Of a DNA stretch of 64,000 nucleotides, positions 1 to 64,000 are shown in pieces. Under the pieces are notes generated by a model. That model saw nothing but the letters and a program-made list of their open reading frames with translations, had not been told where the DNA came from and made no database searches. The stretch is from the NCBI RefSeq assembly GCF_003144195.1, contig NW_020290035.1, positions 131,532 to 195,531 on the forward strand, given 5' to 3'. Made by a program: the position numbers and the translations under genes. Source of the DNA: Ceraceosorus guamensis (lineage: Eukaryota; Basidiomycota; Exobasidiomycetes; Ceraceosorales; Ceraceosoraceae). The first letter of the stretch is position 1; each line of letters begins with the position of its first letter.

Positions 1-263
1 TGTCCGAGGTCGGGAACAGAAGGAGGGAGTGTGCGCAGCAGATAGCAGCGCAAGTGGCAAAGGCAGTATGCGGGAGAAAACAAGGACCGGACCTACAGCT
101 CGCTTCGGCAGCGCCGCTCTACGCAGCAAGCGCGAAGGAGAGACTAGCAGGCTGTCGTCCGTCATCGCTCGAGGTACTTGATGCGAATATATGCTATGAA
201 GAGGAATGCCACATCGATTTGAATGTGGATGCAATCATGAATGTTTTGCCACCGCCAGCATGA
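1..263 (+). CDS. Possible 3' end of a gene entering from the left edge
   Basis: A frame is open from base 3 to a stop at 261-263. The first part reads like coding sequence (alanine-rich helical composition, for example CAQQIAAQVAKAV) and has no start of its own inside the window. A possible donor, GTACTT, lies at 174, so the true exon could end there. No domain is recognised. Open frames of this size also occur by chance in this GC-rich sequence, so this is a weak call. Confidence 0.2.
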   Translation, partial: SEVGNRRRECAQQIAAQVAKAVCGRKQGPDLQLASAAPLYAASAKERLAGCRPSSLEVLDANICYEEECHIDLNVDAIMNVLPPPA

Positions 264-443
264 GCCGCGAATGGCGTATCATGGATGGTGGAGGATCTGA
301 CTTGACTGATTCGGAGCTGATGAGCTCAACGCGTGGAACGGTCCAACTTCGGTCCTTTGGCCATGCAGCTGCATGGCGTTGCGCCTATTCACGATTATTT
401 GCTCCGCCAACACCGCACATTCTTGATTCAGCCCGCGACATCT

Positions 444-489
444 TCACGTGATACGGGCGCTTTGCGTGTTTCGGAAGTCACGTGATACG
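444..489. repeat. Paired TCACGTGATACG direct repeat
   Basis: The 12-mer TCACGTGATACG occurs at 444-455 and again at 478-489, exactly 34 bases apart. Each copy contains the palindrome CACGTG, the classic E-box core bound by bHLH factors in fungi. A regulatory role is inference; no confident gene starts close by. Confidence 0.45.
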
Positions 490-1964
490 TTCATGAGACT
501 TTTGCCTGGGGCTGTGCTCGCGCCAAAACGCGCACGCACGCGCTGTGACCACATCCTCTCTCGCGTGCAGGGCGCGAGCCTTCGTTCACGATCATTCACT
601 TCGAGACGTCCACCACACCACACCAATGCGGCCCGCATACAGCGCCCGCTCTAGCTTCAGAGGTCGGCGAGCAGGCACTGGAATGCCGTCAGCTGCAATG
701 ATACACTACATCAGGCCACCTTGGGAATCTAACCACGTGCACCGAAAACGCAGTACTCGTGCCCGCGCCTGCGACCCTTCAGGACTCCATCTTGGCAAGA
801 GTTGCCAAGCCTGCAGAGCCCAAAGCTGGCCACACGGCGGATCCCTTATGTACGCAATCTTGATGAAGGAGTGTTATTCAGGTTGGCTGTCTCGACTCTC
901 GTAGCTGCCTTGCGCGTCCACATGTCTCTCGGGCACAACAGCATTTAGTGTGGATTTAGCAAGGGCGGCGATCATGACCAGACACTAGAAGCAGTCGAGG
1001 TAGTGTAGCTTGATGTAGATACGCAGCTGTCCATATGAGACTGCGCTGCAAGGCTGCGCCGGCGGGAGAGGTGGCATAGAGCCCGCAAGATGACAGAGCT
1101 GCCGGGAGAAGACAACGTGTCGGGAGAGCGAAGGGCGGTGATCAGAGCGCATGGTGAGTCACCATCCGGTAAAGTGGCCCGACGCAGCATGACATCGTTG
1201 ACATTGGCAGTCACGCCTCACGAAGTACGCGGACAAGGTGCTCGCGTCGATATGGAGTTGGTCAAGGCGCACGCATATTTGGGCGAGGCGGGCGCTGGAG
1301 CTTGGCCGAGCCAGAACGCTCTTGACCTACGGAGCTGTCCAACATTGCGCTCTTCGATGCTGACCCCTCCTCTCTCTTTCCACTGTCCCATCGCTGTGCG
1401 GACAGCTGGCTCGTCTTGGCTGACCAAGTCTGGCAAGCGGGAGACTTCGCGGCTGCCTAGCTTGCGCAACAACAGCCGGCTCTCTTCACTGAAGTGCTGC
1501 TCGATCATAGTCAACAATCGCTGCCACGATAATCAAATCAGATGGTGAACTACCGCCAAGTCGCCGCAGCTGATCGTCTTCACATCATTCCATCTGCAAC
1601 TTGCCTTGTCGAAGATTTGCGACTATTTGCTCGTCTCGCACATCCCTGCACCGCCTTCTGAACTTGATTGCGCCCTGCAGCGCCACACAAAGCTGCTCAC
1701 TCGCTTTCCAACAAGCTGGTGGGCTCAACCTCTGCTATCCTCGCTTGTGTGCATGTCGAGCAGGTCGTAGTGGTAGTACATATATGTTGATGACGCCGCT
1801 GCATGAGCGCACGGGACGCTCGAGCTGCTGACTGTCCCGCGCTAATAACAGATCCTTCGCGCCTCGACTGCTGCCCTACTACATGCGGGCAGCGAGGAAA
1901 GGCATTCGCTAGAGGCACCAACAGCGTCAACAACGAGATCCAAAGTGCGATCCAGGCGACTGGT

Positions 1965-2006
1965 GACTCAAGACTTTTGACTCAAGACTCAAGACTCCAA
2001 GACTGT
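1965..2006. repeat. ACTCAAGACT-type dispersed repeat, copy 1
   Basis: Reiterated GACTCAAGACT units ending in CCAAGACTGT. A near-identical arrangement, including the central CTTTTGACTC spacer, recurs at 33623-33657, and looser versions lie near 31570, 52266 and 63608. It is non-coding and appears to be a dispersed intergenic word of this genome. Confidence 0.6.
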
Positions 2007-2835
2007 GACGCTTGAATGAATGGACCAAGAATCTGAATCAAGGAATGTTGTGTCTTTGGATGGATCTGCAGGATTTTTCGCTCCCTCGTACGCACTACTC
2101 TGACTCAAGACTTGACTATCTTGTTGTATACATCTGCTGCATCAATTGGTGTTACTAATTATTCAAAATTGTCACTTCAATAATCACAACGCCTGCTGCT
2201 TCAACTCAAGCCTGCCATTTGTACAGAGCTAGCCGCCCCGTGCGACGCGTCAACGGCTGGCGCGCTGTGACTCCCCCTTCGACTCGTACTTTAGGTCTGA
2301 ATCAAAACGGAGGTCTGCAGCACCTGCGCGGTGCGGGCTACAATTTGGTTCGTTATGGGTCATGTTGAATCAAAACACGAGATTCGAGAGCTAGCATATA
2401 CGCGCGCAACGCAGCCCTCAAGCCTGCTTCACCACCACGAGTCTCGAAGTCACACTCTTGACTCACAACAAATGCGCGAGAAAGACGAACTCCGGGGTCA
2501 GTCCACGCATTCACCTTTTTCCGACTCCCAAGTGACTGTACACTCAACACGACGTCAAAGGGAAAGCCGAGTCTCTTCACCGTGCATGGCCACTCGAAGC
2601 TCCTTTTCAACCATTGCCCAGTACATTCGGTTTGTTCGGCACATGCACTCCTGGCAGTGCTACTTCCTATCGTATGGCGAGAATTCCAATCAGAGGTTAC
2701 CAAACACAAGTTCAGGTCGGAGTCCCCATGTCAAGCAATTGAGCAATCTCCTACGCCGGCCGACATTCAGCGCTCGCGCTCTCATCTCTTGCAGCCTTGC
2801 CTCTCTTGAGCTCACCAAGCCAGCGCACTATCACC

Positions 2836-4103
2836 ATGTCCAGTGTTGCAGCCAGCGCAAGCGCAAGTCTGAACCCTCTAAGCATCGACGTGCAGAATAA
2901 GTGGAGCGACGAGCTCAACTTGGCCATGCACGACAATGACTCTGGGCGCTTCACTCGTCTAGAGGAGCTCGAAACTGCGCACAGAGAGGCTGAGTACGAC
3001 AGAGGTGTGGCAGAAGAGCGCGTTAGAGCCAGCGAAAGGGCACGCCAGCGCTTGTCCTTCATCCAAGTGAGTGCTTCTGGTGAGGGCCGTACTCGCATTC
3101 CCTTCGCTCATGCATACTTTCATGCCCACAAATCCGCGCAGATCCGACGTGATCTTTCTACTGCTGCAGCTGCTGGGCTGACCATCCCAGACGAGAGCAC
3201 TGGATACTGGCTCGAAGCGCGTAACAGCGAGCGCAGCAAAGTCAACAGCCAAATGTTCTCGGTAAGTGCGAACCCACAAGCGTCAGTCAAGGGACAGCCA
3301 GGATCACATCCGCTGACGCTCCGTTCATATCTTAGGCGCTCTTCGAACGTATCAAAGATGTTGCTCCAGAGCAGCTGAAGCAAGCTTGTGCCGATGTTGA
3401 AAGGGAATTCGGCATCGAGCGTGCGCCAAAAGACTCTGAAGTCCAAGCAGAGACCAACCATAAGAGCAAGACCAGACGAGGCAAGAAACGCCCTCGCCTT
3501 GCAAAAAGCCCAAGTCCATTTCCAACTCAGAAGTTGGCAGATTCGGAGGCGGGCGACCGTACTCACGCACAAGAACGTCAATCAAGCATAGGAAAGAAGG
3601 CAGAAGACTCAGTGACACGTCCTCTAGATCTCCATTCCGTTCACTCTCGGGCAGCACGTGGAGCAAGCTCTTACCACGCATCGGAGCTTCGCAGCGGCAC
3701 CAGGTGGTCTGAGGCTGGCTCCTCTTCAGCGCCTCTCGACAAACTTGACTCTTCATCTCGCTCGTTGGACGCGGCAACTTCGACACCCATATCGAGACGC
3801 GTAGCACTCCAAATGCAGTCAGCGACGTCAGCCTCTCTACGATCCTACGCCGGCATGGCTGCCTCGCCACCCGCACTCGAGAATTCAAGTTTCAAGCAGC
3901 ATTTGCAATCTCCACGAGGCAACGGGGACCCTTCCTCTCCTCAGCACGGGTCTTCAGTAAGTCAATCGGCCTCTCAGCTGGCTACATGCAGCTCCTCTAC
4001 CGAGCTCGACGTGGACAAGGATGAGGATCTTGTGGGCCTAGGTGTACAGCTGGGTAGTGAGTCGTTGATCAGCCATCTAGACGACATTCAGCGAGCCGAC
4101 TGA
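2836..4103 (+). CDS. Three-exon coiled-coil family gene A, 372 residues
   Basis: Exons are 2836-3066, 3142-3261 and 3336-4103, giving 77 + 40 + 255 residues. Both introns (75 and 74 bases, GTGAGT..CAG and GTAAGT..TAG) are phase 0. Intron 1 has no stop, so retention would also read through. Exon 1 is helical and charged (residues about 22-76, with LEELETAHREAE). Exon 2 starts IRRDLSTAAAAGLTIP, which lines up with exon 2 of the genes at 15614 and 18942, with Ile at position 1 and Pro at position 16. Exon 3 carries a basic run, KSKTRRGKKRPRLAK (about 160-174), that looks like a nuclear localisation signal, then a long Ser-rich disordered tail. I chose ATG 2836 over 2797 because it follows the pyrimidine-rich leader and gives an exon 1 of the same length as two relatives. 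No known domain is recognised; a nuclear role is inference. Confidence 0.7.
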
Positions 4104-7100
4104 CCTAGTTTCGTATTTTTGCACCCTCGACAATATCAGATATGAGAGCCTGATATCCTTTGGTGTGAGGCAATTCAGCGTTCGCTCTTGTTCGATGCTG
4201 GATACGGAGGTTTACCCGGACTGTAAGCGCGAAGAACATTCATAGCTGACCCTGCGAAGAAGGAGTCGGGTGCTAAGCAGGCCATGAAGCCTCAGTCATA
4301 CTCAAAGCACGGCAACCTCTCAATTTGTTCCTTTCCGAATACTCCGAGAACCTGGCTCACCACGTGGATGTCGTAGGCCCTCGGGAAAATCGTGCCTGTC
4401 CACCAGGCTCTCGGCGGCCGCTGGTGATAGCAGAATAGACCGATCACAATGACCGACTCTGTGAGGTCTGATGAGCACATTCTTGGGCACCACTGTTTGC
4501 GTACGAGCGGCTGAAGGTAAGCATTTTGGGGGGCGGGTGAAATTTTGCCTTCAATGCGCGTGAGGGAGACCTTGTATGCATTCCTTCCACTTTAATTTGG
4601 CGGCTCCTTTCCGCTTTCACCCGCGTCGTCCAAGAGCGGCATGTCACTGCGTGCGCTTGACGTCTGTGGTCTTCTTAACATGGCTCTTCCATGTTTTGTT
4701 GAGCAGACTCAAGCGCTGCTCGTTCCGTCATCGAATTTCTCGATCATCAGCGAAGAAGCGCGCTGACTCAGGGCTTGCAAGATTTCCCTCGAAAGCCTTC
4801 CGACGACTGAAGCGGATCGCTTTCATTCCCCCATATTGGGCTGTTCAGCCTCACTTGCGACCAGCAGTCCACTTTTGCTTGCAATGAATGCTCTTTGAGG
4901 ACAATATACTGACTCTAGAAATCCAGCATTCGGGATCGTGAATGGGAAGAAAGAAACGATCTTCTTTGGTTTTCGCCGAGTTTCGAATGACTCCTCGCGT
5001 CGGCGCGCGCCTCGATGTCGGGTGATGCAAACATCAGCTTGGCTTGATCCAGCAGCTACATGTCACTGGCTGATCAGCCAAATTGGAAGCTGATCATCAG
5101 TCCGGAAATGACTCGAGGAAGCCCGCGCTTTAAGATCGATGAGCCCCCCAGGAGGTGATTCCGATCCGCATTCAGGCGCACGAGTCGAGAGACTCCGCCC
5201 GTGCATCGCTTTCTTTCCGGCTCTGAACGCCCCAAGTACTAAGAGCGGATGAGGATTTGCCTGGCCAGCTTCAAACATGGCTCTGATGCGTCAAGCACGA
5301 GGGCAGCCATTTGAGTGCCAAGGAGCGAGTAGCCTCGTGATCGTACCGCTCGCCAAGATCGCGTCCCCTATGACTGCCACCTGCTCGACACTAGAATGAA
5401 TTTTGAAGTGGCTCGCGAATGCCTCGGGTGTAGCTTGACAAGCATGACAACACAGTGTGAGTGGATGGATCAGTGAGTCACGAAGGGAAGGAAGTGTCCG
5501 CGCACGCGCCCTTTGAGGATGCTTACCGCACACGTACCCGAACCGGGCAGCACAGCCTCACGCATCTCCTTGTTCCAAGCCACAGATCGGACGCCAAGCC
5601 GCGGGCAAACGCGTCAGCAGCGGGCGCGCGGGCGGGGAAGAGGCGTGCATGCTTCGGTCGACATCGGCCGACCCCGTGTAGCGCGACCAGAGAGCTAGCT
5701 GGGCCGGGGCACAGGCCGAGCAACACGTGACCTGATGGGCACCCCCGTTGGATCCTTGCCCCACGATCGTGAATCAAAAATCAAGAATCAAAGCATCACG
5801 AATCACGTGAATGGCGCTTCGTGAGTGTCGTAGGCGAGACAGACATCGTTCTCTTTGCTAATTGATTCAAGATTCAGAGGCGTCTTCTTATTTCAAGATT
5901 TTTCGATCCCAAATGGTTGGTCAAAGAACGGTGTGCCCAGCACAAGAAGTGGATGCAGCTGTGCCATCGGAGGAGTTTTGGACAGCTGATCGGCGTCCCT
6001 CGGCCTCAGTCTGCGGCGCTAGCTGAATCGCCGGATTGGCACGGATTTTCGCGCACAAATGCAAGTTCACGCTCGAGCTGTCATGGACTTTCTTGCTCTT
6101 TAGCCTTCCGACTAAGACTCGACTGCTGTATGATCATTTAGGTACGTGAGCATCAAGCCCCGGCCATTCAATTGAATGATTGCAGTAGCGACTTGACGAC
6201 CTGTGGCTCTCGATGAGGCTGTGCGCATCAGACGATCAGCATCCCGTCACGTGATCTCTTTTCGCGAGCGAAATTCGGATATCTCGGCCGCATGCATGTG
6301 CACGGACGGCTCGACGCGTGACGCGACCAGCGCGAGGCTTGCGCGCGGGGGCGCGCCCTACAAGTCATGGGTACACGACTGTGCCTACCTGCACGGGGAT
6401 GGATAAACTCCGGGCCGTTCTTAGCCTGCCTCTGCTCACATCGTACACCATCTCCCCATCTCCCAGACTTTGCAACCGCGCATTCATCAACACAACGTTC
6501 CACCACACTGTACACCATTCTGCCAGAGCATATCTTCTCCGCTCGATCTCCGAATGTCCTGCAAATGCTGTACAGACTCCCCAACCTTTTTCGCGCTGCT
6601 GCACAACTGCCCCACTGCGGAGATATCTCAACCAATCATGATGCGACTCCTACCTAGTCTCACAGATCGAGTGAGGGTTCGGCACCAGTAAGGGGCGCAG
6701 AACCAGTTCCTGACGCTTCTACAACTCGCATCGTTTGTCAGACTGCTGGCTTAGTGCGGTCATCATTTCACCTCATCGAGCATGCTGTCGGGCAGCGCAC
6801 TCTCGGCGAGGCCGCGCTCGCACGTTTGCAGCCATCTCAAGCGTCTTTGCGCATGACATGGCCCCTACATCGACCTGACTCATCGAGGGCCACTTGGAGG
6901 TCTTGCAAGATAGACCGAGACCGGAAGCGAGCATGAGGTGCCCTCTCCCACTTAACGTTGCTCCCCATTCATCTTTGACATCGCTTGGCTGCCATCATGG
7001 CTCAGGATATCTCAGGCAAGTCTTGGAGCGGAGAGCGTATTTGCACCTGCAATTGCTGATACTGCCCGATTGCTCCCAGCTATCGGCGGGAGCTGGACTT

Positions 7101-10100
7101 AGATGAGCAGCCGCTCGCATATCACGCGCGGCACCTATGCTTTGGGGTGGAGAGGTTCTGGCGAGAAGGTGGGCGGGGGTGGACGGCGAGACAGTTCAGG
7201 CATACCGGATCAGCCAGTCATGAGGCATTGGGAGGATGAGGCATGGGGAGAAGTCGCCTGCACGGCAAGACTAGCGACAGGTGAGTCGACCTGCTCGTAG
7301 CAGAGGACTCGATGAGCAGGGGCGTGATGCACGTGGTGGGTGACTGACCTTTCACCGACGTTCATGCGCCGGGTGGGGCCAGCATGGATGCGGTGTTGGA
7401 TGTCTGCACTCGTTTGACCCGCAGCGAATGGGCATCTGCTGGGCCCAAGTCGAGCAGCAGTCGTCTATAGGTAGCAGCGGGCGACAAGAGCATTGGATTG
7501 TGATCTTGCAGCGAAGATCTCCTGCATGGGTCGCAGTTCAGCGCCGATGTTGTCAACAACCTCTCAGCTAGCTGCTGTGTCGTCGTCCACCACCACTAGC
7601 CGAACACCTCGGTTCAGATTACTCTTCAAGCATGACCCCAGCATGCCTCACGCATCGGCAAGTCGATGCATGCCAGCACTCTAGCGCAGTCTTCGAAACG
7701 GTCCGACGGCTCTCGATCTAGGCGCGCTCCTATGCCCCTCTAAGATGGGCGAACTAGACTCGATCGTTCTCGATACAGCCGCAAGCTATCAACGTCTAGC
7801 GTCATGTCGGCCTCTATGTGCGCAGTCGCAGCCCGACCACTCAATGCGAGTGTTCCCTCTCGACACAATTCATCTCGGCCATGCTTTCAGGAACACCACG
7901 AGGGCCCGAGGCTAAACGAGCGAGCAGCGCCCGTGGCTGGGTGACGCTGGGTGCATCAACTTCAGGGAGCGACCGGAGGACCTGAACCAGGAGCTGACGA
8001 TCCACGACATTCGACCCCTCGCTAGTCGGTCGACCCTAGCAAACGTCAGCACGGACGCTGTAAGTCGTATCCTATGATATTTAGTTCGCGCGAGTCAATT
8101 TCTCCAGCGCTCATCGTCATCGCTGTCCCCTTGCTTGCAGTCAAGCACCTCTTCGGCTGTGCTAGCGCATCATCAAAGCCGACGGACTACTTCCATCGCG
8201 ATGCGCTCACAGGGCCTGAACGGCTGTGCCAGCGCACCCCTCAGGCTTCCGCGCTCATGCACCAACTCTCGCGGCCAGGTCCGGCGGTTCTCATTGCATC
8301 AGCTAGATCCAAATTTTCAAAAACCGCACTTCGAACGTCGTCAGACGCACCTCGTTGCTTGCCCTTCAGCGCCATGGTCTATAGGAGGAGCCATGAAGCA
8401 TGCACCTCGCGGCGGGACTTGCGCAGAAGACGCTGTGTCTTTGTTCGAGCAGTACGAAGCCAGCGTGATGCCGCAGGAGGTAGTCAAGAAGGACTCTTGC
8501 AATGGCTCAGCCAATAGGTTGCCATTTATTCCACGATGCAACACCCACTGAGATGAGACATGGGTATGCTCCATCAACAACGCGACTCTACTCCCGGCGA
8601 TCGGTGGGCTGCCTTCCGCCCTGCATTTCTGGTCTTACTACCATAGCGAGGTGCTCGTATCTGGTTAGGAGAGCGCCCCGACGTCGCCTCGCTGCACTCT
8701 CAGGTTAGGCAGACACCCCTGCTTACGATGTCCCTTCATCGACTGAGCTCACTCACGCTTTCTGCTTACCAGCATTTGAGGTTGTATCACTTCCTCTCCC
8801 CTCGTGCGATTCTGCTCATCGGACATCGACCGCACGCCACTGCTCTCATAACACTGGCAGTCTGGCGGTCTTGGCCTTGATCTCGTAATCAGTTTAGGAC
8901 TCTGAGGCAGCGACTTTCTTCACTGCGGCGCGATGATGAGTCACAAATCGCCCGGCTCAATCGGCCTATACATGCTGTGTAAGGCGCCTTTCCCTCTTCT
9001 TCCGCTCACAAGCAAAACTCGATCGACAAGTCAAGCAGAGAAAGCGGAGGCGCATGACAGTGCCCTTGAGAGTCCTTAATCGTCTCGGATTCGCGATCGC
9101 TACTTTTGTTGGCACCTCACTCGCTGGCGCTCATCGACGAGAGTAAGAGCGCTCTTCGGTCCCTACGCGCGTGCGCTGCCTACACGCGTGCGCTCATTCT
9201 CGTTGACGCCAAATGTTGTTACGGCGGCCCAGCAAGGGCCACATTCCGTCTCGTTCTGGCGACCTCTCTCACCAGGACAGTGTCACATTCCCACCTGAGC
9301 TGTCCTCTTTGGCGCTCGTCATCATTCGTTCTCAAGCTGAGCAGGAGCAATGGGTGCTGCCTAGAAAAGACGCGACGAGAAAGGAACCAGTGTTATGCTC
9401 CTCGCAAAGCGACTTGATCGCATCGCCCCGGGCTTCTCCTCAACGTCGTGCGAACTGGACCTGGCCTGGTTCGCGCCTCAACTCGCTCATCTCGAAATTG
9501 GAAGACTCACTGCAACAAATCGACTTTCTCCACCGAGCCTCTGATCGTGGTTGCTTCGATGCAGGTCCTTGAATGGAGATTTGCATACATCCACTCCCGC
9601 CGACGACATCGAGACTAGGCGGTTCCTACGCCCTTTGGCCACATGCGAGCGGCATCGTTCAATTAAATCAGACGGCTTCGCTTGCGCACAATTAGTGTGA
9701 TTCGATGGATACTGCTCTGCCTGCCTGTACGCGTCTGACAAATCCGCGTCTCCCGCAGCTCAGCTCATACCAACCGACATCCGCTTTGCCGGTCTAGCCC
9801 GGTGCTCAACATCATGCAAGTCCACGCTGCTCTTGGGCCTTGCCGGTCTATTTGAGGAGAGCTGAGCTGCGGGAGCGTCATGCACGGCTTAAAGGACCGC
9901 ACAGTCTTCAGCAATGCCAAGCGGCAATGAACGCGCCAAGCTGGCACCGTTTCGCGGACTGCAACGGAGCTTCACATAGTATGAAGTGCTATTTCAAATT
10001 TTGCACCATTGTCTTGGCAAGAGGACGACGACGGCATCTCTTGCATGGGAAGTGTTGGGTCCAGAGCAACAGAGCAAGCCAATAATGGAGCGATGTGGAT

Positions 10101-13100
10101 AGAGTCTCGATACGACGACAGGTTCTCTGGCCTACCCAGTATTACGTGCTCGAAGGACCGCATTAGCCAGGCTGGTCTTGCAAGACCCGAACTTGAGACC
10201 CTCGAGATGACCACTGTCCCACGAAGGGCGTCTTGGGCCTACACGCCGCCAGTACACATGCGCACGCGCAAAGAAGTCGCCGAACTGCCGAGCGAGCTTG
10301 GATTATGCCAAAAGGGCTGGCAACGGATAGTGACGTCTACACTTGTCAACAATACTCTGCCAGTTGCCTTGACTGTTCGGTTAAAATGTGCAACGAGACT
10401 GTCGGGATGTTCACGCCAGAACTTGCTGGATGCGCAGCATGTCTTACATGGCCTGCGTTGGTCCAATTCGATCACACCATCGAGCAGTGGAGACAGTCTT
10501 GGTCCTTCGGAAGTTCCCGCGTCCTTGGCCGAATGAAGACACGTTGCCTTGTCTCGTCGCTCAACATCTCCCGAACCGGGGCGGAAGGCGCTTGCAAAAA
10601 TGTGCCGAAGCTTCAAAGCACATGTTCGATTGCAAAGACCAATGATCCCACCCTTACGATTCTAGCTCTTGGCGAGCTTAATGGAGCGGTCTCTCGTGCA
10701 AGTGAGGTCCTCTCGCACGTCAGGCAATCTGGCGGCGTAGACTCGCGAAGGGGCCGGGCCAACGCGAGCTATCAGCAGCACTGAGGGCATGGTGGGATGC
10801 GTCATGAAGGCGCCTAACCTACCACGGACGCCTCTTGCAAAAATGATGGCCTTGTGAGTAGAGGCATCCTTGTCAGCTTCTTCTGCACGGTCTCGCTCGT
10901 CCAGAGGGCTTAGCTTCTACACATCAGCCGCGCTTCGAGCCCCGACCGCGGTCACAAATCGGCATCGCGACTGCAGGGCGCTCGCTGGTCTAGGAGCAAC
11001 CACGGCCCGACCTCAGTATAGTAAGACTCAAGCTGACCTCTCTCCATTTTGTATCTGCCATCGCTTGATCTGATCATAGCTTCGCGCTCTCGCCTCGATC
11101 TTCAAGACGTCGTGTTGCTGGCCACCAGAGGCTTGTTTGTGTCGTCAATGTGGGGGCTACTCCTCGCGAATGTGGGATTACAATGGAGTGAACCCTCACC
11201 TATTCCTCCCTATCGAACAAGACAACCTGGCGTCCGCCATATCCCATGCTCCTACCGACGGCAGTCAGCTGACATCAGACGGGCGATCATCTTTCCTCTC
11301 GGTCGACCCTGAACTGCTACCGCTGTGCTTCGAGCGTCGACAAGTTATCGTGGTCCAATGAGCCAAGTTGAAAACGTTTTCTCCGACGCTTGGCAGGCAA
11401 CGAATCAACTTGGGAACGGGGTCGCTGAGAGCCACGACCACCAGGCTACAACGCACACGTCGCTACCTATCGCAGATCAAATGCGCGAAATGGATCATTT
11501 AGCATTGCAAATGTCCCTGCGTGTTCCTCTCCCCTCAGCACCCTTCGTCACGTGTAATTCTGAGCTCGGCTGGCATTCCAAGACGGCATAGCAGGCGGCA
11601 GGTATGAGGGCCTTCGAAGCAGAAGGATGGAAGTGGGGGCTTCGCAATGGGAACATTTCGACCGCACAAATCCTCACACGGCAGCAAATTTCTTGCGCAC
11701 TTGAGGGAAGCATGGCTAGCTAGTTGCCTTGAGCCCACACCTTTCGGTGTGCCGAGTGACTTCGCGCACGGCCCTTGCGAGGTGCTTGGACTATGCGGAC
11801 CTTGGACGCTTGAGACACTAGCAGATAAGACAGAATTACTTTCGTCACAGCATCAATCTTTGAGATACGCCTATCGCAGCCACCAGAGGTAAGCATCTTC
11901 TCTCACTCGTCGACAACGCCGCTGTACGAGACAAATGAGGACTCTTGTGTTGCAGTAGGCTGTGATCGGTCTGTTCAATCAGGTCTTGCCTCCGCTGCTC
12001 TCGCCACCCATTGCCATCGATTCCAAGCAATGGAACAGCTCTTAGGCAGGCTCGAGGGGGATTATTGGGCGTTTCTTGCACGACACATTCAGCACTTGGC
12101 CTTGTTGCGCCCCACATTTCTTTCTCGCGGTATAGCCTGGCCGAAATCGCTGGCACTCAAAGACAGCTGAGCCGCATCGCTGCTCTGGCATATGGATTTT
12201 GTGGCAGCTCGCGTCACTGAGGTGAATCAACTTTTCGAAGCATTCTAGCCTTCTCAAAGCTGCCGCATATCGGTTTCCACACCATAGCTTTTTCACGTAG
12301 ACTCTTTTCGAGCGCTGAGGCGCTTGCTTGGAAGGGACGATCCGACATAGCGACATTCAGCAACTATTTTTGGAGGAACTTTATCTGTTATGGGGCGCGT
12401 GGCTTCGGTACACAATGTTCATCTGTCCTGGATGTCTACGGGTAAGTTGGAGCACGAAGGTAGCCTTGAGGTCTGCGGCGTCTAATTCGAAGACACGAAG
12501 CTCTGCTTATCGCATTATCATGCTCAAGTCTGGCACGAGACGAGGGCATGGGCGTCTTGAGCAGTTTTAGAGTATACTTGAAAGCTTGGTCATATTCAAC
12601 ACGAGAGCAGCAATCGCTAACTTGGCCCCCCTGCGCTGCTTTTCTGCCAACTCTCTTCCAGCGCCAGGGGAATGGAAGCACATTTCGTCAAGAAGAGCAA
12701 AAAAATTGTGTGTTTGCAGTATTTACCAACGCCAAGCAATCTTGACTACTGCTGGACTATTCCACCATTAAGATGGGCTAGCCTTACGCACAGTGCAAGA
12801 GTTTCCGCTTCCTCGGGACTGTGCGGAGCGATCGTCCGTGCTCAAGGACTTAGATAACACAGAGAGCTTGGATTTAGGCGCGAATTACGCTCGACATCAA
12901 CAGTCGCGGAAGATAGGTGTCGAATGAGACGCGGGTCCCATACCTTTCGGCTGCTGACGCGAGACCTAAGCAGCGCGTCCGCCGCGTGGTCTGTCAGTGT
13001 CTTGGGCATGACCTCGTCTGCGTTCATGCGAGCTATCTCTCCTCTGCTGTGACCGAGGGCAAAACCACCACGTGAGCCCGCTTTCTCCGTGACGACCGCT

Positions 13101-14065
13101 CGGCATCTCTTATCCATACCAAGTCAAGTCTACATGTTCTTTTGCGAGTATGCTAGTTGGGTGACGCGAACAAGGTGCGCGTCCAAGACAATCAGTGTCA
13201 GCTACGCCAACAGGTCTTGTTAATTTGAATGCCGTATAGCACTGTGCGCCGAGTCATCGCATGGGCACCTAACGCCCGCCCTTGGCGCATGCGGACATCT
13301 TAACGACGAGAACAAGAGATGCAAGGCTGCGAGTCTGTCAGCAGGACTTCGACAACGCTGCCCACCATTCTGCCGTCGGAGCCCGTAGTGTCAGCTTCTC
13401 GAGTCTCAGCTCCAAGATTACCAAAACCCACCGCCTTGACCTTCGCGTCCAAGGTCAATCTTCTGGCTCAAGCGACGTCCTATTTCATCCGAACATCTAA
13501 ACGGCATCTTCTACATACAGCCGCAAATTCCAGATCATGACGGAGAGAGTGAGAAGGGCTCTTCATCCGGAATGTTGCGTAGAAGCGGCCGCTTCCATTG
13601 CTAATCCGTGACCATGTTTCGACGAGGTGCAGGACGTTGCGCAGCGTCACATCGTTGGAGCTATATACTACGTCACAGGCCGTAAGTCTACGACGACGTG
13701 GACGCCTTAAAAGGGTGAGTGAAGCCGGCGGAGGGGGCGTATAATGGAGCAATTTTGAAGTTCGTTCGTGTTTCGTCCTGCGAGTTGCCCGGAAGTAGTT
13801 TGGGCTACTTACAGATAGCTGCTACGACGGGCGGATACCGACAAGCGTCTACGCAGTCCATTTCCACCATCAAGGCATTTGTTCGCTGCTTTGGAGCTCG
13901 ATCCGTGTTCATTTGCGGTTCGCGCCAGTTGCTCGAGCACGCCAAGTATCCTTGTTGCTGCCACGCTGGACTGGCCCTGCAGCACCTGGCTCGCCATTCA
14001 CAAGCAAGCGACCCGATTCTCTCCGTCTGGCCAAACACCGAGAATAACGACTAATACATGCATCG
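4104..14065. other. Long gene desert with scattered coding-like scraps
   Basis: No gene could be built here. Motifs of the ATTCAAGATT/ATCACGAATCACGTGA kind cluster at 5768-5905. Stretches that look weakly coding but lack a supported structure are 9213-9572 (+), 10009-10784 (+, two frames), and 12042-12681 and 13480-13752 (both -). The two minus-strand stretches resemble the leucine-rich relics described at 34-42 kb. The rest is anonymous. Confidence 0.35.
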
Positions 14066-14490
14066 ATGAGACTGAGCCATGTGCGGGATTGTTCTATCGC
14101 GTCTACTTCGCCAGAGAGCGCTTCAAGCTTGGGTCGTCAGACAAAGCCGAACGAATTGCGTGCTGACAGGCGTCCGGATTCGGCGCCTTTTGGTACGTCT
14201 GTTGACCACAGCAATTACGAAAGCCAGGCGTAAGCGTGGAAGTAAGTCAGCAGTTGTGAGCCCTCTCGCGGTTGAGCACCATTCTGCATTCGCCTCGCTC
14301 ATCAATCTCGTCCTTCTGCAGGAGTATTTGGAGGCGAGATTATATCCTTCGCCCCAAGAATGAGCTCCGATCTCGCACCGGTGCCACAAACTTCGATATG
14401 CCAAGCGAGAAGCAGCGATCTGGTGGAGTGGGAGCAATGTGGCGTGGCGGAGATCGAGCACGATGGGCTCGTTGCTGCTGTGGGAGCTGA
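14066..14490 (+). CDS. Possible two-exon gene, 110 residues, unknown
   Basis: Exon 1, 14066-14229, encodes a Ser/Pro/Arg-rich disordered stretch (for example SIASTSPESASSLGRQ). Exon 2, 14322-14490, begins SIWRRDYILRPKNELRSR and ends in a Cys-rich tip. The intron (92 bases) starts GTAAGC and ends CCTTCTGCAG. A second donor, GTAAGT, lies ten bases downstream at 14240, and a different frame of exon 2 stays open to 14599 with a Lys/Glu-rich helix, so the true frame is uncertain. No domain is recognised. The strong acceptor and coding-like composition on both sides support a real spliced transcript. Confidence 0.35.
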
Positions 14491-15613
14491 AGCGTCGAAG
14501 CAAAAGGTGAAGCAGAAGGTCATGGCTGAGATGGTTTGGGCCGAAAAGCAGAAGAAGCGCGTTCACATGCTATGCTCGGTGGCGCGCTCTCGAAGCTGAG
14601 CCTCGTGAGCGCTAAAATTCCTTCGAGCTGAACGTTGAATTGGGCGTGTCGGAGTGTTGCAGGCTGGGCATGCAAAGGTGTGAAGCTGCCGAGAGCGAAC
14701 AAGAGCAATCGATGGGGTGGAGTTCGGCGCCAGTGAAGAGGCGGTACGTCTCTTGACCGCTCGCCATGCGCATGTACTCATCAAAAATTCGTACTGACTT
14801 TACTGGTACCATGATGCTCCCAAGGGGGCTGAATGTTTGCGCCTAGCAAGATGACTCGCTTACACCACATTCCGTCCGCCAAGCGACCGGATGCCTGGGT
14901 TGTAGCTGTACGTATGAGGCTGATGAAGCGGGCGAGTGCTTTGTGAAGGAGTGGTCAAGCCAAAGGAGTGCTGCACTTGCCGTGAAGCCACACCGAGTCT
15001 TACTTCACATATATCATAGAGCTGCGTCTCAATCTTACGACTTTTGCATGTCAGTGCCCCTCTTGCTCTGCGAGCTTGACGCCTCTGCCCTTTATTCTCG
15101 TGATAAACGACGTAGCGTTGCCCAGCTCCTCCACCATAGGCTCGTCGAACAAAGCACGCATGCGGTACAGGAAGCCTCTTTCTTGACGATGACTGCCGGC
15201 GAAGAACACATTCACGAACGCTTGTCACTGATCGCCATTTTTGTGAAAGCGCCGAAGGGATGATGAAAAGAAGGCAGAACGCTGACAATGCTCTCATAGA
15301 TCTGGCCACGGCGCTCGCTCAGTAAGGCGCGTCTTGCATGTAACTCTTGCTTTCGCTCTTGCGGACTGAACGAGCAATGCCATGTAGCAGCTTGCTCTCG
15401 CTATCCCTAGTCAGTCACCGGTCTGAGAGCTTGCTTGGGTTGTCAATGCAATCAGGATGGAGGAACAGGCGCCCTCAGCTACGCGCACGGTCTAGCAGGC
15501 AACTTTTTCGAAGGAGCCCACTCACAATCAGTCTGGAAAGCCACTACAATCGCACAGCTTCTGAGTTGCAGTGCGTACTTGACGGCTGCCTTTCGGTGGA
15601 CGGAAAGGTAGGA
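14491..15613. other. Intergenic stretch
   Basis: Apart from the alternative frame running to 14599, only short overlapping open frames on both strands are present. No motif or gene structure can be supported. Confidence 0.35.
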
Positions 15614-16988
15614 CTACTTCTTCGTCCTGTTAGAAGCCGGACCCTTCCAGCCCTTTGGTCCGCTTGGAGGGTTCGCGGAGCCGGAAGCTGCCGACACTGA
15701 TGTCGACTTCGGGCCGCTCGGAGGGTTCGCGGAGCCGGAAGCTGCCGACACTGATGTCGACTTCGGGCCGCTCGGGTGGGGAGGAGCGGATGAAGAAGGG
15801 AACCGAGAACCCGTTGATTTGGGGCCGCTCGGGGGAGGAGGAGCGGATGATGAAGGCAACCGAGACACTGCCGACGTTGCATGGGGTCCGAAAATCAAGG
15901 GAATCGAAGTCGGGATTTCGGAGGCGGAAGCGGCAGCAGAGGGCGAGAGAGCGTCACTAATGGCCAGGCCGGAGGGGGTGGCAAAGGCAACAGATCCAAA
16001 GGCGGAGCGGGTCAAAGTAGGGCCAACCCTCTTGAACGGCACTTGGTCTGCTAGTGGGCTGTTTGTGGGCGGACGCTTGTTCCCACTGCCACTGCCCTGT
16101 GCCGCAAGAGGGGCATTGACGTCCTCTACCTGGTCCAGAACGCTCTCCTCTTGCGGTTCCTGTTTGACCGTAATTGCAGGGCCCTGCTCTGTGGCGTCTT
16201 CGTCATCAACGCTCTCCGAAGGGCCAGCTTCGTCAGGGCCTGCTACCTCTCCTAAAGGTCTAGGCAACAGAGCCTTAGCGAGTGCCTCAGGCAGTCTGTC
16301 GAACCTCTTCGTCATCTCCTCCATGACCAGATCGAGAGTCACCTCTTGACTCCGGACACGCCCCTCCTGGGCGAGCTCCTCAATCGCTTTAGCCTGTAGG
16401 TAATAGGTACAGTAAGAACGCTAGCTATCTCAGAAGCACGGCTCTTCAATGTCACGTATGCCGCACGCACGCGTGCATACAAACGGACGATCGCATGTAG
16501 ACACCTTCTTCATCACTACTACCACCGAATAGATGACTCAGAATGTCGAATCGAACACTCACTCCTATGAGACCTGACAAGCACTTGGCGTGCTCGGCTT
16601 CGCTGTTGAATCGGTGCCCAGGCGGCACCGTGATCCTCAGTAGCTTGGCTACGTCGGACATATTTTCGATCTGGGGATTCGGTCAACAGAGCGACTAGAA
16701 AAGTCAGCATGGGAGACCCGCTACCAACAAAGCCGGGTTTCGAGGTGCGCGACTCACAGCAACTTCAAGGTTGTACGAATTCACAAGACTGTAGGCGTGC
16801 AACCACTTCTGGTACAAATGCGAATGGGCCTCTGTGAGGCTCTTGATGTACGCCTGGTGGCGCAGGCGCTCGCTTGTGGGCAGATTTCGCTGGATCTCCT
16901 TGAGTCCCTCCTCTGCCTCCTGTGACTGCTTTAAGATTTGTGGGTCCACTTCCATCTTCGCTTTGAGCTTTGATTTTGATTGCGGCAT
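15614..16988 (-). CDS. Three-exon coiled-coil family gene B, 372 residues
   Basis: On the minus strand exons are 16988-16758, 16670-16563 and 16393-15614 (77 + 36 + 259 residues). Both introns (87 and 169 bases) are phase 0 with GTGAGT donors. Exon 1 starts with a Lys/Ser-rich tip, MPQSKSKLKAK, then helices with LPTSERLRHQAYIKSL. Exon 2 (IENMSDVAKLLRITVP, then AKCLSGLIG) aligns without gaps to exon 2 of the neighbour at 18942 (IETLAMVADYFDLCMP, then IKCLTHFVG). Exon 3 begins helical, becomes acidic, has a Val-Lys-Gln-Glu motif at about 189-192 that fits the SUMO-acceptor consensus, and ends in a Pro/Ser/Gly-rich tail with an 18-residue tandem repeat. It is the same length as gene A. It lies tandem with and downstream of gene C. 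No known family is recognised. Confidence 0.75.
15660..15775 (-). repeat. 54-bp tandem repeat inside gene B
   Basis: A 54-base unit is repeated twice almost perfectly, with further decayed copies towards 15860. It encodes an 18-residue Pro/Ser/Gly/Lys unit (PPSGPKSTSVSAASGSAN). Because 54 is divisible by three, copy number can change without shifting the frame, so this tail is likely length-variable between strains. Confidence 0.7.
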
Positions 16989-18941
16989 CGTGAAGCGACC
17001 TTAGAGTCAAAAGTGTTTCGTGTGATGGACTTGGGTGGTGATCAATCGTGAATGCGTGAAGAAAGGGACGCGTCTGCTGAATGGTGATGGCAGAAAGCAG
17101 GCAGTTCACGGCGCGCCTGGATGCAGATGGTCGTATGGCCTAGCAGACTCGCGAATCAGACTTCTGAACGAGCGTCCAAATTCGCCAGCACCAGCACGGT
17201 CACCACTTTGAGCGAGTGCGCTGAGCATCTGCTGCAGGCAGCAAGCCAGCAAGGTCGAGCAATTAACACGCACCGCATCAGCCAGTCGCCGCGGCTGCAA
17301 GCGTGACGAGGCACACGTCCAGCACGCGCGCAAAGGCTGCCAACACGTCAGCCCCAATCGATTGATTGGTGCATGATCCATCTTCAAACAAGAACGCGAC
17401 ATGATGCCAAAGCTCTGCCTCGCCCGAATGTGACTCTGCTCGCCCTGAAGGCCAATCTTGAATTAATCAAAATTACGTGATGGCGAATGGGTGACCACGG
17501 ATCTTGGCTGCGATCTGTACTTGACTCGCATTTCAACCATTTTGACGCGCAACCTGTATTTATGCATCGCGTTCAGAAGTCTACTCGTATTCTGTTCGGC
17601 CGAGTATACGACCCCTGGTCTACTAGCTGACCTTGACTCAAGGGATAGGTCAGGGCTCTTCTACATGCGAAGAACATGTCCATGATTGCCGCAACTTCAA
17701 AGATGCCTGCCGAAGTCAGCCCTGCTTGGCGGATATCGCAAGGGGCGTAAATCAGTCCGAGAGTGTCGGAACACCTTATTCTTCCTCAAAGTCTGCGACT
17801 CCAGGCTGCCAAGTGAGCGCTCTTCATCACCTTTCATCTAAATTCCGCTTCACGGAGGTCGAGCCGCATTTACGAGCAGTGCATGGCACATGGCCAAAGT
17901 CGAGACAAGTGGTGTCGCGCATGCGCTCATGCATGCATATGTGCATCAGATCACACGCACGCACTTGCAATAAGACGCCATCATCCAACTGTTGGACATC
18001 GGCGATAGTGGTGCACGCAATTCACCGCCGCGTTGAGTACCAGAACATACGTCAGGCCGAGCATCGTACGGCCAGAGAGTGCTTCGCTGCCATCCTCCGT
18101 TGGGAGTCTCTGCGTGTCGGATACTCGTTCGGGAAGATCTGTGCCCTTCGGCTCGTTATTTTGCCGCAAGCCAGGAGTGTGTCGAGACGAAAGTTGCAGC
18201 TTGCTGCAATTCAGCCAAAAGTCTTGTCTGTCATCGTGCACAAGGAGCACTGAGTTTCACCACGCTTTAATTAAGAGTGATCATTCGCAGCCAAAGAGTG
18301 TGTATGTATAGACGCAAACCAGGCAAAAAGGAAAGCAAGCAAGCATGTGATTTTCGCGAGGCAAAACTATACGGCTTCCCCCCTGGGTTCCCCGGCGTTA
18401 TTTTTATATTTAGTTTCACAAGGTGGCTTCGAACCTGATCCTGGTCTGAGCAGCGCGTTGAATAGTTTACCTCAATCGGCCGCCTGCAGCTTCACGCTTG
18501 CCGTATGGCGCGCGTTTTATCCAAAAGTGCGCGCGTTACAACTGCAGCACGTCCCAAAGTGGCAAAAATTAGAGGGCGCGGCAGGCACATAAACAGCTGC
18601 GAACCTCCTTCATGGTATGAGCGACACATACATCATGATCCATCCCACAACTCTCGCCACCCTCTCATGGAGCTCACAGTGTGGATTCACGAATGGTGAA
18701 ATTGCGACTATCTGATTGACAATGTGACTGTCTAGTCTTGAGTGGCGCAAAGCGCGGTGTTCGATTCTATTCACAAGAGTACGACCTTCATGACGATAGA
18801 AGTACTCGTTCATACCTGCAGGCGAGGGCAGCGCTCTCTTGAAAGCACAAGTTGATTCAAAGTTGAGTTGATGGAGGCGCTCGATCAAGTCTTGTCGACG
18901 AGCCAGGTCAGCCACGTCCAGGGCGCAGCCATTAATTGCCG
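16989..18941. other. Intergenic stretch between genes B and C
   Basis: The first 80 bases upstream of gene B are its likely promoter. An open frame at 17633-18253 (+) is 206 codons long but has no supporting structure. On the minus strand near 18420-18480 a GGTTCGAAGCC sequence resembles a tRNA B-box, but no cloverleaf can be drawn. Nothing else is recognisable. Confidence 0.35.
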
Positions 18942-19826
18942 TCAAGCGAAGTGATCAGGCGCGGCCAAGTCTCCCTGGACCTCCGAGTCCTCCTTGATAG
19001 GGACAGCGTTGTCGCGGGCCGGTGGCTGCATAGAGGTTGCTGGATTCTCTTGAAAGTCCCACTTGTATTCATCCGTGGTGAAGGTAGCGAGCAGGTCGGA
19101 GAGCTCGTTGACCTTGGCGATGACCGCCTCTTTGCTCATGCGGGCTGCTGCGCGTCGGACCTGCTGTTTCTTTACGTGGTCCTGCGATCATGGCGAGTTG
19201 AGAGAAAAGTTGTAAGTGTCTGACCCACCTCATTCTGCGTTTCGACTTATCCCGACAAAGTGCGTCAGGCACTTGATGTAGTCCATGTCACTCTCGAAAG
19301 CGCCACGATTCGGCATGCAGAGGTCGAAGTAATCGGCTACCATAGCGAGCGTTTCAATCTGCAGAGGGCAGAGGAGAAAGAAGAAGAAGAAGGAAGGGGA
19401 GAGATGAGGTCTTCGCAGTCAGCGGGATGATTTTCACTCGCTGATACAAAAGCGTTAATCGTCCTGGTTGAGCAGCTCTCCCCTTCCAATACACCAATTG
19501 AGCCAGCTGACGTTGACCGAAACCACTTTCGCTACCCAGTGTATGCGCACTCAGAAGACAACACTGGCACTCACCATGCTGTCGATCTGAGAAAAATCGA
19601 GAGTTAGAAGCACGTAGACTGCTTTGTGCATCTCCTCGACATGGCTCAAGGCCTTCTCGATCTGTTGCAGGTGAACGAGAAGCATCAGGCGCTCCTGCGG
19701 GGGCCGCGACTGAATCATGCCGTGGAGAGCCTCAAGCGCCTCTTTCCCATTGGTCACAATCTCTTCGTTGAGCTTGAGACTTCCGTTCAGCTGCGGAGCT
19801 GGAGTCGGCGGAGGAATGTTGGTCAT
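18942..19826 (-). CDS. Three-exon coiled-coil family gene C, 199 residues
   Basis: Minus-strand exons are 19826-19575, 19358-19251 and 19181-18942 (84 + 36 + 79 residues). Intron 1 is 216 bases with GTGAGT and a strong pyrimidine tract before CTGCAG. Exon 1 has a Pro-rich tip then helices with RPPQERLMLLVHLQQIEKAL, matching the SERL helix of gene B. Exon 2 aligns residue for residue with exon 2 of gene B. After that exon the sequence is ATAAGT where every relative has GT, so intron 2 (69 bases, ending ATCGCAG) would be an AT-AG intron. The phase and the length of exon 2 argue that this is the real boundary. Exon 3 starts basic (KKQQVRRAAARM) and ends acidic with an Ile-Lys-Glu-Asp site. Either the gene uses a rare donor or it has lost correct splicing. 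Confidence 0.62.
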
Positions 19827-22257
19827 CTTGCGTGCAGCTTTTAGAAAGAGGGGGAGGTCAATCTGGTGATGGTCAAGAATCAAGGTGGTCGCGCTCTTGA
19901 CTACTGTCCTCCTCGATCTCCTCAGCCTCTCCCAGCCGATCGAATAGCGCCCACAAATGCACGCCTTCGAGGCCCTCATTTGAATATGGATACTCACGAC
20001 TTTGACCCGCGTTGTGATTCTGATTAGGTCGAGAGTTGTGAGTCCTCTTTCAGTCAGCCCGAAGCAAGCAAGAATTCCGTGGGGCGAACGCCATGGTGCA
20101 GCTGGTTTGCCAGATGTGTGCAGGAGCGCAGTGTTCAGCGCCCGCGGGCTTTCCGGTCCATCCCCAACAAAGGCGAGTCATGCATCACGCCATCTTCGCG
20201 ACTTTTGACTCTTCTTTGCTGTTCTGCTGAGCTTTCCGGAGCTGTCTCAGCGCCCTTCCTTTGCCTTCGAGTACTTGATTTCCGATTCAGACGCTAGCTG
20301 CCCGACCAATTTTTCCCTGTGGCCGAGTAAGAGTTCACAAGTGGTGCATCATGTATTTTGAGTTATCTCCTTCCTGGCGTTGCGACGATGGTCGGTGATC
20401 TAGCTGCCCGAACTTTATCCTGTAGCCGAGCAAGTATTTACGGTTGGAGCCATAAAGCTGAGTCCTTCCTGGCCTAGTAGCTCCCTGCTCTCGTCACTCC
20501 AAAAGCGGGTCGATCCGCAAGGCTGACTATCGAGGTTGGAACGAGCGACTTGTCAGCCAAGCGCCGTTTCTGCAGCCGAAGCCTCCCACAGTCCATCGGC
20601 TGCGCCTTGTTGGAATCCTCGAAGCGAAACCAAGGCCTTCGACCTCTCCCTAACCACTCTCGGATGCCTCCGGCAGCGCAACTCAGCAAGGAGCCACATG
20701 ACAGAAGTAGCCTGATCATTCTAAGCTGCTCTCCAAAAGGCCGCTCCGCACTCACTGCTCGTGTGGCTCGTCGAGAGGTCCGAAGCCAGAGGCGCCTGAA
20801 CCTTCCTTTGGTTCGCTGCTACTCACCAGTCCAGCCCTCGGGCCCCGCATTGATCTTCATTGAAGGTATAGTATAACATGAGGATCTAAACCTTCCGCCG
20901 CGCCAATCGAGATCGACAAACATCCTTTCAAGTAGACTGGTCCGCTAGAGGAGATTGGCTACGCGAGGTCTGTATGCCGCTGGCTCTTTGGTCGGTCTTC
21001 AAGCTCAGTGGTGGAAATCGCGCAGAAGAGGATGAAGGTGCAAGCGGAACGTAGGCGCAAGAGTCAAGTGGCTCGCTCGTAAAGCGAGAATGCGAGTGTG
21101 AGAAAGGTGTGTATGGACCCATACCGATCGGCGTCAGACTTTACCTCTCACGCCAACGATTCCCACAGCTTCAGAGGGCCCAAGGTACAGTGCGCAGCAG
21201 CGTTCACCAGATTGAGCAGCCCAACAGTGTGAGTCGTGTAGCTTCACTTTAGCGGTCTACCGGTCATCAATTTGACGCCCTGGTCTGCGTTCGCATTAGG
21301 ATGTCCAGAGGACACCATACCTCCACCCGGGGCTAGCATCTCATTTACCCCTGACCATCACCGACCATCGATTCAAAAGGCAACACGTAAAAGATGTCCC
21401 CGGTCGGTAGAATCCTGGCGCACGATGCAGGTGTGTCAGCGATCCGATCATTCGAGGGTGTCAACTAGCAGGCCTCAAATCGACCTGCGCTCACTCGGCA
21501 AATGCGATATCCTCGGGAGCGCTGTATGGCAAGAGCATCGGATCTGATTGGCCTCTTCAGCCGCTGTAGACGTCGGTGGACCCTCGCTCAAGCCAGGATT
21601 CGAAGGCGAGTCGAGGCTGTTGCGACCCGTGGCGGCGCTCGACTGGCGCGCCAAGATATTGTGAGCTGCGTCGTGTCAACTTCGATGGCATTGTAGATCT
21701 CAACACCTCTTCTCCGCTTGGTCAGAATCTTATGTATACAGTGTACTCTCTCGTCGACCCTGATCTTGGCTGAAGGAAGGTTGCACGCGCTCGTGTCGGG
21801 GTCACAGCCAGATATCGGTGCGCGTGGCAGAATGAGTGAGTGGACCAATTGCATTCGCAGCTGATCGGGATAGTTGTGGCGTGGTCAAAGATACTAGCAA
21901 GTGACTCGCATTGGCTCCGCAAGTCGCTCGAAGGACGAGCCGACCACCAAACGATGTCAGACTGGCTCGACCCATCGCATTGCAAGATCGCTAAGCTGTG
22001 ATCTCGCTGTCAGATCAGGGAAGCAGCCGGCAAGCCCCGACTCAAGACGGCCGCTGAACTCCGAGCGGCAATGCTTCCAGTCAAAGTGGACATTCCTCAT
22101 CGATATCCCTCATTCAGATTGACGCTCCGTGTATGTTGCAATGACGATCCGCTGGACAGCACAAGAACCATTGAGTTGGCAACTGGCGCTGTCGTTGCTG
22201 TGTTTGCCACTCGCTCGTCCCCCGCGAGGCTGTGAGCGTTCTTGCTGCCTTTAGCCG

Positions 22258-22572
22258 TCAGCTTGTTTGAGAGGTGATCGGTTCAGGCTCTTGCTGGTTT
22301 CTATCGCTGTCATCTTGAAGAGCCAACTCTGTGGCACCCTCGTCCGCTTCCATCGGGCGATCTTTGCCATTCTTGATCGGTCTCCGGGAAAAATAAAGGT
22401 CCGTCGCTCTCCTTTGACGTGAGAGACCCAGTCTCGCGCGCTCTCGGCTATTTAGTTGCTGCGTTCTTGAATACCGACCCTCTCGCAAAGTCGCACAAGT
22501 GTTCGTCGTGTCTGAAGCTGGCTCAGTCGCTGCACCATTCGTGGCCTCTGCTCCTCGTTGTCTATGCACCAT
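22258..22572 (-). CDS. Weak candidate, 104-residue protein with acidic tail
   Basis: A single open frame whose last third (KDRPMEADEGATELALQ, then Gln/Glu/Pro-rich residues) resembles the acidic disordered tails of the family genes. The first half is Arg-rich and less convincing. An overlapping upstream frame (22787-22452) may be an earlier exon, but no canonical junction joins the two. No domain is recognised. Confidence 0.2.
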   Translation of the reverse strand: MVHRQRGAEATNGAATEPASDTTNTCATLREGRYSRTQQLNSRERARLGLSRQRRATDLYFSRRPIKNGKDRPMEADEGATELALQDDSDRNQQEPEPITSQTS

Positions 22573-25500
22573 CTCCGCTCCGATGAATTCTGTACAAGGG
22601 GGCGAAGGGTCAAGAGAGTGTCAGACACTCCAAGGCATGCGTCACGTACTTGGGCCGGTATCCACTCACTCTTTGAGTGTGCAGGATCACTACAGATCAC
22701 CCATGCCAAGCCGCATCTTCTCTCCTGTCCCCTAGCAGAGGCTTGGGCATGTCTTGGTTGCACAGTCTGACGGGGTCGATTTGGCATCTCTGTTCGCCTA
22801 GGGTCTTTCAGCCGTGCGTGCTCCGACCCAATGCTCTGTTGATAGGAGGTCGAAAAGATTCTTGCGCCTACAGACCGGCTCCCGGCTCGGACCAGGATTG
22901 AGAAATAGCGCGCTCAGCGCTCAGTGTGGAACAGGCACGCCACGCTCTAAAGAGCACAAAGGCCCTCAGGATGCGCTTTCGGTATTTGATTGCCATGTTG
23001 AGATCAAGAGTTCCGGAATTGACAGTGTTGGGAGCGCCTTCCACTTTTGGTCTCGCCGTGTCAGATGCCAAAAGCGCAAGGGCACAATGACTAAAGAATC
23101 TCTGCTGCGAGACATAGGGCGATAACGTCAGTCAGCGAATGCTGGTCTCCACACATGGCTGGTCAAGCTATCGAGCGACACACTTACTCCGATACCGTCG
23201 ATGATTATCGAGCAGCAAGGGTTCCGCACGCTGCGAGCGCTGCCTTCTCGGAGTTGAACATCAATCACCCACGGATCGCAGGTTGCGCGTTGTTACGCAG
23301 GTGCGATGTAGCTGGTCGAGGCGTCTTGCACGTTGGGCAGTCCTCATCGACGAAATCAGGTGGTGCCAGTCGCAGATGAGAAAAGCTTGGAGCATTGAGA
23401 GATGCCGGTCGGTCTTTGTGATCGAGGCACGAGTCTGATTATGGTGCTTCGCGAGGTCTTTGGCTTCCACTCTTTGCTGGGAAGTTGGCAGGGAACGGAT
23501 GGAGCAGGCGCCTCAAAGCATACATAGCGAGTCAAGAAGAAATTTCGTGGCGCCCTCCCGTAGAACAACAAAGGTAGCACGTAGTATTGACGCCGCCGAC
23601 TGAGGGCTTGACCGAGGGAATAAGGAAGAAAGGGGGATTGAGCGGCCGAGCCGAGATGTGATACACGTGCCCGGAGGCTCTCGCCTTCACTAAGCCTTCC
23701 GCGAGCCGCCCATCCTCTCTTGACCACCTCACGCTTACTTTGGATGTCTCCCTGGATCGATCGGTGCTCGCAGTGGTCCAGCAATTTCTGTGACCGCTCA
23801 TTTGGACGTCTTTGTGCGCCACCTGAGAGCGGCTGACCCGAACTGCAGCTGTCTGTCAGGTTTGCTGCAAGTGAGTAGCGGGCTGTGCTGTGCGCTTGAA
23901 GCTGGTAGACTATGGTGCTTGTCTGCTCTTGAATTTATTCCCTTTGAGGATCTTCTCCAGACCCGATTCGTATGACCGCGTGCTTAGGTTGGATCGTCTT
24001 TCTTACGCGCCTAACAGCGCCTCTCAAAGGCCTAAAGGCTAGCGCACTGTTGCGGCAGTCGACAGCCCGAGGGGCCAGATTGACGATGCATCATTACGCC
24101 CGCCGACACAACGGCTTGAGCGTATAGCAATTGTGCTGCCGTGACCTTCGAGACTGAGACCGCTGGCGCAACGCTGCCCCCGGTGCCCTTGAGGTGTTGA
24201 AAATTTGCTCAAAGCCGTATCTCGTGCACGAGAGCGACAGACCTGTACAAATGCTTCTCATCTTCACATGGTTCAGATGCATTGACTGTGACGTGGTGGC
24301 TGGTGGCGATGAAGCGCCTCTTGAATCTGAATGCCCAAGCTATATGACCGTTTGCGTTGCAAGCTTCCCGATGGACGTAGACCCGGAGCTTAAAGCAGAC
24401 ATGCTGAGTGGTGTGCGCATGCGAGGTGTGGATGCTACGAGCCTGCTGCCCTCTTTGACTGTTGATACCCGTGCCGCGGGATTGAGAGAGTCAGCTGAGC
24501 GCTTTTGAGAGAGTTGTAGCTGAGCGTGTCAGGGAAAAATAAAGATGCCGCTAAGAGATCGATGTGGTTCGCGATGGAGCAAAGCCGAACGATGACCAAG
24601 CTAAGCTCCTGTGGTCACCGCCATAATGAATTCTTGCTTGCGACTAGTCTGTTGGAAGATGCTGCCGATTAAAGCCGGCATCCAGCTTTGTGGGCTGATC
24701 GAAGTCCAGTGGCTGCATCTCTTGAGTCTCTCTGCGCAACCTCCGCTAACGAGGTGCTCATTCAGAGCTGTGAAAGGTGATGGAAGGTTGCGAAGCTCTC
24801 CTCTTTTTTGATAGTCGGCCAAGCCTGCAGAGATTTGTTCGAGGGTTGCAAGCGTCGAAGAGATGAGTTCAGGGTGTGCCCTTTCCCTTCCATTGGTGAT
24901 GGGTGCGGCTTAAGAGAGGCTCGCAGCATGGTAGTCACTGCTTTGTTTGGAGAGTAAGGAGCGGAGTCGAGTCAGCTCAGCGCATTTCCACCAGCTCGCG
25001 CTGCTGGGCAATTATGTCGTTACACTGCTCTCTCCCGCCATGTGTTCATCTCTTCGACTCACTTTGCTGATTGCACTTGAGTGAAAGCTCATCGAGAGCT
25101 TGCGAGCCGCGATCACCCCTGGTCCGAGACTCAGCTAGACGCCGTGCTTCCGTGGATCGAGCTAGTTGTCCGCCTGTGCAGCAGGTGCTGCGGCAATCAG
25201 CGACGCACTCTGGCGGCATGTTTGGGGTGGTCTTATGAAGAGCTGACTTCTCATCTAAGCCCACATAGGAGCCGAGCCGATTGCAGGCAGCAATGTGGTG
25301 GATTCCCGCCCAGACTCCAGGTAAGAGCGAGCGCTGATGCCGAGGCTGCGCAAGAGCTGCGAGCGACGCGCGTGGTCGAGGTCTTTAGCAGGCAGCTGAG
25401 CGCAGGTCGAAACCCCGCAGGTTCTGCATACAAAGGGGGATGCTGCACACCTCTGCACAGCTGCAGCCTCTGAGTGATGCGGGTTCCAAATGCAAGGTCA

Positions 25501-26620
25501 GCTTATCGGCCGCGTTCCCGCAAGAATGCAGTATGCTGTATACGGGGCTTCCAGAAGCTTGCTAGCCCCGCCTGGATGCTGTGCTACTCACCAGTCTCGG
25601 TCTTTTTGGCCATCACTGTGCTCTTGAAAGGGCTCGAGGTCAGACCAACGCCGATCAGATTCGCTTTAGGAACGGGATCGCAGTGGGGGCTTAGGAGAAC
25701 TGTTGTGTCAGCTCAGCCTCTGCGTGGTCAAAGGAGGGACTCGAAGCTTCGTCCATCCATGAGCTCCACCGATTCGGCGCGATGTGCTGGCCTTGAGGAG
25801 GGCTTGTATGCGTAGCAAAGGGAGGTAGCGAAGGCTGTGCGAGCTGGTGTGTCCGACAGCGGCGGCGAGAGCGTGCGAAGAAGCAGCCCAGTAAACCCTG
25901 TGGGCATCAAAGGGTCTGCGATCTGATTAAGCAAGGTGCTCACTAAGAGTGCGAACCCATGGCCACCTCATCGCAATTAGGGAAGACTATCGAGAGCGGA
26001 TGCGCATGTGTGGCTGCGTCGGAGACTGAGAACAAGACAGGCTTCTTCGGGAGGCACTAGACGGGTCGCGGGTAGTTCGAGAAGCGGACGGACGGCGTGC
26101 CGTTGATTGCGTGCGCTTCATCGCCAGTCATTGCGGGCCGGCGCTCATCGACGTCGTTCGAAGCCCGAGCTTGCTCGATTAGTGGCTCTATGCGTTGGAC
26201 TGTAGAGGCGCTAGTGGCCAGGAAGCAAGCATGCGGTGCAAGGTCGGACCGGATTGAAAGGGAGGAATGCAGCATGCAGGCGGGAACAAGAAGGCTCGGT
26301 CCAATCGAGCGCTTCGCTTACCGCAGCGCTCGTGCGTGCAGATAGCGAGAAGGAACCGGATGTGAGCCGCAAGGAAGGTGTCCAGTAATGGGCTGCTGGT
26401 TGAGCATCACTCACGACTCTTGAAATCCGAACAGCTTGGCCGCAGCGGTCGATACGAAAGAGCGCCAAATTCAGTCACAAATGGCCGGATGGATGGTAAA
26501 TGGCCGGATGGATGGTGCTGGTTGACTCGCATCAGACTGCAAAGCCGAAGCGTTGCATGGTAGGTTGCTGAACATGTGAACGCGGGCTGGTACAGGTGCA
26601 TGCTCAAGTGGCTGCTGTGC

Positions 26621-26845
26621 CGATTTTTCGAAGTTTGTATTGCGCGCTCGGGGTCGATTTTGCGAACTTTGTATTGCGCGCCGGGGGTCGATTTTGCGAA
26701 CTTTGCATGGCGCGCTGGGGGTCGATTTTGCGAACTTTGCATGGCGCGCTGGGGGTCCAAATTGCGAACTTTGCATCGCGCGCTGGGGGTCCAGATTGCG
26801 AACTTTGCATCGCGCGCTGGGGGTCCAGATTGCGAACTTCGCTTC
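26621..26845. repeat. 34-bp minisatellite, about six and a half copies
   Basis: GCGAACTTT-type anchors recur at 26662, 26696, 26730, 26764, 26798 and 26832, with a diverged first copy anchored at 26628, exactly 34 bases apart. The unit carries the GC-rich core GCGCGCTGGGGGTC. Because 34 is one more than a multiple of three and the unit lacks stops, several frames on both strands stay open across it. This produces long spurious open frames of up to 142 codons. I see no evidence that the array itself is translated. Confidence 0.92.
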
Positions 26846-27659
26846 GCCGGCCGCGCTATTCAAGAATGCGAACGCGGGCGACTCTGCGTCCAGGAGCATA
26901 GAATACTCTCGACTTTCTGTTTACACCGCCTAAAGCCGTTTGTCCGCGTCCGCGCCCGTCCGCACCGTCCGCGCCATGCGAACGCGCTGTAGGGTAGCGT
27001 GCGCGCGGCATGCAGCTCAGTCCTGCTGCACGAAGTCTGTTGAGTGACGTATTTGACAATCACGTGACCCGCGGGACGTGACGGAAATTTGAATATCGTT
27101 TCGATTTGAAAGGAGCAAAGTGAGTTTGCGCGGGAGATTTTGAATTGCGTACGCGTTTTTAGGAAATGGTACACTGCGCGCCTGCAGGCCGCACGTTTCC
27201 GGGGAATGGTACGCCTGTGCGCGCACTGCCCGCTCGAAGACCAGACTTTCACATTTTAGGCCCGTGCGCGGCGCGCCTCGAGAATTGAAGAGTTGGCATG
27301 ATCCTTGAGGTGACAAAGCTATAGCTCGTCTTCCCACCCTGCGGCTTCCCTACCGTAGTATTAAGCAAGCTTACTCCAAACACAGCGCACTCTATTCATT
27401 GACCTGATTGCCGCTCTCACACTCGCTTCACAGGGACACAGCAAGTCCTGAGCTGGAGTGATGGCGCGCGTCGGGAAGGCTCTGCGCGCTAGCCGCGCCG
27501 CGCGCCCTCGCGAGAATGCAGCATCCACAAGCTATGGGTCAGCCCACCAAATGACTCATCGTCGATGCTGGGAAAGCTAGACACCCGACACCCTCACCAG
27601 GGTCTCATTCTTGCACAGTACATAATAGCTCGTACACCGGCTTTGCACAGCACATTACA

Positions 27660-27993
27660 ATGACATCGCGCCGAAGCGGCAAGGGTGGCAGGTAGACGAT
27701 CACCAGCGAAGATGGTCCGGCAGAGGTCGCCATATCCAGCAGAGACAAGGCATTCGAGCTTCGCAGCTTGCGCATGGGCACTGAAGCGCCGGTCGAAGTG
27801 AACAGGGGATCAAGTGAACAGGGGATGGGCGAGCGGCTGTATGCGCTTAGCGCGTACGGATGGCGTGCTCAAAGCTCAAGAGAACGGGTCAGGAAGGAAG
27901 TCAGGAACAAGCAGCCGGCGGACCGGTCAAGATGTGAGCGTGAGTCATCTTTCAGTAGCTGGCACGTTCGTACTGTTCGTCTCAGGGCTCTGA
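27660..27993 (+). CDS. Weak three-exon model, 78 residues
   Basis: A short exon 1 (27660-27691) encodes MTSRRSGKGG, a basic tip like those of the family genes. Exon 2 (27743-27939) follows a CAG acceptor and encodes a charged stretch (for example RERVRKEVRNKQPADRSR). A GTGAGT donor ends it. The next plausible acceptor gives an intron of only 46 bases and a stop after two codons. The frame opening at 28015 (+, 115 codons) could instead be a later exon. No domain is recognised. The model rests on splice signals alone. Confidence 0.2.
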
Positions 27994-30904
27994 GAGCATA
28001 GCTGACACCAAGCCGTGGTCAGTAGGTGGCGCCGCGCGTCTTTGGCACCAGCAAAGGACTGCCAGGGCTCATCCGAAGATGGTGTGGTCACGCGCTGTCA
28101 CGAGCGTTCAGGACACACAAGCCTAGCCAGCGTGAAGGATCCATTCATGCATTCCCTCTTCCGCAAGGCTATCACCGAGGTGTCGTATGGGCCGAGGCAT
28201 ATGGCGTCTGAGCTTCTTCGCCTTTCAGGCCGTTCCAGCCCCGGCAACAGCTACAGTCTGGGGCCGCTGCAGCACACCTCAACTCCCCTGTGCTGCTCGG
28301 CACTCCAAGGAAAGGTCGCGAAGATCGACATAGGAAGAGCGAGGGGCCCAATGACCCCATGACCCACAGCGCCAAACTGGGTTGAGCGCGCATCTTCCTC
28401 AAGGAATCCGCCTCCGCTCTCATCTCCGGCCGCATTCTTGCCTCGCACAACGTCTCAACGCGCACAAGTCCGGACTACTTGCGTTTTCGGAAGGCACCCG
28501 CTCCCGCCCGCTGCGCTGTACAGGCACGAGAACGGTGACCTGCTCTGTTCCAGCTGCCGAAAGTAGGCTATGGCGAGCTGCCCAGCGCAGTCCGGAACAC
28601 CTAGCAGAAACGGGAGAGTCGCTTCGCCGTTTTTTTCTTGCCAGCGGAGCAATTGTTTATCTTCGGGCTGTCGGGCATCGTTGAGCTCGTGGAAGCACAA
28701 GGTTTCGCCGGGTTGGATTGCTAAGTGGCGGATCTAATGGTCGATAGAGATGCTGATCTCGTGAGTTCGGCAGCTATTTGACTAGAGCACAGATCCAGAC
28801 CACAGCACACGGCCCAAGGTACTTACACTTTTCATCCAACCTTTCTTGTCTGCGATGCTCGCACCCACGCTCTCCCACCGCCGCTGCGTGTGTAGACTGT
28901 CTACGCGCACGTCTCAGTCAGAATATCTTTTCTAGGTCAGCCGGTCGACAAGGCATATCCCAGAGACCCAACGCTCGCAGGTGCAGAAAATCAGCGAAAT
29001 CGGCCAGGACCTCCCCTACTCTTCGGGGCCCTCTTGACGCGTTGCTCTCGCCGAATCGCTACAGACAAAAGATTGGCATTCCTCTTCGATCGCGCATGAC
29101 AGAGCGCAGCAGCGGGCTTTTGAGCGGACAACAAGCTCAGCAGTGGGGATCACATTGGATGAGAAGACTGTAGACAACTTATGTGGTCCAATGGCGGGTG
29201 TGCAAAGGGTAGCGCGGAACAGATGCGGAAGCGAAGCTAGTCCGCACAATAAGTGGTGGCCGAAGAACCTTGGCAGTGTCAGGTAAGTGACTTGCGACTC
29301 GCTCTGTTCCTGGCTGAGTGCTGTCCAAGAGCTGACCCCGTCCGGTGGAAGTTCAGCAGGCACCTTTAAGCAGCTATGGAGCTTCCAGTCATTCCGTGCC
29401 TGTTCAGGATCCCATATTCACATTTCGCCAACTGCACTGCCGGCCTCCGGGGGAACGCCGCTCGTTCGCAGGGCTGACTGGCCAACCGCACGTTGTCGCC
29501 GCATAGCCAATGCCATCTCAAGCCACGCCGGCGGACTTCTTCAGAGCTGTGAGTCGAATACCCATGCGTGTTTCAATCAAAGGATCGTGCAACGCTGACC
29601 AGGGCAGACGATAGTATCTATGCCAGCTGTCATCACCCTTGCCTATGACCTTCTCACATCGGCGTCATCGCAGATCCTTTCGGCTGTCAGGTCTACAAGT
29701 ACTCATTCCCTCGGATACGGACCTTGCCGAACGCCTTCTCCCACCCTCCTCGAGCGACGCTCGATGCTGAAGCACAACAAGCACACTGAATTCGAATGGA
29801 CAGCGTATCACTGACGAGAGCACGAAGAGGCAGCTTCGACTACAGCGATAGCTCTTGCGTCCCCAACAACCCTGGCCCTCCGAGCAGATGCTAAATGCCC
29901 GAGAACCAAAGGGCTCACATTTGGGAGCTGCAATCACTCGCGCAGATCCGACGCTTTCGAAATGCGAATGAATCATCAGATGTGCGAGGGGAGAGGGTTG
30001 GTGATGGAGGCCTCATCTGACTACATGTACGGCGCATGCGAGGCCAGAGTCACCTCTGCCTCTAGCAAGCGACTTACCAAGGTGGACGAGGACCAACACA
30101 GCGGTTTAGGCCATGTATGCGACCTGTCGGAACAGCAGCACGGCGGTGGGTGAGGCCACCAGACAAGCGAGCGTGGCTCGCGCTTAATGGGCATGCGATT
30201 CACGATCCAAGCATTGATGGTCCTGCAAAAGCTGGATGATGTATGCGACTTTCTGAGGCTTGATGCAAGACGATGTTATAAGCGGACGCAGAATCTCGAG
30301 ACAATGAGAGAGCAGGTTAAGTCAAACTCAGATTTGCGCCGGTCGGTTTTGCTCAGTCACACGGCGCTCGACAGAACACGAATGACGACGTCGATTGCGG
30401 CCGGTTTGTGGAACAGAGAGTGTATGGAAGGGTGATGGATAGTGTCCTGGCGAGAGAGACTTCGATGAGGATCAGGGTCAAATTGCGACCCTCTTCTTGC
30501 TCAGGAGCAGCATATGGCTGATGATGGAACGATTAGGAGACACTGTACCAGGACGAAGAGTAGCGTTTGAGATGAGATCTGTGCGGCGTAGCATGGGGTC
30601 CCGCCCTGATTCGACGAGCTCGACGCTACTCACGACAGGCAAATCCGCCTTGATTCCACACCTTGATGATGTGAAGGTGGGTGATGTCGTGCCGAGACAG
30701 GCTTTGAGAGTGCGCGACATTGAGGAGCAGTCGAGTCTGATGAATTGTGGCGAAGCTTCGACAGACAGGAAAGGGAGGCTGACCCTTGGTCTTCTCGCAT
30801 TCAGCTGGACCCTCCACCGCAGACCACATTAGCTCTTGCGCCTACTTACCTGCAGATATGACCCTCGGTCTTTCCGGCTTTATCTACTCAAAGCGATCCG
30901 ACAT
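27994..30904. other. Gene-poor stretch
   Basis: Single-frame candidates without support are 28015-28362 (+), 30187-30435 (+, begins at an ATG and looks helical) and 30497-30832 (+, with an equally plausible frame opposite). None has a domain or splice structure I can defend. Confidence 0.3.
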
Positions 30905-31290
30905 TCAACGATCAGCTTGCTTGTCTGCTCCCTCTGCGGCTCGGCCCGCGAGCAGGGCGTCGATGATGGCCTGCAACACATGACAGCGGTCAGAGAAGTG
31001 GACTAACTTGATACAAACGAATAGAGACTCACATTCAAGCGCTTGATTTCTGCCGCTTGGGTTCGCACCATTTCCTCCTGATTCTTCATACTCTGGGCCT
31101 GAGCTTCGCAAGCCTCGATGGTCTCAAGGGCCCGCGCCATACCCTTTCCAGCCTCGCGAAGCCTCTCATGCGCGTCCTCCAGCTCTGCCTCGACCTCGTG
31201 CGGTAGAACATTCAAGCCAGACACCTTGATTATGACGTCTACATTGTGCTGGAGCGCGGCACGCCAGCTCTCTTGAGGTGAGTTGCTCAT
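30905..31290 (-). CDS. Two-exon coiled-coil family gene D, 107 residues
   Basis: Minus-strand exons are 31290-31033 and 30970-30905 (86 + 21 residues), with a 62-base phase-0 intron (GTGAGT..TTGCAG). Almost all of exon 1 is predicted helix. Residues about 36-86 (EAELEDAHERLREAGKGM and onward to AAEIKRLN) have coiled-coil heptads. The segment W..AL..N, then GL, LP and L..AHE..R.A parallels the gene at 37723. The second exon is a short Ala-rich tip without the acidic tail of its relatives, so this may be a shortened member. ATG 31290 was chosen over alternative upstream start codons because it matches the size of relatives. It is divergent from the gene at 32094. Confidence 0.62.
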
Positions 31291-32093
31291 CGTGGAAGAT
31301 ACTGAGTACGTAGCTACGGAGGAAAGAAGGGAAGCGAGTGCTTTAAGAGTGAGTGCTGGAGACATTTGTAGCCCGAGAAAGACAGGCACCGATGCTCACC
31401 TGGTTGAAAAGTCTTGAGTTGATACGCAAGTGCGACAGTAGACGGGGGAGGGAGTTGTGGAGAGTGTGAAGCGAGAGTCGTGCGCGCGAGCTTCTGCCGT
31501 GATCAAAACCAAGCAGTCAGGAGCGTAATCACTTCATCACAGATTTGAGTTTCGATCAAGGCTCATCAAGACTCAAGACTCACTGATTGGTCGAGCGCGC
31601 TTTGACAGTCACGAGTGATGGCAGTACACGTGCACGTGCCAATGCACGTATGGCTGAGGCGCTGCCTAGAGTCGTGAGATGTGCATCAGCATTCAACGTC
31701 CTTTGACTGACTGGGTGCCTAGTAGGTCAAACTTCAGCAGCTGAGCAGTCAGCGCATTCACAATGAGCATTCGTAATTCTGATTGTGTCGAGACACCATG
31801 TTGTTGCTCTCGCACGAGAGCGTGGACAGCGGCGAGCGCGCGTACCAGCAAGCAGGTGTTGTTCTTGGTTGTTGGGTGGAGGCGCTCCGGGCGTCGACAG
31901 CGCGTCGACTGTCAATCTTGCCTGCATGACGATCCTCGCGCGAAGTCACTGAGTGGAACAAACGCTGGAGTGCTTCGAGTCCAATTAGCTCACTCACCAT
32001 TCGGGACCCAGATCTGCTCTCGTCTTGACTTCAAGCCAGACACTCTTCCCGCGTCTAGCCCCTCGTCATTTCTCCAACGCTGCTTCAGCAAAG
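31291..32093. promoter_or_regulatory. Shared divergent upstream region of genes D and M
   Basis: About 800 bases lie between two family genes pointing away from each other. It contains AAGACTCAAGACTC near 31570, palindromic ACGTGCACGTGC near 31626, and a CT-rich leader just before 32094. Co-regulation of the pair is plausible, but this is inference from the arrangement only. Confidence 0.4.
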
Positions 32094-32988
32094 ATGCCAA
32101 AAGTAAAGAAGTCTCTTGGTCCCGCCTGGACTGCGCTCGACTACACAGTTCGCACCATCAATTCCAGCTCGCACATCACCAATGTCAACAGGTCTGAGCT
32201 CCTGAGCCAGTACACGGAGGCACGCGCCGATCATCTGGCTGTCGCAAAGCGCTGCAACGACTTCAGTCAGAATGCAGCTGCTCTGATTGCCGAACGCGAT
32301 CAAAGCAATGAGACTCTCCGAGCTCGCGAGGCGGAGATAGCCAGACGCGATGCGGAGATCGCCGCGCTCAAAGTACGTGCGATTCTCTTTCCGAGCAAGC
32401 AATGGCTATAAGAAGTGACTTAGACGTCTTGTGCTGATGCGCGCATCCTCTCTCACTCAGGAAATGCACCATCAAGACCAAGTCATCCGAGCACGCGATG
32501 CTGAGATCAGCAGTCTTAAGGTACGTCTCCCATTCCATAGCAGCAGCCAAGATGATCGGCCCATACTCACGCGCGCTGTCTACATCGTTCTGACTGTTCC
32601 AAACCACCAGGATGAGGCCATCCGAGCACGCGATGCAGAGATCGCCAGGCTCAAAGTACGTCAAGCTCCCTCAGCAGCAGCTGAGATGATCGATCTCTGC
32701 TTACGGGAATCTCTTTCGCAGGCGCTTCTGGAAGGACATGACATCGGTGCGCAAGTCAAGCAGGAGGACAGGCCGTCACCCGAGATGGAGGAAGTCCAGG
32801 TGAAAGACGAAGTCTCAGTCAAAGACGAAGATGAGGAGAAAGACGAGCTCATGGAGGATGAGCTCGCATCGGATACGGAGGTAGATGAGCTCGGGGAGGA
32901 CGGATGCTCGTCTTCACGTGGCTCGGACGCTGATGACGAAATGACAGACGCGACGATCACGGGAGACCACGAATCCATGTTTGATTGA
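32094..32988 (+). CDS. Four-exon coiled-coil family gene M with repeated exon cassettes, 216 residues
   Basis: Exons are 32094-32372, 32461-32520, 32611-32655 and 32722-32988 (93 + 20 + 15 + 88 residues). All three introns (88, 90 and 66 bases) are phase 0 and all start GTACGT. Exon 1 begins MPKVKKS and is helical. Its end, exon 2 and exon 3 each encode the same coiled-coil unit (LRAREAEIARRDAEIAALK, VIRARDAEISSLK, AIRARDAEIARLK), so exons 2 and 3 look like tandem copies of one cassette. Exon 4 is acidic (DEEKDELMEDE and similar) with three Val-Lys-x-Glu sites at about 140, 155 and 161 that fit the SUMO-acceptor consensus. Function is unknown; a nuclear scaffold-like role is a guess. ATG 32094 follows a CT-rich leader. 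Confidence 0.75.
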
Positions 32989-33622
32989 TGGAGAGCGATG
33001 GGTACAGGCAGTGAGTCAGCACGAGGACTGAGCCGGCGTTCTTCTAGCGTCCTGCTGACGTGTAGCCCGTCCTGGTTTCACTGCCTTGCGAAGACGTCTC
33101 TACTGGTCCATCAACATCAGATTCCCACGACAAGCACGCCAAGAGCGCATATGTTCTATCATCACATCGAGACTTTTCGATCGGTCTTCGGAAGTCCTGG
33201 CATCGGACAAGACAGCAATACACACATATATACTCACAACTGTTTAATCATATCAATGAGCTCGCACCGCCTATTGAAGCCACTCCAAAGACCAGGGCGC
33301 AGAAGTTCTCGTAGTGAGGTGTGCTTTGCGGTCAAAGTCGTGAGTGTAAGTCGTTCGTTCGCTTGACCAAAGTCTCGAGTAGCGACAAGAGATGAGGCAG
33401 TTGCGTTTAGCTGGTGCCACACCGCTTGGCCGTGCGAGTCGGAAGATTGATGGAGCTATAGCCGCCGCAAGCCTGATTCACCCATACACGTGACTGGTGA
33501 CTGCTCCAAAGCCTTGCTGATTACGGGGCGAATCAAGAAACGCTGCCTGAAGGCTCATATGATTACGCGCCACGCACGCGCATGCATTATCACACACGTG
33601 AATAACTGAGACACAGCTGGGC

Positions 33623-33657
33623 GACTCGAGACTTTTGACTCGAGACTCCAAGACTGT
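33623..33657. repeat. ACTCAAGACT-type dispersed repeat, copy 2
   Basis: GACTCGAGACTTTTGACTC followed by GAGACTCCAAGACTGT matches the cluster at 1965-2006, with A/G changes in the CTCAAG word and one unit fewer. The two copies are about 31.6 kb apart in the same orientation. Confidence 0.6.
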
Positions 33658-34026
33658 TTGCACCGTCATACCGTTGGGGACTTCTGGAGATACCTCTCCT
33701 TTATTTGTGCAAAGACTCGTTCGCATCTCCTGAGACGGGCCTGAATAGAATCAATGTAGCCCTTCCGTAGAGACCGTGAGTATGGCCTTTGCACTTCCGA
33801 AGTCTCATTGTGGGAGCGGAAGCAAGCATGAGCTTGGCACCGCCTTCCCAGCGCATTCCACGGAAACTTTCGTCGAAGGTACAAATGAGTGGACAAGAAC
33901 AAAGATCATGCGATCATGGAAAGCATGTTGAAAGTGATATGACGACCAGCGCCCAACATGGAGTACACATCCAGCGCTGTGCAACGAGAAGCAATAACGG
34001 ATGCGAGTCACGCCCGAGCCCAAAAA

Positions 34027-34028
<2 letters not shown>

Positions 34029-34079
<51 letters not shown>
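34029..34079. repeat. Uninterrupted run of 51 A residues
   Basis: The run is pure A, preceded by CCAAAAACT and followed by TGCAAAACTG. It may be the tail of a retroposed transcript on the plus strand, or the oligo-T end of the tRNA-like element on the minus strand. Runs this long are also prone to assembly error. The open frames through it (poly-Lys or poly-Phe) are artefacts. Confidence 0.95.
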
Positions 34080-34081
<2 letters not shown>

Positions 34082-34205
34082 CAAAACTGTCACTTTGCCA
34101 ACCAGCCTCCTTCGAACCGCGGGTTCGAACTTGCACTGATCGGGGAAGACAGCCCAGGAACGCACTGACCCGGTAACGTCTCCGCCACCTAGCCAGGCTC
34201 TGAAT
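34080..34205 (-). mobile_element. tRNA-like sequence, possible SINE head
   Basis: Read on the minus strand from about 34200, TGGCGGAGACG fits a polymerase III A-box. About 60 bases later AGTTCGAACCC fits a B-box, followed by a second GGTTCGAAG. Spacing and wording resemble a Ser/Leu-type tRNA with a long variable arm. The T-stem and acceptor stem do not pair properly, so it is not a working tRNA. It runs directly into the T-run. A tRNA-derived SINE fragment is the best reading. No second copy is seen in the window. Confidence 0.4.
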
Positions 34206-34679
34206 ATGCAATGGACAGTATGCACGCGGTATATAACTGCATACGCGTCTCGCAGTGCAGGCGCGGAGCACACCTGGTTCGCACACTCCGATGGGCAGCC
34301 TCTAAAGCTGAATGTTGTAGTGATACCAGTCTGACCATGTCAAGTACAATACCTAGGCAAGCAAGAATCAATCTACAGTCATGAATTCAGTCAGTGAATG
34401 TCCTCCGCGTTAGCACATTTCCTGTCAAAGCAGAGCGGCAAGAGGTGCATTCTGTGTGCTGTTGAAGTTCGCTAGCTAGTGCGCACACGGCCAAACCTCC
34501 GCGAAATCGATGGCCAGCTTCCGGAAAAATTGATACATAGTGCTTTGGTAGACCTTGATTGATGCTGTCGCTAGCCCGACTTCCTAGCATCCGGTGAGCC
34601 TAAGGCGGTAAAATACTAGCTGTCTGTGGGTCTGCAGGTTTGTCCGTGACGACGAGAAGCTTCGACTGAGACCCGTCGC

Positions 34680-35490
34680 CGATGTTCTGTCCCTGGCCGC
34701 CCGGTCTCATCGTGAAGATCTCCGTAGCACAAATCCGAAAGTCTACGGATACAAATCCTCTTATGTCCGATATGTCTGAATTTGTCACTCAAGTACTTTG
34801 CAGGACCAGTCCGAACTTTAAAGGCATACGACTTGTTTTATGGCTTCAACAAAGTGTCTGTCATGCCATCGGCGCTTGCAGATTCTCCGAGCCTCCAAGA
34901 ACCTTTGCGGGCTACACCCCTTTGCCTTCCTCCTAGAATGCTTCGCAGGAAAGCCACAAATCTGGGCTCAGCTGCTCCTGAAAAGATCGGTTAGCATGCG
35001 TGAAATCAGAAATTTGGAGATTTTTGATCTCCGCAAAGGAAGCTTCAGTTTTGGTATCGGTTGCGTTGTACGAAGTTTCGTTGATTACGCATGGTCAAGT
35101 CAGGAGCCCCTTGCAACCTTGTGCGTTCGAAATGTCACATTTGGCAGCTTTGAGCGGAGGATTATGGTTGACATAGTCGAGCTCTCAGAGAAGCGTGCGC
35201 CTCGTTCGACGTCACCTTCATGCCGCTTGTACGTCTCGGCAAGCCTTCTTCGAGAGCGCAGCTTTCGTTCGTGCGGGTGCGAAGCACGTACTCCACCATT
35301 CATACTCTGAACGCATCGATGAATGATCAAGCGCAACTCGCTCATGCCTGTTGTGCTCGCTTTTTAATCTCCGATGCCCTCCTCCAAAGTTCGGAGCCGA
35401 TAGCAATGCTCAACCACGTGAATTTGAACCTGGATGCGGGGTCCTCTTCGAGGCGCCTGCTTACACACTGGTGGGACATTCCTTAATCAC
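34680..35490 (+). pseudogene. Leucine-rich reading-frame relic R1
   Basis: Three overlapping plus-strand frames (34782-34994, about 34960-35310, 35220-35486) each look coding but do not continue one another. The middle one has REIRNLEIFDLRKGSF, then VVRSFVDYAW and LATLCVRNVTFGSF, a pattern of regularly spaced aliphatic residues as in leucine-rich-repeat or F-box-associated fungal proteins. A VRSFV word recurs in relic R2. No intact F-box (LPxE-type) motif is seen. Unmodelled introns are an alternative to decay. Confidence 0.28.
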
Positions 35491-35947
35491 GAATGGCGTT
35501 TAGTCGATTCAAAATGCGGATAAGTCACGAGTGCATGCAAACAGGTAGTCTCAATCTTGATACCAACGAAAGATTGCCGCTGCTCTTGCTTGTGTGAGCA
35601 AGACCTCAGACACCTTCGCAGCTGTATACGGACTCTAGCTGTCGGGCTATATCCGCGCAACCGCCAGTGTTTCAGAAGTGCCGAAGCCTTGTGTGTCTTC
35701 CGCCCACTGCTTTTCGGCGTATTGGAGAATATAACCACTGGCCAGGTGCAGCTGCGAGACTGACATGCTATTCGCGCAGCCGCCGGCGTCTAAAAGTCGC
35801 CGGGACTCTGCCATAGGCTGCGCGAGCGCTGCGGGCGCGCGGCGGGTTGCGGAGATCCCGCATTCTATAGCCACTCACACCACTTCACACTCTTGATTTC
35901 TCCATCAGCGTTTGTAAACAGGAATGTCAATGAATCTCTGCATCATA

Positions 35948-36503
35948 TCATATAGCCCAGACCATATTCGAGCCATCGAGAGTGACGGCGTACATTAGAC
36001 CTGGAAAACACGGCAGAATGCGGTGCGCCTCTGTTTTCTCTGTAAAAGTGATCATCTTACATCGTTCAGTTGAGCTGCTCAGACCTTGCATAAGGACGTG
36101 TAGCTGCAGCGGACACGATAATGAGAGTGCACGGACGCTACCGCATGATGGAGGCGGCGAAATTAAATGGCATGCCGATGATCGAGTCGGCGCGGCACGC
36201 AGAGAAATTACGTCAATGTCAACTGCTGCGCATTTGAGGCCCTGATTCAGCCACAACACAAATGAACGCACTGTGGCGTCTGATACACACTGGTCAGCTG
36301 CCTGTAAGAATCGTCAGTCTGAGTGGGCATCGGTCACAAACAGGATCTGAATCTCTGAATGAGCCACATCGGATCCTGCACTTCAGCAGTCGTGAGTGCT
36401 GGAGCACGCAACAGCAAATATCTTGAATGTACAAATCATGAGGGAAGTCACGAGTACCTTGTCTCAGAAGTGGGAATGTTGAAGTCCAACCTTGCTCATG
36501 CAC
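35948..36503 (-). pseudogene. Leucine-rich reading-frame relic R2
   Basis: Two minus-strand frames (36503-36294 and 36271-35948) read like one protein broken near 36290. The first has QHSRLLKCRIRCGSF. The second has ATVRSFVLWLNQGLKCAAVD and later SVRALSLSCPLQLHVL, ending SNMVWAI before a stop. It resembles R1 at the VRSFV word. Leucine-rich-repeat-like composition is seen; family membership is inference. A missed intron could explain the break. Confidence 0.28.
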
Positions 36504-37544
36504 GTTCGCCTACTCACCGATTTCGAGAGGGTGTCAGGCTAATCCGATCACAGCCTCATGTCAGGGGTTCGAGGCTAATCCGATCACAGCCGCGCGTCTA
36601 GGATAGAATTTCAGCAAGCAAGACGAGCACCTGAGCGAGCGCGTGCTCGCCCAGCTATCCGACAACTTGCCAGCCGTGAGTCGCAGTGATGAAGTGTGCG
36701 CGCTAGCATGTTCGCTGTCGCGAAGACCGAACATCCCTCCTCATCTGCCCTTTGAAGCTGGAACAAAGTTTACATAGAATTGAAGCGTTGCGACCCAGCG
36801 ATCCAGACCGACTTTAGGGCTCAAGATTGGGAGGTCGTGAGTGCGGCGTGAGGATTTCGGAATCTTGCGCCCCCACGTAAATTGCTCAATTTCAGATCGG
36901 GAGTTGCAAGCAGCTTAATTGAGTCGGTCCGATGTGGCCGGGCAGCTCATCGAGCCAGCGCTGAGTATGTGTCATATACAAATTCGCTTGATGATTTAAA
37001 TTGACTTAGCTTCTCAGACGTGCCTGGCCTGAGCCGCGACTGTTACTCATGACTCATTCATTCCTTGCGCTCACCTTCCGGTCACGTATCACTGAACCAA
37101 ACGTTCAAGTTTGTATGTCAGCCTAGGTTCTTAAGTTTATTCGTGATCTCAGTCAGAAGGCATGCATCTGCCGAGCTGATGCCGCTTCGACCAAGGTCCC
37201 GGAGCTCTGACGCATCCCGGAGCTCTGACGCTGATGCGTGCAGGTACCACGTGAGCACACGCGTGCGTCACGCATCAGCGTGGCTCTTAAGCTCAGCAGC
37301 TCTCCTTCGTTCCGCGCTAAAACATGCGCATCTGAGCGCGCCCGATGCCAGGTCAGCGCAGGTCCGCACGCGCGTATCGGAGCCAGCATGGACAAGCATC
37401 ACGTCTCTGAGTGGGCGTGACTGGGACTCACACTGTGCCCTCGCTCTCGCCAGCGTCAAGTGAATGCGCCAGCATGCGCGACGAGACTTCTATGCGACAT
37501 CTCCAGCTCATCGCCACCTTTGCTCTGAACATTCGTCTCGCTCA

Positions 37545-37656
37545 CAAAAGTCTACGTTTGGGTCCTCCATTCTCACGTAAGTCAACAGAGTCTCACGTAT
37601 TGGTCCGAACTCTAACTGCTTGCAACAAAGTCTCACGTGCGGGTCGACACTCTTAC
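37545..37656 (+). promoter_or_regulatory. Three-copy ACGT-containing tandem array upstream of gene E
   Basis: Three diverged copies of a unit of about 38-40 bases begin at 37545, 37583 and 37623. Each has CAA-AGTCT(C)ACGT, then a GGTC block, and the last two have ACTCT-ACTGC. The third holds CACGTG. The array ends about 70 bases before the ATG at 37723, where a promoter would lie. Binding of a regulator to the repeated ACGT cores is inference. Confidence 0.5.
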
Positions 37657-37722
37657 TGCAGTGACTTCTTCGCACCACTTCACGCATCTTTTCGCGCCTC
37701 GTCTCCGCCTCCCGTCGAAGTC

Positions 37723-38196
37723 ATGCCGCACAAAAACAAGCACAAGTGGGACAACTCTTTCGACAACCATGCAAAAAACGTAAAAGCTGCGGTCAAGACT
37801 GGCTTGCTGCCAGGAATCCTCGCCAGGCAGCTCGCGGAGACCCACGAGAACACTCGCAAAGCGCACCGAGCGCTTCACCAGTCCTCCGAGGCGCAAGAGG
37901 GGAAGCTGAAACGAGTGATAGTGGCTCTAAACGAGGAGAATGCGCGACTGGAGGTGAGAACAGGGCACTTAGACAGCTTAGTGCGACCTCGCTCACCTCG
38001 CCTGCTCTGTGTCGACTCTCGATAGACGTGCATCGCTACTTCGGACGCTCAGCGCACGATCAATGGTGACACGTTGGTAAAAGTAGAGGAAGGGCACGAG
38101 GAACAGGGTGTAAAAGTAGAGGAAGGAGACGAGGAACAGGATCATGAAATGGAAGAGGAAGAGGATGAGCTTCCGAATGAGCCAATTGGTATTTAA
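37723..38196 (+). CDS. Two-exon coiled-coil family gene E, 133 residues
   Basis: Exons are 37723-37953 (77 residues) and 38026-38196 (56 residues), with a 72-base phase-0 intron (GTGAGA..GATAG). The intron has no stop before its own end. The N-terminus is Lys/His-rich, MPHKNKHKWDNSF, then a long helix with TGLLPGILARQLAETHENTR and coiled-coil heptads ending NEENARLE. Exon 2 is acidic and contains an 11-residue tandem repeat (VKVEEGHEEQG, then VKVEEGDEEQD). Each copy carries a Val-Lys-Val-Glu site fitting the SUMO-acceptor consensus (about residues 95 and 106). Exon 1 has the same codon count as genes A and B. A three-copy ACGT array lies upstream. No known domain is recognised. Confidence 0.75.
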
Positions 38197-38747
38197 GGCT
38201 AGAGAGCGCGTGCACGACAGCGACCAACACAGCCAAGTTGGCAATCGCCGACGATCTGAGTGAGTAGCTCTCGTTCGAGATGACGGCCAGCGAGGGCAAC
38301 GATGCGCATCGGCAGCCTGCTCAGCCCTTTCCCTCTGCATTCGCATTCATAGTCTACATTCACTGGCGGAACAATGCGATAGGGAGCTGACACATGAGCT
38401 CTGGCCCGTTCGTGTGGCTTCTAAGCATACCTAGAACCGGCAGTGCCGTGAGTGAGCAAAATGCGTACTTCGGCCGGCAAGATCGGCGTGACTGATGAAG
38501 ATGGAAATCTCTTGGCTCTCCGCAGCCCCTCCAAATCCAAATTGTGCTTCCAACGGCACCTGGCTGTTCAGCTGGCCGCATGATTCCTCGACCACCATCA
38601 TATTACCCTAACGCTTCGGAGGAAGATCTGCGCGGTGGAAGAAATGTCCTCGCGAGCCTCACTTAAGCCTTACAGACGCACTGGAGAAATCGAGATCCCG
38701 TGCAAGTGTAGGCAGATGACATTCAGACGTTGAGCAAGTTATTCATT

Positions 38748-39826
38748 TTACTCAAGATGTAGCACTGCGTCGTTTCTGAGCGCAATCTCGTGGAACCTGA
38801 CATGTAGAGCTCCGCTTTTCATGGAGCGTACCGGAGAGGCACTGAGCATCGAAACAAGATGCGACGATCGCACTCGAAGGGTGTAACATCTCCTCGCCAT
38901 GTTCTCAAGACCCTGGATGTTCGACACAACGAAAACTGCCGTTTGCAGAGGCTGACAGCGGACGCCAGGCCTGCATATCTGCAGTTCTTGAATGTCACTG
39001 TGCGATCTCCGTCTGTATACCCAGGCGAGCAAGCTTGACTAGATGGTTAGACGATGCGGACGTCGGGAAGGGTCAGCAAATTGCCCCTTGTAAGCTTGTC
39101 GTTCCGCGACTGCCTCGGCCCTCCTTCTATGTGCCGTCCGATACGCACCACATCGGCTTTCAGGTAGGGGCTTGACGACCTGGAGTCTCCTGCGCTCCAT
39201 CCTCAAGAAGCGGCGACACCTCAGACTTCCATTTGATTTGGCTTGCTCCGAGATAATTTCCGAAGCTGCCGCACCGTGCCCCCTGTGTCGTCCTGGTATT
39301 GTCGCTTCGAAGCCACGAGCATCGCGCTTCGCGAGGCGCAGACACGTGACGCAGCATTGCAGGACATTGCGAAGAAAAGTTGTCCGACCATGGGCTGTGG
39401 CATTCGGAGAGGTTGGGTAGACTAGCGAGAAGAAGCGGGCTCTGTTCCTCGCAGCTGTGCTCGACTAGGTTCCCTGCTGTCGCCTGCACCAATGCACGAG
39501 CGTCGAGCTGGCGCATCTGCGAGTCGCTGCGCTTGCTTTGCCGTGGTCGTGTTTCGGAATCATAGCGATATTGACCATAGCCCGTGGCACGAGGCATGAC
39601 AATCGCCTGCCCAAAGTGAGCGCTCAAGTTCGAGCAGGCTTTTAGCGCTGCGTGCGGCTTGGAAGTGGTCTGGATGTTGCAACAAAACACTGCGAACAAA
39701 AGGCTGGGCACGGTACGATCCGACTTCAATTTCGTAAATTGACCAGTGTGCTGGGCATGACCAAAAGCACCGGTATCTAGGGCAGGCGTCCTGCTCGATC
39801 CTGCCCGCGTCGCCTGCAGCTAGCAC
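38748..39826 (-). pseudogene. Leucine-rich reading-frame relic R3
   Basis: Three minus-strand frames (39826-39560, 39729-39160 and 39032-38748) lie in order and look like parts of one protein. The first has PFVRSVLLQHPDHFQAARS. The last has SDIQELQICRPGV and NIQGLENMARRCYTLRV, with leucine-rich-repeat-like spacing. They do not join in one frame. Decay or unmodelled introns would both explain this. The similarity to R1 and R2 is by eye only. Confidence 0.28.
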
Positions 39827-41922
39827 TCACTGAACAAGTCAAACATCCATCTCGATCCCTTCTTTCTGCCTTGCCGCCCCTCTCTGCCCGCTCGCTGTTC
39901 TTCGGAGAGAGTCGACTCTATCTCCGCCTCCCTATGCTTTCAGCTCCCTTGCAAACCATCCCCTTCAAGGGCTTTTCGAGCTGCGCGTAATTGAGCGAAG
40001 TCCTACCGCGACAACTCGCGTTGAGGAAGTCCGCTCTATCCGTTTTGATGTCCAAGCCGGCTGGCTCCAACCGCGACAGGCTCGCATGGCCAGATGGAGT
40101 ACGCGAGTCTCAACTTAGAGCATCAGCTTTCTTTCTGCCGTCTTCGATGGCCTCGAGTCTAGGAGACTGACTGGGTGGGCTCATGCGCTGCTGAGCACGC
40201 AGCGAGCGTAGCCAGTCGATCCGCTGTGGCAGTGCAAGCACGAGATGAGCTGCAGCAAGGGCATTTCACCCGAGTATTCCGGGGGGTGCTGACCGATGGC
40301 GAGGAAAGGTTGAGCTCTTGCTGTATCGGCACATCGACCTAAACTGTTTTCGACCGACGGCGTTGCGATTGTGGGCGTATCGTGTTCTGCTTCTCTGGTG
40401 CGCGGTCCGAATGGACGACCGACCGCGAACGTCCTGATGGTCTGAGGCGGAAAAAAGCGCCATAGGCGTCGAGCAAATGGGCGCTGCCCGCTTCCGCGAC
40501 GCACAGTGACGAGGCTGCGTCACAATTATCACCAGCTCTTCCGCAGCGCGCCTATTCAGCCACGAAACGGTTCGGAAATCGGTGCGTACATGGTGAGGAG
40601 TGATGCCCTTAGGCCAGCTTCATCGGTCGTTGAACGAGAGTCGAGTCGAGCAGACGCATGGGTCGATGGCGTGCTGGCAGCGCAGAGGACTACTCGCGTG
40701 CGGGCAGCTGAGAGCAGGATCGTGCTCTATGTATGTTATAGCGGAGGAAGCTAGTGTGCGCTCTGCAGCCTGACGTAAAGCGAGCATCGCTGTCTGAAGA
40801 GTACCGGTGCGGACAGGAAAGCTAGGTCAGCGACTATCAGCACAAATTGTCTGCATGACAGCGCAGAGTGCGCCGGTGTCACTGATCACAGCGACTTACC
40901 AAGACTGAAGCGTTCCGCTGTCGTTCTACTTTCTCACAGCGCTTCGCGCAGGGCATTAGGGCTCGTAGTTTGGCTCGCGACGCCTGACGCTCGCGCCTCG
41001 CAAAGCATTGGGACCTGAGTAGACAAGGCTCAACCTCCCAGAGACGCAACCGAGCAGAACGAGATCGGGGTGACTGCAAGCGAGACTTCGTGACCGACCG
41101 CACGTCGGACCAAGCCGCGGCCATCCTTTGAGCCAGATATGGGTTTGTCGAGGACTTTTCGTGGGATTCCTGCCTGCGTAAAGCGCTCCGAGGAAGCCTG
41201 GCCGACGATTGACTCAGGTGCAGATGACGCCGACGATTGACCGCGATCCTCGCTTCGTGGCGGGCGGATATAGCCGACGACTGGCCCTGGCCCGCTGCGC
41301 TCGCAATGTGTCATTCGTGAGGTCGCGCTAACGTATCTGGGCTGCAAAAATGAGAAAAGAGGCTGTGTCAGCCGTCAAAACCGAGGTTCGCGGACATGTG
41401 CACGTCCTCAGGAGTGCCAGACTGACTTTTGTGTGCCTGGCGTTGGATGTCGGCTGCTGCATTTGCCAAGCGTTGCCGAGACACGAGAGAGCTGCAATTG
41501 TGTGTCCAAAGGTCTAGACCGATGTGGCCGAGGCGGACCTTTGACAAGCATGGCGTGCGTTCGCAAGCTGGTGACTGGTGAGGCGGTTCATCGATGCCGG
41601 CGCCCAGGTCCCAGCTGCATGTAAGCCCCGACCGGATCCTACGAAGTCAACCGCGGAATAGAGTAGAGCAGAGTGCAGAGAACCTGTAGCGGATGGTCTG
41701 ACTTGAAAGCTACTATTGAGCAAAGAGAGCAAGGTGTCTGCGAGCTCCCAGCGAACGTTGGGAGAGTGTAGAAGCAGCGAGGCGCATACATGGGCCGTGT
41801 CCGACGAGAAGGGCACACGTTGCCTGCGGACACTGGCCGTTGTCTGTTGAGATGGCCAGCATTTGTGAAAAGCGGGCTCTTTCTGTGGAAGTTCAGCAAA
41901 AATCGTTTCTGCCTCAAGCGAT

Positions 41923-42248
41923 GTGGTGGATAGGGAGGTGGAAAAGCTGTGTGCAGGCGCAGCATGTGTGCCGGCGCCGAAGGCACTAGAGCTCGAAGTG
42001 CATCATACTTTCTGGGCAAGCTTTGCATCGCAAGGTGCAAAATGTGAACGATGGCAAAAGCTCCTCATCTTTTCGGAGAGACAGAGCGGCAACTTTTCCG
42101 ATGCTGTGATTTGCATTCGAAGGCAAACGGCCGAGAAGTGATGATGGAGTTCAAAGGTCGCGCGCCCAAAGAAGCTCGCTCTGTGCGCGTCAGAGGTGCA
42201 TGCATCGCGTGGCCTGCGCATGAAATTCAAATTAGCACTGACGCGTAG
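41923..42248 (+). pseudogene. Leucine-rich reading-frame relic R5
   Basis: Two plus-strand frames abut. One (41923-42141) has PKALELEVHHTFWASFAS and WQKLLIFSERQSGNF. The other (to 42248) has REVMMEFKGRAPKEARSV, then a short tail. Together they resemble the C-terminal end of a leucine-rich protein with one break near 42130. The assignment is weak. Confidence 0.2.
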
Positions 42249-42885
42249 AGTCGCTTGTGCTCAAGGCGCGTTTCACGCGTCAATTTACGAAGTTCAACAT
42301 GTCAATCGTGAATTGCACGGATGTGGAGGCATGAGGCAGACTATGGTGGAATCACGTGTTTCTTTCTGAGCCAAGAATTACTCGCAGCGGCGGAAGGCAA
42401 GTGAGAAGAGAGAGCAAAGGATGAGACCAACCAAGCCTACGAGGTCTCTTCCTCACGTCACTCGTGACTCACGACTGTTCGAGCTCGATTGCAAGTCAAG
42501 AGACTAGAGCGCAGACGCTGGAGCAGCCCCGCAGCATCGAGAATTGTAGATTCAAGATTGACAAATAGGCATGAATCAGTACACCGCACGATGTGAGCGC
42601 TGTGTGATGTGAGGTCCTGGCTTCCGCATCATCAGATGGTCTTACGGCTTGTTGTCACGGAGTGCAGACCATGCATTTGACCTTGTCGAGGCCGAGGTCT
42701 ACTTTTCTGTTGTGAACTGCATCGATCACCTTTGAAATGGTAAATTACGTGAATGATTTGCAGTCACTCGTGTGTCACCTTGGAAGGTCTTCATCTTCTG
42801 ATCTCTCCTTCTTCTGTCTCTCGGCTCCCCAGTCACGAATGAAAGAATCGCAATCATTGTAACAATTCCTTATCTTTGATCCCAG

Positions 42886-42921
42886 ATTCACATTCACATT
42901 CACATTCACATTCACATTCAC
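42886..42921. repeat. ATTCAC microsatellite, six perfect units
   Basis: Six consecutive ATTCAC hexamers lie inside a larger cluster of GATTCA-type words. They are non-coding and probably length-variable. Confidence 0.95.
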
Positions 42922-44282
42922 ATTTCCGAATCTGTTCTGATTCAAGATTCACATTCGAGGTGATTCGACAATGAAGATCAACAATTCATCATTGGAGACT
43001 TGATTCACGACTGTTGAATGTTGACTTACGACCAAAAGCTGTTGCTCGGTGGTCGCTATAGCTCGAGACTCGCGTGCCGCCAGGACGCGAAGGAGACGAG
43101 GCGCGAGGGTGCGGTCGGCTGCACCTCCTCGAAGCGTACATACCGGCCGTGTTGCGCACGCGTGCTTAGCACCATTCTGATTCGTGATTCTGCACCCACG
43201 TTTGACCTTTGTTTTCGTCAACGGACACGAGACTGCTGCAGCATCAAATCAGCTTATTCAGGCTCTTGCTCTCGAGATGCCATTTTGCAACGAAGCTGTA
43301 GGTTCGGACAGCCGGGTGCAAGCAAAGCAAAGCTCGCATCTATGTTCCAGTGCAACATTCACGATTCAAGATTGATGAGCAAGTCAAACTTCCGCTCGAA
43401 CTTATGCCCACCTCTCAAGCTGAGCCCACAGTTGTGATCGAGCGCTGCAGGGTCGTAACGTTCAGAATGGCGCGCGCCGCAGGTATGGCGGTGAGATACG
43501 CGGCACAAGTGCGAGTTGCCTCGCGCGCTGGTGGAAAGATGAGAGAGCGGGCTCGAGGCGTGGCGCGTCCGCGCGCCTCCCTGCATTCAATTCTCAACGA
43601 CTCGATCCGTTGAGCGGTATTGGTCGTCCTGGTTGTGCGCTACACTCATCCACCTCGATCGCTGTCATGAGTTCAATCGCAAGCATCGTTAGCTTCGAGC
43701 CCGCACTGCCGCTACCACAGGTGCATCTTTTCGAAGGGTTGGCCGCTCGTCCTACCCGCCTCTGGCTCCTACTGCCTCACCATGCATGGCTGCTTCACCT
43801 ATCTCCGCAGGCTTGTATGCGCCAGATGACCTCGAGTCCCTGCTGTCAGGCCAATTGGCTCTGACTGCGCCTCAGCGAGATGCCTGCCTTGTTACCAGAA
43901 GCACGATGCTCAACGGTCAAGGTGCATGCAGGAATGCTTTCCCACCCCACTCGCGAGCCTCGCTCGGACCACCTTCCCCCCCCTCGCCTCCTCCGCTTCG
44001 GATATTTAACTTTTGCCCTTCCTCACATGGAGTTCTCCAAAGTCGATGCCCAACCCCTTTGTGCTTCCCCGCGACGTCACTTTTGACTGTTGCGCTTCCC
44101 TCTCCCAGCATCTCGAGTCCCATCGAAGCAAGCTCAGCTTCAGCTTCAGCAGCTCAGCATACTCGACACAAGCACGAATCAGTTGGCTCTCATCAAGTTC
44201 TCTCAAGTCAGTGCTTGCCACATCTGTCCTTTCGTACGCCTCACGACTGACTTTACCTCCCCGTTTCGCTTTCGAACAGACC

Positions 44283-45257
44283 ATGTATAGCCAATCTGAA
44301 GACAACTTATCGCGCAAGCGACCTCTCGAAAGCCCCGAGTCGCCAGGCAGAAGCGCGCGCCCTCATCAGAAGCAAAAGGATGCAGAGGTAGCAAGTGTGG
44401 AGTTCTTGTCAGAGGAATGGTGGGATAGGCACGATCATGAGCAATTCATGTGCTGGGGCGAGGCAATCTTGTCCAATGCTCAAGCCGAGCTCGATGGCGA
44501 GCCAGCGCGGATCAAGGGTGGGAACAAGAGCAGCGGGTCGCATGATGGGGAAGACGGTGGAAAGGATGGGGAAGATGCTGGAACAGACGAAGAAAGCGAG
44601 GAAGAGACGGATGAGGGGGAGGAGGAGGAGGAGCAGGATGAGGGAGAGGAGGAGGAGGAGGTACACGAGGAGGTCGAGCGTGACCAAGGGAGTGATCAAG
44701 CTGGGCAGAACGCAGAAGTCTCCCAGCTAGGTGATGATGTGGGAAGCCAGAGTGAGTCATATAGGCCGTCAGCAATAGCGTGTTACCTTGTCACTGACAT
44801 GCACAACCTTTGAGACGCAGATGACACGGAGAGCGATGCGCCCATCACTCCGAACTTTGGCGCCGCCCCTGGTGTCGTCGGGCTCGGGATCCACAAGGAG
44901 GGAGAGCATGTGGAGGAGGGAGAAAGTAATACGGGCGCCGCACCTCCAAACTGGCCCCCGGTGGAGGAGGAGGATTACTCCATTCCCCCTGGCTGGCTTC
45001 GCTGGACGAGGTACGTAGTCGCAGCCACTGACGTCAACGTCAACGTCAACTTCGTCAAGTCGAGCTCACACTGTGCTGTTTTTTCCACCAGAGCACGACA
45101 TTATTAGAGGTCAAAGCGTAGACTGTATTTCTACAACCCAAGCAACGAATCGTCGACTCCTTGTCTCCATCGTGCGGGCGTGAATTGCTCGAGAGCCCGG
45201 ACGAGTCACTGCGGCAAGCCATGCAGCACTGGAGCGCGTGCTCATCGGAGACCGTAG
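44283..45257 (+). CDS. Acidic protein with a WW-like segment, 268 residues
   Basis: Exons are 44283-44751, 44821-45010 and 45110-45257. Intron 1 (69 bases, GTGAGT..GACGCAG) is phase 1 and intron 2 (99 bases, GTACGT..TAGAG) is phase 2. A basic tip (SRKRPLESPESPGR) is followed by EEWWDRHDHEQFMCW, a very acidic run of Glu and Asp (about residues 90-135), then SIPPGWLRWTRSKRRLYFYN across the last junction. PPGW plus YFYNP is the first half of a WW domain, a module that binds Pro-rich ligands. The second Trp expected shortly after is not there. The last acceptor is my choice: an alternative at 45091 gives a stop after five residues and no WW-like reading. Coding-like sequence continues downstream in other frames, so the 3' end is uncertain. 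Confidence 0.5.
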
Positions 45258-45762
45258 GAACGGCGAACGTACCGAAGCGCCCGAGGCCGTTGAATTAGTG
45301 ACCGCACGCTGCCGCTCTGCTGCTCTTCGTGGACGACTTGCACACGGCCCCCTAGGTAAGCTCTTAAACGCAACCATGACACTGGACGATGTTGGTCGCG
45401 TCTTGAAGCTGGCAGAGGCAAAGATCTAGACCTGTAGCGATCAGAGGACATGATCCGGCCAGATGTCAGCCGACTCTGACTTCCAGGCACACTCGGCCGA
45501 ATCCTGCCTCTTGAGCAGACCCACGCTCTTCTACAGCTTTATCAGGGCAAAGCGCTACTGACGATGGGAACCGACACCATTGCTCTACAACGCAAGACTC
45601 GACCTCTTCTCCAACAGCGTTGCCTCTGGACGCGGCGCAACCGTTTGCGAACCGACTACCCTCTGTCTCTGCTCACCTCCTTCAGTTGTGTGGTCTTGTG
45701 CCATAATCCCTGTTTCGAGAACGACCCTCGCGAAGCCTTGCCCCCTCCTACCTTCCGATGAT
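45193..45762 (+). other. Coding-like continuation downstream of the WW-like gene
   Basis: Frames just after the WW-like exon look strongly coding: ESPDESLRQAMQHWSACSS (one frame), then ERVLIGDRRNGERTEAPEAV and CRSAALRGRLAHGPLG (a second frame, to about 45357). A GTAAGC donor at 45356 and a CTTCCAG acceptor near 45486 would join this to TLGRILPLEQTHALLQLYQG. This could be the true 3' part of the WW-like gene with a frame change or a missed intron near 45200, or a separate broken gene. Confidence 0.35.
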
Positions 45763-48700
45763 GATAGAATGCGCCAGCGCAAGCACGAAATACCAAGGCA
45801 TCGAAAGCGCTGACGGCTCGTCCCACGATCCTTGACGTAATGGTATCGGGCGGTTGCTCTCTGTGACCAGCAACCTCACACGATTTTCTTGTGCAAAGGG
45901 CAATCAATCCATGGCGGGGCGAGAGTGGCGCAGATCGCTCCTACGGCTTGCGCATGTAAGCGCATTCGCTCCAAACGCAGATTGACTTCTGCCAGTAGAT
46001 ACCCATGGCACGTACATCGATAGCCCAACTGTATTCAAGTTTCGTCAGCATGGAAGAGCGCGATGAGGCCGGGTGCTGGGTGCTGATGGGGATTGGCGTT
46101 TGCCGCTGAGGATGTCGTGGACCGCTCGATACTGCATCGTGCGGCAGGCAGAGACGGTTCTGACTCTATCTCGAGCAAGGACAGCACTGCTGGCCCAAGT
46201 TTGCCATCAGCTTGTAGCGCAAATTGCAACGTGCCCCTGCCAAATGAGCTCTGAAGTCGACGTGAAGGTGAGTTTGGCTCTAGACTTCGTCACGAGCCCT
46301 GGATGGGATATGGCAGCACCGAAAAAGAAGCCGAGTGAAGCTGTAAGCCAGGCACCAAGCTGATCGATGCTCGAGTCTTTGCAGGACTCGTCGCTTCGTG
46401 CCAGCATCGCGTCGAGATCGAGGCTGAATGGGTGGGAACAGTTGCGTCTTTTGTTTGATGATCAGATTTTAGGACCAGAAACCGACGTCGGGTCTGGCGG
46501 ATGATGTGATATGTTTAAGCTCGCAGGATGAGGCAGCATACAGACTGGTTGGCTGCAGCAGAGAGCCGCAAAAGACGCCCGCTAGCAGCCATAGGGAGCC
46601 ATCGATGCGAGCTCAGAGCACAGATCCGGTGCATCATGATGATTTGCTGATGATGGCTCCACGCTGGTCACTATTGGACTCGAAACTTGGCCGATCCCTG
46701 CAGCTTCCAGGACATCCACCAAGGCTGAGCATAGTCGCCTACGGAGCACAGACTGGAAAGGCTTCAGCAAAATGTCGATATGCTGCAAGGTATTTCGTGG
46801 CGGGACCAATGTCAAGCAGCTCACCTAGCTCCTGAAAGCAGCCTGGCTTCCACATACCACCTCCTCGCCGTGCTCGTTCTCGTCTGCTTCTGCACGGCCC
46901 TGACTCCACCCTACATTCCATCTATGCCTCCAGTCCTGACCGATTAGAGATCCTGCTTCTGTACGGACCTGACTACACTCTACGTGTCGTGTTTGTTCTC
47001 TGACCGAATCGAGTCGAGCTTCGGCCACCCAAGCGTCCAGCCGACGTATGAGTATCTGGGCCTTTGGCGCACCTCAAATCTCAGCGAAGCGTCGTGTGCA
47101 TGCCCGCTTCACAACTTGATGCTGCATAGCCGAGGAGCTCTCATTTCGGCTTAAGTCACAGCGATATCTCTGATACTAGCATGGGCCTCTGCGTTGGCGC
47201 TTGCGCTGACGTTGCTTGCAAATCGCTTGATATTCCGGTGTTGGTCACTGGTTGATGAGCCGACATACTCCTTGTCCTCGAGATCGGCTACCGCCTCCTG
47301 CGCGACGAGTTCGATTCTTGCAGCGTTCGCTGTGCGCGAATTGTGCTCTCTGTTGCAGCACCGAGATGCATGTGCACCCTGCCCAGCATCGAAGCGAGCT
47401 CGGAGACAGAGGGATAGGCGGATTGTCGCCCAAGTAGTGCTTGTGGACGCCGGCTGCTGTAAGTGACTGCTCGCAGTTGAAGTGAACCCGATGAATGTGA
47501 GAAGATGCTACGCAAGAGGTGCTGTGACAGCTCGGCCGCGGTTCTCTCAGGCGAAGGTGACCGCTACATCTCGTTGGTCTGTAGGAGACCGTGAACGTGC
47601 GCGCTGCCCCATGCAGCTTCGGCAAGTCAATTCGAGGCCACACTCTTCCTTCGGTGCAGGCCGACTGATTGTCGGCGCTGCCCTCGATTCACGTCGCAAA
47701 GCTCCATGGAACCCCAATTGACGATGTTGTAGCGATGAGACGAAGGTACCGGCGAGCTGTGCTGGATGGCAGGAGGCGAAGACAGTCAAATGGCGCGGAC
47801 GTTGATTGCAAGGATTCGGCAAGTCCGCGACGAGCCTCATGCTAATCTTCAAGACTGGAGTAGGGATGGCGAGCTGGTAAGAAGGCAGGGGCAGACACAG
47901 AAAGCCTAAGGCGACGTACCTGCAATCGCCGCAGATCGCAGGACCGAGAGCGGAGCCAGAGATAGCGCATCCAGCGCACTAAGAGGTGCTCTGTTCCCGC
48001 ATGCTCTGCACCTTCATGCGAGCTAGTCTGCTGATTAGGCCTGCAGATGGAAGCAATGCTGATCTCGGCTACAAGCGGAAAGCTGCGAGTAGGAGCATCT
48101 GCTGTAGCAGGGGTGGTGATCGACCAGAAGACCAAACGAGTGCTTTGCGCTCGAGGCAGACAAGGACCCGCCTTAGCCTGCATATCGCAGCAGCTATACC
48201 TCGGGGCTAAAGCGCGTGCAGAGGGGCAACTTGCACTCATCGTGACTCGCGCGCTGCATGTGGCAGCACATATGCAGCCCTCAACCATATGGCGCGCGCG
48301 AGCTTGGGAATTTTCTCTCGCGCAGCGTCTATTTCCGCGGAAATCCGAAGGAATCGCGTGAAGTCAGCAGCGCATGTGCTGGCAATGCGCGTCCGGTAGC
48401 TGAAATGGCGCAGGAAAGCCGCCCGACGCGTGAAAGCATGCATGGCGCCTGGCGCAGATCGTGTGTACTGAGCGTGGATCCGACGTAGGCAACACCTTCT
48501 TCTCCATCACCCCGACTCCAATAGCTACTGGCTTTTGGTACCAGCAGAGTAGCTTCGGCGGCAGTTGGAGCAGCTCTGGCTCCTGGCGCTTGGGCATTGT
48601 GGGACGTGCATCAGCTCTTGCATGGAAGTGAGCTATGTGTGGCCTGTACGGCAACAGCATTCCACCCGCCGATCCATCCATTTATCCATCCACCTCCGTC

Positions 48701-49806
48701 CAGAAGCGGCAAGGGTATCGAACGCAGCCGGGTCCGAACACCATGCTCTCCACTCTGCATAGCGCAGACCATAGCTGTGAACAGCATCGACAGCGCTCGC
48801 GTCGCCTTTCACGTGAGCCGCAGAATCTTCGGAGGTCGGTTTCGACGCAGCACCAGACGCTCCTCGACGTGAACCTGCCCTCACGCCCCGGCCCTGCCTG
48901 GCGCTTGCCAACGCGATGACGCGACTGACCGCCGCACAGCAGCCGACACCAAGATCGGCCTGTTGAGATTTGTCGACTTCCATCACTCAAGCTTGACGTC
49001 TTATCGATGCCCTGACCTGCGTTTCTGTCATGCGGCCTTGTATATGGCTTCACTCGAACTGCCCTTCACCTGCCGTCGTCAGCCTCTAAGCTCAGATGTA
49101 CTCCACTCGGGCTGTCTTCTACTGCAGCTCAGAAGGGGCGCTAGAGCAGATTACAGATCTGCCGCCTTGGCTTCTTTATGCGCGCTGTTCACCCGCTGGC
49201 CAACGGCGCCGCGGAGACTACCACTCGATACAGCTGCTTTACGCTGCGTAAGGGGATCCTTTCTGGCTGTACGGTCGGGCCCTTTCACCTTCACCTTCAA
49301 GCTCGAAGCAAAGCCACCGAATTCGCTTGCGCTTCAGGCCACCAATGCTTATAATGGACACCTCACTCGTTCTACCCTCGGAAGGCGATGCCTCCAAGAC
49401 TTTGGAAGGTGCGCGGGCCTTAGGGCGTGCGGCTTGACTAACGAGGGAGGTGCGGCGCCACAGGTTGTGTGAGCCAGCAGCATCGGAGGAGGGTGTTCCT
49501 GCATGTCAGGTCCTGACTGAGCCCTGCACTGGTGTCATGTGAGTTCTCGCTCTTGTGTTGCGTGTTGCGATTGGTGCTGGAAGAGGGCACCTTCGCTTCT
49601 CGAAGGCACCTCTATATGGACGAATGGGCACATTGTGAGCTCAAATCTACCGTAACCGAGACTGACAAACTGTCCTGACCCTCTCAAAGCTTTCTCGAAG
49701 AGCTCTGACCTTGGTCGAGGAGACACGATCCTGAAGAACGATGCTGCGTGCTTGGGCCTTTGCCTCTCCTCCCCAACGGCATCACCGTATCTAGGCTGTG
49801 CTCTGA
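45763..49806. other. Gene-poor stretch
   Basis: Short frames on both strands overlap without splice support. Those at 46582-46824 (-), 46506-46835 (+) and 48047-48361 (+) have mildly protein-like composition. The 169-codon frame at 48963-49472 (+) has none of the charged or disordered character of the accepted genes. No repeats or RNA genes are seen. Confidence 0.3.
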
Positions 49807-52140
49807 ATGGATGGTTATGATCTACAACAACTCAGCGCTACGCACACATGCGCTGCACGAGCGAGCGCTCTGAGTACGTCCTTCTCCGAGATGTGGACCA
49901 CGGGACTGAACAACCTGAAGTCAGGCTCGACCCTTGCCCGCTACTCATTGGATGTGCATGGCTCCACTCGTCGGAAGACGTTAAGGGCCTTTTGTGGTCA
50001 GCAGTGTCTCTCACATTCAACCACCAGTGTTTCGCGCAGGCGCTCGATCTCGCTACAACAGCTTGCGAGAGACGGCTCCGGCGCTGGATAGGGATATTGA
50101 GGCATCCGTTGAGCTACCGGCGACTCCTCAGTGCGACAGACACAGCCCGCCTAGGCTTCTCTACCCATCCTCTACTATCAGGCCAGCTCCTACTCCTACG
50201 CCACGCAAAGTCGTTACACCCGCTGCACCGAGAGGGCTGATCATCGACATCGCTCAACTTCGGCACACCCAGCTGTCTTCGCGCCTTCACGCAGCGCTTC
50301 GAGCCGCAGAAGCGCGACCGTGCATGAGCCACAGACAGGGCCGCAGAGGGCAGGCAGGCTCACTCTGCTGCGCTAAGCTGTATTCAAAGTCTCACCGGCC
50401 GCATCGACCGCACCGAGACCTGCAGGCTGGAAGGTCTCAGATGTCGGGCTTGCAGACGGATGAAAACTTTCTCCACGCATGGGAACGCCTGCACCTGTGC
50501 ACGGGCTGCGCTATCATCTGCCATAGTAGCGCCGCCGATCTTGTCCGTACGAAGCGCGGCCAGCGTCGTATCCGCAGCAGGCTTCTGGACAAGATTCAGA
50601 CGACTGGTCACTACATACCAGCGCTGGAGAGCTCTGCGCTACTGGATCACCTCCTGCAAGGCGATCGCATCTCGGCAAATAGTCCCCTCTGCTCATGCAT
50701 AAGCCGACTCGGCGGACACGTTGGTGACATAAACCCTTTCTGTTCCAACAAGATCGCGATTCAGTGATCGGCGCACCTTCTTTTCGCGTTATATATGAGT
50801 CTTGGTGAAGACATGTGGAATGCAACGCGAAGTGTGCACTCGACCCGGAGTCGATTGGCATTGCAGCAGTGGTGCCTTGCATCCTTTGGACTACATCGCT
50901 CTCCTTGGCTATGTTCATTTGCTGGCGAAGCAGGGCAACACCAGCGTCTCAATTCTTTCTGGTGGACTGTCCACTGGCCAAGTACGAGGCAGTAATGACA
51001 TTTCGCTACGATCCACCACAAAGCCACGCCATCATTCGCGCTTAAAATGTCCTGCAGCAGCCGCCGTCTCCTACTCAGTCTCATCTCATCCAGAGGAAAC
51101 CCTACTTTCGAGTCGCATTGAGCACAAGTCAGGCACTGCCTCTGCCACAACATGTACGCGGCCAGCTCTCTTGCGGCCTCGACCGGCATCTTGCTCTGTC
51201 CACGTGATTCGAGAGCACTCCCGCTTTCACTGGATCCGAAGGGCGGCGCACTACAGCGTGGGTCTGCTGTGTCACTGCTACAAGCGCTTCTGGATGGAGA
51301 GACCAGGGCATTTGGGTGCTTTGATCAGCGTCCGCCTCTCGGCGAGCCTAGGTCCCTTTCGCTCAGCCAGCAGCTCTTGTCTGCGCTAATTTGAGCATGC
51401 CAACGCAGCGAAGGTGCGTCCTCAAGGCATTATGCAGAGGCCCGGAGAAGGCACGTCGGAGGCCTTTCCTGTATGCTCTCGAGACTTTGCTCGTCTGATT
51501 TCAGGCCACTCCCACACCCCGTCGGACTCAGCGTACCTGGCAAACCCACCCGCCGCTTGGTGCAGGTGGTCGTCTCACTTACGAAAGCGCATGACGGACC
51601 GTGCTCTACTTATCGGACCTGACGGATCTGCTCTCGGAGTCTTCGACCCACTTCAGCTGGCGCAGAGACACTATTGTGCTCTCCGCGAACACACGCTCCG
51701 GGAATTTGACTCTTCCAGAGCCATTTGTGCGTGCTCGTCATCAGCAGCTATGGTTCTGGTCTGTGTGGGGTACTGTGTCGCACGATGTCCGTTCGCCTCT
51801 CGCGGCCTTGCCACTTCGGCAGTCGCCTCACGCGAACGTTTGTCTTCTGTTCGACGAGCTGCGTCAGCTTCACTCGAACGGAGGGCGTACATGGCGAGTG
51901 AGACGCCAGCGCATGGGGCCGTGCGCGCTCCGCCTCAGGACGAAGGCTCTGTGTGAAGCCGGCCAAGTTCATCCGTCACTCTATCAAGCGACTTCTTGGG
52001 CTTGTCGGAAACGAATGCGCGATACTGGACCGAGTCATTGCTTGAGAGTGAGCATCGAGCGCAGCCGTAGAACGAGGAGACTAGCGCGTCCATTGCTGTC
52101 CGGAAATCGAAACAAGGACCTTCGCTTGCAGCGGAGATAG
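49807..52140 (+). pseudogene. Decayed or heavily spliced coding region of unknown identity
   Basis: Plus-strand frames follow one another for over 2 kb with coding-like composition but no single open path. They include a disordered Pro/Ser/Thr-rich stretch near 50130-50230 (RPAPTPTPRKVVTPAAPRG), a Cys-rich stretch near 50420-50500 (TCRLEGLRCRACRR), a helical stretch at 51152-51390 (GSAVSLLQALLDGETRAFG), and a long stretch from 51601 (LYLSDLTDLLSESSTHFSW). Short GT..AG intervals of about 34 bases could be introns but are shorter than all others here. No catalytic motif of a reverse transcriptase, transposase or helicase is visible. Confidence 0.3.
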
Positions 52141-52801
52141 CACAGCCTTCGGAGCAGAGCTTTTTCCTGGACGTCATCAAGAGCTTGTTTGGCCTTCTCT
52201 TTGTGGCTCCTGTGGAACCAATTTCGGACTCCCCGTTTGAGGATGTTCAATGCGTCTGGAAGGTAGAAGACTCAAGACTCGGGGATCGTGATCGCGAGAG
52301 CGAGTGGGCAACGTGATAGGCTACGCTCTTAGACTAAAGGCGGCACTGGCGTACGTCATGCGCGACTTTCTCGCTTGCCTATGACACGAATGCGAGCCCA
52401 CCAAGAAAAAAGCTTCGATAGTTCAGCGGCAATCCGGGCAGCTGAGACGCCGTGTCTGCGCCTCGTCGTACATGATCCACATCCAAGCGAACATGCTATG
52501 GTTTGAGAATGCAAGAAGGTGTGTATTGGTGCACTTCTTTTCGGGCTTGCAAGTTGACTGACTCTGTGTGCGGCTCTGGCTAGCGTTCTAGCGACATTCG
52601 CGAGGCTTTTTCGCGTTCGCTTCGATCCATTACTCCGCACCTTGCAAATCAGTGCCAGATCAGCATGCGCTTCACCTGCGGCTTACTTTGGCGCAGTCCT
52701 CTTTGCCTTTTCGATTGATCTCCATCCCAGCTCCTCGGACTTGGCAGCACTTGGCTGTCTGTTCCACCACTCAAAGCTGTAGACACAGCGCCACAGTGTC
52801 T
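52141..52801. other. Intergenic stretch before the four-exon gene
   Basis: Contains an AAGACTCAAGACTC word near 52264 and a CT-rich segment over the last 130 bases that is probably the promoter and leader of the next gene. The minus-strand frame at 52640-52356 has no support. Confidence 0.4.
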
Positions 52802-53685
52802 ATGTCCATGAACGTTGATGGCAGCAGCACAGACGTCCTTTTCGTAGACCAGACCCTCGACTCTCTGAATAACTTCGTCAATTTTGATGAAGTGTGTCCA
52901 CACGGCTGCACTCTCCACACAGCTGCCCAGGATTCAGATGGGAGCTGCGACGAAACTACCAATGTGGGAGAAAATACGATTGATGGTGCTACGAGAGTAA
53001 GAAACCGACATGCCAGCTTCTCTTCAGGCAAAGCATTTGCACAACTGGCTGGCTAGTCTTCAGCTAAGAGTTCTTTGGCCGCATTAAATCCTAGATCCAC
53101 TTGGCAGCCAAGGTCGAGACCGCTTGAGGACGAGTCCCGTGCAGACGAAGCTATCCGGCTAAAGCACAAGGTTACACAAGCCTACCGAGCCTGGCGCCTC
53201 CAAAACGCAAATGATGCTATCGTATGCCAAGTATTTCATCGTAGACCTCGAGTCTAGCACTCTGAAGCTAAGGTGCGCGGTGACATTGCTGCACATTCGA
53301 GCGTTTCGCGAGCGCTAACTCTCTGGCGAATCGTCTGTACTTCTCAGCGATACCGCAGGCAAGCTGGAGCATCGAATTCTCTTTCGAGGCCCTTCAAGGT
53401 CAAGCCCTGGCTCTGATGACTCAGCAATGGCGTTGGGCGCATATAGACGCGCTTGTCACCTCGGTAGCGAGGTAACAGCGTCGCGCGCGCGAAGCCTCTC
53501 GAGAGTATGGCGCCCGCTATGCTCTTCCCTCGACACTGTTGCTCGGCTGGTTCGAATGAGCTCGAAGCATCTCACACTGCAGAGACTCATCCTCAACGAC
53601 GCCACCTACATTCTCGCCCGGCGATGTAGCGCTCCCTGCGTCCCCTCGAGCCTCAGATCAGCTCTTGGCATTCAACACGGCATGA
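52802..53685 (+). CDS. Four-exon gene with a C-x3-C-x-L-H motif, 191 residues
   Basis: Exons are 52802-52996, 53057-53221, 53359-53471 and 53583-53685. Introns are 60, 137 and 111 bases (GTAAGA..TAG, GTATGC..CGCAG, GTAACA..CTGCAG), phases 0, 0 and 2. The joined frame reads smoothly. There is an N-terminal part with QTLDSLNNFVNFDEVCPHGC followed by T-L-H (residues about 18-41), an acidic linker, then RSTWQPRSRPLEDESR, a helix with AIRLKHKVTQAYRAWRLQNA, a second helix SIEFSFEALQGQALALM, and a Ser/Pro tail. The Cys-x-Leu-His ending after a Leu-Asp-x-Leu stretch faintly recalls the Cys-rich MCSS segment before the SANT and SET parts of Enhancer-of-zeste proteins, but the rest does not match. I treat it as unknown. 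Confidence 0.5.
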
Positions 53686-56600
53686 CCGCATCTGACGGGC
53701 CAATCAACTCTTCATAGGGCGCCCTGTCAATGTGCAGAAGCCGATGGTGTCCGTCCTCGATAGATGCACTCGCGTAGTCAAACAGGGCCGCACACTCCGA
53801 TGACTGCTACACCAGAGCGACTGTGCAGACTCTGATGGCTTGGTCCACGATCTGGCGCTAACGTGGTGTCAGCCAGAAGCTCTTCGGTCTTCAAAAACTG
53901 CCACCCCTTTCTGCGAATCAGGGGACGCAACTCTCATCACACAACACTCAGACAGCAATGACGCCTGCGCATTCTCTTGGTCTGTCACATGACTAGGCAC
54001 AGAGGCTCGTCAACGACTCATATTAGATGAGCGCCAAAGCAGATGACGCTTGACTCTGTGGAACCCACTTGGACGCCTCTCGAGGGCGATCTCTCCGGTG
54101 ACCCTTTAGCGAATACTCGACGTCAACAGGACACTGTTCAAGTCGCCGGTCGAACGGACATTAACCTCCTAACACTGTGATGTCCTTCGTCGCCTGCCTC
54201 TCTGCAACATTGGCTTCCTGATCTTGGCATATAACGGCTCTGCATCGCATCTTTGAGCCATCTCACCATTCGGCTTGATGCTGCTTGAGCTTCCGTGTGT
54301 TTGCGCAGCACTGGCAGGAACCTCTCCAAAGTGAACTGAATGGAGCGGCATCACACCGATTTCCCGTCCATTCACTCTCTCTTACGCCTTAATCATTTCG
54401 CCCGAAGCAAGGGCCAGCAGCCTCAGCCCAGGCCTTTTGTCCATCATACCCTGCTCAATGCGCCTTTCGATGACGCTGCAAATAGGGAAACCCGCCTAGT
54501 CTATGGATCATCGCTCTCAAGGTTCGCAGCTCAAGCGAGCCTACGCGACGAGAGGATGCATACAAACAACGCGGGCAGGGGCACATAGGTCATCCCCGCA
54601 GACTTCTTCGTAATCTCATCGCTGGGTACTGCAGAAAAGCGGTACATCGTTCCACGAGCGCCGTCTTGAGCTTAGGATCACTCTGTTGTTGTGTGCCGGA
54701 GGAATGGAAAAGATCACGCAACGCGAGCGAGGTGCGCGTGGACGACCACGCCTCAAGGAGCACGCCTGAGATTTGCCGGTCGCTACACATTCTTGGCGTA
54801 CTTGGCGCGAGTGATGGCGAGACTGTTTGCAAGACGGTTCGTGGAGTATGTGCGAGCAAGACGCGGCTGGAAAGGGCCACGCTGGCCGACTCACTTTAGC
54901 AGGAGCCGGATTGATGGGCAATAAGCTGACCAGCTCAAATCATTTGCGCCTTCGTGAACGAGCTTGGAGGTCGAAGTCTGCATCCAAGGGTCAAGATGTC
55001 GATGGGAAAACGCCGTCTAGCTTGTCCTTCTTGTGATAGGGCCTTGACGCCAGCGGTGCAAGTCGAAGGCAGCATCCGGCAGCTACAGAGGCGGTCCGAC
55101 TGACCCTGTCCTAGTAGTCCCTCTCTACGGACCAGCACAATTTGCTTGCGATGGCGACTGACGATAGAGTGATACCGGGCGCAATTGGTTGACCCCACAG
55201 GTCTTCGTACTTTGACGAGCAGTCAAAATGGCGTCGTTGGACATCTTGGGCAAATTGTCGATACGCTCGGATATCGAGGCGACGCACAGGGGCCTTCAAG
55301 TAGCGCAAGACCAGTTGGAAATGAAAGCCCATTGGAATTCAATCGCTCTGTCAATGTGGCACTCCAGACCGCCTCATTGTCAACACGCGAGAATTGTGAT
55401 TGGAGAGTGGCTCATACGGCGTGCACACGAAGACCGACTCACCTGTCTGCTTTCAGTCCAGGTTCGGATTGCTGGCACTCTCCCTGGACGCAAGGCCCAT
55501 TCGATCAGGAGCCGAATTTATCCTAGAGAAGCTTTGCGGCGGTCGAGCTTTTCTCGTGATCATTCGACATGGTCGATGCGGACTCTTCGCCTCCAGTAAG
55601 CTCGCGCCCTGTGAGCTCTGGTCCGGAGCAAGCAGAATGTCAGGACGCCGACGCTGGACATCGATGCTTGCTGCAGGACAAGTGAGGTTGCCGACCGCTA
55701 CCACGCAGAGCTCAGTAAGTCGAGGCGCTGTCTCCACTGAACTAGTACTTCGCCTTCATGCACTCACTTTCGTGCCCCTCGCTCAGAGATCCTCCCACTG
55801 AAAGTATCCATCGAAGGCTAGTCTTCATGAGCGCCTCCATTGCCTGGACCCTTCGAACACTGATGCTGGATTGTATGCCGTCCGAACACTGGCCAGAAGA
55901 GTAAGTCATCTTAAGATGGACGTTGAAAGCTTTGGTCCGACACTGAGCCCAGCTCCTTCGCTGCGCCATAAACTAGCAGAGCGCTCGTCAGCGTGCGACA
56001 GGACTTGAGTCGTCTTTCCTAGTACGCGCCTCGGCCGTAACAGCAAGGCTGCAGCCAAAAGCAATCGGCAGTGCCATCGCGCATTCCTTGAACGCGTCTG
56101 GAGCCCAATGAAGGTGCTTGCAATGTGTGCAGATAAACGCCACGGAATGGGTCGGTACTTCTGCTCCTTCGATCAGCGCGAATATGATGAGTTGGAGCGT
56201 GCAAGTGCTACCGGTTGCAAACGCTGTCCTTTACGCTCGGGCAATCGCATGTGGCGTGCGCAAGGATAATCTGCCAGATCTCGTTGCAGAGAAGATCGAT
56301 TGAGATAAGAACAGGATGTTGCAAAGCCCTTTCTACCATCTTGCTCTGAAGGGAGCCTTGAGGGGAAGGCGACCTTGGGCAGAATTCAAATCTCAGCGCG
56401 AATGTTCACCGCCTGCAAGTAGTCCTTGACAAAGGATTGATGCACCGTTACCGCCCATCCAAGATCTGAGCAACGCTGGAAGAGAACTCCAGTAAAGGGA
56501 TTGCTGTATGCTCTGTTCTCCTCAATCTTGTTGACGGAATCGCTGTGCCCGATATCGGGTGGAGCTGGACGCGGCTGTGCTGAATAGCTGGCCGTACAAG

Positions 56601-57596
56601 CAGGGCCATCACGCCCGGCGCTAGTCGTTGAGACCGATGCCTGTAGGGGCACCATTGCATGGCAGCTCAGTCTGCATCGTGGTGGTCTCAAGGGGATGTT
56701 GACGGCTTTTGACCCACCAGACGGGGACAGATGCTGTATGTTTCTGCTTCAGCGGACAGAGCAGTCAACGCGTCAGCCGGCATTTTTCTGGAACCCGGAC
56801 AAGCGCTGCATGTATTTCGCTTTCTGCAAGAATCTCTAGTCCCCTCTTGCGCTCGACTCACCAAAGATGGCCAAAGATGGCCACTGGCGGGCATAGAAAA
56901 GGGTCTTTTGACAGTTTCGTTCTTGACAGACCGCCGACCTGGACATTGATGTCGAAGGAGGTGAAGTCGAAGGCTACGGAATAGCTGGCAAATTGCGAAA
57001 AGTTGAATCCTGACGTGGTCCTACTACAGCCTTGTTGCTCGATGGCCCCGGACTGACCACCACAGGCATCCGAGAAGCACTTCGACACCCGCATCGTCAC
57101 AAGAAGACGAGTGGGTCATAATTGACGGATGCAAACATGGTTCAATTGCTGCTGAATGGAACATGAAGGGCAGCGTCTGTCAGAATACGCAGCGGTCGTG
57201 ACAGGACTTCCAAGCCTTCGATTACGCACGTGCTTGTTCCAAGAGCCCTAATGTCGCTAGCAGCGTGACAGGTCTGCATTGCGAAAGAGAAGCGCCCGCT
57301 ACCGTTTTAACGCTCTACTTTGCCAGGTGCGGCCAGATGAGGTTTTGAGGAGCCCTCCGCAGTTGATCCCTTGGCCCACGAAGGCGCAGCAATGCTCAAG
57401 CGTGTCAAGCCAGATAAGGCTAGAAATCACTGGGCTGCTCCATTCGTACGCTGCAAATGAAGACGAGCCTCACAGGCAAAGAAAGAAAAAAAACGCGCTG
57501 TTAATCGGAAAGCCTGCGGGCAAGGACTCCTGAAGGCTCATGTAAGAAACGAGCTTACGTATTCGACACAAAAAGCCTAGACGTCCAGCGTCAGTG
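53686..57596. other. Gene-poor stretch with coding-like scraps on both strands
   Basis: Weakly coding-like frames lie at 55228-55599 (+), 55332-55111 (-), 57100-56858 (-, with NFSQFASYSVAFDFTSFDIN) and 56691-56386 (-, ending FVKDYLQAVNIRAEI). The last two could be exons of one minus-strand gene, but the junctions are not clear. A tandem AAAGATGGCC pair lies near 56865. Confidence 0.3.
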
Positions 57597-58128
57597 ATGA
57601 GCAACAGAAGGCTCAACGCCGCGAGAACGAAAGGCCATCCTTCGAGCGTGCCTGTGAAAGTGACTTTTCTCGCCTCCCAAGCCGCTGCAGCCGCTCAAGC
57701 AGCATTCAACCGGCAAGTGCTAGCTTCTACGCTGAAAGATCGGGTCGTCGGATTGGTCGGTGGACTGCAAGCAAGAGAGTGCGCACTCGTATCTGGCCAT
57801 TACAGAAGAGAGTTGGCAGCTGGCATAGATCTTTCAAGGTGACGCCAGATCGATCTGATATCTTTGCAAATAAGAATGCGAATAAGAAGGAGGAGAGAAA
57901 ATGAATGCTCCTTTGGTGCAAAGCCTGCAATGCAACAAAGAGATAGAGCTCAGTCCAGTGGTCTGCAGCCCTCACGGGCTCGTGGCGAGTCTACTCACCA
58001 AATTGAGCTCTAGGCTTTCGGATGCCGCTTCTCAAGAGCACTTCTACGCGTCGGACGAGTCTTTCCACTCGGTGGCTGTCAGAGATGGGGCACGCAAAGA
58101 AGCTTTGGCTGAAGAACCGAATTTCTAG
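57597..58128 (+). CDS. Possible two-exon gene, 133 residues
   Basis: Exon 1, 57597-57838, begins MSNRRLNAARTKGH and continues as an Ala-rich helix (ASQAAAAAQAAFNRQVLAS). Exon 2, 57969-58128, encodes LVASLLTKLSSRLSDAASQE and a polar tail. The 130-base intron (GTGACG..GTCTGCAG) is phase 2 and the frame joins cleanly. The basic tip followed by helix recalls the family genes, but the intron phase differs and no motif matches. The donor is weak, so the model is tentative. Confidence 0.3.
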
Positions 58129-59404
58129 AACGACTCGCGAGCAGGTGATGACGGAAAGTCTGAGACGACGAGGTGATCTTCACGCCTTCGTGAGTCTGGC
58201 AACTCCAAGCCACTGTTGACTGCGACTAGCCAGATGGCATGGAGTAGAATAGCTTGTCCAGTCGGACGAGGCATTGCAGTCACTTCCCGTGCTGTATGTC
58301 CTATAGCCTGCTTGTCAAACGGTTCGGCGTTGCATACGTATAGATGGAAAGCTGAATTGAGGTTGCGCTAGGCCGATCGCGCTGACCGCAAGAGAAACTG
58401 CCCTGGTGCGGCGCTCGCCATTCTCATATTGCGCCCATGCCCTTGGTTGAGCACCGCCACGATCCTCAGACTACTGGCACGGGGCCAGACGCTGAGGAAG
58501 CGTGAGAGTCTATTTCGTGAGTGGGTGATTGGCGCCTTAATTGATGTAAGCCTGAGGCGAAATTGATGAGGTGAGTGAAGAGCGCACGGAGAGAAAATTC
58601 GTGGCATGCTACAGCTACTATAGCACGCAAAACTGGTGCTATCGCAGCTTTCGAATAGCCACATCTTCACGACGACCTCGCACTCATTCTCCGTGCCTCT
58701 CCTGAGCATCATCGTTTTCCAATCGATCGCTACTCAAGACTACGACTATTGATGATGAGGTCCTTGCACGGCAGTCTCCTTTCAGCGTATCGTGTGAGAA
58801 CTCAAGACTCGCTGTTGAGACGAAGCCCGACGCACTCGACTTGGCGGGGCTCAACCGTTCCCCACTCTGTCATGGTCTATCCCACTCAAGACTATCATCG
58901 TGGCCGATGCTTGTCCCCAAAGACCACGTGCTAGCAACACAAGACATGGCAAGTGCCAGTCCGGTCGGTCCCAACAAATCTAACGTTCACCCTGCCAGCA
59001 CCCAATCTTTGGGCAGCGGACGACTCGAGTCTGGGTGCACAGAAGCAGCAGGGAGCGTGCCTGCTTACACGTGCTACTGCTATGCCACCTCGCACGCGTG
59101 CGGCTTTGCGAGCATCGCGCCTGGCTCGGGCGTGAGCGCTCAGTCAAGGTGAGTGTGCATCTCTCTGTTGGGGTGCAGGTACTTCAGAAAGCATCTACTA
59201 GCTTCATCATGCACACTGCTATTGTGCTGGTTTAGCGCACGTCGGTGTGCAAACTTGGGGCGGCGCTTCGCACACCACGAACAGGATAAAAAATCAAACC
59301 TTGCCACAAGGCCATCGCACCACGATTTGACACGACCATCCTCGACTCGACAACTTTAAAAAGCATTTTCCCAGCTTACATCACCAGACTCAAAACACTC
59401 CATC
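58129..59404. other. Intergenic stretch upstream of gene G
   Basis: No gene structure is supported. A TTTAAAAAG sequence at about 59355-59363, roughly 45 bases before the ATG at 59405, is TATA-like, and the leader after it is rich in CA and CT. Open frames at 58368-58712 (-) and 58841-59152 (+) look like chance. Confidence 0.35.
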
Positions 59405-60260
59405 ATGCCTCTTACTCGCTCAGCTGCGGCAGCGGCCGGTCAGAGCCTCACGGTCCCCGGCCTTCAAATGAAGGAATGGGTCAACAAGAAGGAGAAGGAA
59501 GGTCTCTCACAAAAAGACCTCCCTGACCTCCTGAGGCACCGAGATGCTGTGATCGACAGCATGAGACACCTCTGGGTCAAGACGGAGAAGCAGGACGCCG
59601 AGGCCGAGCAGCTTCGCAAAGAAATTGCGCACCTCCAAGCACAGCTTGCTGAAGCGAACGTCGCCGCCGCCGCCACCGCTTTAACACAGATCGTGAGTAG
59701 CTTTAGTCTCATCATCCCATTCATGATCGCCAGCAAAGTGAAGTGAACGTCATTTCGGTTACTCACACCAATGCTCGTTCGCTTCATATTCCTGCATACA
59801 GAGAGTCGAGGACACAGCCGGTGGGAGTGAAGAGAGTGGGGTATCCAACAACGGGGGCGCTGAGGACTCGGAGGAAGCTGAGGTGAAGGGATCGGTGGAA
59901 GCGGTGACAGAGAGCTCGGTGGAGGAGAGCTCGGTCGAGAAGAGCTCGGTCGAGAAGAGTTCGGTCGAGGAGAGCTCGGTGGAGAAGAGTTCGGTCGAGG
60001 AGAGCTCGGTGGAGAAGAGCTCGGTCGAGGAGAGCTCGGTGGAGGTAGAGGCGCCGGAGACAGCGGAGGCGCCGGAGGCGCCGGAGGAGACTGAGACAGG
60101 GGAGGGAGACAGCTCGGCTGTGCCGCAGGAGGAGTCGAACTCGGCGAGCGCAAGCGCCCCGGAGACAAGCTCCGAGGTAGGCAACTCTTACGAGTTCGCC
60201 AGGCGTTTCTGGGGAGACGAGGTTCTGGGTATCTGGCCTTCTTCCTCTTCGTCCGCATGA
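59405..60260 (+). CDS. Two-exon coiled-coil family gene G with SSVE repeats, 248 residues
   Basis: Exons are 59405-59692 (96 residues) and 59802-60260 (152 residues), with a 109-base phase-0 intron (GTGAGT..TACAG). Exon 1 starts MPLTRSAAAAAG and becomes a helix with EWVNKKEKEGLSQKDLPDLL, then heptads (AEQLRKEIAHLQAQLAEA) typical of a coiled coil. Exon 2 is acidic and contains nine tandem SSVE(E/K) pentads, then a Glu/Pro/Ser-rich stretch and a short end (RRFWGDEVLGIWP) that is likely folded. The layout matches genes E and M. A long frame on the other strand is its shadow. It is convergent with gene H 675 bases away. No known domain is recognised. Confidence 0.7.
59913..60047 (+). repeat. Nine 15-bp tandem units encoding SSVE(E/K)
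   Basis: The 15-base unit AGCTCGGTSGAGRAG is repeated nine times without a break inside exon 2 of gene G. Units alternate between Glu and Lys at position five, and the last ends in Val. A multiple of three keeps the frame open whatever the copy number. Confidence 0.9.
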
Positions 60261-60935
60261 TGGGGATGGCCCTTGACCGATTGCAAAGGTGAGTGACACA
60301 TCCATTTGCGTCACATGGAACTCTTGTTGATCGCCACTGCTTGTCCGCGGCTATCTAGATCCTTCCATCCTCGACTGCCACCTCACGGACTCCCGATTCT
60401 CACGATTTCGCGTATTTACCGCTCTCTTCATCACCTTTTCTGTGTCAAGCCCCTTTTCGCAAGCGACGGTTCAACAGCATCTGACCATGGTTACCTCTCC
60501 CAACGCGACTGCTGAGCCGAAATGGCAAGGCTCGCAAATGTCTGACGATACGAGAAGTGAATGCATTGCGGCAGTGATAAGGGTTTACTAGGCTTGGGCC
60601 GGGACGTGGCCTTGATCAAAGACAGATTCATTTGTGATCGTTAGAAAGTCGCTCCGAGCGAATCGTTATGCTCTGCGGAGAAAGTTGGTTCTTGTGTGCG
60701 GTCGATCAAGCGTAGATCCGTGTATATGCCGAGCGAAAGCTGAGGTTGGGTTGGCTTTAATTGCTTCTCACTTCCCGCAAAGCGCCTAATCATTGGTCAG
60801 GAAGAAAGATATTCGAGGAGAGTACGAGGCGGATGCGCGCGATCCTTGTGTCCAGTGCTTGATATACTCTTGACAGTCTACAAGAGGCTGCTACCGAATA
60901 CTGTATTGCGCCTGGTCTCTTTTCTCCGATGCCGA
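60261..60935. other. Convergent intergenic region of genes G and H
   Basis: About 675 bases between the 3' ends of two family genes. No open frame with support and no clear repeat. It should hold both poly(A) sites, but no clear signal is seen. Confidence 0.35.
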
Positions 60936-61620
60936 TCAAAGACAATGTGAATTCAAGCACGCCTGAGAGGTAGTGGCAAAGCTACGCATGGCGTCCAGGG
61001 CCGCTTTCTGCCGGAGCGAGTAAGACGCGACAGATGCCGTCAGCCGTAAGTCTTTTTGAAAGCCGCAACGCTGAACAACTGCAGCAGCAAGAGTGCTTAC
61101 TCACGTGTGCAAGCTCGCTGAGCTCCATGTGGTAAGTGAGCTCCTCGTCAATCGACTTGAACGTGGACTTTTTGGCCCTCTTCATTCCCAAGTAAGCAGC
61201 TCCCTTGCGAGCAACGCGAACCTGAGTTTCGTCCGCAAATGGAAGCGATCAATTGGGGATATCTCGAGCGAGTCAATCGAGTCGGACACTTTGTTCAGCT
61301 TGCGGGGAACTCACCAGCCTGTAAAGCAGAATTCCGCGCTTTTGAGTATCTCCAGTCAGTCCTCCAAGCAATGCGAGTCTCAAGATCCTGCTGGTTTGAG
61401 CCAGGTACCTCGCTACAGCCTGTAGACGCGCGCCTCTGGCACTCTGCAGCTGAATCATGCGCTCGTGTGGAGTGTAGCGACTGTAAGCCTTGATGGAGCG
61501 GATCAGTCGCTCCGTCAACTTTTCATTCTCCAAGGAGAGGTCCAAAGTCTCCGTAAGCTCGTCGACATCGATGCCTCCACTACACTCCGAGCGCTTGTTG
61601 CTTTTGTTGCGCTTGCCCAT
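60936..61620 (-). CDS. Three-exon coiled-coil family gene H, 164 residues
   Basis: Minus-strand exons are 61620-61315 (102 residues), 61221-61105 (39) and 61007-60936 (23). Both introns (93 and 97 bases) are phase 0 with GTGAGT donors. The basic tip MGKRNKSNKR is followed by helices with TPHERMIQLQ, comparable to PPQERLMLL in gene C and PTSERLRHQ in gene B. Exon 2 (VRVARKGAAYLGMKRAKKST, then FKS..DEEL and ELSELAH) can be aligned with exon 2 of B and C, sharing Ala, Leu/Phe and a Phe-x-Ser-x-Asp/Glu pattern. A GTACCT donor within exon 1 (61408) followed by a CAG near 61320 offers an alternative shorter form. The third exon is less certain. The acidic tail is missing. Confidence 0.55.
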
Positions 61621-63968
61621 CGTCAAGGCGCGAGATGACTGTGAAGACCAGTCGAGAACGTGAAGAGCAGCTGAGTAATCTTAAAGATCCGGTATTGTTT
61701 GGTCTGACAAGAACGTGTGGGCAAGGAATGTTTGGGTGTCGGATTCTTGACTCGTGATCTTGAATGTAGAAGCGTGGAAGGTCATCTCGAACAGACAAAG
61801 AAGGGTAGGGAACGCGAGCAATCAGGGTGTGTGTATGCTACACGATCGACTCGCACATGCGCTGCCTCCCTGGCCAGCAGGCTTTGCTCGCGTGCCGAAG
61901 CTACCGGTCACTGTCAGGGACTCGCTGAGGAAGACGCAGAGCTAAGCCCATGTCCACGCATACCTTCAATCAACCGCACTGCTGGCATGCGAGCAGATTT
62001 CTAATTCACGACTACTGTTGGCCTAGAGAGACCCTTGTGACTCAACGGTTCAGCAAGGGCCACGCGCGGGCACTTGAGCTTGAAGGCTTCTACCGCCTGC
62101 GCGTGCATGCCAGAGCCACCGGTCAAGAATTGAAATGCCGCACAGCCTTGTGGAGATGCCCGTGCACGCGCGCCTCGTGCTGCTGTCGACTTCCCCGCAC
62201 GACCTTGGCGGTAGCGCTTTCTAACGCTGCTAGCAGGCGTCACGCGATGCCTGCCTTCACATCAAAGAGCTATAGCGCTTTCCTCGAATCTTCGGTTGTC
62301 TAGCGCAGACTCGGTACATCATTTGAGGCGCAAATTGCTTGTGTAATCATGTCACCTCCTGGAAAGTGTAGACGATTGCGCAGTCGTCGAATAGCGGGTC
62401 TAGGGTCTTGGGCGTAGAATTAACTTTGCTCTTTGACGCACGCGAGTCCGGATATATATGCGCAGACCATGCGCTTTGAAGCGGGCCACGGCCCACGTCG
62501 CTTATTCCATCCAAACCTCTTGCATGCATGGGCATGCCGATCAAGAGATTGACATGCCTCCGTGCCGCGCCCAGGAAAGTGACCCAAATTTAATCAAATT
62601 CGTCTGTCGCCTCCATGCACTGAGCCGCGCGGAGTGCCTGAGCGCCGAGTCTTGCGTACGCTCGCAAGCTTTCCCGCGCGGGGCAAAATGCCCTCATTCG
62701 GCACTGCAGCAGTCGTTGACATTTTCTTCGACATTCCGCGGATGTTTGCGGCAGCAGGGCAGGCGCAGTCCATCGATCGCGACTCGCCGTCCGACTCTCC
62801 GGCGGCGCGTGCGGCATTTTGTCGGCCCATGCGACTCGAGCGGCCCCCCCAAAAATTGACTCGCGCTATATACATCTGCAGGTCTTCTGTGGAGACGGCG
62901 CGAGAAGATCAAGCAGGGGCGATATACTGACCGGCTGGTGTTCACCTCAGGCTTGAGGGCACCACAGTGAATCAGGATGCAGCGCCCACATCTCGCGACT
63001 GACGCACTATGGGCAGCAGCGCTGTGAAGCTTGCGAGAGCATGCGCTACCAGCGTCAAAGGCAGATGCAAAGGAGGAGGAGCACTTGAGGACGAGCGAGC
63101 GCCCATTCGCACGAGACGCATGCTCTCTCTACAGTGCTCCATGACTGACGCGCCAGTTCGTGCTCATAGGTCGCTCGCGGATGTATCAGAGCGCACTCTT
63201 TTTTCAGTACACATTCACATTCGTGATTGATGTTGCTATTCGTAACTCAAGACCAAACTGCGCAGGGTGTGGGACAGACCCAGTGTCTCGCCGCAGGCCT
63301 TCCTGGAAGTGTCACTGCTGCACCCATGCCTTGAGATTATGCTGGGCTCTGCAGGTCAGATGAAGGCTCGTTACCGTGACTCGCTGAAGGCTGGCAGACT
63401 GCCGCAAATTATGCGGTCTCTTGATCTTGCTACTGCGTGCGTGCTTGGCTGTGGCATGTCCCGTGGGAAAGCTTCAGTGAAGCCAGGATCACGAGCCTTA
63501 TACGAGCTAGACCAGCACCGTACACAACGCGTCCGTGCGCGGCAGGCTTGCGTGCCCCATAGCGGACGCGCACGTGCGCGGGACGGCCCCAGTCTTTGAG
63601 CATATCGACTCGTGACTCAAGACTTCAACTTTCTATCCACGAGATCTGACTTCGGTGTACATTCAAGGTTCGTGAATCTCCACTCAACTCAGACTCGATG
63701 GTGGTGAGTCATTGCGAGTAAGTCCGCTTGTGGTGGTCGATCCCACACAGGCAGTTGAATCCTCACAAACGCCTACCACTTCACGCCCTTCTGCTTCGGA
63801 CAGTCCGGCGCCCTCGAAAGACATCTTCTGACTTGCCAAACTGATCGAGCATGCGCATGGTGAGCATACAATGGCGAGATTTGGTGCTCTTGGCCGCCAG
63901 CCTCAACTTGTTCTGATCCTGCTTTTTGATCAATCCCCTTCAGCTCATCTGATCACTCGCCTGTCAGT
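61621..63968. other. Gene-poor right end
   Basis: Several frames, such as 61717-62004 (+) and 62634-62930 (+), show mildly protein-like composition without splice support. ACTCAAGACT-type words occur at 63208-63260 and 63608-63640. A CT-rich segment near 63930-63968 may be the leader of a gene beginning at the edge. Confidence 0.35.
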
Positions 63969-64000
63969 ATGTCAGCTTCCCACTTTGCGGTGGACACCGT
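63969..64000 (+). CDS. Possible first codons of a gene cut by the right edge
   Basis: An ATG at 63969 opens MSASHFAVDT and runs off the window. It follows a pyrimidine-rich stretch like those before the accepted genes. Eleven codons are too few to identify anything. Confidence 0.2.
   Translation, partial: MSASHFAVDT

What the first reader, a model, noticed from the sequence alone, without database searches (positions are those of the whole stretch)
2836..61620. A dispersed family of small intron-bearing coiled-coil genes, possibly undescribed
Eight genes (2836, 15614, 18942, 30905, 32094, 37723, 59405, 60936) share a plan: a short, often Lys-rich start, a helical or coiled-coil first exon of 77-102 codons, phase-0 introns only, and mostly a disordered, acidic or repeat-rich tail. 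None matches a family I know. They are scattered on both strands in otherwise gene-poor DNA, in tandem, divergent and convergent pairs, as expected of a lineage-specific expansion. Phase-0 introns and the plan are seen in my models; homology is judged by eye; function is unknown.
Basis: partly seen in the sequence, partly recalled or inferred. Interest (0 to 1): 0.8.

Follow-up and report, generated by a model that had tools for sequence, protein, structure and literature searches.

The report
Orphan genes whose copies decay
Eight small genes of the leaf fungus Ceraceosorus guamensis, taken at first for one new family, show a secure relationship for only one pair, and broken copies of two of them elsewhere in the genome carry C-to-T changes concentrated at TCG, so a mutating genome defence is likely what keeps these genes single-copy.

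Summary
The window is contig C40:131532-195531 of Ceraceosorus guamensis. All eight models can be read. Four have NCBI models: one identical, two differing by one or two residues at a splice junction, and 32094 with an extra 5' exon. None reaches a Pfam cut-off. The single-family reading fails: only 15614 and 18942 are secure paralogs, with matching intron positions. 30905/32094/37723 are weakly alike. 59405 has a 65% identical relative in C. bombacis. 2836 and 60936 stand alone. No close intact paralog was found: own-genome searches gave partial or broken copies of 15614 and 32094, and an 18942-like open frame of unclear status, all in CpG-poor DNA. Aligned copies of 15614 and 32094 show C-to-T at 89 of 265 CpG cytosines against 69 of 797 others, TCG worst (43 of 79); the reverse direction shows no excess. 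This is a Microbotryum-type RIP-like signature, and the genome has a C5 DNA methylase domain. Some controls are mixed. In 32094 a coiled-coil exon plus its phase-0 intron has duplicated in tandem. Protein function is inferred.

The parts
2836..4103 (+). g1: exons 2836-3066, 3142-3261, 3336-4103, phases 0,0; 372 aa; no relative found in the own genome
   Evidence: Threaded, one solution; own-genome search with its first 160 aa finds only itself; not searched in the large protein database
15614..16988 (-). g2: exons 16988-16758, 16670-16563, 16393-15614, phases 0,0; 372 aa; NCBI IE81DRAFT_330802
   Evidence: NCBI protein identical; paralog of g3; broken copy at C67:79845-80182
15653..15775 (-). 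54-bp tandem repeat coding part of the Ser/Pro/Gly tail of g2
   Evidence: TRF
18942..19826 (-). g3: exons 19826-19575, 19358-19257, 19181-18942, phases 0,0; 197 aa; NCBI IE81DRAFT_348199
   Evidence: NCBI protein threads exactly; a relative on C118 at about 43686-43877 with an open frame of 177 aa, in CpG-poor DNA, status unclear
30905..31290 (-). g4: exons 31290-31033, 30970-30905, phase 0; 107 aa; no NCBI model seen (too short for the length filter)
   Evidence: Threaded
32094..32988 (+). g5: exons 32094-32372, 32461-32520, 32611-32655, 32722-32988, phases 0,0,0; NCBI IE81DRAFT_330805 starts at 31798 with an extra exon (31798-31855, phase 1) joined to 32059-32372
32461..32721 (+). tandem duplication of a coiled-coil exon with its phase-0 intron (units 32461-32610 and 32611-32721); the 3' end of exon 1 is a third, more diverged unit
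37723..38196 (+). g6: exons 37723-37953, 38026-38196, phase 0; 133 aa
   Evidence: Threaded; no NCBI protein returned although its length was within range
59405..60260 (+). g7: exons 59405-59692, 59802-60260, phase 0; 248 aa; NCBI IE81DRAFT_341966; relative CBOM_05662 in C. bombacis
   Evidence: AlphaFold2 helix 39-102, mean pLDDT 78-96 in the blocks of residues 41-100
59910..60050 (+). 15/30-bp tandem repeat coding SSVEE/SSVEK in the acidic tail of g7
   Evidence: TRF; repeat number differs in C. bombacis
60936..61620 (-). g8: exons 61620-61315, 61221-61105, 61007-60936, phases 0,0; 164 aa
   Evidence: Read by hand; own-genome search finds only itself; not searched in the large protein database

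Best explanation
These are eight small genes for proteins predicted to be helical (four with NCBI models, four predicted), of which only 15614 and 18942 show secure sequence relationship, and broken copies of 15614 and 32094 elsewhere in the genome carry C-to-T changes concentrated at TCG, so a RIP-like, likely methylation-driven, defence is likely what keeps them single-copy. Shown: the splice structures can be read; no Pfam family reaches its cut-off; the 15614/18942 paralogy with matching intron positions; a C. bombacis relative of 59405; broken or partial copies of 15614 and 32094 with TCG-biased decay while the window itself is undecayed; a tandem exon-plus-intron duplication in 32094. 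Inferred: new segments arise by duplication of phase-0 exons, which adds helix without breaking the frame; whole-gene duplicates are recognised as repeats and mutated at TCG, so families cannot grow and each gene diverges alone; the proteins likely act inside the cell as coiled-coil dimerising scaffolds with disordered, often acidic tails. The molecular role is the weakest step (about 0.3); the orphan and decay part is the stronger one (about 0.75).
Against: No methylation, expression or crossing data. The four copy alignments cover two parent genes and overlap (three are copies of 32094); the direction of change is inferred from the asymmetry. The 18942-like frame on C118 is open over 177 aa, so not shown to be broken. 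Two of the 32094 copies (C118:40321-40440, C28) have no stop in the matched stretch; they are partial. Controls are mixed: the paralog pair C40:34369/102098 has a normal TCG index (0.96, 0.69), and C40:104747, with no paralog found, has a high one (2.88). Relationship among the others may be beyond detection. AlphaFold2 of 18942 is poor (pLDDT 46); neither Foldseek nor the PDB sequence search gives a relative for 59405. The own-genome search scores only its best first-look candidates, so paralogs could be missed.
Confidence: 0.65

Rival explanations
1. The eight are one ancient family that has diverged past recognition; the shared plan and phase-0 introns are what remains of common descent.
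Confidence: 0.2
2. Some of the models (30905, 37723, 2836, 60936) are chance open frames in non-coding DNA.
For: No NCBI protein was seen for these four (two not searched, one below the length filter, one within it); the automatic predictor gave other end exons for them.
Against: In a crude codon test the proposed frame of the first exon scores best of six in 7 of 8 exons, all four of these included (for 15614 the frame was mis-set in that script); three of the four thread with one GT-AG solution each.
Confidence: 0.12
3. The genes are remnants of, or passengers on, mobile or selfish elements, such as transposon-borne genes or meiotic drivers.
For: Copies dispersed on three other contigs (C67, C118, C28) in CpG-poor, repeat-like stretches.
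Against: No reverse-transcriptase match on C40 among the 7 scored in the genome and no Pfam match among 71 window frames; the copies keep introns and, in one, 3' flank, so they are segmental copies, not retrocopies.
Confidence: 0.06

Closest known systems
Orphan (taxonomically restricted) genes of fungi
   Same: Small, often with low-complexity tails, no domain, restricted to one species or genus in the searches made
   Different: Multi-exon with an excess of phase-0 introns, and one shows tandem exon-plus-intron duplication
RIP-like TCG-targeted mutation of Microbotryum (passages of PMC6831777, and PMC4352252)
   Same: C-to-T decay of repeated sequence with a TCG preference; a C5 DNA methylase domain present
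   Different: Here in Ceraceosorales (Ustilaginomycotina) and seen on copies of ordinary genes; methylation and timing untested. Passages of PMC10849329 report no strong RIP signal in Salmacisia; a table row for Ustilago maydis in PMC7862722 reads '-' in its later columns, which I take as no DNMT found, without having seen the column heads
CBOM_05662 of Ceraceosorus bombacis
   Same: 65% identical to 59405, along the helical exon and across the exon junction
   Different: Shorter acidic repeat tail and no C-terminal SYEFARRFWG segment

Membership tests
   Only 15614-18942 secure
   partial or broken copies of 15614 and 32094, one 18942-like open frame of unclear status; the first-look filter limits sensitivity
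15614/18942 family | Sequence similarity over the first two exons with intron positions conserved | tested here: met
   E 1e-7 over residues 1-102 of the predicted protein; alignments A3/A5 place both introns at or within a few columns of each other
Orphan genes restricted to Ceraceosorus | No relatives outside the genus | tested here: inconclusive
   Met for 15614, 18942, 32094 and 59405 within the word-based search; 30905 and 37723 only as rows of a shared profile; 2836 and 60936 not searched
RIP-like process of the Microbotryum type | C-to-T bias at TCG in duplicated sequence | tested here: met
   43 of 79 TCG against 46 of 186 other NCG, four alignments, two parent genes
RIP-like process of the Microbotryum type | Duplicated DNA is hit and unduplicated DNA spared | tested here: inconclusive
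   0 of 64 one-kb windows of the studied stretch with CpG o/e under 0.6 and multi-copy genes C40:76508/95222/96067 at index 2.7-3.4, but the pair 34369/102098 is spared and 104747, with no paralog found, is hit
RIP-like process of the Microbotryum type | A DNA methyltransferase of the Dnmt1/Masc2 kind | tested here: inconclusive
   PF00145 in two stretches at C19:225460-227229; subclass not determined
RIP-like process of the Microbotryum type | Acts on duplicates during the sexual cycle | not testable with these tools
   Needs crosses; C. guamensis is known only from its yeast-like stage (passages of PMC11687029)
Secreted effector proteins | N-terminal signal peptide | not tested
   No predictor here; by eye the N-termini are hydrophilic, Lys/Arg-rich in four

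The most novel reading that the evidence does not exclude
A TCG-directed, RIP-like mutator works in a smut-lineage fungus on ordinary gene duplicates and is itself the engine of orphan-gene birth: coiled-coil genes grow by duplicating phase-0 exons, whole-gene copies are hypermutated, and the rare survivors are so changed that one old family now looks like eight unrelated genes.
Probability: 0.1. Interest if true: 0.75.

Novelty: new member of a known kind. Interest (0 to 1): 0.42.

Why it matters
If a RIP-like, TCG-directed process hits gene copies in Ceraceosorus, gene-family growth in this smut lineage would be limited as in Neurospora (recalled), which bears on how orphan genes arise. An intact single copy paired with its decayed duplicates gives a direct testbed.

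Tried and rejected
A single-family reading: tested by shuffled pairwise scores, reversed-sequence controls, hhalign and a profile search; rejected except for 15614/18942. The apparent exon-2 likeness of C40:196322, 60936 and 2836 to 15614/18942, seen by eye, did not survive profile comparison.

SUMO-acceptor idea: [VI]KxE occurs 7 times in the eight proteins against about 1.0 expected from shuffles, but conventional proteins also exceed chance, 7 against 3.3; four of the eight have none. Kept as a weak lead only.

Structure: AlphaFold2 for 18942 (pLDDT 46) and 59405 (one confident long helix, pTM 0.30); the Foldseek PDB search of 59405 returned nothing; PDB sequence hits for the 15614/18942 profile are an M protein chain and two GCN4 chains at E 0.0018, 0.04 and 0.17; none for 32094 at E 0.01. 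NCBIfam gives nothing near its cut-offs for the five database proteins. Rfam and tRNA scans of the window: none. No telomere repeat in the last 2 kb of the contig.

Papers: the genome paper (by recalled DOI) and the Horns et al. 2012 RIP survey are not held, so I have not read them. Searches for Ceraceosorus, RIP in basidiomycetes and in Ustilaginomycotina, TCG with RIP and orphan coiled-coil genes showed, in their listings, nothing on these genes or on such decay in Ceraceosorus; beyond listings I saw passages only, of PMC4352252, PMC6831777, PMC10849329, PMC7862722 and PMC11687029.

Full report
WHERE IT IS. The window is G000:C40:131532-195531 of a 23.8-Mb genome in 199 contigs. A database protein from the 18942 gene is IE81DRAFT_348199 of Ceraceosorus guamensis on a contig of 201,963 bases, the length of C40. 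C. guamensis is a yeast-like fungus from a healthy leaf surface, order Ceraceosorales (passages of PMC11687029).

THE GENES. I call the eight g1 to g8 in coordinate order (2836, 15614, 18942, 30905, 32094, 37723, 59405, 60936). Seven proteins thread on the DNA with a single GT-AG solution; g8 was read by hand as three exons. NCBI holds proteins for g2 (identical to my splice), g3, g5 and g7. The NCBI g5 model starts at 31798 with an extra exon and a phase-1 intron, the one exception to phase 0 in the four NCBI models (8 of 9). In a crude codon test the proposed frame scores best of six in 7 of 8 first exons; for g2 the frame was mis-set.

RANGE. The g2/g3 profile returned only g3, and the g2 region only g2 (221 and 565 candidates scored). 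The g4-g7 profile returned g5, g7 and CBOM_05662 of C. bombacis, the last 65% identical to g7 (only the 7,995 candidates sharing most words were scored). g1 and g8 were not searched there. Pfam gives nothing above cut-off for the eight or for ten other predicted proteins of the contig, and nothing at E 0.01 for 71 of the 89 window frames of 120 aa or more.

COPIES AND THEIR DECAY. Own-genome searches found, outside the window, a g2-like stretch with stops on C67; a g3-like stretch on C118 with an open frame (E 0.0026, 3.6e-9 as a predicted protein); and g5-like stretches on C118, one with five stops, one short, and at the end of C28. The weak hits of g6 on C88 (E 0.036) and g4 on C5 (E 0.02) are unconvincing. 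The copies keep intron sequence, and one g5 copy also 3' flank, so they are segmental copies. Taking the window genes as the undecayed state, C-to-T change hit 89 of 265 CpG cytosines (34%), against 18 of 247 CA, 24 of 309 CT and 27 of 241 CC (7-11%); in the opposite direction CpG shows 6 of 98, no more than other contexts. Within CpG, TCG was hit at 43 of 79 sites, against ACG 17/67, CCG 15/56 and GCG 14/63. These are four alignments of two parent genes. The TCG index of Microbotryum workers (definition in passages of PMC6831777) is 0.43-1.42 for the eight genes, 0.58-0.98 for six conventional-looking genes and 2.04-17.73 for the four relic stretches; genes of an outside multi-copy family at C40:76508, 95222 and 96067 score 2.7-3.4. 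Two results do not fit: the paralog pair C40:34369/102098 scores 0.96 and 0.69, and C40:104747, with no paralog found, scores 2.88. Of 253 one-kb windows, 32 have CpG o/e under 0.6 (median index 2.34) and 204 have 0.8 or more (median 0.81); none of the 32 lies in the studied window. The genome has a C5 DNA methylase domain on C19. Passages of PMC4352252 tie CpG-type decay in basidiomycetes to Masc2-like methylases and cite TpCpG in Microbotryum.

VERDICT. Genes that can be read, four of them independently modelled, mostly without detectable kinship, and not a visible expansion. The more interesting fact is the TCG-biased decay of their copies.

Noticed in passing
C40:76508, 95222, 96067 (outside the window; L021, L023): A separate multi-copy family (95222-96067 73.9%, 95222-76508 47.7% identical) with an SPLLGQTPSK stretch in two of them, with low CpG o/e (0.50-0.66) and high TCG index.
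   Followed up: partly
C40:34369 and 102098: Another pair of paralogous small genes (E 3e-17) that is not TCG-depleted, a counter-example to a strict rule.
   Followed up: partly
window 44283-45107: Further predicted gene with an acidic, GAG-repeat-rich middle and a KRP-containing start, no Pfam match for the part scanned.
   Followed up: partly
window 26621-26847: 34-bp minisatellite, 6.7 copies, 92% matches.
   Followed up: no
window 34029-34079: Run of 51 A.
   Followed up: no
C40:196322-196921 (just right of the window, L028): Two-exon, phase-0 predicted gene of 177 aa of the same general plan; no link to the eight found.
   Followed up: partly
C19:225460-227229: C5 DNA methylase domain in two matched stretches.
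   Followed up: no
C40, about the first 7.5 kb: Stretch withheld (reads N) at the other end of the contig, next to CpG-poor DNA.
   Followed up: no
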